This document shows, piece after piece, positions 1-48,297 of a stretch of 48,297 nt of DNA. Source of the DNA: Chitinophagaceae bacterium (lineage in GTDB: Bacteria; Bacteroidota; Bacteroidia; Chitinophagales; Chitinophagaceae); contig JAFBAN010000018.1 in NCBI GenBank assembly GCA_019247775.1, positions 1 through 48,297 of the forward strand. The letters run 5' to 3'. Position 1 is the first letter of the stretch; each line of letters opens with the position of its first letter. The position numbers and the translations under genes are program-made. The notes beneath the pieces were generated by a model that was not told the DNA's origin, did no database searches, and saw nothing but the letters and a program-made list of their open reading frames with translations.

Positions 1-677
1 GGACGGCCCTGACCGGCATCACCGTTTTCAATACCTGTGTGTATGTTGCCGGACATTATACCAGCGCCATCAACCTGGCTTTGATCGGCACCACTTCTTC
101 GCCGGTATTCTCAACGGTTATGGCGGTCGTCTTCCTGAAAGAAAAAATGGGAACGGCGCGTATTGCAGGGTTCCTGCTTTGCATTGCCGGAATCGTCTTC
201 CTGATCTCCCGCGGCAGCTGGAGCATACTGGCTGCTTTCCATTTTTCGCGCGGCGATCTCTGGGTGATCGGCGGAGCCCTTGCCTTTGCGGTTTACAGTA
301 TCCTTGTGCGAAAAAAACCGGCGGGATTATCAGCGATGAGTTTCCTGTTTGTGTTGTTCATGATCGGCACCCTGATGCTTGTGCCGCCCTTCCTCATCGA
401 ATGGTCGCAGGCCGCATCTGTCCGGTGGGATGCCTCGCTGATCGGTATCATCCTGTACCTCGGCGCGGGCGCTTCCGTTGCCGCTTTTCTCTGCTGGAAT
501 GTAGCCCTGGAAAAGCTGGGTGCAGGACGCACCGTGCTGTTCGGCAACCTGATCCCGATCTTCAGTGTCTGGGAAGCGGTGATCTTTCTGCAGGAACAGA
601 TCACGATCATCCATCTGATCAGCGGTGCATTGGTGATCACAGGACTGATCATCGCCAACCTGAGAAAACCAGGCTGA
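1..677 (+). CDS. EamA/DMT-family transporter, 3' part
   Basis: C-terminal part of a drug/metabolite transporter of the EamA family, cut by the left edge of the window; the frame is open from base 3 without a start. At least six hydrophobic helices are visible, with a short basic loop (RKKP) between the two halves and a final helix ending IIANLRKPG, as is usual for the second EamA repeat. Such inner-membrane proteins export small metabolites or amino acids, but the substrate cannot be read from sequence. A GTG at 39 lies inside the conserved fold and is not the real start. The gene is followed by a 28-base heptamer array and the TSUP permease gene. Confidence 0.85.
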   Translation, partial: TALTGITVFNTCVYVAGHYTSAINLALIGTTSSPVFSTVMAVVFLKEKMGTARIAGFLLCIAGIVFLISRGSWSILAAFHFSRGDLWVIGGALAFAVYSILVRKKPAGLSAMSFLFVLFMIGTLMLVPPFLIEWSQAASVRWDASLIGIILYLGAGASVAAFLCWNVALEKLGAGRTVLFGNLIPIFSVWEAVIFLQEQITIIHLISGALVITGLIIANLRKPG

Positions 678-763
678 ACATTCTGAAGAAGCTTCGCTGC
701 TACCTGCCAGCTTTCACTCTTCCGTCTTTCTCCGTTACTAAAAATCAACGCAAATAAAATCCC

Positions 764-791
764 GGCTAACGGCTAACAGTTAAAAGCTAAC
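764..791. repeat. Heptamer array, GGCTAAC family, single arm
   Basis: Four consecutive 7-nt units of the form RGYTAAM fill the space before the TSUP gene. No clear inverted partner is seen upstream. The same unit family recurs, inverted, at 1580-1691 and 29379-29511. Confidence 0.6.
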
Positions 792-814
792 AGGTCTACC
801 CTATCTTGCAATCC

Positions 815-1588
815 ATGACCATCTTTACCCTCGTACTGCTCTGCATTTTTGCGTTTACAGCCGGTTTTGTGGATGCGATCGCAGGCGGCGGCGGATTGAT
901 CCAGACCCCGGCAGCGCTCGTGCTGTTGCCGCAGTTGCCGGTGGCAACGGTGATCGGTTCGCTAAAGATCCCCGCTGTTACAGGCACCAGCTTTGCAGTG
1001 CGGCAGTATGTGAAAACGGTTTCGGTGAATATCCGGCTTGCCCTGCTGATGTGTGTCACCGCATTTTTCGCCGCATACGCAGGGTCTCAAATTTTGCTGG
1101 TAGTGAGCAACCGTTTCATGAAACCGGTGATCTTCATCATCCTGGTACTCGTGGCCATCTACACCTATGCCAACCGCAATTTCGGCGGGCATACGCATAA
1201 ATCGCATTCGGTAAAACGCCGTTCATTGTACGCTTTCCTGATCAGCCTGGTCCTGGGTTTCTATGACGGATTTATCGGACCCGGCGCAGGAAGTTTCCTG
1301 ATCCTCGCATTGATCACCGTGCTCGGGTTCGATTTTCTCCATGCCAGCGCCAATGCCAAGCTGATCAACATGTCGACCAACCTGGGTTCGATCGTGCTGT
1401 TCCTGCTCAAGGGCACCATACTCTGGCATATCGCACTTCCCATGGCCATCTGCAATGGCGCAGGCGGCCTGCTCGGCGCCAGACTTGCGATAACAAAGGG
1501 CAACCGTTTCATCCGGATCTTTTTCCTGGTAGTCGTTACTGCTACTTTGCTGCGGTTTGGGTATGACGTGTTCAGAAGCAGCTTTTAG
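815..1588 (+). CDS. TSUP-family membrane permease (TauE/SafE, YfcA-like)
   Basis: Inner-membrane protein of about 257 residues from the TSUP family, which moves sulfite, sulfonates or other organic anions; the substrate here is unknown. It has the glycine-rich signature after the first helix (VDAIAGGGGLI, about residues 19-29) and its repeat in the second half (GFYDGFIGPGAGSF), with about eight hydrophobic segments. An in-frame TTG at 806 lies only three codons upstream; the ATG at 815 is preferred. The stop codon TAG (1586-1588) lies inside the first units of the heptamer array that follows, so the last residues are encoded by array sequence. Confidence 0.85.
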   Translation: MTIFTLVLLCIFAFTAGFVDAIAGGGGLIQTPAALVLLPQLPVATVIGSLKIPAVTGTSFAVRQYVKTVSVNIRLALLMCVTAFFAAYAGSQILLVVSNRFMKPVIFIILVLVAIYTYANRNFGGHTHKSHSVKRRSLYAFLISLVLGFYDGFIGPGAGSFLILALITVLGFDFLHASANAKLINMSTNLGSIVLFLLKGTILWHIALPMAICNGAGGLLGARLAITKGNRFIRIFFLVVVTATLLRFGYDVFRSSF

Positions 1589-1691
1589 CTTTTAGCCGTT
1601 AGCTATTAGCCGACGGCTACAGTTGTTAAAATTTAACACAACTCTACTGGAAGAGTGAAGCTAACAGCTAAAACCTAATAACTAACAGCTG
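1580..1691. repeat. Inverted heptamer array, TTAGCYN family
   Basis: The left arm (1580-1614) is a run of 7-nt units AGCTTTT / AGCCGTT / AGCTATT. The right arm (1658-1691) is the inverted series GCTAACA / GCTAAAA / CCTAATA / ACTAACA. The arms pair in heptamer phase but not perfectly. The loop holds a second, smaller inverted repeat around 1621-1643. The TSUP stop codon lies in the left arm. Confidence 0.75.
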
Positions 1692-1791
1692 CCCTTTCCC
1701 AGCTTTAACCATAATTTATACCCCTTGCGTGAATTACCCTGCACCGCCCGGTGTAATTTTCAACATTCAATTTTGGTAACCAGTATCCGGG

Positions 1792-1799
1792 TAGATTTG
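1792..1799 (+). promoter_or_regulatory. Bacteroidetes -7 element TAGATTTG
   Basis: Exact match to TAnnTTTG, with a TTTTG 16 nt upstream as possible -33 element (1771-1775). It ends only 2 nt before the ATG at 1802, which questions that start codon. Confidence 0.5.
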
Positions 1800-1801
1800 A
1801 T

Positions 1802-2704
1802 ATGACGAATTACCAGTCTATGCAGGCATCTTTTGAACGGGAGAAAAACCTGAAAGCCTCCGCTTATACCGGCGTTGTGGTGGTATTGCTGCTGATCCTC
1901 TTCTTTTTTCTGCAGTGGACCCTCCCGCAGATCCCGGCGCCCAGTTATGGCGAAGGCATCGAAGTAAACCTCGGCAACAGCGAGACCGGCCTCGGCGATG
2001 TAGCCCCGCAGATCCCGGGCGAACCTTCCGCCACCCAGGAAGAAAAAACCGTAGCCCCCAAAAGCACACCCGCCAGTTCCGAACAAAAGATCAATGCCGA
2101 CGAATACGATGATGGGGATGCACCTGCGGTGAACAAGACCGCAAAAAAAACGGTTACCAAACCAGTTGTTGAACCGGCTAAAGTGGTGCGGAAGCCCACA
2201 CCTACCGCAGTTACCAATCCAACTCCCGCTCCGCCCAAGCCCAAAGCAGTATTCAAAGGTGGTATGAGTACAACCACCAGCGGCAACCGGGCAGATAGCT
2301 ACAATGGTGTCCGCAACCAGGGTATCGCCGGCGGCAAGGGCGACCAGGGTAATCCCAATGGAAACCCCAATTCAGATAGTTATAAAGGCAATGCGGCCAG
2401 CGGTAACGGTGGCAGCGGCGGCACCGGCGGTGTAAGCATCCGCAGCGGACTTGATGGAAGACGCATTACCAGGCTTCCCAGTTTTCAGGATGATTTCAAT
2501 GAGAACGCCAAAGTTGCCGTAGACATTACTGTAGATCGCGAGGGTAATGTAACGATGGCTGTTGTAAACCCCAGGGGCACCACTACCACCAACCAGTCTA
2601 TGCGGGCCATCGCGCTGCGCAAGGCAAGAAGCCTGAAACTGAGCAGCGGTACTTCCGATGAACAGACCGGCACCCTGGTCTTCAATTTCAAATTACGCGG
2701 TTGA
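1802..2704 (+). CDS. TonB-like energy transducer protein
   Basis: Protein of 300 residues with the TonB layout: short cytoplasmic N-terminus, one membrane helix (about residues 20-38), a Pro/Lys-rich linker (PVVEPAKVVRKPTPTAV, about 120-150), a Gly/Asn/Ser-rich stretch (about 160-215) and a C-terminal domain resembling TonB_C (VAVDITVDREGNVTMAVV). It probably couples inner-membrane proton-driven motors to outer-membrane or envelope partners. No exbB or exbD lies next to it in the window, so the motor subunits must be encoded elsewhere. It is followed by folC after 25 nt. A promoter element ends 2 nt before this ATG, so translation may really begin at the Met at 1820. Confidence 0.75.
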   Translation: MTNYQSMQASFEREKNLKASAYTGVVVVLLLILFFFLQWTLPQIPAPSYGEGIEVNLGNSETGLGDVAPQIPGEPSATQEEKTVAPKSTPASSEQKINADEYDDGDAPAVNKTAKKTVTKPVVEPAKVVRKPTPTAVTNPTPAPPKPKAVFKGGMSTTTSGNRADSYNGVRNQGIAGGKGDQGNPNGNPNSDSYKGNAASGNGGSGGTGGVSIRSGLDGRRITRLPSFQDDFNENAKVAVDITVDREGNVTMAVVNPRGTTTTNQSMRAIALRKARSLKLSSGTSDEQTGTLVFNFKLRG

Positions 2705-2729
2705 TCATTGTTGATTAATTTGCGACAGT

Positions 2730-4019
2730 ATGGATTATCAGCAGACCGTCGACTATCTTTTTACGAAGCTTCCCATGTTCAGCCGCATCGGCGCAGATGC
2801 GTTCAAGAAAGACCTTACCAATACGCTGAGTCTTTGCGCGGCGCTGGACAACCCGCAGCAAAAGTTCAGATCCATCCATATCGCAGGCACCAACGGCAAG
2901 GGCTCGGTGAGTCATATGCTGGCAGCAAGTTTGCAGGCCGCGGGGTATAAAACCGGGCTGTACACATCACCTCATCTCAAAGATTTCCGCGAACGAATCA
3001 GGGTGAACGGGCAATTATGCGATAAGTCATTCGTGATCGATTTTACCGAACGAATCATGCCATTGATCGATGAGATAGAACCTTCTTTCTTTGAGATAAC
3101 GGTTGCCATGGCCTTCGATTATTTTGCGCAGCAGAAAGTGGATGTGGCGGTGATCGAAGTGGGACTTGGCGGACGGCTCGACAGTACCAATATCATCATG
3201 CCCGATCTCTCCATCATCACCAATATCGGCTGGGACCATATGAACCTGCTGGGCGATACGCTGGATAAGATCGCGCTTGAAAAAGCGGGCATCATCAAAC
3301 AGAATACCCCGGTGGTGATCGGTGAAGCCACAGAGCAACTGAGGCTGATCTTCGACCAGGTAGCGGCCAGCAAAAAAGCGCCGATCAGTTATGCGGATGA
3401 AAAAAGATATGTAGCGGGATGGCGATCGGATCATCACCAGCTGAAAGTAGAGATCGCAGAAGGGCAGCATGACGAACACGAAAAATACACGCTGGATCTC
3501 GCCGGCATCTACCAGTTGAAGAACCTGGTCACTCTTCTTGAAGCAGTTCACCAGTTGCGGATGCTTGGCTGGAAACTGCCGGCAACAGTTGTGAAAGAGG
3601 CGCTGGCCCATGTGAAAAAACAGACCGGCTTCCATGGACGCTGGGAAACCATCAGCGAACATCCTTCTGTGGTACTGGATGTGGGACATAATCCTGATGG
3701 CATGGCGCAGATCGTCCGTCAGCTCGAGCTCACCAGCTACCAGCATCTTCATATCATCATCGGCCTGGTCAAGGACAAAGAAATAGACAAAGTGCTTGCC
3801 CTGCTGCCCAAACATGCCAGCTACTATTTCACGCAGGCCCGGATCCCGCGCGCACTCGATGCCCACAGCCTGAAGCTGAATGCCGAGCGCGCCGGCCTGA
3901 GCGGTCAGATCTACGACGAAGTGAATACCGCGTTGAAAGCAGCAGTATCCCACGCACACAAAGAAGATCTCGTACTGGTTTGCGGAAGTGTTTTCCTGGT
4001 GGGAGAAGTAAATCTCTGA
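2730..4019 (+). CDS. folC: Folylpolyglutamate / dihydrofolate synthase
   Basis: Cytoplasmic Mur-ligase-type enzyme of 429 residues that adds glutamate to dihydropteroate and/or tetrahydrofolates using ATP. The nucleotide-binding loop GTNGKGSV is at residues 53-60, followed by the folate-binding SPHLKDFRERI motif. VIEVGLGGRLDSTN and the C-terminal-domain motif DVGHNPDG are also present; full family length. Probably cotranscribed with the upstream TonB-like gene (25-nt gap). Its stop is 3 nt from the stop of the convergent NUDIX gene, leaving no room for a private terminator. Confidence 0.95.
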   Translation: MDYQQTVDYLFTKLPMFSRIGADAFKKDLTNTLSLCAALDNPQQKFRSIHIAGTNGKGSVSHMLAASLQAAGYKTGLYTSPHLKDFRERIRVNGQLCDKSFVIDFTERIMPLIDEIEPSFFEITVAMAFDYFAQQKVDVAVIEVGLGGRLDSTNIIMPDLSIITNIGWDHMNLLGDTLDKIALEKAGIIKQNTPVVIGEATEQLRLIFDQVAASKKAPISYADEKRYVAGWRSDHHQLKVEIAEGQHDEHEKYTLDLAGIYQLKNLVTLLEAVHQLRMLGWKLPATVVKEALAHVKKQTGFHGRWETISEHPSVVLDVGHNPDGMAQIVRQLELTSYQHLHIIIGLVKDKEIDKVLALLPKHASYYFTQARIPRALDAHSLKLNAERAGLSGQIYDEVNTALKAAVSHAHKEDLVLVCGSVFLVGEVNL

Positions 4020-4022
4020 CGC

Positions 4023-4586
4023 TTATTTCAGCTGCAGCCTGCCAAGTTTTTCAAGAGCGAGATGAATAGCCACCATGTGCATGGCCTGGATGAACTTTCT
4101 CTCTTTTACAAACTGCACCAGTTCATCGAGGGTCACGAATAACAGTTCGATATCTTCTCCCTCATCCAGCTCCTGCTTACCCGCTTTTTCGCCGCCGGTA
4201 GCCAGGAACATATGCATGAGGTTGGTATTGGTGGATGGATTGGCGGAGGTTTTGCCGAGATACTCGAACTTCTCAAACACATAGCCTGTTTCTTCGCGCA
4301 GTTCGCGGGCAATGGCTGCTTCGTAACTGGGGTCGCTCCTGTCGACGCAGCCGCCCGGTATTTCGAGATCGGTCTCGCCCAATGCATGCCGGTATTGCCG
4401 CTCCAGGATCACCTGTCCATCTTTCGTGATCGCAACGGCAGTTACCCAGTCGGGGAAATTGTAAACATAGTAGGGAGAAACGATCGTTCCATCGGGCCGC
4501 TCGCAGGTATCGGCACGGATGTTCATCCATGTTTCGGTGAAGATCTGTTTGGAAGATATCGTCTTCCATTTCATGTTCCGCTCCAT
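4023..4586 (-). CDS. NUDIX hydrolase (ADP-ribose pyrophosphatase-like)
   Basis: Protein of 187 residues in the NUDIX fold. The Nudix box is clear: GGCVDRSDPSYEAAIARELREETGY matches GX5EX7REUXEEXGU with one extra residue in the first spacer. The EIPGG and YRHALGETDLE segments resemble ADP-ribose pyrophosphatases of the NudF type. It likely hydrolyses a nucleoside diphosphate linked to a sugar. The start is the ATG that overlaps the stop of the DinB/YfiT gene (TAATG at 4584-4588), implying translational coupling; an in-frame start further upstream would lie inside that gene. Confidence 0.9.
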   Translation of the reverse strand: MERNMKWKTISSKQIFTETWMNIRADTCERPDGTIVSPYYVYNFPDWVTAVAITKDGQVILERQYRHALGETDLEIPGGCVDRSDPSYEAAIARELREETGYVFEKFEYLGKTSANPSTNTNLMHMFLATGGEKAGKQELDEGEDIELLFVTLDELVQFVKERKFIQAMHMVAIHLALEKLGRLQLK

Positions 4587-5113
4587 TACCAGCCTTTGCT
4601 TTCCCTTAGCGAATTGATATGGGCCGTGTGGTGTTTGCCATGCCAGGAATAAAGTCCGAGTAAGAACCACAAACTCATCTGTCTTCCATGCTCGGGGTGC
4701 ACCACGGTGCGTTCATAAGCCGCAGCAGGCAGATCGCGGATGAACTCGTACCAGCGCTGGTGCACGGCATGCAGGATGGTAAGCGAAACATTGATAGGCA
4801 CCCGCTCATTGTCGGATAATTTCGCCCATTCTTTTTCATCGTATGGCTTGATGGTAGGGTTGTCTTCCGTATACCCCAGCTTAAAACGGATATACGCATT
4901 CATATGGCTGTCGGCGACATGATGCACCAACTGCCGCACCGTCCATCCTCCCTCACGATAGGGCGTATCCAGCTGCGCAGCATCCAGGTTCAGCACGGAG
5001 CGCTCCAGCTCTTCAGGTAAAAATTTAATATCCAGTAACCATTTTTCTTTTTGCGCTTCGGAGAAAGTCTGCGGTTCGTATTTGCCGATGGGGTAACGGG
5101 GATCTTGAGGCAT
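4586..5113 (-). CDS. DinB/YfiT-family metal-dependent thiol transferase-like protein
   Basis: Protein of 175 residues in the DinB four-helix family, YfiT/BstA branch. Members use a triad of histidines to bind a divalent metal. The candidate ligands are in HHVADSH (about residue 65) and in WHGKHHTAH near the C-terminus. Some relatives are bacillithiol S-transferases; the substrate here is unknown. It is translationally coupled to the downstream NUDIX gene. No Shine-Dalgarno is seen: an array of heptamers runs up to the ATG, so the mRNA leader is repeat sequence. Confidence 0.85.
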   Translation of the reverse strand: MPQDPRYPIGKYEPQTFSEAQKEKWLLDIKFLPEELERSVLNLDAAQLDTPYREGGWTVRQLVHHVADSHMNAYIRFKLGYTEDNPTIKPYDEKEWAKLSDNERVPINVSLTILHAVHQRWYEFIRDLPAAAYERTVVHPEHGRQMSLWFLLGLYSWHGKHHTAHINSLRESKGW

Positions 5114-5194
5114 AGTCTGGAGTTTGGAGTTAGGAGTCTAGTAGGGTTTAGAGTTTAGCGTTCAGCGTTCGGCATTCAGCATTCAGCATTTAGC
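5114..5194. repeat. Compound heptamer array: AGTYTGG drifting into GCATTCA
   Basis: About eleven units in a row fill the space between the ABC ATPase stop and the DinB/YfiT start. Read on the plus strand the unit changes stepwise: AGTCTGG, AGTTTGG, AGTTAGG, AGTCTAG, a 2-nt slip, GGGTTTA, GAGTTTA, GCGTTCA, GCGTTCG, GCATTCA twice, GCATTTA. Neighbouring units resemble each other more than distant ones. There is no inverted partner. The array abuts the start codon at 5113. Confidence 0.8.
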
Positions 5195-5199
5195 CTTCT

Positions 5200-5961
5200 C
5201 TATTCTTCCCGCAGGTGTTTGCCGGTCATCTGGATGAAGACGTCTTCGAGATTGGCCTGTTTTACTTCGCGGGGTTTTTCGAAGCCGGTGGCTACCAGTT
5301 CATCGATCAGTTTGTCGGGCGAATTAAGAGCGATGATCTTGCCGCTGTCGATGATCGCTACCCTGTCGCAGAGCACTTCCGCTTCATCCATATAATGCGT
5401 GGTGATGATCACTGTTGTGCCGCGGCTGCGGATATCGCGGATCAGGTCCCAGAGATTTCTTCTTGCCTGCGGGTCCAGGCCCGTGGTCGGTTCATCCAGA
5501 AAAATGATCCTCGGTTTATTGATCAGCGTAGTGGCAATGGAGAAGCGCTGCTTTTGCCCCCCGCTCAGCTCTTTGAATTTTGCCCTCGCCTTATCGCGGA
5601 GATTGACCGTATCCAGCAAAGCCATCGGATCGATATCCTCATTGTACAGCCCGGCAAACAAGTGAATGAGCTCGGTAAGATTGAGCCCCGGGTAATATCC
5701 TGAAGTCTGCAGCTGTACGCCGATGATCTTTTTGATCTCATTGGGCGACTCATCGAGATTGAGTCCATTCACATACACTTCACCGCTGGTCTTCTCCCGG
5801 AGGGTCTCGATGATCTCGAGCGTAGTGGATTTACCGGCGCCGTTGGGTCCGAGCAACCCGAAGATCTCATTCTCCATTACATCGAAGCTGATGCCTTTCA
5901 CCGCTTCGAAGTCGCCGTATTTCTTGTGCAGGTCTTTGACCCGGATGATCGTTTCTGCCAT
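5200..5961 (-). CDS. ABC transporter ATP-binding protein (ABC-2/export type)
   Basis: Cytoplasmic ATPase of 253 residues with every core motif: Walker A GPNGAGKST (38-46), signature LSGGQ (132-136), Walker B IIFLDEP (152-158) followed by TTGLDPQ, and the switch His in ITTHYMDEAE. The sequence is close to ATPases of ABC-2 exporters (CcmA-like: DrrA, NatA and related). Its permease is not adjacent: the upstream neighbour is an unknown exported protein and the downstream one a DinB/YfiT protein, so the membrane subunit must be elsewhere. The start lies 2 nt after the stop of the upstream gene, so it is probably in one operon with fbp. Confidence 0.9.
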   Translation of the reverse strand: MAETIIRVKDLHKKYGDFEAVKGISFDVMENEIFGLLGPNGAGKSTTLEIIETLREKTSGEVYVNGLNLDESPNEIKKIIGVQLQTSGYYPGLNLTELIHLFAGLYNEDIDPMALLDTVNLRDKARAKFKELSGGQKQRFSIATTLINKPRIIFLDEPTTGLDPQARRNLWDLIRDIRSRGTTVIITTHYMDEAEVLCDRVAIIDSGKIIALNSPDKLIDELVATGFEKPREVKQANLEDVFIQMTGKHLREE

Positions 5962-5963
5962 AA

Positions 5964-6446
5964 TCAGAATTTGAATACAAGCCCCGCCTGCCGGTCGCCC
6001 AGCCCAATGCCCAACGAAGCCCGGTTGTAGCGGTAGTTGAAAACATCGACTGCCGACTGCAGGTGCTGCTGTCCCCTAAAGATAAGATATCCGCCTGTAA
6101 GCGTTGCTGCAAAGCCGCCGCCGATAAAAGCCCAGGCAGTTCCTTTGTTATCCCCCGAAAGCTTGCTAACGCCTACGATCGTTGCAACAGAACCCAACAA
6201 GCTGATGATATTGCCGGAGATCTTATTCGATTGATGTTTAGTGTACAGCCTGATAATTTCCGGATCGCCCGAACGGTAAAACAGGAGCCTGAATTGTCCG
6301 GCGCCGCGGTACAGGGTATCATGATAGAGGATATTGTTGGGCTTTGCGCCTGCTATCAAATTCATTCCCGGCGTTATTTTCTGCTGGGCAGATAAGCTTC
6401 CGCCGATAAAACAGCCGACCAAAGTCAGCAATACAAATATTTTCAT
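5964..6446 (-). CDS. Unknown exported protein with hydrophobic segments
   Basis: Protein of 160 residues, family not recognised. A signal peptide ending near SLSAQQ (about residue 21) is visible. The middle contains two glycine-rich hydrophobic segments (ISLLGSVATIVGVSKL and AWAFIGGGFAATLTGGYLIF) and the C-terminus ends in GLVFKF, an aromatic end often found on outer-membrane proteins. It lies 2 nt after fbp and 2 nt before the ABC ATPase, so the three genes are almost surely cotranscribed. Its role is unknown. Confidence 0.75.
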   Translation of the reverse strand: MKIFVLLTLVGCFIGGSLSAQQKITPGMNLIAGAKPNNILYHDTLYRGAGQFRLLFYRSGDPEIIRLYTKHQSNKISGNIISLLGSVATIVGVSKLSGDNKGTAWAFIGGGFAATLTGGYLIFRGQQHLQSAVDVFNYRYNRASLGIGLGDRQAGLVFKF

Positions 6447-6448
6447 AA

Positions 6449-7474
6449 TCAGTGCTTGGAGCCGGTATAGGTTTCGAGTTCTTCCATCATTTTCTTACTG
6501 CCGATGAACAGCGGGGTACGCTGATGCAGTTCACCGGGCTGGATATCGAGTATGCGCTGGCGGCCGTCTGTAGCAAGGCCGCCGGCCACCTGCACGATAA
6601 AGGCAAAGGGATTGGCTTCATAGAGCAGTCTCAGTTTGCCTTTCGGTTTGCCCGTGGTGCCGGGATACATAAAAATACCGCCTTTGATCAGGTTACGATG
6701 CACATCGGCCACCATACTGCCGATATACCGCTGGGTGTAAGGACCGCCGGTTTCTTCCGTCTTACGCTGACAGGCATCGATATATTTCCTGACGGCTTCG
6801 TCATACTGGAAAAAATTTCCGTGGTTAACAGAATAGAATTTTCCTGTTTCGGGGCATTTGATATCCGGATGGCTCAGGGAGAATTCGCCGATGGACGGAT
6901 CCAGGGTAAAACCGTTCACGCCTCTTCGCGTGGCGTAGACCAGCATGGTGCTTGATCCGTATACCACATAACCGGCAGCCACCTGTTTGTTGCCGGGCTG
7001 CAGAAAATCCTCTTTGGTACAGGGCTTGCCCAGTTCGCTTACCCGGCGGTATACGCTGAAGATGGTGCCGATAGAAACATTTACGTCGATATTGCCGCTG
7101 CCATCCAGCGGATCGAATAACACCACGTATTTGCTGTTGTTGCTGACCTCGTCATTGAATACCACGAAATCGTCCATCTCCTCACTTCCGATGCCGGCGC
7201 AGCTGATCCCATGCTTCAGCACGCCCATGAACTGGTTGTTGGCGAATATGTCAAGTTTCTTTACGTCTTCGCCCTGTACATTGATTGTTCCGGCATCGCC
7301 GAGTATATCCACAAGGCCGGCTTTGTTGACTTCCACATTTACCCGTTTGGCGGCAAGTGCAAGGTCGCGGAGCAGGCGGCTGAGCTCGCCTGTTGCGGTG
7401 GGAAACTGTCTTAGTTGTGCAAGCGTGAATTCATCCAGCGTTAAAATGCTGCGATTGATCGCCATACCTATCAT
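6449..7474 (-). CDS. fbp: Class I fructose-1,6-bisphosphatase
   Basis: Cytoplasmic enzyme of gluconeogenesis that hydrolyses fructose 1,6-bisphosphate to fructose 6-phosphate. At 341 residues it has normal class I length. The metal-binding signature DPLDGSGN is at residues 121-128, GSEEMD at about 97-102, and the C-terminal sugar-phosphate motif [14 protein letters not shown] is present. The true start may be the Met at 7465 (MAINRS) rather than the MIGMAINRS form. TACCTTTA just upstream is one mismatch from the -7 consensus. The next gene begins 2 nt downstream. Confidence 0.95.
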
Positions 7475-7580
7475 TTGGATAAAGGTAGGGGGAATTCAAT
7501 TTGAAAATCTGCGCAGCCGAAAATTGAAGCGGCAATTATTCAGCGTGGTTTTACCTGCAATGCATGTGTCCGTTTTACAC

Positions 7581-8090
7581 TCATCGTCTCACAAATATCT
7601 GCGTAAAGTAAAGCACTCCTCTCCTGTCGGAATACACGCCGATCCCGGTCTGGTTATAATTGCCTTCCATATTTTTCCTGTGCCCTGCACTGTTGATCCA
7701 TACATCCACCACCTCCCTGGCAGACAGGTTTCCATAAGCCACGTTTTCCGCTGAGCCCGATACCCGGCCGATCGCGTTGCTGATATTGCTGACGCGCTGC
7801 GAAAAACCATCATGACCGAATGATGCCCGGCCGGTGGCCATATCGCGGCTGTGGTTGTAAGCCTGCTGATTGGCGGGTTCGATCATCTGCAGATCGCGCA
7901 ATCCGAGCGAGCGGCGGTGCATATTTACATAGTGCAGGATGGATGCTTCCATGCTGTTCCCGCGGTTAGATTCCATTACCGGCTCGGAGCGCACCGGCTC
8001 ATCATAGGTATAAACGGGTGTGATTCGTCTGCTGCAGGAGCTGAGGCCGATCAGGGCCATCGCAATAAGGGGTAAAAATCTGAACTTCAT
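7581..8090 (-). CDS. CAP-domain (SCP/PR1-like) lipoprotein
   Basis: Protein of 169 residues with a lipoprotein signal (hydrophobic stretch ending LSSC, Cys about residue 19) and a CAP domain from about residue 48 on. CAP signatures are HYVNMHRRSLGL, AYNHSRDMA, FGHDGFSQRV, AENVAYG, VDVWINSAGHRKNM and a C-terminal YFTQIFVRR. The candidate cation-site residues are the His of FGHDG and the His of SAGHR. Many bacterial members are of unknown activity. It is likely anchored to the periplasmic face of a membrane. It precedes fbp on the same strand after a 106-nt gap. Confidence 0.85.
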   Translation of the reverse strand: MKFRFLPLIAMALIGLSSCSRRITPVYTYDEPVRSEPVMESNRGNSMEASILHYVNMHRRSLGLRDLQMIEPANQQAYNHSRDMATGRASFGHDGFSQRVSNISNAIGRVSGSAENVAYGNLSAREVVDVWINSAGHRKNMEGNYNQTGIGVYSDRRGVLYFTQIFVRR

Positions 8091-8184
8091 AGCCTTTTTT
8101 TCCTACCAGGGCAACAACCATACCACTACCCTGCTGCCGGGCAGCCGGCCGCAGTTTGGGCTGGAACGGTTTTATTAATTAACA

Positions 8185-8192
8185 TAGTTTTG
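8185..8192 (+). promoter_or_regulatory. Bacteroidetes -7 element TAGTTTTG for lysC
   Basis: Exact TAnnTTTG match, 20 nt before the aspartokinase ATG. No convincing -33 TTTG is seen at normal spacing. Confidence 0.55.
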
Positions 8193-8212
8193 CGTGTCAG
8201 AAAACCGGAAGC

Positions 8213-9511
8213 ATGAAAGTATTTAAGTTTGGAGGGGCCAGCGTAAACAGCGTGGAACGGATACAGAATCTCGCGTCTATCGTGCGTTTGTACGAACGCG
8301 AGCGCCTCGTGATCATCATTTCCGCCATGGGCAAAACCACTAATGCCCTCGAGAAAGTGGCGGAAGCTTTTTTTGAGGGAAAACAGGAGGAGGCGCTCCA
8401 ACTGTTCAACACCGTAAAGCAGCACCATATCACCACCGCCAAATACCTGCTGGTAACCCGCTTCAATGAATGCCTGGCGCAGCTCACTGATTTCTTTACT
8501 GAGATAGAATGGCTGCTGCACGATAAACCCGTTCGCGAATACGATTATTATTACGATCAGGTGGTCTGTGTAGGCGAATTGCTCAGCACCAGCATCATCA
8601 GCCATTACCTCAATGAAAAAGGCATTGCCAACGAATGGCTGGATGTGCGCGACCTGGTACGTACCGACAATAATTTCCGGGATGCCGGCATCGACTGGTC
8701 CATCACCACCCAACGCATCCATTCCGCACTCGATGGCTGGAAGGATGCCGAACTTCAGAAGAACCCGGTGAACCCCGATATTGCCCCATCCATTTTTATT
8801 ACCCAGGGATTTATCGGCGCCACAGCCGATAATGAAAGCACCACGCTCGGGCGCGAGGGCAGCGACTACACCGCGGCTGTGTTCGCCAATGTGCTGGATG
8901 CCGAAAGCCTGAGTATCTGGAAGGATGTAGAGGGTGTAATGAATGCCGATCCCAAAGAATTTGCCGAGGCGCAACTGATCGCGGAGCTGAGTTTTACCGA
9001 AGTGATCGAGATGGCCTATTACGGAGCGCAGGTGATCCACCCGAAGACAATCAAGCCGCTGCAGAATAAAAAGATCCCGTTGTATGTGAAATGTTTCCTG
9101 GATCCCTCGTTGCCGGGAACAGTGATCCACCAGAAAACAAGCAAGGACCACCCTCCTATTTTTGTGATCAAGCAGCACCAGGCACTGATCCATCTTAACA
9201 GCCAGGATTTTTCCTTTGTGGGCGAAGAACCGATGAGCAGGTTGTATCAGTTATTCGGTAAATTAAAGATCAAACCCAATCTGATCCAGACCGGCGCGAT
9301 CAGTGTACAGATCTGCCTCGACGACCGGCCACAGAAGATCGAGCAGGTGGCCGTGCAGGCGGGAGATATCTTCGATGTACAGGTAGAAAAAGGCCTCAGC
9401 CTGCTTACCATCAGGCACTACAATGAAGCCGTGTTGGAGAAACTGGTGAAAGGGAAAAATGTGGTACTGACCCAGCAGACAAAGGAAACCGTTCAGGTCC
9501 TGTTCCGCTAG
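8213..9511 (+). CDS. lysC: Monofunctional aspartate kinase
   Basis: Cytoplasmic enzyme that phosphorylates L-aspartate, the first step to lysine, threonine and methionine. It is 432 residues long: the kinase domain begins KVFKFGGASV (residues 2-11), includes GFIGATADNESTTLGREGSDYTAA-type ATP/aspartate residues near 200-225 and SFTEVIEMAYYGAQVIHPKT near 265. A C-terminal regulatory region of ACT type begins near 300. No homoserine dehydrogenase domain is fused. The gene is transcribed from its own promoter and stands alone; it ends one base from the stop of the convergent L,D-transpeptidase gene. Confidence 0.93.
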   Translation: MKVFKFGGASVNSVERIQNLASIVRLYERERLVIIISAMGKTTNALEKVAEAFFEGKQEEALQLFNTVKQHHITTAKYLLVTRFNECLAQLTDFFTEIEWLLHDKPVREYDYYYDQVVCVGELLSTSIISHYLNEKGIANEWLDVRDLVRTDNNFRDAGIDWSITTQRIHSALDGWKDAELQKNPVNPDIAPSIFITQGFIGATADNESTTLGREGSDYTAAVFANVLDAESLSIWKDVEGVMNADPKEFAEAQLIAELSFTEVIEMAYYGAQVIHPKTIKPLQNKKIPLYVKCFLDPSLPGTVIHQKTSKDHPPIFVIKQHQALIHLNSQDFSFVGEEPMSRLYQLFGKLKIKPNLIQTGAISVQICLDDRPQKIEQVAVQAGDIFDVQVEKGLSLLTIRHYNEAVLEKLVKGKNVVLTQQTKETVQVLFR

Positions 9512-9512
9512 A

Positions 9513-10262
9513 TCACATGGCTATGTACTCGCCCTTTTTGTTGACCGTAATGAGCGGGATCTTACGGTTCTGTTCAAAATAATCGAACACCTCTTTGAGG
9601 CGGCCGGAAAATTTTTGGTACTCCGCATCATCCTTGGTGCTCTTGCTCAGGAACTCCTTGCTTTTCTCAACATTGTAACGGATGGGGAAAATATGCACGG
9701 GGATGAAGTCCTGCCCCTGCTCATGTGCATAGGAAGCCAGCAAAAACAATTCTTCGATATTATCGCGGATAGGTATACAGCCAACGGTTACACAACTGCC
9801 GTGGATATAAATATCGTTACCGGGTTTCAGTGAATCGCTCAGCATCAGGTCCGAGGCATTCGGATAATTCAGGCCCAATGCCATCTGGTAAGTACTGTTC
9901 GGCTTGAATTCGTTGATATAATAAAAACCCTCAGGCACCTGGTAATCGCCTGCGATCCGCTTGGGACCGAGGGCGCCGGAAAGCGCGCAGACCTTGTAGG
10001 TCCTGAACAGCTTATACGGTTCGTTCTTTTGACCCCGTACCCATACTTCCAGCTGACTGTCGTATTTGAAGCTGCGGATATAGATCTGTTTGATAGGCCA
10101 GGAAATACCCATGATCGCGCACTGCTTCTTCAGCGAATCCTCGCGAAGCCTGGCCACATTATTGAGTTTGGGGTTGGCCCTGAAACCCAGACCTACGGAA
10201 GATTGTGCATGCACCAGCAATGCACCAAACACCAGCAAGAAAGATCCACAGACGCGCTTCAT
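9513..10262 (-). CDS. L,D-transpeptidase family protein (YafK/YkuD type)
   Basis: Exported protein of 249 residues. A signal peptide runs from MKRVCGSFLLVFG to about LLVHAQ (residue 20). The catalytic YkuD motif is IHGSCVTVGCIPI, with the His and the Cys of the S-x-G-C motif placed as in YafK-like enzymes. These act on peptidoglycan, forming or cutting links at diaminopimelate. Upstream in-frame codons up to 10352 would put a non-signal stretch before the signal peptide, so the ATG at 10262 is chosen. It is separated from hpd by a heptamer hairpin. Confidence 0.88.
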   Translation of the reverse strand: MKRVCGSFLLVFGALLVHAQSSVGLGFRANPKLNNVARLREDSLKKQCAIMGISWPIKQIYIRSFKYDSQLEVWVRGQKNEPYKLFRTYKVCALSGALGPKRIAGDYQVPEGFYYINEFKPNSTYQMALGLNYPNASDLMLSDSLKPGNDIYIHGSCVTVGCIPIRDNIEELFLLASYAHEQGQDFIPVHIFPIRYNVEKSKEFLSKSTKDDAEYQKFSGRLKEVFDYFEQNRKIPLITVNKKGEYIAM

Positions 10263-10360
10263 ATTTCCAAAAATAAAGGAATACCCCGGCAAACTACCTG
10301 AGCATTTCGTTAAAAAAACGCGCCCCGGACAGGAAAAATTGCACAGCAACAAAGGAGTTT

Positions 10361-10379
10361 TCCACAGCGGAGCTGTGGA
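10361..10379. repeat. Perfect short palindrome TCCACAGC-GGA-GCTGTGGA
   Basis: An 8-bp perfect inverted repeat with a 3-nt centre directly beside the left arm of the heptamer hairpin. It has no T-tract on either strand, so it is not a classical terminator; it could be an operator or part of the repeat structure. Confidence 0.45.
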
Positions 10380-10482
10380 GTCTGGAGTTAGAAGTTAGGA
10401 GTCTGGAGTAATGAACCGGTGATGGGAAGACCAAACCGACTCCAAACCCTCACTCCAGACTCCAGACTCCTAACTCCAGACT
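10379..10482. repeat. Inverted heptamer array, AGTYTGG family
   Basis: Left arm 10379-10409 (units AGTCTGG, AGTTAGA, AGTTAGG, AGTCTGG, AGT) and right arm 10452-10482 in the opposite sense, loop of about 42 nt. The right arm ends 1 nt from the hpd stop codon (10484-10486). Confidence 0.8.
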
Positions 10483-10483
10483 T

Positions 10484-11614
10484 CTACAAATTTCCTCTCG
10501 CCTCCTGCTCCCGCTCGATCGCTTCGAAGAGGGCTTTGAAATTGCCTTTACCGAAGCTCTGGGCGCCTTTTCGCTGGATGATCTCGAAAAACAGGGTGGG
10601 CCGATCCTCCACCGGCCGGGTGAATATCTGGAGCAGGTAGCCTTCATCGTCCCGGTCTACCAGGATACCCAGTTCTTTCAGGGGCTCCAGGTCTTCGTCG
10701 ATATGGCCTACCCTGTCGAGCAGGTCTTCGTAATACGTGCCGGGCACTTTGAGGAATTCGATGCCCCGCTGCTGCAGTTCGGTAACGGTTTTAACGATAT
10801 CATTGGTGGCAAGCGCCACATGCTGACAGCCCTCGCCGTCGTAGTAATCAAGGTACTCTTCCACCTGTGATTTTTTCTTGCCTTCCGCGGGTTCGTTGAT
10901 GGGGAATTTCACGAAACCGTTGCCGTTGCTCATCACTTTACTCATCAGGGCCGAGTATTCCGTGGAAATATCATTGTCGTCGAAGCTGAGGATATTTCGG
11001 AATCCCATCACATCCTGGTAAAATTTCACCCAGGGGTTCATCTGGTTCCAGCCTACATTGCCAACGCAGTGATCCACATACAGCAGACCCGTTTCGGTTG
11101 GATTGTACTGCGATACCCAGGGCCTGTAACCGGGCAGGAAAGCGCCATGATAATTTTTCCGTTCGATAAAAAGGTGAACGGTTTCGCCATAGGTATGGAT
11201 GCCGCTCATCACCACTTCACCCTGTTCATCGCTCAGTTTGATGGGTTTCATATAGCTTCTGCCGCCGCGGTCGGTTGTCTGCTTCCAGGCGTCGGCAGCA
11301 TCGTCTACTCTCAGGGCCAGGGTCTTTACCCCATCGCCGTGCTTGTAAATATGATCCGCGATCTCATTCTGGCTGCGAAGCGGCGTGGTGAACACGAAAG
11401 TGAGTTTGTTCTGGCGCACGGCATAACTGGCGCGATCCTTCACACCGGTTTCAGGACCGGCATAGGCGAGACTCTGAAAACCGAAAGCGGTCTTATAAAA
11501 ATGCGCCGCCTGTTTGGCGTTGCCAACATAGAATTCAACATAGTCGGTACCCTGCAGCGGCAGAAAATCTGTTTGTGTTGCAGGAACAGTAGTATTACGA
11601 AGGAGCGTATCCAT
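10484..11614 (-). CDS. hpd: 4-hydroxyphenylpyruvate dioxygenase
   Basis: Fe(II)-dependent cytoplasmic enzyme that turns 4-hydroxyphenylpyruvate into homogentisate in tyrosine and phenylalanine breakdown. It is 376 residues long with two vicinal-oxygen-chelate halves. The three iron ligands are visible: His182 (VDHCVGN), His265 (CQHVAL) and Glu344 (FFEIIQRKG). No other gene of the homogentisate pathway lies next to it. Upstream on the same strand are a perfect -7 element and a possible 30-codon leader ORF. The stop codon touches the end of a heptamer hairpin. Confidence 0.96.
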   Translation of the reverse strand: MDTLLRNTTVPATQTDFLPLQGTDYVEFYVGNAKQAAHFYKTAFGFQSLAYAGPETGVKDRASYAVRQNKLTFVFTTPLRSQNEIADHIYKHGDGVKTLALRVDDAADAWKQTTDRGGRSYMKPIKLSDEQGEVVMSGIHTYGETVHLFIERKNYHGAFLPGYRPWVSQYNPTETGLLYVDHCVGNVGWNQMNPWVKFYQDVMGFRNILSFDDNDISTEYSALMSKVMSNGNGFVKFPINEPAEGKKKSQVEEYLDYYDGEGCQHVALATNDIVKTVTELQQRGIEFLKVPGTYYEDLLDRVGHIDEDLEPLKELGILVDRDDEGYLLQIFTRPVEDRPTLFFEIIQRKGAQSFGKGNFKALFEAIEREQEARGNL

Positions 11615-11665
11615 TTGATAAGTTTTAGGAGCAGTAAAAAATAAAGCAGAAGGTCGGCGGGAATA

Positions 11666-11758
11666 CTAGCGGCCCGCATCCATGGCGAGCGCTTCCATCA
11701 GCAGGCAATAACAGAAACGTTTATCGCCAAAGATCTTATGTGGATAATCAGGTATCAT
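11666..11758 (-). CDS. Candidate small ORF upstream of hpd (30 aa)
   Basis: Open frame of 30 codons, ATG at 11758 and TAG at 11666, ending 51 nt before hpd. It begins 13 nt after an exact TAACTTTG element. The peptide (MIPDYPHKIFG...LAMDAGR) contains two Tyr and two Phe in its first 18 residues, suggestive in front of a gene for aromatic amino-acid breakdown, but no homolog is recognised and the frame could be chance. It could equally be untranslated leader or the remnant of a lost gene. Confidence 0.3.
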   Translation of the reverse strand: MIPDYPHKIFGDKRFCYCLLMEALAMDAGR

Positions 11759-11771
11759 CGATCTGGTCCTT

Positions 11772-11779
11772 CAAAGTTA
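11772..11779 (-). promoter_or_regulatory. Bacteroidetes -7 element TAACTTTG, hpd direction
   Basis: Exact TAnnTTTG on the minus strand, 150 nt before the hpd start. It implies a leader of about 140 nt on hpd mRNA. Confidence 0.5.
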
Positions 11780-11873
11780 GTTATTTTTCCCTCCGCGCCC
11801 CTGCGCCTCCGCGGTAAAAAAATCCTCCGCCCGCCCCCCAACCATCGTTATCTTCGCCATTCACATCTCAGCT

Positions 11874-13001
11874 ATGAAAATAGGCATACTTGGCGGCGGA
11901 CAACTGGGCAGGATGTTATTACAGGCATCTGCGAATTATGTGATGGAAACACATGTGCTGGAAAACGACGAACATTGTCCGGCCGCACATCTCTGCCACC
12001 ATTTTACCAAAGGCGATATCACCGATTTTGATACCGTATACCAGTTCGGAAAGGGGCTGGACGCCATTACCATCGAGATCGAATCGGTGAATGTGGAAGC
12101 GCTGGAAAAGCTGGAAGCGGAAGGCGTAAAAATATATCCGCGTCCCTCAGCTATCCGCATCATCAAGAACAAGATTACCCAAAAAGAATTCTATGCATCG
12201 AAGCAGATACCCAGTCCTGCATTTGTTGTAACGCAGAACCGGGAAGATCTGAAAAAGCACAAAGAGTTCCTCCCCGCCGTGCACAAGATCGGCCAGGGCG
12301 GTTACGATGGAAAGGGGGTACTGCTGCTGAACCGTGCCGCCGATATGGACAGTGCATTCGATGCTCCCGCCGTCCTGGAAAAAAAAGTGGCGATCGATAA
12401 AGAGATCTCCATCATAGTGGCTGTAAGTAATTCGGGCGAGACCGTCCTCTTCCCTCCTGTTGAGATGATCGTAGACCCGGTACTGAATCTGCTCGATCAC
12501 CAGCTGAGTCCGGCCTTACTGCCCGAAAAGACTTTCTGGAAAATAGAAGCGATCGCAGTTCAGCTGGTGAAAGCATTGCAGAGCCCGGGCTTGTTTGCGG
12601 TGGAAATGTTCATCGACAAATCAGAGGAAGTTTGGGTGAATGAGACCGCACCCCGGGTGCACAACAGCGGCCATCATACCATCGAAGCGAATTACTGCAG
12701 CCAGTTCGATATGCTCTGGCGCATCATGCTCAATTATCCGCTGGGCAATACCGATCCCATCCTTCCGTCCGCCATCGTTAACCTCGTGGGCGCCGAAGGC
12801 CATACAGGTCCTGCAGTTTACCAGGGGCTCGAAGACGTACTCAAAATGGACAATGTATTCGTTCATCTCTACGGAAAAGCCACTACCAAACCCGGCCGCA
12901 AAATGGGGCATGTAACCATCATGCATAAAGATTACTCAGACCTCACCTACAAAGCCCACCGCATAAAAAGCATGCTGAAAGTGATCACTGGCTCTCTGTG
13001 A
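11874..13001 (+). CDS. purK: 5-(carboxyamino)imidazole ribonucleotide synthase
   Basis: ATP-grasp enzyme of purine synthesis that carboxylates aminoimidazole ribonucleotide with bicarbonate and ATP. It has 375 residues, beginning with the typical KIGILGGGQLGRM motif; further signatures are KIGQGGYDGKG (ATP-grasp), VDKEISII-type strand, NETAPRVHNSGHHTIE (metal/substrate) and GKVGHVT-like KMGHVTIMH near the end. purE is not adjacent. The final codons GSL-stop are read from the start of the downstream repeat (CTCTCTGTGA), so the stop codon lies inside it. Confidence 0.95.
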   Translation: MKIGILGGGQLGRMLLQASANYVMETHVLENDEHCPAAHLCHHFTKGDITDFDTVYQFGKGLDAITIEIESVNVEALEKLEAEGVKIYPRPSAIRIIKNKITQKEFYASKQIPSPAFVVTQNREDLKKHKEFLPAVHKIGQGGYDGKGVLLLNRAADMDSAFDAPAVLEKKVAIDKEISIIVAVSNSGETVLFPPVEMIVDPVLNLLDHQLSPALLPEKTFWKIEAIAVQLVKALQSPGLFAVEMFIDKSEEVWVNETAPRVHNSGHHTIEANYCSQFDMLWRIMLNYPLGNTDPILPSAIVNLVGAEGHTGPAVYQGLEDVLKMDNVFVHLYGKATTKPGRKMGHVTIMHKDYSDLTYKAHRIKSMLKVITGSL

Positions 13002-13109
13002 ACCTCCGTGTTTTCTGTGCCTCTGTGGAATAAATACTGATGTTTCCCAGGGCGCCAGAGACGCGGAGGCTTTACCACAGAGGCACGGAAAACACAGAGG
13101 TTCACGAAG
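12992..13109. repeat. Dispersed palindromic element, copy 1 (CTCTGTG type)
   Basis: Inverted repeat of about 118 bp. Left arm 12994-13028 and right arm 13075-13109 match at about 32 of 35 positions; the differences are C/T. The loop contains AATAAATACTGATG and ACGCGGAGGCTTTACCACAGAGG. A second copy with a related loop lies at 44112-44232. It fills the space between convergent purK and the DUF3078 gene and touches both stop codons (13001 and 13111). Confidence 0.85.
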
Positions 13110-13110
13110 G

Positions 13111-14073
13111 TTAGCTGCGATACTTGACTTTGCGCACCGCCATCGGCATCAGGAATCCCACGCCGATCAGACTTTTCAACTGCAGCCCCGGTGAGATTTT
13201 GTCGGGGCCGAAAAGCCGGATATCATCGTCGTAGATCATATCGAGGCTATAAGTGGCGGAAAAATATTTATTGATCTTGAACGAAAACAGGTTCGTCATG
13301 AAAATATCGATGTTCTGCGGCTGGTTGCCGTAATTCGAGAACAGATCGAGCCTGCCTTTATAACTGATGTTCTTTGCGATAGCAGCATTGTTGTAATTGA
13401 CCGTAACGAATGCACCTACCTGCGAGATAATAAAACTTCCCGGCGGAATTCCATACACGCCTTTATCTGATAAAAGTTTCTTCGTAACAAAAGTAGAACG
13501 CGAAGTGAGCGGCGACATGAACACCGATAATTTCTCCGAAGGCTTGTAATCGAAGCCGGCCGAGAGGATCACATAGGCCGGCGACAGGAATGAGGATGAC
13601 AATTCACCCACCGTACCCGAATACGTATACCCATCGAACAGCTGCGATCGGAAATTGAACAGGGTAGACAAATACCATCTCCCCAGCGAATCCATTTTGT
13701 AACCGTATTTGCTGAGATAGTCAAGTCGGTCGTCATTCTTTCGCCCGCCGAGGCTGGTGGCCTGCACAAAACCAAGGTTCATGTCCAGGTTATTATCCCA
13801 GGAATGCCTGCCTTTTTTAAAGAAAAAAAAATAGTTGAGGTAGGCGCTTACCGCGAGGGAAAAATTATCTCCGCCGGCCGCCCAGTTGCTGAGAGAACCC
13901 TGGGCCAGGCTAAAGCTCATCAGGCCGCCACGCTTCCAGTTCCAGGTGCTGGTGTCGGCATCCTTGCGGATGGTGCGGGAGGTTTCATTCCTAAGTTTGC
14001 TAACTACAAGGTCTTGTGCATCAATGGAGTAAATAGAAAACAGTGCCGCCAACAATAGAACCGGTCTCTTCAT
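13111..14073 (-). CDS. DUF3078 outer-membrane protein
   Basis: Exported protein of 320 residues, start chosen at MKRPVLLLAALFS because the signal peptide (ending SIDAQ, about residue 20) begins there. It carries the DUF3078 pattern: WKRGGLMSFSLAQGSLSNWAAGGDNFS followed by alternating polar/aromatic strands typical of a beta barrel (for example YLNYFFFF, NLDMNLGF, YKMDSLGRWYLSTLFNF). The family is widespread in Bacteroidota and has no known function. The gene is convergent with purK and its stop is separated by one base from the palindromic element. Confidence 0.87.
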   Translation of the reverse strand: MKRPVLLLAALFSIYSIDAQDLVVSKLRNETSRTIRKDADTSTWNWKRGGLMSFSLAQGSLSNWAAGGDNFSLAVSAYLNYFFFFKKGRHSWDNNLDMNLGFVQATSLGGRKNDDRLDYLSKYGYKMDSLGRWYLSTLFNFRSQLFDGYTYSGTVGELSSSFLSPAYVILSAGFDYKPSEKLSVFMSPLTSRSTFVTKKLLSDKGVYGIPPGSFIISQVGAFVTVNYNNAAIAKNISYKGRLDLFSNYGNQPQNIDIFMTNLFSFKINKYFSATYSLDMIYDDDIRLFGPDKISPGLQLKSLIGVGFLMPMAVRKVKYRS

Positions 14074-14176
14074 TACGGGTAACGGGGTTTTGAACGCAAA
14101 TCTACTGGATATGATCAATTACCCGCTGACAATCTGGCACATTTCGCCTATTTTTGCTGCCTAAAATTTGTTAAGG

Positions 14177-15604
14177 ATGAGCGTTTTGGGGTCAGCGGCC
14201 AAAGTGCATGATGAGAGCAGGCAGGGAGAAGCCTTTCAGCAGCCGGTAATGGGCCCGAAGCCTTTTAACCGCCGCTTCTATATTGAAAGCTATGGCTGCG
14301 CCATGAATTTCGCAGACAGTGAAGTGGTCGCTTCCATCCTCAATCAGCAGGGCTACGGCGCCACCACAGTTGTGGAAGAGGCCGATCTGATCCTGGTCAA
14401 TACCTGTTCGATCCGCGAAAAAGCGGAAGCCACTATTCGCAAAAGACTGACCGAATTCCGCAGGAACAAAGAAAAACGCCCGGCTACGCTGATCGGCATC
14501 CTGGGCTGTATGGCGGAACGGCTCAAATCCAAACTATTGGAAGAAGAAAAACTTGTGGATATCGTAGTAGGGCCGGACGCCTACCGCAGTCTTCCCTCAC
14601 TCGTTGAAGAAGCCGGCGCGGGACAGAAAGGCGTGAACGTGTTATTGAGCCGCGACGAGACCTATGCCGATATCTCTCCTATCCGTTTAAACAGCAATGG
14701 CATTACAGCGTTCGTGTCTATTATGCGGGGCTGCAACAATATGTGCAGTTTCTGCGTGGTGCCGTTTACCCGCGGTCGCGAGCGCAGCCGCGATGCACAC
14801 TCCATCATCGCCGAGATCGAAGAACTGTACCGGCAGGGGTATAAAGAAATTACTTTACTCGGACAGAACGTAGACAGCTATTACTGGCTGGATGAACAAC
14901 TCGACCAGACCGTGAATTTTGCGCAACTGCTGGAAAAAGCGGCGCAGGTAAGTCCGGAACTGCGCATCCGCTTCAGCACATCGCATCCCAAAGACATAAC
15001 GGATGATGTATTGTTTACCATGGCTAAGTATGAGAACATCTGCAAATGCATTCACCTGCCGGTACAAAGCGGCAGCACGCGGGTGCTGCAACTGATGAAC
15101 CGCACCTATACCCGTGAATGGTATATTGCCAAACTGAATCGGATCCGTGAGATCATGCCCGACTGCAGCGTTACTTCGGATCTGATCGCCGGCTTTTGTA
15201 CCGAAACCGAGGAAGATCATCAACAGACCCTGAGCCTGATGGAGATCGGAAAATACGATCTCAGTTATATGTACTTCTACAGCGAGCGCCCCGGTACTTT
15301 GGCGGCGAAACGTTATACCGACGATATTCCCGAGGAAGTGAAGAAAAGAAGACTGGCCGAGATCGTTGAACTGCAGGGCAGGCTGTCGACGGAAAGCAAT
15401 CGGAAGGATATTGGCCAGACATTCAAAGTGCTGATAGAAGGCGACAGTAAAAAAAGCGACCAGGATTGGGTAGGACGTAACAGCCAGAATAAATCGATCG
15501 TTTTCCCGAAGGCAGGACATGATCTCAAAAAAGGGGATTATGCCTGGGTGAGGGTAAACGATTATACCAGGGCAACGCTGCTGGGAACGGCAGTTCAGAT
15601 GTGA
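14177..15604 (+). CDS. miaB: tRNA-2-methylthio-N6-dimethylallyladenosine synthase
   Basis: Radical-SAM methylthiotransferase that modifies i6A37 in tRNA. At about 475 residues it has the three-domain family layout. The N-terminal domain carries cluster cysteines near 41 (YGCAMN), 77 (NTCSIRE) and 111 (LGCMAE). The radical-SAM motif CNNMCSFC is at about 186-193, and a C-terminal TRAM-like domain is read from [12 protein letters not shown] on. The ATG at 14177 is preferred over a TTG at 14168. It is followed after 40 nt by the sigma-54 activator, at the head of an envelope-biogenesis cluster. Confidence 0.96.
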
Positions 15605-15644
15605 GACCGGATAGCGGACTAAACATTCAACAGGACAAGAAATT

Positions 15645-16925
15645 ATGGATCTGCAAAGTATCAAGAACAGGTTTGGCATCATCGGCAATGCGCCTGCCCT
15701 GAACCATGCGCTGAATACCGCCGTGCAGGTGGCGGCCACCGATCTTACCGTATTGATCGTGGGCGAAAGCGGCGTGGGCAAGGAAGCATTCTCCCAGATC
15801 ATTCATGCGCTTTCATCGCGCAAGCATAATCCCTTTATCGCCGTTAACTGCGGCGCTATACCGGAGGGTACGATCGATTCGGAATTATTCGGTCATGAAA
15901 AAGGCGCTTTCACCGGCGCGGTAGACAGCCGTAAAGGTTATTTCGAGACCGTGAGCGGCGGTACCCTCTTCATGGATGAAATAGGCGAAATGCCGCTGGG
16001 TACCCAAGCCAGGCTGCTGCGGGTGCTGGAAACCGGCGAGTTCATACGCGTCGGCTCATCGAAAGTGCAGAAGACCGACGTAAGGGTGATAGCGGCCACC
16101 AACCGCGAACTGCTGGAGTTTACGCAAAAAGGACGTTTCCGCGAAGATCTTTATTACAGGCTCAGCACTGTTCCCATCCGCGTGCCGGCCCTGCGCGACA
16201 GGCAGGAGGACATCCTGCTGCTGTTCAGGAAATTTGTGGTGGATTTTGCCGAGCGTTATAAAACAACATCCGTACAGCTGGATGAGGAGGCCAAAAACCT
16301 GTTAATTCATTATCCCTGGCCGGGTAATGTGCGCGAGTTGAAGAATATTGCAGAACAGATCTCCGTTCTGAGTCCGAACCAGCTGGTGACCGCATCCGAT
16401 ATGCGGCGTTTCCTGCCGGAAAAAACGGTGAATCGTTTGCCGGTTCTTGCAGCGCCGGCGCATACCGGTGAATTTGCGAACGAGCGCGAGATCCTGTACA
16501 AACTCTTCTTCGATATGAAGAAGGATGTGACCGAGCTGAAGAAAATGTTCCTTGATATCCTGCAGAACCCTTCGCTGGTAAGCAGCGCTGCCAATTATAC
16601 ACGCGATTCCCTGATGAACGATTTTCATGGCGCATCAGAATCCGCGCCGATGATCAGCGCCCCGGTAATGACCCAGCCTGCCAATGCTACCCAGCCGTTT
16701 TTGTCTGCGGGCAGCAATAATGGCCAGGCGGTACTGCTGCACGACGACGATATCCATCATCATGAAGAAGTGGAGGAATCGCTGAACATCGTCGACAAGG
16801 AAAAAGAACTGATCGTGAAAGCCCTGAAAAAACACAAGGGAAAACGAAGGGACGCGTCACTGGATCTTGGCATCAGCGAGCGAACGCTTTACCGGAAACT
16901 GAAAGAATACGATATTGATGAATAA
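15645..16925 (+). CDS. Sigma-54-dependent Fis-type activator without receiver domain
   Basis: Transcription activator of 426 residues. The AAA+ domain starts near residue 13: Walker A GESGVGKE (40-47), the sigma-54 contact loop GAFTGA (87-92), Walker B TLFMDE (107-112) and a second region with RLSTVPIRVPALRDR. After a linker of about 120 residues comes a Fis-type helix-turn-helix (ISERTLYRKLKEY) at the C-terminus. There is no N-terminal response-regulator or GAF domain, so activity must be controlled otherwise. Its last 8 bases overlap the start of lptE, linking a regulator to lipopolysaccharide transport and secretion genes. Confidence 0.93.
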   Translation: MDLQSIKNRFGIIGNAPALNHALNTAVQVAATDLTVLIVGESGVGKEAFSQIIHALSSRKHNPFIAVNCGAIPEGTIDSELFGHEKGAFTGAVDSRKGYFETVSGGTLFMDEIGEMPLGTQARLLRVLETGEFIRVGSSKVQKTDVRVIAATNRELLEFTQKGRFREDLYYRLSTVPIRVPALRDRQEDILLLFRKFVVDFAERYKTTSVQLDEEAKNLLIHYPWPGNVRELKNIAEQISVLSPNQLVTASDMRRFLPEKTVNRLPVLAAPAHTGEFANEREILYKLFFDMKKDVTELKKMFLDILQNPSLVSSAANYTRDSLMNDFHGASESAPMISAPVMTQPANATQPFLSAGSNNGQAVLLHDDDIHHHEEVEESLNIVDKEKELIVKALKKHKGKRRDASLDLGISERTLYRKLKEYDIDE

Positions 16926-17457
16926 CTTTACTGGTATGTTCGGAAAGAACATAAAATTTTCCATCCTGCTGCTGCTGCTGCCCGCGCTGCTGTCTTGCGG
17001 CGTATATACCTTTAATGACACAGGCGGTATGGATTTTTCGAAAGTGAAGACCGTTAAAGTGAATTTTATCGAGAACAGGGCCAGTTATGTAAACCCGCAG
17101 GTGGCCCAGAAATTCTACGATAAGCTGCAGCAGAAAGTCATCACCGGCACCAAACTCAAACGCACCAACGACGAGAATGCCGGCATCGTGATCGACGGTA
17201 CTATCACCAACTACGATGCCACCCAAACTGTGAGCATCAATTCGCAGCAGGCTACCGTGAACAGACTTACCGTTACCCTGCACATGAAAGTGCGGAAGAA
17301 TTATGAGACCCCTGGGGTGACAGATGAATTCAATGTGAGCCGCAGCTTCGACTATTCTGCAAGTTTATCGCTGCAGGCCGCGGAAGGTCAGCTGCTGGAT
17401 GAGATCGTGCGCACACTCACCGATGAGGTCTTCAACCATATTTTCTCCAGTTGGTAA
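16918..17457 (+). CDS. lptE: LptE-family lipoprotein, LPS assembly
   Basis: Exported lipoprotein of 179 residues; signal sequence with LPALLSC lipobox (Cys about residue 27) followed by GVYTFNDTGG, the usual beginning of Bacteroidota LptE. The rest (VNFIENRASYVNPQVAQKFYDKLQQK) fits the family, which plugs the LptD barrel and helps place lipopolysaccharide in the outer membrane. lptD is not in the window. The ATG overlaps the end of the sigma-54 activator gene by 8 nt; a TTG one codon earlier is less likely. Confidence 0.87.
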   Translation: MNNFTGMFGKNIKFSILLLLLPALLSCGVYTFNDTGGMDFSKVKTVKVNFIENRASYVNPQVAQKFYDKLQQKVITGTKLKRTNDENAGIVIDGTITNYDATQTVSINSQQATVNRLTVTLHMKVRKNYETPGVTDEFNVSRSFDYSASLSLQAAEGQLLDEIVRTLTDEVFNHIFSSW

Positions 17458-17477
17458 GCAAAGCGTATTTTTAACCG

Positions 17478-18329
17478 ATGAATCCGCTGCATGAAAAAAC
17501 CTTATCCCATCTTACCGGTATTCCGGATGCAGCCGATATCAGCGTAGAAACCCTGCAGGAGCTTGCCGATCAGTATCCCTATTTCACGCCGGTGCAGTTC
17601 TTCCTTGCCTCAAAACTGAAGCAACGCTCGCATGGCGCGGCCTCGGCGCAGGTGGTAAAGACCGCACTGTATTTCAATAATCCGCTCTGGCTGCAATGGC
17701 AACTGTATGAAGAACCGGTACGTCGCAAAACGATGGTGCTGCCGGATGACATGATCGATACGCCAACCGATCACTCAGGAGATGCTCCCGAAGCAATCGA
17801 TCGGACAGATCGGGAACCTGCAGTACCGGATGCCGCCCAGCTAGAAAATGAACCCGCGGTTGCATCCGCCGTGGAAAACAGGCTTTCGGGCATGCTCACG
17901 GAACAGCTGGCAGATTTCAAAAAGCCGGTATCTGAAGAGGACCGGCTCGAGATCGAGAAAGAAAAGGAAAGGCTGCATACCATCGACTATTTTGCTTCGC
18001 AGGGTATCCGGATAGACCTGTCGCGGATCCCACAGGATAAACTGACCACCCAGCTCCGCAAATTCACCGACTGGCTTAAGGAGATGAAGAACCCCAACCC
18101 GGTACAGACCGATCTGGGCACCAGCGCCGAAATGGAAAATGCCGTGGTGGAGATCGCCAAAACTTCCAATGTATCCCGCGAGGTGCTCACCGAGGCGATG
18201 GCGGAGGTACTTGCCAAACAGGGACAGGTGGAAAAAGCCGTTCAGCTGCTGATCAAATTAAGTTTCATAAATCCTGAAAAATCCAGTTATTTTGCGGCTC
18301 GCATTGAACAACTAAAAGGAATTGTATGA
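17478..18329 (+). CDS. Conserved hypothetical protein between lptE and secG
   Basis: Protein of 283 residues without signal peptide or membrane helix. The N-terminal 80 residues (HLTGIPDAADISVETLQELADQYPYF, then FFLASKLKQR) look helical. An acidic Pro/Ala-rich linker follows (about 95-150), and the C-terminal end (LTEAMAEVLAKQGQVEKAVQLLIKLSFINPEKSSYFAARIEQLK) resembles a tetratricopeptide-like hairpin. Function not recognised. It sits 20 nt after lptE and overlaps secG by 4 nt (ATGA), so it is made together with an LPS transporter part and a translocase subunit. Confidence 0.8.
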   Translation: MNPLHEKTLSHLTGIPDAADISVETLQELADQYPYFTPVQFFLASKLKQRSHGAASAQVVKTALYFNNPLWLQWQLYEEPVRRKTMVLPDDMIDTPTDHSGDAPEAIDRTDREPAVPDAAQLENEPAVASAVENRLSGMLTEQLADFKKPVSEEDRLEIEKEKERLHTIDYFASQGIRIDLSRIPQDKLTTQLRKFTDWLKEMKNPNPVQTDLGTSAEMENAVVEIAKTSNVSREVLTEAMAEVLAKQGQVEKAVQLLIKLSFINPEKSSYFAARIEQLKGIV

Positions 18330-18667
18330 TCATTTTGTTTTTGATACTGATTGTGGTGGCTTCTGTAGCGCTTGGATTTATGGTTCTTGTACAGAATCCG
18401 AAAGGCGGCGGCTTATCGGGCAATGTGGGTGGTATCGGCAACCAGTTCATGGGTGTTAAGCAAACCACCGATGTGCTTGAAAAAGGTACCTGGCTTTTTG
18501 CCGGCATCATTGCAGCGCTGGCGCTGTTCTCCACCCTGTTCCTTAGAGGCGGCAGCACCGGTGGCGCCAATCCGCTGGACCGTGTGCCTACCTCCCAGAG
18601 TGCACCGCTTCCTGCCCCGGCCAAACCGGCGGCAACCACGGCAACGCCCGATACGCTTAAGAAATAA
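18326..18667 (+). CDS. secG: Preprotein translocase subunit SecG
   Basis: Small membrane protein of 113 residues with the SecG pattern: first helix (LFLILIVVASVALGFMVLVQ), the loop NPKGGGLSG, then a second helix (FAGIIAALALFSTLF), and a Pro/Ala-rich tail. It assists SecYE in export across the inner membrane. It overlaps the preceding gene by ATGA and ends the cluster: a strong intrinsic terminator follows 21 nt downstream. Confidence 0.93.
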   Translation: MIILFLILIVVASVALGFMVLVQNPKGGGLSGNVGGIGNQFMGVKQTTDVLEKGTWLFAGIIAALALFSTLFLRGGSTGGANPLDRVPTSQSAPLPAPAKPAATTATPDTLKK

Positions 18668-18688
18668 CTTCACCGCTGATACATTATT

Positions 18689-18719
18689 ACCCTGTCTGTA
18701 TTTCCAGGCAGGGTTTTTT
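18689..18719 (+). terminator. Intrinsic terminator after secG
   Basis: Ten-base stem (18689-18698 with 18705-18714, one G-T wobble), 6-nt loop, then six T. This is a classical terminator, unlike the heptamer hairpins elsewhere. Confidence 0.85.
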
Positions 18720-18733
18720 ATTTAACTTGATCT

Positions 18734-19774
18734 ATGCGCAGAATCATCACGCTTATTGTGCTGGCCCTGCTCCTTACCGGAGCCGTTCTGGCCTGGAAAA
18801 TGTTCGGATCGGGAACTGCTTTCAGCGAAAAGACCCATACTTTTATCATCGAGGAGGGCAAAACAGACCGGGCAAACGTGGTAGCTGCCCTTGAAAAGAA
18901 CGAAGTGATCAGCAGCCCTTCCCTGTTCTCCTTTCTCGGCTCGCGTATGGGTATCTGGAACCGGATCAGGCCCGGGAAATATGAAGTAAAAAAAGGAGAA
19001 AGTCTGGTAGGCATTGCGCGGATGCTGAAGAATGGCCGGCTGGCGGAATTCAAACTGGTGATCAACCGGATCCGTACCAGAGAAGAGCTTGCCCATCTGA
19101 TCAGCAAAAATTTCAAACCCGATTCAGTTTCGGTGATGCAATACCTCAACTCGGATGATTCACTACAGAAGTTCGGAGTAGATACCAATACCCTGTTTAC
19201 GCTGATCATCCCCGACACCTATCTTTTTTACTGGAATACCCCGCTGGAAAAAATACTCAGGCGGCTGGCGGATACCAGGGATGCATTCTGGAAACGGAAC
19301 CAGCGGCTCGAAAAAGCGAACGAGCTTCATTTTACGCCCGAACAGGTTTATACCCTGGCCTCGATCGTTGATGAGGAAACGAATTATGAAAGCGATAAGT
19401 ACAAGATCGCAAGTGTATACATCAACCGGGTAAATGCCGGCATGCCCCTGCAGGCCGATCCGACGATCAAGTTCGCGATGAAGGATTTTACGCTGCGCCG
19501 CATCTTAAAGAAATTCCTCGATACCCCCTCTCCTTATAACACGTACCGCAGAAAAGGATTGCCGCCAGGTCCTATCTGCACCGCTTCGCCGAAAACACTC
19601 GATATCGTATTAACGGCCCCCAAAACGGATTACCTGTATTTTGTTGCGAAAAGCGATTTCAGCGGCTATCACCATTTCAGCAGTAATTTTACGGAGCACC
19701 TGCAATACGCCAGGGAATACCAGAAAGCACTGACCGAATACCTGGCCAAAAAACAGCAAAACCCCGCGCCTTGA
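18734..19774 (+). CDS. mltG: Endolytic murein transglycosylase MltG
   Basis: Inner-membrane enzyme of 346 residues that cuts nascent peptidoglycan glycan strands. One N-terminal helix (residues 4-21) is followed by a LysM-like part (RPGKYEVKKGESLVGIARML, about 79-98) and the YceG/MltG catalytic domain. IIPDTYLFYW, ASIVDEETN (209-217, catalytic Glu in this motif), LQADPTIKFA, SPYNTYRRKGLPPGPIC and YFVAKSDFSGYHHFS are all characteristic. The stop overlaps the TTG start of the following gene (TTGA). Confidence 0.95.
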   Translation: MRRIITLIVLALLLTGAVLAWKMFGSGTAFSEKTHTFIIEEGKTDRANVVAALEKNEVISSPSLFSFLGSRMGIWNRIRPGKYEVKKGESLVGIARMLKNGRLAEFKLVINRIRTREELAHLISKNFKPDSVSVMQYLNSDDSLQKFGVDTNTLFTLIIPDTYLFYWNTPLEKILRRLADTRDAFWKRNQRLEKANELHFTPEQVYTLASIVDEETNYESDKYKIASVYINRVNAGMPLQADPTIKFAMKDFTLRRILKKFLDTPSPYNTYRRKGLPPGPICTASPKTLDIVLTAPKTDYLYFVAKSDFSGYHHFSSNFTEHLQYAREYQKALTEYLAKKQQNPAP

Positions 19775-20796
19775 CGCGTCTCGAACGGATCATACTAAAG
19801 TTCGCCCCTATCGCTTTTCTGGTTACGAAAAGCAAGACCCTGGTATTGCCCGGGTTCCGCGGACTTCCGCTATACGATGTATTGATATTCTTTCTCCGGC
19901 AGATCAGAAAAGTAGGTTTGAATGAGAGGGCTGCGGCCATTTCGTTCAACCTGATCATGGCCCTGCCTGCGGCTTTCCTGTTCCTGTTCTCGCTGATCCC
20001 TTATTTTTCGGTGGGCAAGGACCTGAACAAAGAGGTGCTGCGCCTTTTCAAGGACATTACGCCGAATACGGAAACCTACGAATTCATCAATGGCCTGTTG
20101 TCCGACCTGCTCAACCACCAGCATGCCGGCGTTTTTTCCATCGGCTTCCTGGTGCTGATCTTTTACTCGTCCAATGCCATGATGGGCGTGATCCGGAGTT
20201 TCGACCGCTCCATCCAGGAACACAAGCGTAAGATCTTTTTTCACAAGCGCTGGCGGGCATTGCGGCTGACCTTTATCCTTATCATCCTGATCGTGATCGC
20301 TACCCTCGCATTGCTGCTGGGCAGGGAACAACTGATCTATGTGCTCAAGAATGTTTTTCATCTCACCCAGCGTTCGCAACGCATTCCCTGGTGGAACGGG
20401 CTGCGGTGGACCATCATTGTACTGCTGCTGTTCTTCGGCGTTGGCCTTGTGTACAAATTCGCGCCCTCCGTAAAAAAACGCTGGAAGCTGTTATCACCGG
20501 GATCGCTGCTCGCTACCGGGCTTACGTTGATCACTACCATACTCTTCTCCTACTGGGTCAACAATTTCAGCAGCTACAACAAGGTGTATGGATCGATCGG
20601 GACGGTATTGATCATTATGGCGCTGATCTTCATCAATTCGTTAATTCTGCTGATCGGGTTTGAGCTGAATGTAAGTATTGCGTACCTTACCAGGGAGGCC
20701 GAAGAACGGATGCAGCAGGATGAAATTAAACTCGAGGCAAAAGTGCTCGAAAAGATCAGTAATGACCCCGCACCTGACAATCCATTCAAAAATTAG
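19771..20796 (+). CDS. YihY/BrkB-family membrane protein
   Basis: Polytopic inner-membrane protein of 341 residues of the YihY family, formerly misnamed ribonuclease BN. Typical features are the LNERAAAISFNLIMALPAAFLFLFSLIP segment, the YSSNAMMGVIRSFDRS motif, then pairs of helices (LTFILIILIVIATLALLL, WTIIVLLLFFGVGLVYKF, GSLLATGLTLITTILFSYWVNNFSSYNKVYGSIG). It probably acts in envelope or transport; function uncertain. Translation most likely begins at the TTG at 19771 overlapping the mltG stop, since no ATG lies near the N-terminus of the conserved region. Confidence 0.87.
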   Translation: MTRLERIILKFAPIAFLVTKSKTLVLPGFRGLPLYDVLIFFLRQIRKVGLNERAAAISFNLIMALPAAFLFLFSLIPYFSVGKDLNKEVLRLFKDITPNTETYEFINGLLSDLLNHQHAGVFSIGFLVLIFYSSNAMMGVIRSFDRSIQEHKRKIFFHKRWRALRLTFILIILIVIATLALLLGREQLIYVLKNVFHLTQRSQRIPWWNGLRWTIIVLLLFFGVGLVYKFAPSVKKRWKLLSPGSLLATGLTLITTILFSYWVNNFSSYNKVYGSIGTVLIIMALIFINSLILLIGFELNVSIAYLTREAEERMQQDEIKLEAKVLEKISNDPAPDNPFKN

Positions 20797-20800
20797 TTTT

Positions 20801-21406
20801 ATGAAAAAGCTATTGATCGCTGTTGGTAGTTTTTTTATCGCTGCCACAGTCTGCCGGGCGCAGAACACGCATTCGCTTCCAATCGGCAGTGCTGTACCGC
20901 TCGCTACAGTAAAGCTGAAAGACATCAGCGGAAAGCTGGTATCGGTAAATGATGCGATGGACCGGAACGGTGTGCTGGTAATGTTCTCCTGCAATACCTG
21001 CCCTTATGTGATGCGCAACCAGGCCCGCACCCGCCAGCTGGCGGCTTTCGCGAAAGCCAAACATATCGGCGTTATCCTGCTCAATTCGAATGAAGGCGGC
21101 CGCTCGGATGGGGACTCGTATCCGGAGATGCAGTCTTATGCAAGACAGCAGAACTATGATTTTTATTATGCCGTAGATACCGATTCGCAATTGGCCAATG
21201 CATACGGCGCTTCCCGTACACCCGAAGTGTACCTGTTCGATGCCGGCGGCAGGCTGCAGTACAAAGGCGCGATCGATGATAACCCCGCAGATGCAGGCAA
21301 TGTGAAACGCGAACATGCCCGTCAGGCCATCGAGGAACTGGCAGCCGGCAAGCCTGTAACGGTTAAGGAAAGTCGTTCTGTAGGCTGCGGCATCAAGCGT
21401 TCCTGA
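20801..21406 (+). CDS. Exported thioredoxin-fold protein (redoxin type)
   Basis: Periplasmic protein of 201 residues with signal peptide (MKKLLIAVGSFFIAATVCRAQ). The thioredoxin-like domain has the active site FSCNTCPYV (Cys64 and Cys67), then a long redoxin-type loop LNSNEGGRSDGDSYPEMQ, the cis-proline segment GASRTPEVYLFD and GRLQYKGAIDDNP. Similar proteins are annotated thioredoxin family or AhpC/TSA. It may reduce disulfides or handle peroxide in the periplasm. An upstream in-frame extension to 20678 would overlap the YihY gene and is rejected. Confidence 0.88.
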   Translation: MKKLLIAVGSFFIAATVCRAQNTHSLPIGSAVPLATVKLKDISGKLVSVNDAMDRNGVLVMFSCNTCPYVMRNQARTRQLAAFAKAKHIGVILLNSNEGGRSDGDSYPEMQSYARQQNYDFYYAVDTDSQLANAYGASRTPEVYLFDAGGRLQYKGAIDDNPADAGNVKREHARQAIEELAAGKPVTVKESRSVGCGIKRS

Positions 21407-21477
21407 AAAAAAGCAGGAACCCGGTATGGATTTCTGCCGTCTCCGCATCATACCCTAGAACCATAAATCCCTTGCTT

Positions 21478-21684
21478 ATGTACCGGAACCTCATTATCCG
21501 CAATGTTATCATCATCGGGGCTTTATTTCTGATCACTTATGCCCTGGCTGTGGGGATCAATCAATACAATGCATTGAGCATTTTTCTTGCACTGGGGGCC
21601 TTTGGCGCGTTGTGCGTTGGTATTTACCTGTTTACCCAGCTGAGCCAGGGGCGCGATGAAGAAGAGCAGGAAAATAGTTATTGA
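21478..21684 (+). CDS. Small two-helix membrane protein
   Basis: Protein of 68 residues with two hydrophobic helices (NVIIIGALFLITYALAVGI and LSIFLALGAFGALCVGIYLF) and an acidic tail (RDEEEQENSY). Start at ATG 21478; a TTG two codons earlier is less likely. No family is recognised. Its stop overlaps the end of the convergent TlpA-like gene by 7 bases. Confidence 0.65.
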   Translation: MYRNLIIRNVIIIGALFLITYALAVGINQYNALSIFLALGAFGALCVGIYLFTQLSQGRDEEEQENSY

Positions 21685-22154
21685 AGCAGCTTCTGCAGCT
21701 CAAGTTTGAACTTTTCTTCGGGTAATTGCTGCCCGTAGAACTGCCGGTATTTCTTTTTATTGTTGACCATCAGGGTAACTGGGATGGCGCCATCCCAGGT
21801 TTTGTCTACCGGCGGACAAAAAACATCCGCATTGGTCTCGTTCAGCCATACTACCTGCGAACTGTATCCCTGCTTCTTTACAAACGCCGAAACGGTTTTC
21901 GGGTAATCATCGGCGAAATCGATACTTACCAGCAGCAGCTTTACTTTTTTATCGCTGATTTTTATGTTCTTCTCGAACCATGGGATCTCCCGGATGCAGG
22001 GCCCGCACCAGGTGGCGAAGAAGTTAACGACCAGCGGCGTACTCGCCGTGTCGATCATCTTCATCAGCTGCCCGATCTTCAGTTTCTGGATCTCCTGCGC
22101 TCCTGCCGGATGCGCGCAGGCGAAAACAAAAATGATAATTGCTAGTTTCTTCAT
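21678..22154 (-). CDS. TlpA/ResA-like periplasmic thioredoxin
   Basis: Exported protein of 158 residues; signal peptide ends near AGAQ (residue 20). The thioredoxin active site is ATWCGPCIREIP (WCGPC at 49-53), with cis-Pro in WDGAIPVTLM. Likely a membrane-side thiol reductase such as TlpA or ResA, reducing periplasmic disulfides. The start overlaps the stop of the TrmH-type gene (ATGA), so the two are cotranscribed. Confidence 0.88.
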   Translation of the reverse strand: MKKLAIIIFVFACAHPAGAQEIQKLKIGQLMKMIDTASTPLVVNFFATWCGPCIREIPWFEKNIKISDKKVKLLLVSIDFADDYPKTVSAFVKKQGYSSQVVWLNETNADVFCPPVDKTWDGAIPVTLMVNNKKKYRQFYGQQLPEEKFKLELQKLLQ

Positions 22155-22762
22155 GGTATCTGGTTATTGACAGGATCCTCTTCAATGAATCCCCATACTT
22201 TTAATAAAATATTTTTTCTTTCGTCCGGCAATCCGGTTCCTGCATAATGCCCCGCCGCTGTTTTCTGCCGCAACGCTTCATAAATACTCACCGCGCAGGC
22301 TACCGAAATATTCAGGCTCCGGATAATGCCCATCTGCGGGATCAGGAAATTGCCGTCCGCAAGCTGCCTGATCTCCTCGCTTACTCCATCATGCTCATTC
22401 CCGAAAACCAATGCCACCCGCCTGGTAAAATCGATATCGTAGAGACTTACCGAAGCCTCGCCCAGGTGTGTGGTCAGTATCTGATCATAATGCTGACGCA
22501 AGGCGGAAAAACATTCGGCAGCATTGTCGAAAGCATGAACCGATAACCATTTGGCAGCGCTGCTGCTGCTGCGTGGCCCGAATTTCTTATGCCGCGGGAT
22601 CTTTGTGTTCAGGATATAGATGTCCTGTATCCCAACAGCATCACAGGTTCGCATTACGGCTGAGATGTTGTGCGGGTCATGCACATTCTCCATCACCACG
22701 GCCAGGCCGGGTTGCCGCTTGTTAAGTACATCCAACAATTTCGCCCGCCGTTCCGGTGTCAT
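22151..22762 (-). CDS. TrmH-family tRNA/rRNA 2'-O-methyltransferase
   Basis: SPOUT-fold methyltransferase of 203 residues, best match to TrmH (Gm18 of tRNA): it begins RRAKLLDVLNKRQPGLAVVMENVHDPHNISAVMRTCDA, has GNEHDGVSEEI (motif 2) and IPQMGIIRSLNISVACAVSIYEALRQ (motif 3), followed by a C-terminal helical extension typical of TrmH. These knot enzymes use S-adenosylmethionine. A terminator for the upstream gene lies just before its start. Confidence 0.9.
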   Translation of the reverse strand: MTPERRAKLLDVLNKRQPGLAVVMENVHDPHNISAVMRTCDAVGIQDIYILNTKIPRHKKFGPRSSSSAAKWLSVHAFDNAAECFSALRQHYDQILTTHLGEASVSLYDIDFTRRVALVFGNEHDGVSEEIRQLADGNFLIPQMGIIRSLNISVACAVSIYEALRQKTAAGHYAGTGLPDERKNILLKVWGFIEEDPVNNQIP

Positions 22763-22816
22763 AGCCCGAAATTCGATAAGTGATCTCAGTTGAGCAAATC
22801 TGTTTCAGGACAGTGC

Positions 22817-22850
22817 AAAAAAAAGCATGATGGACATAGTCCACCATGCT
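22817..22850 (-). terminator. Intrinsic terminator of the basic exported protein gene
   Basis: Twelve-base stem (22824-22835 with 22839-22850, one G-U wobble in RNA), 3-nt loop, then eight T on the minus strand. Confidence 0.85.
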
Positions 22851-22877
22851 GCACGCAATCATTAAAAACCATTCACC

Positions 22878-23399
22878 CTAAAATCTTCCTCTTTCTGTTT
22901 TGAAACGACCACCGCCGTTGTTGTTGTAGAACCTGTCGCGGTCATTCTCGAAACGCCTGTTGTCGAAATGCTGGTTGTCCCTGCGGCCGTCGAACCGGTC
23001 ATCATGATGATCGTTGCGCATCATCTGGTTACGGTAGTTGTTGTAGTAGCTGTTGTAACGCTGCCTGTACATATCTGCACGCAGGTAAGGACGTGGTTCG
23101 TTGATCACTACCTTGTACCCTCTGTTCAGATCATAGCCACGATACATATAAGGCAACTCGAAGGAGTTGATCCAGCGACGGCCATCGTTATAGATGAACT
23201 GGCGGTGCGGAATATCGTAGTAACAATCGATCTCGGGCAGGTAGTAGAAATCACCTCTCTGGTTGGCATAAGGATTATTATTCATGCCCCAGCTCGGTCT
23301 GCCAATGTTGAGGTTTACGTTAAACCTGACTTGCGCTTCTGATTTAGTTGAGAAAAGGAAAGCGCCTGCTACGAATGCTGTAAGTAAAAGTTTTTTCAT
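22878..23399 (-). CDS. Exported protein with Arg/Asn/Asp-rich tail
   Basis: Protein of 173 residues; signal peptide ends near KSEAQ (residue 22). The central part (RGDFYYLPEIDCYYDIPHRQFIYNDGRRWI) resembles Bacteroidota periplasmic proteins of unknown role that follow a YYLPEI...YYD pattern. The tail from about residue 110 is rich in Asn, Arg, Asp and Tyr (for example RNDHHDDRFDGRRDN) and probably disordered. It has its own terminator. No function is recognised. Confidence 0.72.
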   Translation of the reverse strand: MKKLLLTAFVAGAFLFSTKSEAQVRFNVNLNIGRPSWGMNNNPYANQRGDFYYLPEIDCYYDIPHRQFIYNDGRRWINSFELPYMYRGYDLNRGYKVVINEPRPYLRADMYRQRYNSYYNNYRNQMMRNDHHDDRFDGRRDNQHFDNRRFENDRDRFYNNNGGGRFKTERGRF

Positions 23400-23490
23400 A
23401 TAGAATTGTTTTAATTACCCTTCTATATTCAAAGCAGGTGCCATAAACTTTTACAACTGTTATAAATACGTGAATGCTTGAGGTACACTG

Positions 23491-24543
23491 TCAACTATCG
23501 GTGAACAGCGACTGCTGAACGGTGATACCCAGTCCGGCCTCACCTGTGAGGGTCACATGTCCTTTGTTAAAAGAAATTCCTTTGGCAATATCTTCAGATA
23601 AAAGCAATGGTCCATCCATATCAACATGGTCTAGCTGCGGCAGAAAATGCGCTATGGCAGCAGATCCGATGGTAGATTCATTCATGCTGCCCATCATTAC
23701 CTGCATGCCTAGTGAACGAGCTTCCTTTATCATACGCAATGCCGGTGTAATGCCGCTGCATTTGGTGAGCTTTATGTTAATGCCATGAAAATAGCCATGG
23801 CATTTCTTAACATCCTGTTCACTTACGCAGCTTTCATCTGCAAACAGCGGCAGCGGTGATCTCTCATGAAGTATTTTCATGCCTTCCCAGTCGTCTTTGG
23901 CAAGCGGCTGCTCAATAAACTCTACGCCCAGCGTTGCAAGTTGTGGTATTTTCTCCAGCGCCTCATCCACGGTCCAGCCTGCGTTGGCGTCTACACGCAG
24001 CACGGCATCCGTGTGCGCGCGCAACTGCTTTACAATTTCGATATCTTCTGTTGTGCCCAGTTTTATTTTGTATACCGGCCAGGGCCTCGCCTGCATTTTT
24101 GCAACCATTTTTTCTATGGTATCGATACCAATGGTATAGTCGGTAACAGGGGTTTTATCCCAGCCGGTATCCCACAAAGCATACAGGGGCCTGCCTTTCA
24201 TCTGTCCGTACAGATCCCAGGCAGCCATGTCGAGGGCGCAGACCAGGAAGGGGTTGTCGGGGAATAAATGATGCAGGTAATGCCAGTACCGCTCCGGTTC
24301 AGTGAATGCAAATTTCTCTACCAGTTTTCTTTTCGCTTCCAGGTCTGCGATCATCTGGTCTACTGTGATCTTGTAATAGACGATCGCGGGCGCTTCGCCG
24401 TATCCAGCAAACCGGCCCAGCGACAGTCTCACGAGCAATGCCGGCTGATGCGTTTTGGTACGTCCATGAGAAATGGTGAACGGATATTCGAATGGCAGAT
24501 GCAAAGAACGATAGGAAAGCTGCAAGTGGATTGATTTGTGCAA
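23491..24543 (-). CDS. Dipeptide epimerase (enolase superfamily)
   Basis: Protein of 350 residues, muconate-lactonizing subgroup. Catalytic lysines KIK (159-161) and Lys258 (NIKLTKCSG) flank the metal ligands Asp185 (VDANAGW), Glu211 (FIEQP) and Asp236 (ADES). The DMDG motif (308-311) near the C-terminus is the mark of L-Ala-D/L-Glu epimerases, which act in murein peptide recycling. No ATG is available; TTG 24543 or TTG 24525 would be the start, and the upstream side is a repeat array. Confidence 0.88.
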   Translation of the reverse strand: MHKSIHLQLSYRSLHLPFEYPFTISHGRTKTHQPALLVRLSLGRFAGYGEAPAIVYYKITVDQMIADLEAKRKLVEKFAFTEPERYWHYLHHLFPDNPFLVCALDMAAWDLYGQMKGRPLYALWDTGWDKTPVTDYTIGIDTIEKMVAKMQARPWPVYKIKLGTTEDIEIVKQLRAHTDAVLRVDANAGWTVDEALEKIPQLATLGVEFIEQPLAKDDWEGMKILHERSPLPLFADESCVSEQDVKKCHGYFHGINIKLTKCSGITPALRMIKEARSLGMQVMMGSMNESTIGSAAIAHFLPQLDHVDMDGPLLLSEDIAKGISFNKGHVTLTGEAGLGITVQQSLFTDS

Positions 24544-24563
24544 AGAAAAGGAAAAAGAACAAG

Positions 24564-24710
24564 GAACAGAGGAGCAAGGAACAAGGAACGGGAAACTTAG
24601 TCTGGAGTTTGGAGTCTGGAGTTTGGAGTTTGGAGTCTGGAGTATTATAATAAAGGTATTCTTAATTGCCTTCGTCCGATCCTTGCTCCTTGTTTCTTGC
24701 TCATCTGTTC
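24564..24710. repeat. Nested heptamer arrays: AAGGAAC arms around an AGTYTGG loop
   Basis: Outer arms 24564-24587 and 24687-24710 match at 22 of 24 positions (units AAGGAAC / GAGCAAGG). In the loop, 24598-24648 contains six tandem AGTYTGG heptamers without inverted partner. The right arm ends one base before the glucanotransferase stop codon; the left arm begins about 20 nt before the epimerase start. Confidence 0.8.
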
Positions 24711-24711
24711 A

Positions 24712-27678
24712 TCAGCGGCCGCTTGCTTCAACAAGGCTTCTTAATTCGTCATTGAATTCTTTTGCTCCGATCAATTGCTCCAGTGTGAGGTGCATACGGT
24801 AGCGCCAGTAGTGTTTGGGATCGGCGGGAACATTGATGCGTTCCTCGGCCGGATCGGCGCGGCGTATGGCTTCGTCGATGCCCAGCAGATCCTGCAGCTG
24901 GAATACACTCCACATGGCAGGCGAATACAGGTGCTGCACCACGATGGCTTTATTGATCCAGGCTTCGCAATGCGCCGGCGCATCGCCCCACTGGCCCAAC
25001 TCGTGATTGTAGAACTGCTGAATGCGGGCACGGTCTTCTTCCCACCAGCCCCTGATCGTGCTCATATCATGTGTGGAGGGAGTAACCACGCTGAGATAAG
25101 GCGCATCGTTGGGATGGAAAAATTCTTTGGCAGGGTCTTTCGGCATCCGCTGGATCTCGAGGCTCAGTAAACCCAGCTGGCGCATCACATCGGGCACACA
25201 GGACGGCACCATGCCAAGGTCTTCACCGCACACAAGCATATTGGTCACCCTTTTCAATGCGGGCAGTTTCTGCATCGCTTCCTTCATCCAGAAATCATCC
25301 TGGCGGCGGAAAAAATAATCGACAAATAACTCTTTCAGCTGCTGCTGCGTGCCGAAATCGAGCGCGCGGAAAGACGAGGTATTTTCCATCCCTAACCGGA
25401 AATGGAATTGCTGCGGATCGTCCTCCGCCTCGAAAAGAATAAGATTGCTGATCAGGCTGTACAATCCCTCGCGTATCCTGGCATGAAACCCATCCTGTTC
25501 AAGCGTGCTGAAATGGGCTTCCAGTTTTCTCTGTGTATTGAATTCAGGCTTGAGCGTATAGTTCTCAAAGCCCTCGTATTGCAGGAACAGGCTTTTTACG
25601 AGCTCATTGTCGTAGCCGAACACTTCCCACAATACTTTATCTGTGATATAAGGCCTGGTGTAACGCTGGTGGTCGAACCAGATATTGCGCTGATGGAATT
25701 CGTGGATATGCACCGGGATAGCCGGCACGAAATGGCCCATGATCCCTTCCACTGCATCCATAGGGATGCTCCAGATGCGGAAGAACCCGAGTATATGATC
25801 GATCCTGAAAGCGTCGAAATAATAACTCATCTGCCCGAACCGCTGCTTCCACCAGGCGAAGCCATCTTCGCGCATGCGTTGCCAGTTGTAGGTGGGAAAA
25901 CCCCAGTTCTGACCCGTTACGGCAAAATCATCCGGCGGCGCGCCTGCCTGCATATCCATATGGAACAGTTCGGGCGACTGCCAGGCATCTGCGCCGTGGC
26001 GGTATACGCCGATAGCGATATCCCCTTTCACGATAACACCGTTGGCATGCGCATAAGCAGTGGCTTCTTTCAACTGCAGGTGCAGCTGGTACTGGATAAA
26101 ATACTGCAGCGCAATATCGTCGAATGCCGCAGATCCAGGATCTGTCAGCGCAGCGATAGCAGCCGCATCGTATTTCTTATAAGCAGGCCATTTGCTGAAA
26201 TCGACCGTGCCGTACTGATCGCGCAGATAACAGAATGCCGCATAGGGGATCAGCCAGTCTTTGTTCTGCGCAAAATATTGCCTGTAATCTGCATCGTCGC
26301 AGAACCCGGCTTTCAGGTCTTTGAACACCTCCGCAACGAATTGCAGTTTCAGCTTTGTCACCGCCACATAATCCACAGCCTCCAGCGCATTGAGCCGCTT
26401 GCGTTCTCCTTCAAGCTTATCGAGTTTTTTGCGATGCGCGGAACCCGCTATTTTTTCCAGGTTGAGGTATACCGGATGCAGCGCAAATGCAGAGATCGCC
26501 GCATAGGGATAAGAATCGGTCCAGCTATGAGTGGCAGTGGTATCATTCACAGGCAGCAGCTGGATCATCCGCAGACCCACCTGCTTTGCCCAGTCTGCCA
26601 GCAGTTTTATATCGCTGAACTCCCCTATCCCAAAACTTTTTTCCGACCGCAGGCTGAATACCGGGATCGCAATGCCTGCGCCTCTCCAGCCGTTACCCGG
26701 CAATACCGCCCAACCGTCGTGCAGTACGGTGCGGCGGCCTGTTTTGCCGGCATCATGCAGCACCCGGTTATTGCCATCCTCATACCGCAGGAATTTTTTT
26801 GCAGCCAGATCATACACCCCATATTTATAAGCGATCGGAAAAGCTTCCTTCGAAAGATCAAGCGATATTTCATAAGCCTCCTCCCCTTCTTCTTTCGATA
26901 GCAGTAACGGTTTCTCCGTATCCCAGCCGTGCAGGGCTTTGGCGCTGCCCGTCACACAAAGTGTTTGTCCTTTCTGCAGCAGCGGGGTTTTTACCCGGAG
27001 CGTATGGGTGATATTTTTTGGCCGTGCTATCTTAACGGGTGAAGGACCATCGCGCAGCAATACTTTTTTGAACGGTTCTGTGTAAAAACTATTTTCATAG
27101 TAGCCCGCATAGTTCCATGCATCGATACAGAGCAGTTCGCCGCCGGTTTTGGCGGGATTGACGCGCTTATCTGTTCCCCAGTCGAAACTTACCGTGCCAT
27201 CCGCGTTTTTCAGCACATAGTTGTAAACGATCTCCTCGTCCGGAACAGCACCCTCCAGTTCCAGTTTAAGGTACCAGTGATCTTCATCGAAATATTGAAG
27301 CGGGATAGCGTTTGCCACCTGGCCATTGCCAAGTAAAGGATGATCGCCCAGCAAAAAAATGCTCTGGCCGAATTCGGTTTTAAACCTGACCTGAAAAATG
27401 ATGGTGGTTCGAGGTGCTTTTTTTGGTGATGCGGCTGAAACCCTCGGCTTTCTGACAACTCTTTTTTTGGGACCAGCTTCTTGGGCCTGGGCTTTCACCA
27501 GCTTTTTCCCGATCTGCGCCGGCCCGGGTTCGGGAGCATGGCCATTGGTGACAGCCTTTTCTTTGGCACGGGGCTTAGACGGCGGCTGTCCGCCCGTATC
27601 GGTGATGGTCTTTTTTTTCCCAGGCAAAACAGGGTGGTTTGGTCTGCTAATGTAATGAACAATGTGTAAATGACACAC
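24712..27678 (-). CDS. malQ: 4-alpha-glucanotransferase with two starch-binding domains (GH77)
   Basis: Large protein (up to 988 residues) that transfers alpha-1,4-glucan chains in glycogen/maltodextrin metabolism. Domains: a Lys/Pro/Ala-rich, probably disordered N-terminus (1-90), CBM20-like domain 1 (about 91-200: FQVRFKTEFGQSIFLLGDHPLLGNG), CBM20-like domain 2 (about 225-330: TLCVTGSAKALHGWD) and GH77 (about 340 on). Catalytic residues: nucleophile Asp in AFRIDHILG (about 626), acid Glu in CGEDLGMVP (about 815), and STHDMSTIRGWW (about 870). The start is uncertain: GTG 27678 gives the longest form, and TTG 27627 is another candidate. Confidence 0.92.
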   Translation of the reverse strand: MCHLHIVHYISRPNHPVLPGKKKTITDTGGQPPSKPRAKEKAVTNGHAPEPGPAQIGKKLVKAQAQEAGPKKRVVRKPRVSAASPKKAPRTTIIFQVRFKTEFGQSIFLLGDHPLLGNGQVANAIPLQYFDEDHWYLKLELEGAVPDEEIVYNYVLKNADGTVSFDWGTDKRVNPAKTGGELLCIDAWNYAGYYENSFYTEPFKKVLLRDGPSPVKIARPKNITHTLRVKTPLLQKGQTLCVTGSAKALHGWDTEKPLLLSKEEGEEAYEISLDLSKEAFPIAYKYGVYDLAAKKFLRYEDGNNRVLHDAGKTGRRTVLHDGWAVLPGNGWRGAGIAIPVFSLRSEKSFGIGEFSDIKLLADWAKQVGLRMIQLLPVNDTTATHSWTDSYPYAAISAFALHPVYLNLEKIAGSAHRKKLDKLEGERKRLNALEAVDYVAVTKLKLQFVAEVFKDLKAGFCDDADYRQYFAQNKDWLIPYAAFCYLRDQYGTVDFSKWPAYKKYDAAAIAALTDPGSAAFDDIALQYFIQYQLHLQLKEATAYAHANGVIVKGDIAIGVYRHGADAWQSPELFHMDMQAGAPPDDFAVTGQNWGFPTYNWQRMREDGFAWWKQRFGQMSYYFDAFRIDHILGFFRIWSIPMDAVEGIMGHFVPAIPVHIHEFHQRNIWFDHQRYTRPYITDKVLWEVFGYDNELVKSLFLQYEGFENYTLKPEFNTQRKLEAHFSTLEQDGFHARIREGLYSLISNLILFEAEDDPQQFHFRLGMENTSSFRALDFGTQQQLKELFVDYFFRRQDDFWMKEAMQKLPALKRVTNMLVCGEDLGMVPSCVPDVMRQLGLLSLEIQRMPKDPAKEFFHPNDAPYLSVVTPSTHDMSTIRGWWEEDRARIQQFYNHELGQWGDAPAHCEAWINKAIVVQHLYSPAMWSVFQLQDLLGIDEAIRRADPAEERINVPADPKHYWRYRMHLTLEQLIGAKEFNDELRSLVEASGR

Positions 27679-27686
27679 GTTTAATT

Positions 27687-27754
27687 AGTCTGGAGTCTGG
27701 AGTTAGGAGTCTGGAGTCATTTTTCTCTTTACTCCAGACTCCTAACTCCAGACT
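27687..27754. repeat. Perfect inverted heptamer array, AGTCTGG family
   Basis: The 24-nt right arm (27731-27754) is the exact reverse complement of 27694-27717; one extra heptamer extends the left arm to 27687. The loop is only 13 nt (27718-27730). The right arm encodes the last residues of the GMC oxidoreductase, whose TAA lies at the loop edge. Confidence 0.9.
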
Positions 27755-29363
27755 TAACCAACGGTTTGCTCCGCACCAGGTCGGCGCCTTTTTCGCCGAT
27801 CATGATCGCCGCGGCATTGGTATTGCCTGAGGGGATGGTTGGCATCACGGATGCATCGATCACCCGCAGGCATTTGATGCCGTGGACCCTGAGCTGGTCA
27901 TCCACAACCGATAACGCGTCATTGCCCATCTTGCAGGTACCGACGGGGTGATATAATGTCTCCAGGCTTTTATCGATATGCCCCGATAACCATTCGTCAC
28001 TGGCATCTGCGGTTGGAAAAACAGTTCCATCCAGCGCATAGCCGGCGAGGCAGGGCGTATTGATCACTTCCATGGCCCGTTTCAATGCCGTGAGCAATAT
28101 TTTGCGGTCGGCAGGGGCCGAGAGAAGGTTGGGCTGAATAACCGGTGGGTCTTTTGGCTTGGAGCTGCGCAGTCCCACATAACCCCTGCTCTCAGGCCGC
28201 AATAAAATAGCCATGATGCCGAATCCATCCTGCCGGCTGAATGTTTTGAGATCGTACAGATCGGTGGAATAATCACTGGCGATACCAAGCGGCACGAAAT
28301 GGAATTGGATATCGGGCCGGTTTAACGCGGGATCGGATTTGAGAAAAGCATTGGCTTCGATAGGACTGTTCGCCAGCGGTCCCGACCTGAACAGCAGGTG
28401 CTGCATCAGGGCCAGGCCCATGTTCCAGGGCCTGAGCAATGAATTGGCTGTGGGGATAGCGGACATGCAGGTAACGCCAGACCAGACATGGTCCTGCAGG
28501 TTCTTACCCACGCCCGGCAACGGGAACATCGTGTCGATGCCCTGTTTGCCGAGTTCCAGTGGGTCGCCGATGCCGGAAAGCATCAGCACATGCGGCGATT
28601 GAATGGCGCCTGCCGCGAGGATGATCTCTTTGGTGCAGTTGATGCGCTCCGATTCTGCATAACCTGTCATCACTTCCACCCCTTCCGCTCTTCCGTGTTC
28701 GATCAGGATTCGGCGCACATAGGTGTTGGTGCGTACGGTGAGATTGGACCTGCGCATCGCCGGCCTCAGGAAAGCCGCCGCACAACTATGCCTTTTGTTT
28801 TTCCTGATCGTGAACTGCAGCATGCCGGCCCCATCCTGCTGCGCTCCATTGTAGTCGTTGTTGCGCGGAATACCGCAGGCCTCGCAGGCTTCCACGAAAA
28901 CCGGCGCCAGCAGACTGGGTTGTCTCGATAATGTGATATTGAGCGGACCGCCTTCTCCATGGAATGGTTCGCCGAACTGCTCATGGTTCTCGGATCTCTT
29001 GAAATAAGGCAACAGGTCTTCATAGCCCCAGCCCTCATTTCCCAGCGATGCCCATTCATCATAGTCGGCGCGGTTGCCGCGTACATAGGCCATGGCATTT
29101 GTTGCGCTGCTGCCGCCAAGGGTTTTACCTCTGGGAATATATAACCGGCGGTTGCCGAGATGTTTCTGCGGTTCTGTCCAGAACGACCAGTCAACCGCTG
29201 TGCGGTTGAGTTTTGTATAAGCGCCGGGGATCTGGATCTCTATTTTCTTATCCGCCGGACCCGCTTCTATCAGCAGCACTTTGCAGGCAGGGTCTTCCGT
29301 AAGCCGGCTGGCCAGCACACAACCCGCAGAACCTGCACCGATGATGATATAGTCGAAAGGCAT
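27729..29363 (-). CDS. GMC-family FAD oxidoreductase (choline dehydrogenase-like)
   Basis: Flavoenzyme of 544 residues oxidising an alcohol. The FAD-binding motif IIIGAGSAGCVLASRL is at 6-21, followed by GGSSATNAMAYVRG (about 83-96), SPHVLMLSGIG and catalytic YHPVGTCKMG (His472) with GNTNA (Asn514/516). The substrate is not clear. The family end is near EKGADLVR; the final residues SGVRSLE are translated from the repeat arm, an extension with no family counterpart. Possibly transcribed divergently from the carboxylase gene across array 29379-29511. Confidence 0.9.
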   Translation of the reverse strand: MPFDYIIIGAGSAGCVLASRLTEDPACKVLLIEAGPADKKIEIQIPGAYTKLNRTAVDWSFWTEPQKHLGNRRLYIPRGKTLGGSSATNAMAYVRGNRADYDEWASLGNEGWGYEDLLPYFKRSENHEQFGEPFHGEGGPLNITLSRQPSLLAPVFVEACEACGIPRNNDYNGAQQDGAGMLQFTIRKNKRHSCAAAFLRPAMRRSNLTVRTNTYVRRILIEHGRAEGVEVMTGYAESERINCTKEIILAAGAIQSPHVLMLSGIGDPLELGKQGIDTMFPLPGVGKNLQDHVWSGVTCMSAIPTANSLLRPWNMGLALMQHLLFRSGPLANSPIEANAFLKSDPALNRPDIQFHFVPLGIASDYSTDLYDLKTFSRQDGFGIMAILLRPESRGYVGLRSSKPKDPPVIQPNLLSAPADRKILLTALKRAMEVINTPCLAGYALDGTVFPTADASDEWLSGHIDKSLETLYHPVGTCKMGNDALSVVDDQLRVHGIKCLRVIDASVMPTIPSGNTNAAAIMIGEKGADLVRSKPLVKSGVRSLE

Positions 29364-29378
29364 GAACTAATATAAGCA

Positions 29379-29511
29379 TTTAGCTTTTAGTTTTTAGCCA
29401 TTAGCTACGAGCCACTAGCTTCAGCCACTAGCTCATGTGGCAAATGATGATGAATACCGCCCGGTTTATGACGAACAAGCTAGCAGCTGGTAGCTGGCGG
29501 CTAACAGCTAA
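29379..29511. repeat. Inverted heptamer array, TTAGCYN family, divergent gap
   Basis: Left arm 29379-29434 (units TTAGCTT, TTAGTTT, TTAGCCA, TTAGCTA, then CGAGCCA, CTAGCTT) and right arm 29478-29511 (GCTAGCA, GCTGGTA, GCTGGCG, GCTAACA). Pairing is imperfect but in heptamer phase. It is the only array here between two divergent genes. Confidence 0.75.
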
Positions 29512-29519
29512 TTTCCCTC

Positions 29520-29527
29520 TATATTTG
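29520..29527 (+). promoter_or_regulatory. Bacteroidetes -7 element TATATTTG
   Basis: Exact TAnnTTTG match, 19 nt before the carboxyltransferase start, so its -33 region would lie in the right arm of the heptamer array. Confidence 0.6.
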
Positions 29528-29546
29528 TGCACTAACAACCGTTCGC

Positions 29547-31175
29547 ATGAGCATGGCTTTCAATCGCAATGAAGACTGGATGAAACTGGCCCTGAGCCAG
29601 GCAAGGCAGCAACTGGAAAAGATAAGACTGGGCGGCGGCAAAAAAGCGATCGCGAAGCAGCACGAGCGCAACAAGCTCACGCCCCGGGAAAGGATCGAGT
29701 ATCTCTGCGACAAAGACCGGCCCTTCATCGAGATCGGCGCTTTTGCCGGTTTTGAAATGTATGAGGAAGAAGGCGGTTGTCCGGCAGGCGGCACCGTGGC
29801 GGGCATCGGGTATATCAGCGGCCGGCAATGCGTGATCCTCGCCAACGACCAGACCGTGAAAGCCGGGGCCTGGTTCCCGATCACCGGCAAGAAGAATCTG
29901 CGCATGCAGGAGATCGCTATGGAAAATAAATTGCCGGTGGTGTACCTGGTAGACAGTGCCGGCGTATTCCTGCCGATGCAGGATGAGATCTTTCCCGACA
30001 AAGAACATTTCGGCCGCATCTTCCGCAACAATGCGCGGATGAGTGCAATGGGCATTACGCAGATCGCGGCGGTGATGGGCCCCTGTGTGGCGGGCGGCGC
30101 CTATCTCCCTATCATGAGCGATGAAACGCTGATGGTGGAAGGCAATGGCAGCATCTTCCTGGCAGGTCCCTATCTCGTACGCGCCGCCATCGGCGAAGAC
30201 ACAGACAATGAAACATTGGGCGGAGCAGTTACCCATACAGAGATCAGCGGCATCGCCGACTATAAATTTCCGACCGAACAGGAATGCCTCGACCAGGTAA
30301 AAAAGATCATCGGTAAACTCGGAGCGCCGCAGCGGGCCGGTTTCGATCGTATTGCGCCTGTGGCTCCCGCAAAAGATGTAAATGAATTGTATGGCATCAT
30401 GCACGAGGGCAACAGCAAGCCTTACGATGTGCTGGAGATCATCGAACGGATCGTGGATAACAGCTCATTCGAACAGTTCAAACAGGATTATGGCAAAACG
30501 ATCGTTTGCGGTTATGCCCGTATCGAAGGCTGGGCTGTTGGCATCGTGGCCAATCAACGTCTTGTAAGCCGCAATAAAAAAGGCGAAATGCAGATCGGCG
30601 GCGTGATCTACAACGACAGCGCCGATAAAGCCGCGCGCTTTATCATGAACTGCAATCAAAAAAAGATCCCGTTGGTATTCCTGCAGGATGTGACCGGGTT
30701 TATGGTGGGTAGCCGCAGCGAACACAGCGGCATCATCAAGGACGGCGCCAAACTGGTGAACGCAGTAGCGAATTCTGTGGTGCCGAAGATCACCATTATC
30801 ACCGGCAACAGTTACGGTGCAGGCAATTATGCCATGTGTGGAAAAGCTTATGATCCCCGGTTCATCTATGCCTGGCCATCGGCAAAAATTGCGGTGATGG
30901 GCGGCGACCAGGCAGCGAAGACCCTGCTGCAGATACAGGTGGCAGCCATGAAAAACCAGGGTAAAGAACTGGCTGCAGACGAAGAACAGAAATTACTGGA
31001 TACCATCAAGGGCCGTTACGAAAAACAGACGAGTCCCTACTATGCCGCTGCCCGTTTATGGGTAGACGATATCATCGATCCTTTGCAGACCCGACAACTG
31101 ATCGCCGAGGGCATTGCAGCCGCAGATCACAATCCCGATTCAGGAGATTTCAAAACAGGCGTATTCCAGGTGTAG
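29547..31175 (+). CDS. Acyl-CoA carboxylase carboxyltransferase subunit (methylcrotonyl-CoA type)
   Basis: Cytoplasmic subunit of 542 residues that moves a carboxyl group from biotin to an acyl-CoA. Both crotonase-like halves are present: GGCPAGGTVAGIGYISGRQCVILAND and VVYLVDSAGVFLPMQDEIFPD in the first, PLVFLQDVTGFMVGSRSEHSGIIKDGAKLV and GGDQAAKTLLQIQ in the second. The SAGVFLPMQ segment and the overall pattern favour 3-methylcrotonyl-CoA carboxylase (leucine breakdown) over propionyl-CoA carboxylase, but not decisively. The biotin carboxylase subunit is not adjacent. Confidence 0.9.
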   Translation: MSMAFNRNEDWMKLALSQARQQLEKIRLGGGKKAIAKQHERNKLTPRERIEYLCDKDRPFIEIGAFAGFEMYEEEGGCPAGGTVAGIGYISGRQCVILANDQTVKAGAWFPITGKKNLRMQEIAMENKLPVVYLVDSAGVFLPMQDEIFPDKEHFGRIFRNNARMSAMGITQIAAVMGPCVAGGAYLPIMSDETLMVEGNGSIFLAGPYLVRAAIGEDTDNETLGGAVTHTEISGIADYKFPTEQECLDQVKKIIGKLGAPQRAGFDRIAPVAPAKDVNELYGIMHEGNSKPYDVLEIIERIVDNSSFEQFKQDYGKTIVCGYARIEGWAVGIVANQRLVSRNKKGEMQIGGVIYNDSADKAARFIMNCNQKKIPLVFLQDVTGFMVGSRSEHSGIIKDGAKLVNAVANSVVPKITIITGNSYGAGNYAMCGKAYDPRFIYAWPSAKIAVMGGDQAAKTLLQIQVAAMKNQGKELAADEEQKLLDTIKGRYEKQTSPYYAAARLWVDDIIDPLQTRQLIAEGIAAADHNPDSGDFKTGVFQV

Positions 31176-31190
31176 GCCGGCCCGGCGCTG

Positions 31191-31409
31191 CTAGACGGGT
31201 TTCTTTTTATTAACGGTGGATTTACCGGCATTGGAGTTGAACCCTCCGGTGTCTGAAACATGGGCCGCCTTGCGCACGCCATGCTTTGGCATGAACAGGC
31301 CGCGGTGGCTATAGGTATGGTGTTTGCCCTGGGAAGGCACTTTGATCACCTGGGCGGAAGCGCCAAGGCATAATGCGAAGCCGATCGCAAGGAGCAATCC
31401 TGTTTTCAT
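31191..31409 (-). CDS. Small exported basic protein
   Basis: Protein of 72 residues. A signal peptide (MKTGLLLAIGFALCLGASAQ) is followed by about 52 residues rich in His, Lys, Gly and Ser (GKHHTYSHRGLFMPKHG), ending KKKPV. No family is recognised. It is convergent with the carboxyltransferase gene (15-nt gap). The clean signal peptide is the main argument that the gene is real. Confidence 0.6.
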   Translation of the reverse strand: MKTGLLLAIGFALCLGASAQVIKVPSQGKHHTYSHRGLFMPKHGVRKAAHVSDTGGFNSNAGKSTVNKKKPV

Positions 31410-31553
31410 ATAGCGGTACCCGTAGTCAATGGGACCGCCAAGTTAAATATCCTTCCCGACAAAAACGAATGGCGGATCGCTTTTATCTTTCTGTTGACAA
31501 TTCGCCCCGGCGGCCATAGCACGGAAATTGCATTTCCCTGTTAAACAACAGCC

Positions 31554-32240
31554 ATGAAAGTGCATAGCGCCGCCAAAGATCCTGTGCTGAAAGCCCGGAT
31601 GCAATGCCGCAGGAAATTCCTGTTCTATTTCAAAAAAGGATTCGCCGATCCAACCTACCTGGCCTGGGAACGGGACTATAAACAGGAGGCCGCCGACCAG
31701 TTCCAGCGCGTGCTGAACCGGAAGGCCTATGAGCAGATGCTTAAGGCCCGGCATTACGATGAAATAGCGCAAACGGCAGTGCGCCTGGAATCACGGACCA
31801 ATCTGCTGTTCTCGTTTGAAAAAATGGCTTTGCGCGATGCGGTCAAACCGCCCAATGGGGCCAAAGCGTTCGCCACCGGCCTTTTTGAATACGTATACGG
31901 CAGCGGACCGCTGAAAGACCGATTCGAACAGTTCACCGAGGTGCTGGACACGCTGCCAAGGATCCAGACCCGGGTACTGACCTGGCCGCTGCAAACCGTT
32001 TTCGGATTTATCGGCAATCCCTCGGAACATATTTTTCTCAAGCCAAGGGTTACCCGGCTGGCGGCGGAGAAATACCATTTTGATTTTATCTATCGTTCCC
32101 GCCCCAATTGGGAAACGTACAGCAGCCTGCTGCAGTTTGCAGAACAGGTGAAGCAGGATATGGCTGCATACAAACCGAAAGACTATATCGATCTGCAATC
32201 GTTTATCTGGGTGATGGGATCTGATGAGTACCCGGACTAG
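31554..32240 (+). CDS. Hypothetical protein, 228 aa
   Basis: Cytoplasmic-looking protein without signal peptide or membrane helix; family not recognised. The C-terminal half contains RIQTRVLTWPLQTVFGFIGNP and KPRVTRLAAEKYHFDFIYRSRPNWETYSSLLQFAEQVK, a compact pattern that looks conserved rather than random. A conserved-looking GNPSEHIFLKP motif (about residues 155-165) could be a functional site. It stands alone, with a palindromic repeat after it. Confidence 0.7.
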   Translation: MKVHSAAKDPVLKARMQCRRKFLFYFKKGFADPTYLAWERDYKQEAADQFQRVLNRKAYEQMLKARHYDEIAQTAVRLESRTNLLFSFEKMALRDAVKPPNGAKAFATGLFEYVYGSGPLKDRFEQFTEVLDTLPRIQTRVLTWPLQTVFGFIGNPSEHIFLKPRVTRLAAEKYHFDFIYRSRPNWETYSSLLQFAEQVKQDMAAYKPKDYIDLQSFIWVMGSDEYPD

Positions 32241-32282
32241 ATCGGAGATTTTAGTAATGGTACGGTTTAAATGCTGAGGCCA

Positions 32283-32381
32283 GGTTAACCGCAAAGACGC
32301 CAAAGACGCAATGATACGCAAGGGGCTGTCACCGAGGGTTTCCTTCGCGTTGCTTTGCGCCTCAGCGCCTTCGCGGTTAAA
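32283..32381. repeat. Inverted repeat of CGCAAAGAC type
   Basis: Left arm 32283-32322 and right arm 32342-32381 pair as TTAACCGC...ACGCRAAGG with mostly transition differences. Units are 8-10 nt, not 7. The surrounding space (32241-32534, 294 nt) holds no gene; the part after 32381 shows nothing recognisable. Confidence 0.75.
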
Positions 32382-32534
32382 TTCAAACTGTGCAATTACC
32401 TAGATTTTGGAATTGATACGTAGCACCCGACAAGTTCGAAATTTCCCAATTCCAAAATCCCTGATCCGCGATCTCAAATCTTCCCATCCCCATCTCCCCT
32501 TCCTTCGCTAATTTAGCGCAGCCATTAACTAACT

Positions 32535-33320
32535 ATGCTTTATCCCATCTATACAGTCGATGCATTCACAGATCATATTTTCGGAGGCAATCCGGCGGCG
32601 GTCTGTCCGCTAGAATCCTGGCTGCCTGCAGCAACCATGCAGCAGCTGGCGAATGAGAACAATCTTTCCGAAACGGCATTCTTCGTAAAACGAAGCGACG
32701 GCGGTTTCGATATCCGCTGGTTCACTCCCGAGCTGGAGATCGATCTGGCCGGGCACCCTACCCTGGCTACCGCCTGGGTCATTTTCAACGAGCTGGGGTA
32801 TAACCGTGAAACGATCGAATTCCATTCCAAAAGCGGCTCGCTGTCCGTTACGAAAAAAGCGGACCTGCTGGAAATGAATTTTCCGGCACGCATGCCTGTT
32901 GCGTGCGAGGCGCCGGAAGACCTGCTGAAGGGATTTAGCATTCCGCCGGTAAAAGTGCTGAGATCACGCGATTATTTTTTGGTATACGACAGCCAGGAGG
33001 AAGTGGAACAGGCAGTGCCCGATTTTTCGCGGCTGGATAAAGTGGAAACACTCGGTGTGATCATCACGGCCAGGGGCAGTGATGCGGATTTTGTGTCCCG
33101 CTTTTTCGTACCGAATTCGGTGATCGGCGAAGACCCTGTTACCGGCTCGGCACATGCCACGCTGATCCCATACTGGGCGCAGGAACTCGGAAAACAGGAA
33201 CTCACTGCCGTACAACTCTCAAAAAGAAAAGGCCATCTCTGGTGCGGCATGCATGGCGACAGGGTAACGATCGCCGGAAAAGCGGCATTGTACATGAAGG
33301 GGGCTTACCGCATCGGGTAA
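32535..33320 (+). CDS. PhzF-family isomerase-like protein
   Basis: Protein of 261 residues of the PhzF fold (DAP-epimerase-like). It begins with the family pattern YTVDAFTDHIFGGNPAAVCPLESWLP, has NNLSETAFFV (catalytic Glu about residue 45) and IRWFTPELEIDLAGHPTLATAWV, and GEDPVTGSAHATLIPYWA in the second half. The family includes PhzF of phenazine synthesis, but in genomes without phenazine genes its substrate is unknown; no phz genes are near. It is followed after 18 nt by rnhA. Confidence 0.9.
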   Translation: MLYPIYTVDAFTDHIFGGNPAAVCPLESWLPAATMQQLANENNLSETAFFVKRSDGGFDIRWFTPELEIDLAGHPTLATAWVIFNELGYNRETIEFHSKSGSLSVTKKADLLEMNFPARMPVACEAPEDLLKGFSIPPVKVLRSRDYFLVYDSQEEVEQAVPDFSRLDKVETLGVIITARGSDADFVSRFFVPNSVIGEDPVTGSAHATLIPYWAQELGKQELTAVQLSKRKGHLWCGMHGDRVTIAGKAALYMKGAYRIG

Positions 33321-33338
33321 GACCGCATCAATATTATT

Positions 33339-33812
33339 ATGCAGGGACATCAGTTACAGATCTATACAGACGGGGCGGCCAGAGGAAACCCCGGACCGGG
33401 CGGATACGGGATCGTATTATGCTGGGGCAACACCAGGAAAGAATTATCGGCCGGCTATCGTCTTACCACCAATAACAGGATGGAACTGATGGCGGTGATC
33501 GTGGCCCTGCAATCGCTCACCAAACAGCATATCCCCGTTACTGTGTATACCGATAGCCAGTATGTGGCGAATGCGATCGAAAAAAAATGGCTGAACAACT
33601 GGATCCGCACCGATTTCAAAGGCGGTAAGAAGAACAAGGATCTCTGGATGCAGTACCATGCCATCGCCAAAAATTTCAAAGTAAGGTTCGTATGGGTGAA
33701 AGGACATGCGGATAATCCCCTCAATAACCGCTGCGATGAACTTGCCACTGCAGCTGCCGACGGCCATGATCTGCTGGTAGATGAGTGGTACGAACGTGAA
33801 GCGGGATCATAA
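33339..33812 (+). CDS. rnhA: Ribonuclease HI
   Basis: Cytoplasmic endonuclease of 157 residues that cuts RNA in RNA-DNA hybrids. The four carboxylates are Asp11 (YTDGAARGNPG), Glu49 (RMELMAV), Asp72 (VYTDSQYV) and Asp133 (RCDELA), with His123 (VKGHADNP). Length is typical of the E. coli-type enzyme. It probably shares a transcript with PhzF. Confidence 0.95.
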   Translation: MQGHQLQIYTDGAARGNPGPGGYGIVLCWGNTRKELSAGYRLTTNNRMELMAVIVALQSLTKQHIPVTVYTDSQYVANAIEKKWLNNWIRTDFKGGKKNKDLWMQYHAIAKNFKVRFVWVKGHADNPLNNRCDELATAAADGHDLLVDEWYEREAGS

Positions 33813-33840
33813 AAAGCTTCGGATTGAAAGTTGGGGCCGG

Positions 33841-33940
33841 GTTTCGCTAAGAGGAAAAAAGAGCGAAAGAGTCAAGGAGGCGTTTCGCAGATTTGTGTCC
33901 TCTCCTTGGCTCCTTTACTCCTATCCACTCTTGGCGAAAC
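33841..33940. repeat. Imperfect inverted repeat, AAGGAGY type
   Basis: Left arm 33841-33880 and right arm 33899-33940 share GTTTCGCYAAGAG ends and AAGGAG-type inner units of 7-8 nt. It separates rnhA from the DUF71 ATPase gene; the right arm ends 16 nt before that start codon. Confidence 0.7.
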
Positions 33941-33956
33941 ATATAAAAGCATCACT

Positions 33957-34631
33957 ATGAGTAATGAGTTTTTATGCAGCTGGAGCGGGGGCAAAGACAG
34001 CTGCTTTGCGTTGATGAAAGCCGTACAGTCGGGCTCCACACCCAAAGTGCTGCTGAACGTGCTGAATGAGGAAGGGCGGATATCACGCAGTCATGGCATC
34101 CCTGCTGCCATCCTCGAAGCACAGGCGTCCAGTGCCGGCTTGCCGGTTCACCTGATCAGCAGCAGCTGGCAGGAATACGAGCGGCATTTTACGAACGCTT
34201 TGGCTGATCTGAAGGAAAGATTTTCATTGACACATGCGGTATTCGGAGATATCGACCTGCAGCCCCATCGCGACTGGGAAGAAAAGGTCTGTTCCAATGC
34301 CGGACTCAGTGCCCTGCTTCCTTTGTGGCAGCAGGACCGCAGACAACTGGTGATGGCGATGATCGGGAGTGGTATCGAAGCCATGATAGTGAGTTGTAAT
34401 ACGGTAATGGGTGAAAAATTCCTGGGCAGGCTGATCACCCCTGAACTTGTGCAGGAGCTGGAATCCCTTGGTGTGGATGCCTGCGGTGAGAATGGCGAAT
34501 TCCATACCCTTGTACTGAACTGCCCGCTGTTCAGCAAGCCCATTCAGACCCGGATCGACCGCACCATCCAACACGAGAACTATTGGTTCTGCGAACTGCG
34601 CCTGACAGATAATTTACCCGATCCAGGATAA
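33957..34631 (+). CDS. DUF71 PP-loop ATPase (diphthine-ammonia ligase-like)
   Basis: Protein of 224 residues with the PP-loop SWSGGKDSCFALMKA (ATP pyrophosphatase) at the N-terminus. The rest follows the Diphthami_syn_2 / MJ0570 family: RISRSHGIPAAILEAQA, TNALADLKERFSLTHAVFGDIDLQPHRDW and GVDACGENGEFHTLVLNCPLF. In eukaryotes and archaea relatives amidate diphthine; bacteria have no diphthamide, so the bacterial role is unknown. The start follows the inverted repeat; frames extending upstream would run through it. Confidence 0.88.
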   Translation: MSNEFLCSWSGGKDSCFALMKAVQSGSTPKVLLNVLNEEGRISRSHGIPAAILEAQASSAGLPVHLISSSWQEYERHFTNALADLKERFSLTHAVFGDIDLQPHRDWEEKVCSNAGLSALLPLWQQDRRQLVMAMIGSGIEAMIVSCNTVMGEKFLGRLITPELVQELESLGVDACGENGEFHTLVLNCPLFSKPIQTRIDRTIQHENYWFCELRLTDNLPDPG

Positions 34632-34653
34632 ACGAAAAATATCTCGCAAATAA

Positions 34654-34680
34654 AAAGCGGCCTGAAGCCGCTTTATGTTT
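34654..34680. terminator. Bidirectional hairpin terminator
   Basis: Eight-base perfect stem AAAGCGGC / GCCGCTTT (34654-34661 and 34667-34674) with 5-nt loop. T-rich sequence follows on both strands, serving the convergent DUF71 and DUF6580-like genes. Confidence 0.75.
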
Positions 34681-34692
34681 TCAATTTTTTTT

Positions 34693-34720
34693 CTCACGTC
34701 TGACGACTCACGTCTCACGC
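34693..34720. repeat. Heptamer array, ACGTCTC family, single arm
   Basis: Units ACGTCTG, ACGACTC, ACGTCTC and ACGCCAA run in 7-nt register. The stop codon of the minus-strand membrane protein (34715-34717) lies inside the array. No inverted partner. Confidence 0.6.
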
Positions 34721-35284
34721 CAACTGCTTCTTCGCAAACCAATTCCTGGCAAAATAATAAGAACCGAACAGGATCACTGAGAATACAACCGTTGCAAGCA
34801 GGCTGTTCCTGTAGAAAGGCAATGCATCCTGGTAAGTCAGCAGCAGGCCGTTAAACGTTTGGGGGCGATTCAGGCCGAATCCCCTGTTGCTGCTCCACAC
34901 CAGGAAATTGGATATGAGGAAATGCACGGTAGGCGCGGCCAGTACCGCTATGATCATATTGGCGACCTTTCCTTTTTTGATCATGAACCCGAAACAGGTG
35001 AGCCCTGCAAACAAAAGGTAGTTGATCCACTGCCCTTCATAAAAGCCGAAGATCGGGGTCAGCCCATAACTATACAGCACCTGGTACAACAGATCCGACA
35101 GGAACATGGACAGCAAAGGCAGGGCGAAAGCCCATTTTTTGTCGCGGACGAACAGTGAGCCGCTGAATATTCCCAGCGCCCATTGCGGTGCAAAGCCCCA
35201 GGGCCTGTTGGGCAGTATCCTGTATAATGCTGTGACCAGTACCATCAAAACAAGGGAGATAACCAGGGATCTGTTTATTTTCAT
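34715..35284 (-). CDS. Membrane protein, DUF6580-like
   Basis: Protein of about 189 residues with five or six helices (SLVISLVLMVLVTALYRILP, FALPLLSMFLSDLLYQVLYSYGL, WINYLLFAGLTCFGFMI, ANMIIAVLAAPTVHFLISNFLVW, SLLATVVFSVILFGSYYFA). The RILPNRPWGFAPQWALGIFSG start fits the DUF6580 family found in Bacteroidota, which resembles ECF transporter S subunits; this is from memory of the pattern. The ATG at 35284 is preferred to one 21 nt upstream. Its stop codon is within a heptamer array. Confidence 0.78.
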   Translation of the reverse strand: MKINRSLVISLVLMVLVTALYRILPNRPWGFAPQWALGIFSGSLFVRDKKWAFALPLLSMFLSDLLYQVLYSYGLTPIFGFYEGQWINYLLFAGLTCFGFMIKKGKVANMIIAVLAAPTVHFLISNFLVWSSNRGFGLNRPQTFNGLLLTYQDALPFYRNSLLATVVFSVILFGSYYFARNWFAKKQLA

Positions 35285-35334
35285 TTGATTCAGTTTCAGC
35301 AGCAAAAATACGCGTTATAGAGATTGGGACGGTG

Positions 35335-36567
35335 TCAATTTTCCCCAGCCTGTGAACTGGCTATGGGCGGTACAAAAGCCTTGAACAGGGTGCTATGTCC
35401 CGAGGCCTGGATCGTGTATTCGCCGCCGGCTAACACTGCCACGGCTTCGCCTCTTTTCAGTACCATGCTGTTGTTGATGACCGCGCCGCCTTCCGTTACC
35501 ACCAAGATCTCGAAGGATGCGGCCGTATTCGAATAGGCTGTACCGGACGTAAGCTCGATCCGCGCTATGCCGAAGTCCTTGACCGGGCATGGATACAATG
35601 TTTCTCCGGTTAGGCCGGGCACGCCCTGAAGGATACGCGGGGTTACGGGCTCGAAGGAGGTATGTTTGATCAGTTCAGGTACATCGATATGCTTCGGCGT
35701 GAGTCCGGCACGCAGCACATTATCGCTGTTCGCCATCAGTTCCACATCCTGCCCTTCAAGATAGGCATGCGGTACGCCGGCCCCCTGAAAAAGTGCTTCC
35801 CCCGGGTTCAGTTTCACAATATTGAACAGGTAGATGGAGAACACTGCCCGGTCTATTTCCTGCACCGGATTGCCGGACTGATAAAGTTTTGCCACCCACC
35901 AGCCGGGCATCTCTTTTGTCAGTAGGCCGTCGTTCCAGTTGCGGATCTCCCGCTTCACCAGGTCGCGCAGCAGGGCATTGATCTCCTGCTGTTCCATTTC
36001 CATCACCATCCCGTACAATGCTTTCAATCCTTCCCGTTTGTAATATGGCAGCAATACTTTGAATTCATAGATCGATGCCAGCGTTGCTTCTATTTCGGCT
36101 TTCTGTTTAAATCCATGTAAAAGCCAAAACTCGCTGAGGGCTACCAGCATCTCGGGTTTATGGTTCCGGTCTTTGTAGTTGCGGTGCGGGGCCGTGATGG
36201 GGATACCGGCTGCTTCTTCGCGTTCGAATCCTTTTTGCGCTTCCTCCCTGGAAGGATGCACCTGGATTGACAATATCTCCCGCACATCCTGTACTTTGAA
36301 CAGGTAAGGAAGTCCCGAAAAAAGCTCTGCAACTCCTGCTGAGAGCAGCACTGTGGGCTCATCGCGGATCAATCCATCCAGTGCCACGGGCTGGCCGGCC
36401 ACGATCAACTCAGACGGGGCCGATGGATGGGCGCCCATCCAGTATTCTGCAAAAGGGCGATGATCCGTATTGGCAATACCCAGGAATGATGGAAGGAAAT
36501 CATAGCCTCCCCATGCATAATGCAGGATTTTTCCCTGGAGCTTGTACAATTTTTCACTCAATTCCAT
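35335..36567 (-). CDS. manA: Mannose-6-phosphate isomerase, class I
   Basis: Zinc enzyme of 410 residues that interconverts mannose 6-phosphate and fructose 6-phosphate. Zinc ligands are visible: Gln102 and His104 (SIQVHPSR), Glu139 (HKPEM) and a His near 266 (GVPHAYLEG). The N-terminus KLQGKILHYAWGGYDFLP is typical. It feeds GDP-mannose and envelope sugar synthesis. TAGGTTTA upstream of the start is one mismatch from the -7 consensus. It is divergent from the YraN gene. Confidence 0.95.
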   Translation of the reverse strand: MELSEKLYKLQGKILHYAWGGYDFLPSFLGIANTDHRPFAEYWMGAHPSAPSELIVAGQPVALDGLIRDEPTVLLSAGVAELFSGLPYLFKVQDVREILSIQVHPSREEAQKGFEREEAAGIPITAPHRNYKDRNHKPEMLVALSEFWLLHGFKQKAEIEATLASIYEFKVLLPYYKREGLKALYGMVMEMEQQEINALLRDLVKREIRNWNDGLLTKEMPGWWVAKLYQSGNPVQEIDRAVFSIYLFNIVKLNPGEALFQGAGVPHAYLEGQDVELMANSDNVLRAGLTPKHIDVPELIKHTSFEPVTPRILQGVPGLTGETLYPCPVKDFGIARIELTSGTAYSNTAASFEILVVTEGGAVINNSMVLKRGEAVAVLAGGEYTIQASGHSTLFKAFVPPIASSQAGEN

Positions 36568-36657
36568 AAGTACTAATTACCCGTATAAACCTATAACGAC
36601 TAAATCGCGAATATCTTGTATCCCTCGCTACTTTTAACGCAATGTGAATGGCTTTAT

Positions 36658-37014
36658 ATGAATGATAACAAAACCACCGGGCAGCGGGGTGAGGAACTGG
36701 CCGCGGACTGGCTGCTGGGCAAAGGGTATCAGATACTGGCCCGCAACTGGCGGTTCAGGCACTGGGAAGTGGATATTATTGCCGCCAAAGGCCGGTGCCT
36801 GCATTTTATCGAGGTAAAGACCCGGGCCTCGCTCCGGTACGGAAGACCCGAAGAAAGCATCACCCGCGATAAAATGACCTGTCTGAAAAATATCGCGGAA
36901 GAATATCAGTACCAGCACCCCGAATGGCAGTATGTTCAGTTCGACGTGATCGCCATCACCATTACCGACGATCATTTACGCGAACTGTTTGTGATAGAGG
37001 ATGTGTATTTTTAA
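36658..37014 (+). CDS. YraN/UPF0102-family nuclease-like protein
   Basis: Protein of 118 residues, the normal family size. It begins NKTTGQRGEELAADWLLGKGYQILARNWR and carries the restriction-nuclease-like motif EVDIIAAKGRCLHFIEVKTR (Glu, Asp and E-x-K). Members are predicted DNA endonucleases related to Holliday-junction resolvases; the cellular role is unclear. The ATG at 36658 is chosen over a TTG at 36616. The stop codon TAA overlaps the first unit of an AATTAAT heptamer array. Confidence 0.9.
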   Translation: MNDNKTTGQRGEELAADWLLGKGYQILARNWRFRHWEVDIIAAKGRCLHFIEVKTRASLRYGRPEESITRDKMTCLKNIAEEYQYQHPEWQYVQFDVIAITITDDHLRELFVIEDVYF

Positions 37015-37047
37015 TTAGTAATTAAGAATTAATAATAAATAATTGGG
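37013..37047. repeat. AT-rich heptamer array, AATTAAT family
   Basis: Five exact-register heptamers: AATTAGT, AATTAAG, AATTAAT, AATAAAT, AATTGGG. The array begins in the stop codon of the YraN gene and ends 4 nt before the GNAT start at 37052. No inverted partner. Confidence 0.7.
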
Positions 37048-37051
37048 AAAC

Positions 37052-37483
37052 ATGGTACAGACTGCCGTTAACGCTTCTGATATCGGCAAATGCTGGAAGG
37101 TGATGCATGAGCTGAGGCCACATCTTGCGGAAGAAAATTTTGTAGCTACCGTTACGGAAATGATGCAGGAAGGTTACCAGCTCGCCTTCATTGAAGGGGA
37201 TAATGGCTATGCGGTGTCGGCCATCGGTTTCAGGTACCAGCAGTTCCTGTTCAACGGCAAACATTTCTATATCGACGATCTTTCTACTTTACCGGAAGCA
37301 AGAGGAAAAGGGTATGGCGGCCGGCTGATCGATCATGTATGCGCCCTGGCCAGACAGCGCGGCTTTGATGTGGTTACGCTCGACTCGGGCCATCAGCGTT
37401 TTGCCGCACACCGGCTTTACCTTAACAAGGGGTTCGTGATCGCCTCCCACCATTTCTCCAAAAAACTGGCGGAAGATTTTTAA
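37052..37483 (+). CDS. GNAT-family N-acetyltransferase
   Basis: Protein of 143 residues in the GNAT fold. The acetyl-CoA motif A is LPEARGKGYGGRLIDHVC, preceded by the IDDLST strand and followed by VVTLDSGHQRFAAHRLYLNKGFVIASHHF. The substrate is unknown. The ATG at 37052 is preferred to a TTG at 37043. The whole space from the preceding gene is a heptamer array. It is convergent with the YkgJ gene. Confidence 0.9.
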   Translation: MVQTAVNASDIGKCWKVMHELRPHLAEENFVATVTEMMQEGYQLAFIEGDNGYAVSAIGFRYQQFLFNGKHFYIDDLSTLPEARGKGYGGRLIDHVCALARQRGFDVVTLDSGHQRFAAHRLYLNKGFVIASHHFSKKLAEDF

Positions 37484-37489
37484 GCGCGG

Positions 37490-37990
37490 TTATTGTTTAC
37501 TGATCTCTATCATCCGTTCCACCATATTAAAAGTAGCCGGACAGAATTCGATATTTTGTTTGTGCACATGCATGTACTCGGTCATCTTCCGTTTTTTGAG
37601 GTAAGGGAAACCGGCGCAGTCTGCGGGCCTCACTTCGTAGATACTGCATTTATTATCGCGCATATCAAGGAACTGGCAGGGTTGTTTTTTATTGATCAGG
37701 TCCTTGCCCTCATCGTCAAGCACCAGCCATTTATTTTTGAATGCGGCCGGCGTCATCCCGAGATGCGCGGAGATGCGTACGATATCGCTTCGCTTGAAGG
37801 TTGGCGTCATACTTTTACAGCAGTTGCCGCAACTCAGGCAATCCATTCCCTTCCACACTTCCGTGTCTACGCGTGCAGCGATGTTGTCCAGGCCGCGCGG
37901 CGGATTTTTTTCCAGTCTGGTAAGATAACGCTGCAGGATCTTGCCACGAAGCCGCACCTGGTGTTTGAATGAACGAAGCGAAAAAGGCAT
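37490..37990 (-). CDS. YkgJ-family cysteine-cluster protein
   Basis: Protein of about 166 residues with conserved cysteines expected to bind zinc or an iron-sulfur cluster: CLSCGNCCKS in the middle, then CQFLDMRDNKCSIYEVRPADCAGFPYL and a C-terminal FCPATF. The start at MPFSLRSFKHQV (37990) fits; a Met ten codons upstream is possible. The cellular role of the family is unknown. It is divergent from xerD. Confidence 0.88.
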   Translation of the reverse strand: MPFSLRSFKHQVRLRGKILQRYLTRLEKNPPRGLDNIAARVDTEVWKGMDCLSCGNCCKSMTPTFKRSDIVRISAHLGMTPAAFKNKWLVLDDEGKDLINKKQPCQFLDMRDNKCSIYEVRPADCAGFPYLKKRKMTEYMHVHKQNIEFCPATFNMVERMIEISKQ

Positions 37991-38099
37991 AGAATCTGAT
38001 TGAGATCTGTTCGCCCGCAATATCGGTCAGGCCCCCATCAGTTCCAAAATTTAGTATACACATCGGCGCCAATCCAACCCCAAGTGCTAACTTGCTTCG

Positions 38100-38142
38100 A
38101 ACGCAGAACGCCAAACGCCAGACTCCAAAACTCCAGACGCTC
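38100..38142. repeat. Compound heptamer array upstream of xerD
   Basis: Units AACGCAG, AACGCCA, AACGCCA, GACTCCA, an 8-nt AAACTCCA and GACGCTC run up to the xerD ATG at 38143. Two unit families are fused. The minus strand of 5114-5194, before the DinB/YfiT start, has the same order (AACGCYR then ACTCCAR). Confidence 0.7.
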
Positions 38143-39045
38143 ATGTGGGACGCTTACAAAAAAGGATACAAAGCCTGGCTGCAACTGGAAAGATCGCTTA
38201 GCGATAATTCGGTTAACGCCTACCTGCGCGATGTGGACAAACTGACCGAATACCTGCAGGCCAGCGGATCGATGAAGACACCCGATCAACTGGAGCTGCG
38301 CGACCTGCAGCAATTCGTAAAATGGATCGGGGAATTGGGTATGACCGCCAATTCGCAGGCGCGGATCATTTCGGGCATCCGGAGTTTTTATAAATATTGT
38401 CTGGCAGAGCAGATCAGCAAAACAGATCCCTCTACCCTGCTCGAAGCCCCTCGCAGCCGCCGCAAGCTGCCCGATACCCTGAGCTTCGAAGAGATCGAGA
38501 ACATTATTGCGCAGATCGATCAGAGCACACCGGAGGGCGGGCGCAACAAAGCCATTCTCGAAACCATGTACAGCTGCGGCCTGCGTGTGAGTGAAGTGGT
38601 AAACCTTAAACTGTCCTGCCTGTATCTCGATGTAGGTTTTATCCGGGTAATCGGAAAAGGCGACAAAGAAAGACTGGTACCGATCGGAAGCGACGCGGTC
38701 AAATATATCCGCATCTACAAAGACGATATCCGCGTGCACCAACCGATCCAATATGGTTTCGAGGATATCCTGTTCCTGAATAACCGCGGCAAAAACCTGT
38801 CCAGGGTAATGATCTTTTATATCATTAAAGCCCTTGCCGCTAAAGCAGGCATCGCGAAGAATATTTCTCCCCACACTTTCCGTCATTCCTTCGCCACTCA
38901 CCTGGTAGAAGGCGGCGCCGACCTCCGTGCAGTTCAGGAAATGCTTGGCCACGAAAGCATCACCACCACGGAGATCTACACCCACCTGGACAGAGATTTT
39001 TTACGCGACACGCTGCAGCGATTCCATCCGGCGTTCAGGAGTTAG
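38143..39045 (+). CDS. xerD: Site-specific tyrosine recombinase XerD
   Basis: Protein of 300 residues, the usual XerD size. The N-terminal SAM-like DNA-binding half is residues 1-105. Catalytic residues: Arg148 (CGLRVSE), Lys172 (GKGDKER), His244 and Arg247 (HTFRHSFA), His270 (LGHESI) and Tyr279 (EIYTH). It acts with XerC at dif to resolve chromosome dimers. No att sites, transposase or cargo are near, so it is a housekeeping gene rather than an integrase. The leader is a heptamer array; the stop TAG lies at the tip of the next array. Confidence 0.94.
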   Translation: MWDAYKKGYKAWLQLERSLSDNSVNAYLRDVDKLTEYLQASGSMKTPDQLELRDLQQFVKWIGELGMTANSQARIISGIRSFYKYCLAEQISKTDPSTLLEAPRSRRKLPDTLSFEEIENIIAQIDQSTPEGGRNKAILETMYSCGLRVSEVVNLKLSCLYLDVGFIRVIGKGDKERLVPIGSDAVKYIRIYKDDIRVHQPIQYGFEDILFLNNRGKNLSRVMIFYIIKALAAKAGIAKNISPHTFRHSFATHLVEGGADLRAVQEMLGHESITTTEIYTHLDRDFLRDTLQRFHPAFRS

Positions 39046-39147
39046 TCTGGAGTTAGGAGTCTGGAGTCTGGAGTATTTTTTTGCGCAAAGATTCTCCAGG
39101 CACAAATCACTCCAAACTCCAGACTCCAGACTCCTAACTCCAGACTA
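39043..39147. repeat. Perfect 32-bp inverted heptamer array ending in both stop codons
   Basis: Left arm 39043-39074 (T plus AGTCTGG, AGTTAGG, AGTCTGG, AGTCTGG, AGT) is the exact reverse complement of 39116-39147. The loop is 41 nt, with one more heptamer at its right end (39109-39115). The outer TAG of each arm is the stop codon of the gene entering from that side (xerD and the vWA gene). Confidence 0.92.
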
Positions 39148-41091
39148 TTCCCTGTACGTCACTTCTCTCCCACTGATCTCCCCCGCTTTCCGCACCAGTT
39201 CAAGAAATTCTTTTCTATATCCCTCTCTGTCCTCCCCCACTGCATCGCGGGCAAGGACAGTTATGGAATTGAAACTCGCGTTGCCTTTGAATTCAGAATG
39301 ACGCAGCAGCATGCCGAATGCCGCCACTGCTGCAGAGAACCGGAAATTATCAGATAGCTGCTCTATTTTCTTAACCTGGCCTTTTAACGGGAACACAAGG
39401 AGGCTGCTTTGTTCGCTATCCGGTTGTTTGTACCGCAGTTTTACCTGCAGTATTTCGGTGGCTAATTTCTCCTGGCTGGTTGTAATAAATGTTAATGGCA
39501 TCTGGTACCGCAGGCTGTCCACTTCGCCGATCTCCGGCATGGGCGCGCCGGGGGGCACCAATTCGTACAGTGCAGTAACGGTATGGGCGCTTCCAAGATC
39601 GCCTGCATCTTTACGGTCGTTATTGAAATCTTCTTTGTTCAATAGCCTGTTCTCGTACCCAATCAACCGATAGGCCTTTACCCTGGCGGGATTGAACTCG
39701 ACCTGCAACTTCACATCTTTTGCGATCGTGAACAGGGTACCTCCGAATTCGCTGATCAATACTTTTTTTGCTTCGCTCAGCTGATCAATATAGGCATGAT
39801 TGCCATTGCCTTTATCCGCCAGCTTTTGCATCTTGGCATCCTGGTAATTTCCAGTACCGAAACCCAACACGGTAAGGAATACCCCGCTTTTCCTTTCTTC
39901 CTCTATCAGCCGTTCAAGCGCATCATCGCTTGACTGGCCCACATTAAAATCGCCATCCGTGCAAAGGATCACGCGGTTGTTTCCTTCCTTGATGAAATGT
40001 TCCCTGGCGGTTTTATAAGCAAGCTGTATGCCCTGACCGCCGGCTGTAGAACCACCTGCTTCCAGGTTGTCTATCGCCTCCTTGATCCTGGTTTTCTGAT
40101 CTCCGCTGGTGGGCGGAAGTACAAGTCCTGCGCTGCCCGCATAAACCACGAGGGATACCCGGTCTGATGGACGCAACTGGTCGACCAACAGCTTTAATGA
40201 TTGCTGCACCAATGGTAATTTGTCGGCAGTCATCATGCTGCCGCTCACATCCACCAAAAATGTAAGATTAGACGGTGGCAGGTCAGCTACATCGATCTTA
40301 CGTCCCTGCAGTCCGATCAGTACCAGCTGGTGTTGCGGATTCCAGGGGCAGGCCCCGAGTTCCATATGCGCGGCAAGCGGGCCTTTATTGACAGGCTGCG
40401 GATACTGGTAGCTGAAATAATTGATCATCTCTTCGATCCGGACAGCGCCATCCTGCGGCAGGATACCCTGTTTCAGCATCCTGCGCACGTTGCTGTATGA
40501 GGCAGCATCTACGTCTATCGAAAAAGTGGATAGCGGATGATCGGCAACTTTTGCGAATGCGTTTTCAGTGATGTGATCGTATCCTTCGCGGTCAAACATT
40601 TCTGCATCAGTCCGGATGCGCTGACCATCGGCAAAGCCTCCGATCCGCACACCGCCTACCCGGCCTACCGACATCTGCTGGATGCCGGCAGTCAGCGATT
40701 GGGGATTAACTTTACCATTGTCATATGTATAAACTCCGGTGACATCTTTTTTTCCCGGACTCCCATAACCGGTCACCACCACTTCAGATAGCGCTTTTTG
40801 CGATGATGCCAATTTTATCCGGTAAAAGTTGTCTCTGCCGACCTTGATCTCTTTTGTTTCGAACCCTAAAGCGCTAACCTGCAGCACAACATTTTTCTTA
40901 GGATCGATCGTCAACCGGAATTCACCATTTGCATGTGTGGTTGTACCTGCACGGGAGCCTTTTATAACTACGCTGGCGCCGGTTATGGGATACCCGTATT
41001 CATCAGATACCCTTCCGGAAATCGCACGTGTGGCCTGTCTGAAGCCTGTTGTCATTACCAACAGTAAAACGGCCGATAATACCTGTTTCAT
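39145..41091 (-). CDS. vWA/YfbK-type protein with carboxypeptidase-regulatory-like domain and TonB-box motif
   Basis: Exported protein of 648 residues. After a signal-like segment (1-18) a CarboxypepD_reg-like domain (about 24-95: ISGRVSDEYGYPITGASVVIKG) leads to LSEVVVTGYGS (102-111), the motif that ends this domain in SusC-type receptors. A remnant resembling a TonB plug follows (GKKDVTGVYTY to GRVGGVRIGG, 113-152). Then comes the YfbK layout: an N-terminal von Willebrand-associated region (185-250: STFSIDVDAASYSNVRRML), a vWA domain with intact metal site DVSGSM (281-286), and the DUF3520-like C-terminus. No beta barrel is present. It is divergent from the ECF sigma gene. Confidence 0.9.
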   Translation of the reverse strand: MKQVLSAVLLLVMTTGFRQATRAISGRVSDEYGYPITGASVVIKGSRAGTTTHANGEFRLTIDPKKNVVLQVSALGFETKEIKVGRDNFYRIKLASSQKALSEVVVTGYGSPGKKDVTGVYTYDNGKVNPQSLTAGIQQMSVGRVGGVRIGGFADGQRIRTDAEMFDREGYDHITENAFAKVADHPLSTFSIDVDAASYSNVRRMLKQGILPQDGAVRIEEMINYFSYQYPQPVNKGPLAAHMELGACPWNPQHQLVLIGLQGRKIDVADLPPSNLTFLVDVSGSMMTADKLPLVQQSLKLLVDQLRPSDRVSLVVYAGSAGLVLPPTSGDQKTRIKEAIDNLEAGGSTAGGQGIQLAYKTAREHFIKEGNNRVILCTDGDFNVGQSSDDALERLIEEERKSGVFLTVLGFGTGNYQDAKMQKLADKGNGNHAYIDQLSEAKKVLISEFGGTLFTIAKDVKLQVEFNPARVKAYRLIGYENRLLNKEDFNNDRKDAGDLGSAHTVTALYELVPPGAPMPEIGEVDSLRYQMPLTFITTSQEKLATEILQVKLRYKQPDSEQSSLLVFPLKGQVKKIEQLSDNFRFSAAVAAFGMLLRHSEFKGNASFNSITVLARDAVGEDREGYRKEFLELVRKAGEISGREVTYRE

Positions 41092-41167
41092 AATGATTGG
41101 TTTTGGAATGGATGCAGCCTGCGGACGGATTACACAGCATTGAATAAAAAATTTACCTTCATCGCCG

Positions 41168-41737
41168 ATGGTGCCGGTGTTACATATGGGGGAATCGGGT
41201 CCGGATACGGATGAAGAACTGCTGAAGCGATACCAGCAGACCGGCGATCAGCATACCCTGGCTGTACTCTACCTGCGTTATACCGATCTGGTATACGGTA
41301 CGGCGCTGAAATACCTGAAAGAACCCGAATCTGCAAAGGATACCGTTATGGTCATTTACCAGGAACTGGTGGAGAAATTACCCCGTCATAACATCGGCCA
41401 TTTCCGCCCCTGGCTGCATACAGTTGTTAAAAATCATTGCCTGATGCGGCTGCGGAAAGAAAAGAAGACCATCACTGTGGAATTTCAGCCGAATTTTATG
41501 CAATCAGAGGATTTCACTCATCTCGATGAAGTGCTGGACCGGGAAAAAGAATTGCAGAAACTGGAGGGATGTATCAAGGCCCTGCAGGAGCAGCAGCAGA
41601 CAACGATCCGCCTGTTCTACCTGGAAGGCAAATGTTATAACGAGATCATGGAACTGACGGGATTTGACTGGAACAAAGTGCGCAGCCTGGTGCAGAACGG
41701 CCGTCGTAACCTGAAAAACTGTATGGAAAAAAAGTGA
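41168..41737 (+). CDS. ECF-type RNA polymerase sigma factor
   Basis: Sigma-70 family protein of 189 residues (183 if translation starts at the ATG at 41186). Region 2 is read in ELLKRYQQTGDQHTLAVLYLRYTDLVYGTALKYLK with the WLHTVVKNHCLMRLRK end; region 4 in CIKALQEQQQTTIRLFYLEGKCYNEIMELTGFDWNKVRSLVQNGRRNLK. The spacing and short linker are those of ECF factors. The stop overlaps the GTG start of the next gene, a membrane anti-sigma-like protein, so the pair is translationally coupled. Confidence 0.9.
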   Translation: MVPVLHMGESGPDTDEELLKRYQQTGDQHTLAVLYLRYTDLVYGTALKYLKEPESAKDTVMVIYQELVEKLPRHNIGHFRPWLHTVVKNHCLMRLRKEKKTITVEFQPNFMQSEDFTHLDEVLDREKELQKLEGCIKALQEQQQTTIRLFYLEGKCYNEIMELTGFDWNKVRSLVQNGRRNLKNCMEKK

Positions 41738-43182
41738 ACGGGAACAATCCACATATTAACTATTCAAGGGAAGATATCCGGCGATACCTGCAAGGCGGAA
41801 TGTCGCCTGCCGAAATGCACGCGCTTGAAAAAGCCGCTCATGAAGATGCTTTTCTCGCCGATGCCATCGAAGGTTATCGCGAAGCAGACCCGCAGCATGC
41901 AGACCTCGATCTGGCTGAAGTACGCGCGGCCCTGCTGAACGAGAAAAAGGTTGACCCGGTAATACCTCCCGTATCTGCCAACCGTTGGTGGCGTGTAGCA
42001 GCAATACTGCTGGTCGTTATCAGCGCTTCGGTACTGGGTTGGTATGCGCTGCGGACAAAGCCAGCGGAAAATAATTTGTCGCGCACACCTGTTCCGAAAA
42101 AGGATTCAACTGTGCTGGCCTCTCAGCCGCATATGAGTACTACTGCACCGAGCCCGATGCCGGCGCCGAAAGACAAACGTGTTATCTCACCTGCAAGATC
42201 CAATTCCCGCACCAGCGCCGATATTGCAGACGTCAACGCCGAAACCGATGCCCGGCGCGATCGGCTGGCCACACATGACCAAGCTGCTCAACCAGCAAAG
42301 CCATCTCCCATCAATAGTCTGGTGCCCGGGAGCAACCAGGGCAGTATCACCGGCCTGGGAACACTAAGCAGTCTCAGCGTGAGCGGCAATATTGCTACCG
42401 GCAGCTTCAGCAACACATGGACTGCATCTAATCAGCCTGTAATTAGCAGATCAGACACCCTCACAAACCTGCAAGGATCTGTCAATGGCATCACGGCGAT
42501 GGCTAAACAGACAAAGCCTGTAGATGCAAAAGTATTTTATGGTAGTACTGAACAAATCTCGCGCGGTGCAGCAGCCACACCCGGAGGAACCAGTCGTGTT
42601 GACCCGCGTCTCCGCCTGTATACGGGTGTGGTGCTCGATTCGAATCGTGTTCCCATTCCATCGGCTACCCTCAGTTTCGAAAACCTGAAAGCAGGAACAA
42701 ATACCGATCAGAATGGGCGTTTTAGTTTTATAGCACCGGATTCTCTTCGCAATGTGACGGTAAATGCTGTCGGTTTCTCAAGCCGTGAAGTAGTGCTTGC
42801 TGCCAATACTCCCACACCCATCACGTTGCAGCCTTCACACCAGGCGCTCGAGGAAGTAGTGGTAACCGGTTACGGATCCAGGAAGAAGCCTCGCGGAGTC
42901 AGGGATGAGGAAAAAACAGATAGTATTGGACCGGCAGGGGGATGGAATGCCTTCCGTTCCTATCTCGCTTCAGGCCTCGGCATTATATCGAACGGAGAAC
43001 GCCGGCTCGAAGCAGAACTCAGCTTTAACGGAAAAGGCAAGGTTACCGGCGCATCCATATTGCGGACCTGGAATAACAGCCTCGATCCGCAAATAATTAC
43101 CCTGTTCAAAAACGGTCCGGTATGGCTGGGCGCTGGCGGCAAAGCTGCAAAAGGGAAGAAAAAAATCGCGCTGCTGCTCTGA
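41734..43182 (+). CDS. Membrane anti-sigma-like protein with TonB-box motif and TonB_C-like domain
   Basis: Protein of 482 residues, GTG start overlapping the sigma stop (GTGA). Parts in order: a cytoplasmic N-terminal region (1-70: SREDIRRYLQGGMSPAEMHALEKAA) of the kind seen on Bacteroidota anti-sigma factors, one membrane helix (87-105), a long Ser/Pro/Gly-rich periplasmic linker (110-290), a CarboxypepD_reg-like domain (293-372), EEVVVTGYGSRKKPR (about 373-387), and a C-terminal domain like TonB_C (about 395-482: AELSFNGKGKVTGASILRTWNNSLD). It is inferred to hold the sigma factor at the membrane and receive an envelope signal; the protein has not been characterised to my knowledge. Confidence 0.82.
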   Translation: MNGNNPHINYSREDIRRYLQGGMSPAEMHALEKAAHEDAFLADAIEGYREADPQHADLDLAEVRAALLNEKKVDPVIPPVSANRWWRVAAILLVVISASVLGWYALRTKPAENNLSRTPVPKKDSTVLASQPHMSTTAPSPMPAPKDKRVISPARSNSRTSADIADVNAETDARRDRLATHDQAAQPAKPSPINSLVPGSNQGSITGLGTLSSLSVSGNIATGSFSNTWTASNQPVISRSDTLTNLQGSVNGITAMAKQTKPVDAKVFYGSTEQISRGAAATPGGTSRVDPRLRLYTGVVLDSNRVPIPSATLSFENLKAGTNTDQNGRFSFIAPDSLRNVTVNAVGFSSREVVLAANTPTPITLQPSHQALEEVVVTGYGSRKKPRGVRDEEKTDSIGPAGGWNAFRSYLASGLGIISNGERRLEAELSFNGKGKVTGASILRTWNNSLDPQIITLFKNGPVWLGAGGKAAKGKKKIALLL

Positions 43183-43209
43183 GCAGTTCCCTACTGCGAC
43201 TAAATACCG

Positions 43210-43217
43210 TAGGTTTG
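43210..43217 (+). promoter_or_regulatory. Bacteroidetes -7 element TAGGTTTG
   Basis: Exact TAnnTTTG match, 22 nt before the DUF2911 gene. Confidence 0.6.
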
Positions 43218-43239
43218 TTTTCTAAACATTGAACGCAAT

Positions 43240-44082
43240 ATGAAAAAATTGTTTGTGCTCGCGGCCGCTTTCTGCAGCGCCGCCACTTTCGGACAGGTAC
43301 GCATGCCTGCACCCAGTCCTACCCAAACCATTACCCAGGCATTCGGGCTGGGCACCATCCAGCTTGTATACTCCCGTCCCAGCATTAAAGGCCGCAGCCT
43401 GTTCAAGGACAACAGCGACCTGGCCCCGCTGGGAAAATTATGGCGCACCGGCGCCAATGGCGCTACCCGGATCACTTTCAGCGATCGCGTGATGCTCGGC
43501 GGTAAACTGCTCGATACCGGTTCATATGCCATTTACACCAGGCCTGGCAAAGACTACTGGGATGTGATCCTGAACAAAGGCATCAATAACGGCGGCCTCG
43601 ATGGCTATAAGGAAAGCGAAGACGTGGTAAGCGTAAAAGTGAAAGCCGATAAGATCAGCAATGAAGTAGAAACTTTTACCATGCAGTTCGATAAAGTGCT
43701 GCCCGAAAGCTGCGAACTTCAATTGCTATGGGGCAATACCCTGGTACGGGTTCCGATGAGCGTGAACGTTAAAGACCGGATCCGTGCACAGGTGGAAAAA
43801 TCCCTGGCGGTTGAAAGTCCTGACCCCAACGTTTATGCAGCCGCTGCCACTTATTATTATGAGTGGGAGAAAGACCTCAACAAAGCACTGGTGAACATCA
43901 ACAAAGCCACACAGGCCAATCCTAAAGCATATTGGTTGTTCATGACGCAGGCCAGGATACAGAAAGACCTGGGCGATAAAGTTGCCGCCAAAGCCAGCGC
44001 CGAAAAATCCATCGCCCTCGCTACTGAGGCGAAGAATGATGATTATGTTCGGCAGGGAAATGATCTTATAAGAAAATTGTAG
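43240..44082 (+). CDS. DUF2911 exported protein with tetratricopeptide tail
   Basis: Protein of 280 residues with a signal peptide (MKKLFVLAAAFCSAATFGQ). DUF2911 occupies about 20-165: ITQAFGLGTIQLVYSRPSIKGRSLF, APLGKLWRTGANGATRITFS and GSYAIYTRPGKDYWDVILNK are its usual motifs. Residues 190-275 resemble tetratricopeptide repeats (AAATYYYEWEKDLNKALVNINKAT). The family is common in Bacteroidota and of unknown function. It has its own promoter and is followed by the second copy of the dispersed palindrome. Confidence 0.9.
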   Translation: MKKLFVLAAAFCSAATFGQVRMPAPSPTQTITQAFGLGTIQLVYSRPSIKGRSLFKDNSDLAPLGKLWRTGANGATRITFSDRVMLGGKLLDTGSYAIYTRPGKDYWDVILNKGINNGGLDGYKESEDVVSVKVKADKISNEVETFTMQFDKVLPESCELQLLWGNTLVRVPMSVNVKDRIRAQVEKSLAVESPDPNVYAAAATYYYEWEKDLNKALVNINKATQANPKAYWLFMTQARIQKDLGDKVAAKASAEKSIALATEAKNDDYVRQGNDLIRKL

Positions 44083-44111
44083 TACCGGACGGAAAACAGG
44101 AGAATAAAAAA

Positions 44112-44232
44112 TTCTCTGTGAACCTCCGTGCATTCTGTGACTCTGTGGTGAAATAAGACTGATGACTTTTGAGGTAACGGAGTCGCGGAGACTTTACCAC
44201 AGAGGTACAAAATGCACAGAGGTTCACAGAGT
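44112..44232. repeat. Dispersed palindromic element, copy 2 (CTCTGTG type)
   Basis: Inverted repeat of about 121 bp, left arm about 44112-44149, right arm 44197-44232. Arms and loop are related to 12992-13109: both loops share ACTGATG and CGCGGAGRCTTTACCACAGAGG. It lies between convergent genes, as copy 1 does. Confidence 0.85.
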
Positions 44233-44244
44233 CAAAAAATCGAC

Positions 44245-44275
44245 AAAAAAAGCCTTCGAGATGAAGGCTTTTTTT
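44245..44275. terminator. Bidirectional intrinsic terminator
   Basis: Stem AAAAAAAGCCTTC / GAAGGCTTTTTTT (44245-44257 with 44263-44275), 13 bp perfect, 5-nt loop. It lies between the convergent DUF2911 and alpha-oxoamine synthase genes, just beyond the dispersed palindrome. Confidence 0.85.
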
Positions 44276-44295
44276 ATAGTAGGATCAGGAGAAAT

Positions 44296-45555
44296 CTAGC
44301 TCGCTTCCGCCATGTCTGGGATTGATTCCACTTTATACGTTCCGGCGTCCAGCTTGGCCTTGGTTTCGCTGAAGGCTTTCAGGGTTTCTTCGATGTCTGC
44401 ATCGGTATGGGCCGCGGTCGGGATCAGGCGGTAAATGATATGTCCTTTGGGGATTACCGGATACACCACGATAGAGCAGAAAATATGGTAGTTTTCGCGC
44501 AGGTCCATGACCATTGCTGTCGCTTCTTCCACCCCGCCCGTCATATAAACCGGCGTAACCATAGTATTGGTATTGCCGATATCGAATCCTCTTTCTTTCA
44601 AACCCTTCTGCAGTTTGAGTGCATTGTACCAGAGTTTTTCTTTGAGTTCAGGCTGGGTCCTCAGCAATTCAAGCCGCTTCAGGTTACCGATCACGATCGG
44701 CATCGGCAGGCTTTTGGCGAAGATCTGTGAACGGATATTGTACCGGATAAAATCGATGATCGCTTTATCTCCCGCCATGAATGCCCCGATAGAGGCCATC
44801 GACTTGGCGAATGTGGAGAAATACAGATCGATCCCGTCCTGGCAGTCCTGCTCCTCTCCGGCGCCGGCGCCTGTTTTGCCAAGGGTTCCGAATCCATGCG
44901 CGTCATCTACCAGCAAACGGAATTCATATTTTTCTTTCAGTGCAATGATCTCTTTCAGTTTACCCTGGTCGCCCGCCATTCCGAATACGCCTTCAGTGAT
45001 CACCAGGATACCGCCGGTCTTCTGCTTCTCGATCAGCGCCGTGGCACGCTCCATCTGTTTGTCGAAATCTTCAAGGTCGTTGTGTTTGAAAACGTAACGG
45101 TGACCGGGATGCAGGCGCAGTCCATCAATAATGCATGCATGGCTTTCCGCATCGTAAACAATCACATCATGACGGCCGCAAACAGCATCGATGGCGCTCA
45201 TGATGCCCTGGTAACCGAAGTTCATGAGGATCGAATCTTCCTTGGATACGAATTCGGCCAGTTCTTTTTCGAGTTGCTCATGGTAATTGCTGTTCCCGCT
45301 CATCATACGCGCGCCCATAGGCAGGGCCAGGCCGAATTTCTGAGCGGCTTCGGCATCCGTTTTCCTGATCTCGGGGTGATTGGCCAGACCGAGATAGTTG
45401 TTCAGGCTCCAAACCACCATTTCCTTGCCGCGGAATTTCATACGGCTGCTGATCTCGCCCTCCAGTTTGGGGAATGCGAAATAGCCATGCGCGCGTTCGC
45501 GGTGCTGTCCAATCGGTCCATAACTCCTGAGTAACTTCTCGAAAATGTCTGCCAT
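44296..45555 (-). CDS. Alpha-oxoamine synthase (possible serine palmitoyltransferase)
   Basis: PLP enzyme of 419 residues in the family of 2-amino-3-ketobutyrate CoA ligase, KAPA synthase and serine palmitoyltransferase. PLP residues: His139 (DAESHACIIDG), Asp218/His220 (LLVDDAHGFGTLG) and Lys251 (YFSTFAKSMASIGAF). The STFAKS-type lysine motif resembles serine palmitoyltransferase more than KBL, and Chitinophagaceae make sphingolipids, but the product cannot be settled from sequence. A longer frame to 45627 has no family counterpart; ATG 45555 is chosen. Confidence 0.8.
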   Translation of the reverse strand: MADIFEKLLRSYGPIGQHRERAHGYFAFPKLEGEISSRMKFRGKEMVVWSLNNYLGLANHPEIRKTDAEAAQKFGLALPMGARMMSGNSNYHEQLEKELAEFVSKEDSILMNFGYQGIMSAIDAVCGRHDVIVYDAESHACIIDGLRLHPGHRYVFKHNDLEDFDKQMERATALIEKQKTGGILVITEGVFGMAGDQGKLKEIIALKEKYEFRLLVDDAHGFGTLGKTGAGAGEEQDCQDGIDLYFSTFAKSMASIGAFMAGDKAIIDFIRYNIRSQIFAKSLPMPIVIGNLKRLELLRTQPELKEKLWYNALKLQKGLKERGFDIGNTNTMVTPVYMTGGVEEATAMVMDLRENYHIFCSIVVYPVIPKGHIIYRLIPTAAHTDADIEETLKAFSETKAKLDAGTYKVESIPDMAEAS

Positions 45556-45695
45556 ATGATCAAATTGTGATTTATAGATGAAATTCGTCGGCAAAATTAA
45601 TCTTTTAGGCCCTAAAGGGCAAGCCAAAATATTCCAACCCTTATCTTCATGGTCTGATTCTCAGTTTTTTACCGGAGAATCCAAATGCACTGAAT

Positions 45696-47357
45696 ATGAA
45701 GAAAAGACCCATCCTGGCCATTCCGGCCATCTTTGCCGCCATTTCCGGCCTATTCGCCCAGAAAATGAACAGTTTGCCTGTAAATAGCCCCGTTTCGAAG
45801 CCCAAACTGGTGGTCGGCATCGTGATCGACCAGATGCGCTGGGATTATCTCTACCGTTTCCTGCCCCTTTTCAAAGCATCCGGCGGGTTCAAAAGAATGA
45901 TGGGTGAAGGATTTACCTGCGACAATACGCTGATCCCTTACACCCCCACCGTTACCGCCTGCGGTCATACCTGCGTATACACCGGCAGCGTGCCGGCCAT
46001 CCATGGCATTACGGGCAATGCCTGGTGGGATAACCTGCAAATGCGGTCCATTTACTGCAGTGAGGATAAAACCGTGAACGGCGTGGGAAGCCAGACCCTG
46101 GAAGATGGACAGATGAGCCCGAAAAACATGCTCGTGACTACGGTCTGCGATGAACTGCGTATGGCCACCAATTTTCAAAGTAAGGTGATTGGCATTGCGA
46201 TCAAGGACCGCGGCGCTATTTTACCAGCAGGGCATGCGGCCAATGCTGCGTACTGGTACGAAGCAAAGACCGGTAATTTTATCAGCAGCACCTGGTACAT
46301 GAATGAGCTGCCGGGCTGGGTGAAACAATTCAATAACCGTAAAGTGGTCGACTCATTATACCGGCTTGGCTGGAAACTGAATTCAGCCGCTGCCGAATAC
46401 GCAAGCTATGCCACCGAGGATCTGAAAGATTATGAAAGCCGTCCGCTGGGCCGCGATCTTACCGGTTTCCCGTACGACCTGACTGCTTTTGTGGGAAAGG
46501 ATTATGGCAAGATACCCAGCACGCCCTGGGGCAATACGCTTACTGTTGAAATGGCCAAAGCGGCCATCGCCGCCGAGCGCCTGGGCAAGGGAACGGCCAC
46601 CGATTTCCTCGCTGTGAGTTTTTCTTCGCCGGATTATATCGGTCATGCATTCGGGCCCAATTCGATGGAGCAGGTAGATGACTATATGCGTCTCGATGCC
46701 GAACTCGGGCGATTATTCGACTACCTCGATGCAACAGTCGGTAAAGGACAGTACACTGCTTTCCTTACCGCAGACCACGCCGTAATGCCTGTTCCCGGTT
46801 TTTTGAAAGAACATAAATTGCCCAATGGCCTGTATGACGATCCAGGTGTTCGGCGCGCGCTGAATGCAAAGCTCAAAGCGAAATTCGGACTGGATAATCT
46901 GATCGTAAGCACTTACAATTACCAGTTTACGCTGAACCACCCGCGGATCGATTCGGCCAAAGCGGATGAATGGAGCATCAGGCAGCTGATCCTCGATTCC
47001 CTGCGCAAAAATCCGGCGGTGGCGAACGCATTCAATACGGCGGATATGATGACCGTTCCGCTCAATAATACGATGAGGCAGATGTTGGCCAATGGCTTTT
47101 TCCCCTCGCGCAGCGGCGATATTCAATGCATATTAAAGCCTGGATATATCGAAGGCGGCGCCACAGGCACCACGCATGGCTCGCCGTATACCTATGATTC
47201 GCATATTCCGTTGTTATGGTATGGCTGGGGTATTAAGAAAGGGAAACTCAACCGCGAAACTTACATGACCGATATTGCGCCCACCGTTGCGGCCCTGCTC
47301 AATATCCAGATGCCGAGCGGCGCTGTGGGGAAAGTGATCGAGGAAGTGATGAAATAA
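45696..47357 (+). CDS. pafA: PafA-type alkaline phosphatase
   Basis: Exported metallo-phosphatase of 553 residues. Signal peptide ends near LFAQ (residue 22). Zinc and catalytic residues: Asp45 (VIDQMRWDY), the nucleophile Thr in YTPTVTACGH (82-91), and Lys170/Arg172 in IKDRGAILPAGH, the pair that replaces the Arg/Mg arrangement of E. coli PhoA in PafA enzymes. GTATDFLAVSFSSPDYIGHAFGP and AFLTADHAVMP supply further metal ligands. It releases phosphate from monoesters in the periplasm. Symbol by family resemblance. Confidence 0.88.
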   Translation: MKKRPILAIPAIFAAISGLFAQKMNSLPVNSPVSKPKLVVGIVIDQMRWDYLYRFLPLFKASGGFKRMMGEGFTCDNTLIPYTPTVTACGHTCVYTGSVPAIHGITGNAWWDNLQMRSIYCSEDKTVNGVGSQTLEDGQMSPKNMLVTTVCDELRMATNFQSKVIGIAIKDRGAILPAGHAANAAYWYEAKTGNFISSTWYMNELPGWVKQFNNRKVVDSLYRLGWKLNSAAAEYASYATEDLKDYESRPLGRDLTGFPYDLTAFVGKDYGKIPSTPWGNTLTVEMAKAAIAAERLGKGTATDFLAVSFSSPDYIGHAFGPNSMEQVDDYMRLDAELGRLFDYLDATVGKGQYTAFLTADHAVMPVPGFLKEHKLPNGLYDDPGVRRALNAKLKAKFGLDNLIVSTYNYQFTLNHPRIDSAKADEWSIRQLILDSLRKNPAVANAFNTADMMTVPLNNTMRQMLANGFFPSRSGDIQCILKPGYIEGGATGTTHGSPYTYDSHIPLLWYGWGIKKGKLNRETYMTDIAPTVAALLNIQMPSGAVGKVIEEVMK

Positions 47358-47401
47358 TGCTTTTTTCACTCATTATTAATGATCGTTCTGCCGGCCTCAA
47401 C

Positions 47402-47499
47402 AAAAGAAGAACGAAGTAAAAAAGGAAAAAAGAAGCATTTGTCAGCGTAGGTACAATGACCAACCGTTTCTTTATCTTTTTTTACTTTGGTTTCTTCTA
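47402..47499. repeat. Imperfect inverted repeat, AGAAGAAACCAAAGT type
   Basis: Left arm 47402-47437 (AGAAGAACGAAGTAAAAAAGG-like) and right arm 47465-47499 in opposite sense. The right arm encodes the last eight residues and the stop of the LprI-like gene on the minus strand. Confidence 0.65.
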
Positions 47500-47891
47500 T
47501 CTATCAATTTTTTTACACTGTCTGCAACGAATGCAGCCATATCGTCGAAACTGATCATCCGCATATCCCGTCCCCAACTCCCGTTGCGCAGGCTGTCGTT
47601 GTACGCCTTGTCAACCTGTTTGAAATATTGATCGCGCTTTTTTAGCCACTTCAATTGTTCTGCTTTCAATGCGCGTTGCTCAGCCGGCGTGAGCAAGCCG
47701 GAATACTGTGCGTATACCAGGTTAAGCAGACTGTCCATCTGCCGCAGATAATTATAAGTGCAGCGGGTCATATGCCTGCCACTGTCCAGGCAGCTCTGCT
47801 CGGTTGCACGCAGGCTATCTACCGTTTTGTGCGTTTGCGCAAAACCTGCACGCAGACCGCAACATAACGCGAACAGCAGAATGATCTTCAT
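47472..47891 (-). CDS. LprI/DUF1311-like exported protein
   Basis: Protein of 139 residues; signal peptide MKIILLFALCCGLRAGFAQ. The DUF1311/LprI N-terminal pattern follows: CLDSGRHMTRCTYNYLRQMDSLLNLVYAQYSGLLTPAEQRALKAEQLKWLKKRDQYF, with the two cysteines expected to form a disulfide. Relatives include a mycobacterial lysozyme inhibitor; the activity here is not known. The final residues RRNQSKKR are translated from the right arm of the repeat. An earlier in-frame Met at 47900 is less likely. Confidence 0.85.
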   Translation of the reverse strand: MKIILLFALCCGLRAGFAQTHKTVDSLRATEQSCLDSGRHMTRCTYNYLRQMDSLLNLVYAQYSGLLTPAEQRALKAEQLKWLKKRDQYFKQVDKAYNDSLRNGSWGRDMRMISFDDMAAFVADSVKKLIDRRNQSKKR

Positions 47892-48283
47892 CTTTTGCAT
47901 CTAACCGGATATTTTATTGCTCCATGGATCGGACTTACTTTGTCGTGGCGACGACAATGTACAAAAGCAGTGGCGAAATGCAAAGCGTTTGGATTCGATA
48001 GCGCTGATCCAGATTCCTGTTCCTTGCCCATTCGATCAACAGGTATATCAATGTTTGTTTCCCGTCAGCGCAAAAAAAATCCCAACACTGAATTGATGCG
48101 GCTGCGCGTATAATTTTCTTCCTTACCAAAATAGAAAGTGGAATTGAACTCCAAACAGCTGCGGAAAAATTACCACAAAAGAAGCTGCGTTTCTGTCCGA
48201 TCTCTGGTAATACCCACTACACCAGGGAGAAAATGCCTGGCAGGATTCTAGTATCTTTACTCCACTTAAGCAAATACCTGCGT
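47892..48283. other. Intergenic space without recognised gene
   Basis: About 390 nt between the LprI-like gene and the right edge. Short open frames on both strands show no signal peptide or recognisable motif. It contains the palindrome at 47940-47957 and, near the end, TATCTTTA (one mismatch from TAnnTTTG). Confidence 0.5.
47940..47957. promoter_or_regulatory. Palindrome TTGTCGT-GGCG-ACGACAA, possible operator
   Basis: Seven-base perfect inverted repeat with a 4-nt centre, 49 nt upstream of the LprI-like start. There is no T-tract, so a protein-binding site is more likely than a terminator. Confidence 0.35.
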
Positions 48284-48297
48284 GTGAAAAATACTTT
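48284..48297 (+). CDS. Possible start of a gene cut by the window edge
   Basis: GTG followed by AAA AAT ACT (VKNT), about 25 nt after TATCTTTA. Only four codons are visible, so this is a suggestion. Confidence 0.2.

Follow-up and report, generated by a model that had tools for sequence, protein, structure and literature searches.

Spacers of a Chitinophagaceae genome harbor arrays of degenerate 7-nt units that belong to many sequence families but keep one period, and neighboring arrays of the same family mostly form inverted pairs whose G-richer arm comes first. We propose, tentatively and at a little short of even confidence, that these arrays result from a mutation process acting on DNA with a 7-nt step, instead of being made by a single mobile element or by genes dedicated to them. 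The window refers below to the whole stretch of 48,297 nt from which the analysis started.

Period-7 arrays in spacer DNA

A preliminary description of the window had pointed to degenerate heptamers in the spacers at 11 places. At all 11, a lag-7 segment with a score between 11 and 29 lies in the surrounding 250 nt, whereas none of 4000 Markov-resampled stretches of that length exceeded 10.0; the lowest scores are those at 34693 (11.0) and 764 (11.5). The arrays are listed in table 1. Lag-7 self-match in the window is 0.325 in spacer DNA versus 0.247 in coding DNA, and values at lags 5, 6, 8, and 9 in the spacers range from 0.249 to 0.272. No tRNA genes were found in the window.

In the larger samples, too, the arrays are nearly absent from coding sequence. 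The window and ten unselected contigs (189 kb) contain 29 lag-7 arrays in noncoding DNA, none in coding DNA, and none after shuffling, and the other lags from 4 to 13 yielded one noncoding array, at lag 8. In 986 kb, representing 24% of the genome and biased by the choice of many contigs for containing AGTYTGG, 169 period-7 arrays lie in spacers versus 12 in genes called by a simple codon-score script and no standard annotator. Other periods that are not multiples of 7 gave 0 to 10 spacer arrays each. In both samples, strong enrichment is restricted to period 7 and its multiples, in spacers. Tandem 7-nt intergenic units above chance place the arrays among heptameric simple sequence repeats of the LSSR/STRR kind. 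The diversity of units at constant period is equally clear: 227 arrays have 49 canonical units, which group into 21 families at one mismatch, although some of these families intergrade inside one array, as at 5114–5198.

Table 1. Heptamer arrays of the window and their surroundings.
Positions	Strand	Array	Context
763..793	-	Degenerate lone array, GTTAGCC-type, G-rich strand minus; lag-7 score 11.5	Upstream of TauE/SafE-like gene (815-1588 +; Pfam)
1580..1612	+	5' arm, TTAGCNN family	
1659..1690	-	3' arm (AGCTAAC), partner of 1580..1612	Loop ~48 nt
5114..5198	+	Units AGTYTGG, then AGTTTAG, then CATTCAG	Entire spacer; both flanking genes on minus strand, DinB (4586-5113) and ABC transporter (5200-5961)
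10376..10409	+	5' arm, AGTYTGG family	
10452..10482	-	3' arm (ACTCCAG), partner of 10376..10409	Loop 42 nt; adjoins stop of gene 10484-11614 (-)
24548..24589	+	Outer 5' arm, AAGGAAC family	Nested arrangement
24599..24643	+	Inner AGTYTGG array, partner not clear	Inside AAGGAAC/TCCTTGC pair
24680..24702	-	Outer 3' arm (TCCTTGC)	10 nt from 4-alpha-glucanotransferase gene stop
27687..27718	+	5' arm, AGTYTGG	Array absent from CW02 ortholog spacer
27731-27740		Short partner of 27687..27718	Overlaps 3' end of GMC oxidoreductase gene
29375..29433	+	5' arm, TTAGCNN family	Divergent spacer
29478..29511	-	3' arm, partner of 29375..29433	Array absent from CW02 ortholog spacer
34692..34719	-	Short ACGTCTC array	At stop of gene 34715-35245 (-); separate terminator-like hairpin beside it (by eye)
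37012..37043	.	AATTAAT-type, almost self-complementary	
38099..38129	-	Lone AACGCCA/ACTCCAG array	Upstream of XerC/D-like integrase gene; different family in CW02 ortholog spacer
39044..39074	+	5' arm, AGTYTGG	Directly after integrase gene stop
39109..39146	-	3' arm, partner of 39044..39074	Loop 34 nt; adjoins stop of VWA gene (39145-41091 -)

Paired arms and their polarity

Four observations go beyond the preliminary description: inverted pairs, G-first polarity, abutment of stop codons, and family switches at fixed positions. In the 227-array set, neighboring arrays of the same family form 63 inverted versus 9 direct pairs. The median distance between the beginning of an arm and a stop codon is 4 nt, against 50 nt for start codons, and 46 of 64 arms lie at most 8 nt from a stop codon. 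The two arms of one spacer have a minor unit variant in common in 16 of 18 informative pairs (8.9 expected, p 0.0007; 7 of the 25 pairs were uninformative). Among 100 AGTYTGG runs, 66 start exactly at an anchor, 73 have exactly one extra anchor at their end, and 53 contain four units; 43 of these 53 start and finish with AGTCTGG, versus 22.6 expected. The loops separating the arms are mostly unrelated (any match in 6 of 45) and retain a weak lag-7 signal (0.332 vs. 0.25–0.28).

According to the DNA-level process that we favor, anchors of 3–5 nt such as AGT and AGC, spaced 7 nt apart, would be multiplied by slippage as DNA is replicated or repaired. An array in a spacer would then be copied, inverted, to the opposite side, and arrays would also be copied from spacer to spacer. 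Such copying would give both arms a common family with minor variants. Slippage between anchors predicts AGTYTGG runs that start and end at anchors, as observed, and decayed arrays would leave the weak lag-7 signal seen in the loops. Selection would purge arrays from genes and core promoters, so that they occupy the space from stop codon to promoter and turn over rapidly; they probably have no function themselves. Plain slippage fails to predict the inverted pairs, the G-first polarity, and the preference of AGTYTGG arms for runs of exactly four units in which minor units take the inner positions, and the polarity is not accounted for by slippage combined with copying either.

Fold-back copying of whole arms was rejected, as the order of units is not mirrored between arms. 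The stem score is 20.35 both as observed and after shuffling of unit order (n=59), and the same test in the G110 species cluster gave 19.74 and 19.32 (n=21). REP elements are single imperfect palindromes of 20–40 nt bearing a GTAG- or CGTC-type tag; an individual AGTYTGG arm has no inner palindrome visible by eye.

The polarity of the pairs is nearly uniform. The G-richer arm is the 5' arm in 56 of 58 decided pairs of the window's genome, a skew difference of at most 0.1 being taken as ambiguous and excluding 11 of 69 pairs; in 23 of 24 decided pairs of the G110 cluster, where 2 of 26 were excluded and the inclusion of orthologous spacers makes pairs nonindependent; and in 12 of 13 inverted cyanobacterial pairs, one genome supplying nine of the 13. 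Pooling of four data sets gives 96:4 (56:2, 23:1, 5:0, and 12:1). In Mastigocoleus (5 to 1) and an Oscillatoriales genome (5 to 2), pairs are more often direct than inverted. The G-first order is present in all gene contexts, with 12 decided pairs in divergent spacers. Lone arrays read G-rich inward from the nearest gene edge in a ratio of 45:7, a count from which weakly skewed arrays, arrays lying mid-spacer, and those in wide spacers were omitted. Inverted repeats in array-free spacers show no G-first bias (52:66 and 20:20). Spacer composition was rejected as the source of polarity: array-free spacers have the opposite tendency where the flanking genes converge (9:22), are roughly balanced in tandem contexts (28:27 and 31:20), and favor the G-first order in divergent contexts alone (50:14).

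A G-first arrangement of inverted arms without mirrored unit order would also follow from a break in the spacer exposing two 3' ends that are later rejoined through the loop. At each end, G-rich heptamers would be added 5' to 3', in a telomere-like manner, or G-rich motifs would confer a Chi-like, orientation-dependent protection. The polarity in every gene context, the inward reading of lone arrays, and the mostly unrelated loops agree with this scenario. However, about 21 families per genome are incompatible with a single template, some loops resemble by eye the ancestral sequence, an RVT_1 reverse transcriptase is present in 6 of 32 array-rich genomes but not in that of the window, and Ku is found in 3 of the 32. 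We consider this scenario clearly unlikely. Less likely again is its extension to a widespread, so far unrecognized DNA-end process, telomere- or Chi-like and operating without RVT_1. Starting at the two gene edges, it would deposit G-rich heptamers in the 5' to 3' direction as far as a break in the spacer, and would act in Bacteroidota, in cyanobacteria, and perhaps in Xanthomonas.

Turnover between species and candidate genes

Among close species, the same spacer can retain a hairpin but switch unit family. Species with a median protein identity of 88–98% differ in unit number, as seen by eye in spacers 17 and 47, and by replaced hairpins, in line with the process that we favor. Against it, indels touching arrays in alignments of close species are not mainly multiples of 7, partly because whole arrays are replaced. 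The spacer corresponding to 39044–39146 measures 1–139 nt in seven relatives; six have no array and the seventh (G069) a single array of another family.

This conservation of position with altered sequence, the adjacency of the arms to stop codons, and a paired A-T to G-C change preserving one stem in spacer 31 would fit functional RNA hairpins, either terminators or 3' mRNA stabilizers, whose sequence is free to vary. Yet the sense strand has about as many G-U as A-C mismatches (33:31), pointing to DNA-level causes; selection at the RNA level was not seen. Furthermore, the decided pairs in divergent spacers, the related species without AGT-array hits, and the separate terminator-like hairpins with T runs observed by eye beside arrays are at odds with this role. 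By eye, no consistent T run follows the arms. We give such RNA functions as little credence as the widespread end process. Sites for a dimeric or multimeric protein binding DNA at 7-nt spacing would explain short anchors at constant spacing with variable linkers (computed for AGT, by eye for the others) and the fixed inward polarity, but about 21 families and their switching between close species leave no common site, making this highly improbable.

Within one genus, species with hundreds of arrays stand beside species with none detected, near-complete genomes being available for both. Twelve related genomes without AGT-array hits contained no array in 55 kb, versus 11 arrays in 61 kb of 14 array-rich genomes, and no lag-7 array was detected at score 13 in stretches sampled from G010 (80 kb), G061 (31 kb), and G017 (20 kb). 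The AGT pattern is blind to other families: G068 has 7 hits in 4.5 Mb yet 7 arrays in 120 kb.

We compared the gene content of 147 genomes, 32 of which were classed as array-rich (at least 20 AGT-array hits). A Y1 (RAYT-type) transposase is encoded by 22 of these 32 genomes versus 15 of the 115 others (Fisher p 2e-9), which counts against the process that we favor. It also favors a REP/REPIN- or MITE-like element moved by a transposase, with the arms as ends and the loop as cargo, as does the recurrence of identical arms at many spacers (CTCC and CCTC, as strings of four units, each occur 11 times). REPINs and BIMEs likewise consist of inverted pairs with variable loops. Much of the association is, however, due to genome size, as it is weak among genomes of at least 3.0 Mb (19/29 vs. 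11/26, p 0.11). Y1 matches are lacking in ten of the 32 array-rich genomes, including G110 (99% complete in one contig) and G072 (100% in 6 contigs), and G036, G098, and G102 carry Y1 without AGT-array hits. At the two Y1 loci of the window's genome, no lag-7 array lies within the 3.2–3.3 kb examined at each. A dependence on RAYT/REPIN was rejected on these grounds. The identity with a MITE was rejected as well, internal sequences being mostly unshared between loops and clear target duplications absent: the mean shared flank word is 3.13 versus 2.88 after re-pairing (sd 0.10), reaching at least 6 nt in 2 of 68 cases, and 3.10 versus 3.11 in the G110 cluster. Overall, a mobile element appears unlikely.

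Reverse transcriptase and Ku are likewise missing from some array-rich genomes. RVT_1 was detected in 16 of the 147 genomes (10 of the 115 others) and was rejected as the cause because the array-rich genome of the window has no match. The preliminary description had suggested one process, such as slippage or a copying enzyme with a fixed step; the association of many families with one period supports a single 7-nt process, but a copying enzyme of reverse-transcriptase type is not supported in view of this absence. Ku, present in 7 genomes (3/32 vs. 4/115), was rejected as a determinant. Loss of SbcD may permit palindromes; as SbcD is over the cut-off in 4 of the 147 genomes, none array-rich, its loss does not separate the two groups.

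Relation to known heptamer repeats

In many bacteria, heptamers are reportedly the most frequent class of long simple repeat. Compared by second-hand description, the repeats of the LSSR survey by Mrazek in 2007 and the STRRs of heterocystous cyanobacteria, for which a polymerase footprint is said to have been invoked, have the period of 7 in common with the arrays described here; these descriptions deal with neither architecture nor polarity. The cyanobacterial precedent cited in the preliminary description is appropriate. In the trnL group I intron of Nostoc, according to the part of the literature available to us, the P6b-type stem-loop carries degenerate heptamers on both sides of the stem and can be swapped as a whole for another class at one site, as here; it also varies in length by repeat units, as some of our arrays do by eye. 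A further similarity is its two unit classes, TDNGATT and NNTGAGT, containing G but no fixed C. It is confined, however, to a single intron of a cyanobacterial functional RNA, whereas our arrays are dispersed in spacers genome-wide and comprise about 21 families.

Rehm (2015, PMC4692102) described intergenic arrays of GGGAATC or GGGGA(C/T)T in Nostoc and Xanthomonas, the latter with 70 and 75 instances in which two sites lie close together in convergent orientation on opposite strands. The arrays lie 28 nt from the 5' neighboring gene versus 160 nt from the downstream gene, a position that, as we read it, fits the G-first rule. These sites occupy conserved genomic places with variation in length and sequence, and few are inverted pairs in Nostoc; in the excerpts available, they represent one unit family, studied as G-quadruplexes, with no polarity across many families (PMC4692102). 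TAACTGA heptamers occur in Beggiatoaceae, cyanobacteria, and five Bacteroidetes; in three of these, spacers with TAACTGA also contain other heptamers (MacGregor 2015, PMC4679880). The earlier statement that no account was known in Bacteroidota is thus partly incorrect, although our literature search, mainly by repeat type, found none for Chitinophagaceae. Like our arrays, TAACTGA repeats are intergenic and sometimes absent from close relatives. As far as the consulted sections of that study go, they differ in consisting mainly of one unit, which in the main genome is largely in direct orientation and closely precedes start codons, with one inverted set and a regulatory interpretation (PMC4679880). 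Indels between two Cyanothece strains are mostly 7-nt steps (PMC4679880).

Heptamer repeats as such were therefore already known; the arrays described here add a form with many families and one polarity. The coexistence in one genus of array-rich species and species without detected arrays makes a genetic determinant searchable by comparison. The G-first rule, which holds over many units and in two phyla, tightly constrains any model, and the change of hairpins beside stop codons between close species represents an unusual mode of spacer evolution.

Seven-nucleotide arrays in spacers

Tandem arrays of degenerate heptamers are present at all eleven places where the preliminary description located them, each surpassing all 4000 resampled stretches. 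The window together with ten unselected contigs of its own genome (189 kb) contained 29 lag-7 arrays in spacers; genes had none, and neither did shuffled spacer DNA. At the remaining lags tested, multiples of 7 excepted, this sample gave at most four spacer arrays. A larger sample of 986 kb (24% of the genome, with contigs partly picked for AGTYTGG matches) yielded 169 period-7 arrays in spacers versus 12 in genes. Arrays within called genes (table) may be false gene calls or genuine insertions. Autocorrelation of whole spacers in these 986 kb showed maxima at lags 7, 14, and 21 (0.309, 0.301, and 0.296), the remaining lags reaching 0.27-0.29, and no lag-7 peak was observed in coding DNA. The intergenic lag-7 excess anticipated in the preliminary description is therefore real. 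The proposal that the unit varies under a constant period also holds, as the 227 arrays can be grouped into 49 canonical units, or into 21 families, the larger of which are spread about evenly over the two strands.

The dominant family is AGTYTGG: out of 100 runs, 53 are exactly four units long, 66 start precisely at AGT, and 73 close with one further AGT. Minor units lie mainly at the two inner positions, and AGTCTGG occupies both the first and last positions in 43 of the 53 four-unit runs versus 22.6 expected. Copies of the two other dispersed repeats of the window (table) are found in other spacers of the genome at 76-91% identity.

Coordinates of arrays and other spacer features in the window and in other stretches of analysed DNA (L handles)
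Stretch	Positions	Feature
Window	24548-24702	Nested arrangement, outer family enclosing an inner one
Window	27729-27740	Array arm overlapping the 3' end of the GMC oxidoreductase gene
Window	32241-32534	Other dispersed spacer repeat, period not 7
Window	44083-44295	Other dispersed spacer repeat, period not 7
L026	14777-15161	Arm-loop-arm stretch apparently duplicated in tandem, loop included
L040	1040-1142	Array within called gene
L051	13841-14029	Array within called gene
L056	1419-1449	Array within called gene
L059	7339-7398	Array within called gene
L060	9804-10373	Heptamer arrays flanking tRNA genes (Thr, Gly, Tyr, Thr) and in the gaps between them

Hairpin anatomy and polarity

Neighboring arrays of one family at most 200 nt apart are inverted in 63 cases and direct in 9, the inverted pairs forming the arms of hairpins. 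Most loops are unrelated: only 6 of 45 (loops of at least 20 nt) have any match. Nested arrays, one family enclosed by another, also occur in L023 and L027. Measured from an arm's outer edge, the median distance is 4 nt to a stop codon (8 nt or less in 46 of 64) and 50 nt to a start codon (n = 57). Matches in relatives to the GMC oxidoreductase, whose gene is overlapped by an arm, mostly stop some 4-14 residues earlier, suggesting that arrays may lengthen C-termini.

The G-richer arm is 5' (G-first) in 56 inverted pairs of the genome versus 2, 11 of 69 being ambiguous. The same polarity was found in the second species cluster, that of G110 (23 versus 1, orthologous spacers counted in), in other genus members (5 versus 0), and in cyanobacteria (12 versus 1, with 9 of the 13 pairs from one Rivularia genome). 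It is valid at tandem, convergent, and divergent genes alike, and 45 of 52 decided lone arrays are G-rich when followed inward from the closest gene edge. As a control, the composition of array-free spacers is about even at tandem genes, opposite at convergent ones, and G-first at divergent ones alone. Array-free spacers also hold long inverted repeats of non-heptamer type. No G-first bias was detected in inverted repeats of these spacers (52:66 and 20:20).

Distribution and turnover among relatives

A loose AGT-anchored array pattern is present in 57 of 147 genomes of the genus, with hundreds of matches in some and 462 in the window's own genome. No match was found in several near-complete genomes with sizes near 3-4 Mb, including G061, G070, G071, G011, and G017, the last four being 84-85% identical in one protein to the array-rich G110. 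Because this pattern overlooks other families, as in G068, lag-7 arrays were also counted directly in the loci of this one-protein comparison: 12 genomes lacking pattern matches had none in 55 kb, and 14 genomes with at least 20 matches had 11 in 61 kb. Across a phylum sample, 282 of 395 genomes have at least one match, but with an estimated chance rate of about 0.4 per genome this bounds prevalence only loosely. The backward control of the pattern was not clean, since other heptamers match it too. The unit AGTTAGG is also present in the Rivularia genome (433 matches for two tandem units).

In a named scan, the genome fell near the Sediminibacterium group of the Chitinophagaceae, the nearest listed locus being 72% identical in one protein. 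The window is collinear from 18.7 to 41 kb with contig SAIX01000070.1 of isolate CW02; arrays occupy five spacers in the window genome alone, two in CW02 alone, and a further two in both, where the families differ. A closer set comprised G110, G088, and G084 (96-98% median protein identity in the compared region) together with G095 and G064 (88-92% to the other compared members). The comparison with G110 covered 78 collinear spacers, in 22 of which one or more genomes carry an array. Taking the five genomes pair by pair gives 114 comparisons at these 22 spacers: an array in both for 72, in one for 32, and in neither, that is, none at the threshold used, for 10. When both have one, the family is the same in 30, two mismatches apart in 23, and different in 19. 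By eye, spacers 25, 43, 49, 67, and 69 keep the hairpin position with differing units on both arms, and terminator-like hairpins adjoin the arrays of spacers 28, 37, 39, 59, and 73. Spacer 47 has about two units in one species versus five in another, and spacer 31 shows an A-T to G-C change of one stem pair.

Known heptamers and a possible mechanism

The preliminary description knew of no account in Bacteroidota; this stands only in part, as MacGregor (2015, PMC4679880) reports arrays of TAACTGA from five Bacteroidetes as well as from Beggiatoaceae and cyanobacteria, and credits Mrazek (2007) with the polymerase idea. For Xanthomonas, Rehm (2015, PMC4692102) describes a single heptamer that forms 70 and 75 convergent pairs, its arrays lying closer to the gene on their 5' side, a placement that, as we read it, fits the same G-first polarity. 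Heptamer stems are likewise described for the Nostoc trnL intron (PMC4476775, PMC3488679), where a stem was swapped as a whole at one site (PMC4476775). Such arrays are not described in the available portion of a lake metagenome paper retrieved for Chitinophagaceae and tandem repeats (PMC9426551). Our searches of open-licence full texts found no report of the many-family, G-first hairpin architecture; subscription journals may hold more.

Minor unit variants are common to both arms of a spacer in 16 of 18 cases versus 8.9 expected (p 0.0007), which indicates that one arm is copied from the other or that both arise at once. The arms do not mirror each other's unit order, so fold-back copying of whole arms is not the usual route. 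Equal numbers of G-U and A-C mismatches on the sense strand (33:31) argue against RNA-level selection. No clear target duplication was found at array flanks; in the window's genome, flanks share slightly longer words than when re-paired (3.13 versus 2.88, sd 0.10). Over the genus genomes, the presence of RVT_1 reverse transcriptases and Ku does not track arrays, and the RAYT-type Y1 transposase is associated with them mostly through genome size and is absent from 10 of 32 array-rich genomes. Only 4 of the 147 genus genomes, versus 8 of 14 control genomes, have an SbcD match above the family cut-off; the scarcity of SbcD may permit the hairpins and does not explain their patchiness. Our boldest reading, which we consider improbable, is that a break within the spacer exposes DNA ends at which heptamers would be deposited or retained. 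These observations lead us to favor, at close to an even chance and leaving aside the G-first polarity, which it does not cover, a mechanism in which 7-nt slippage between short anchors would generate arrays, copying between arms and between spacers would spread them, and selection would bound them.
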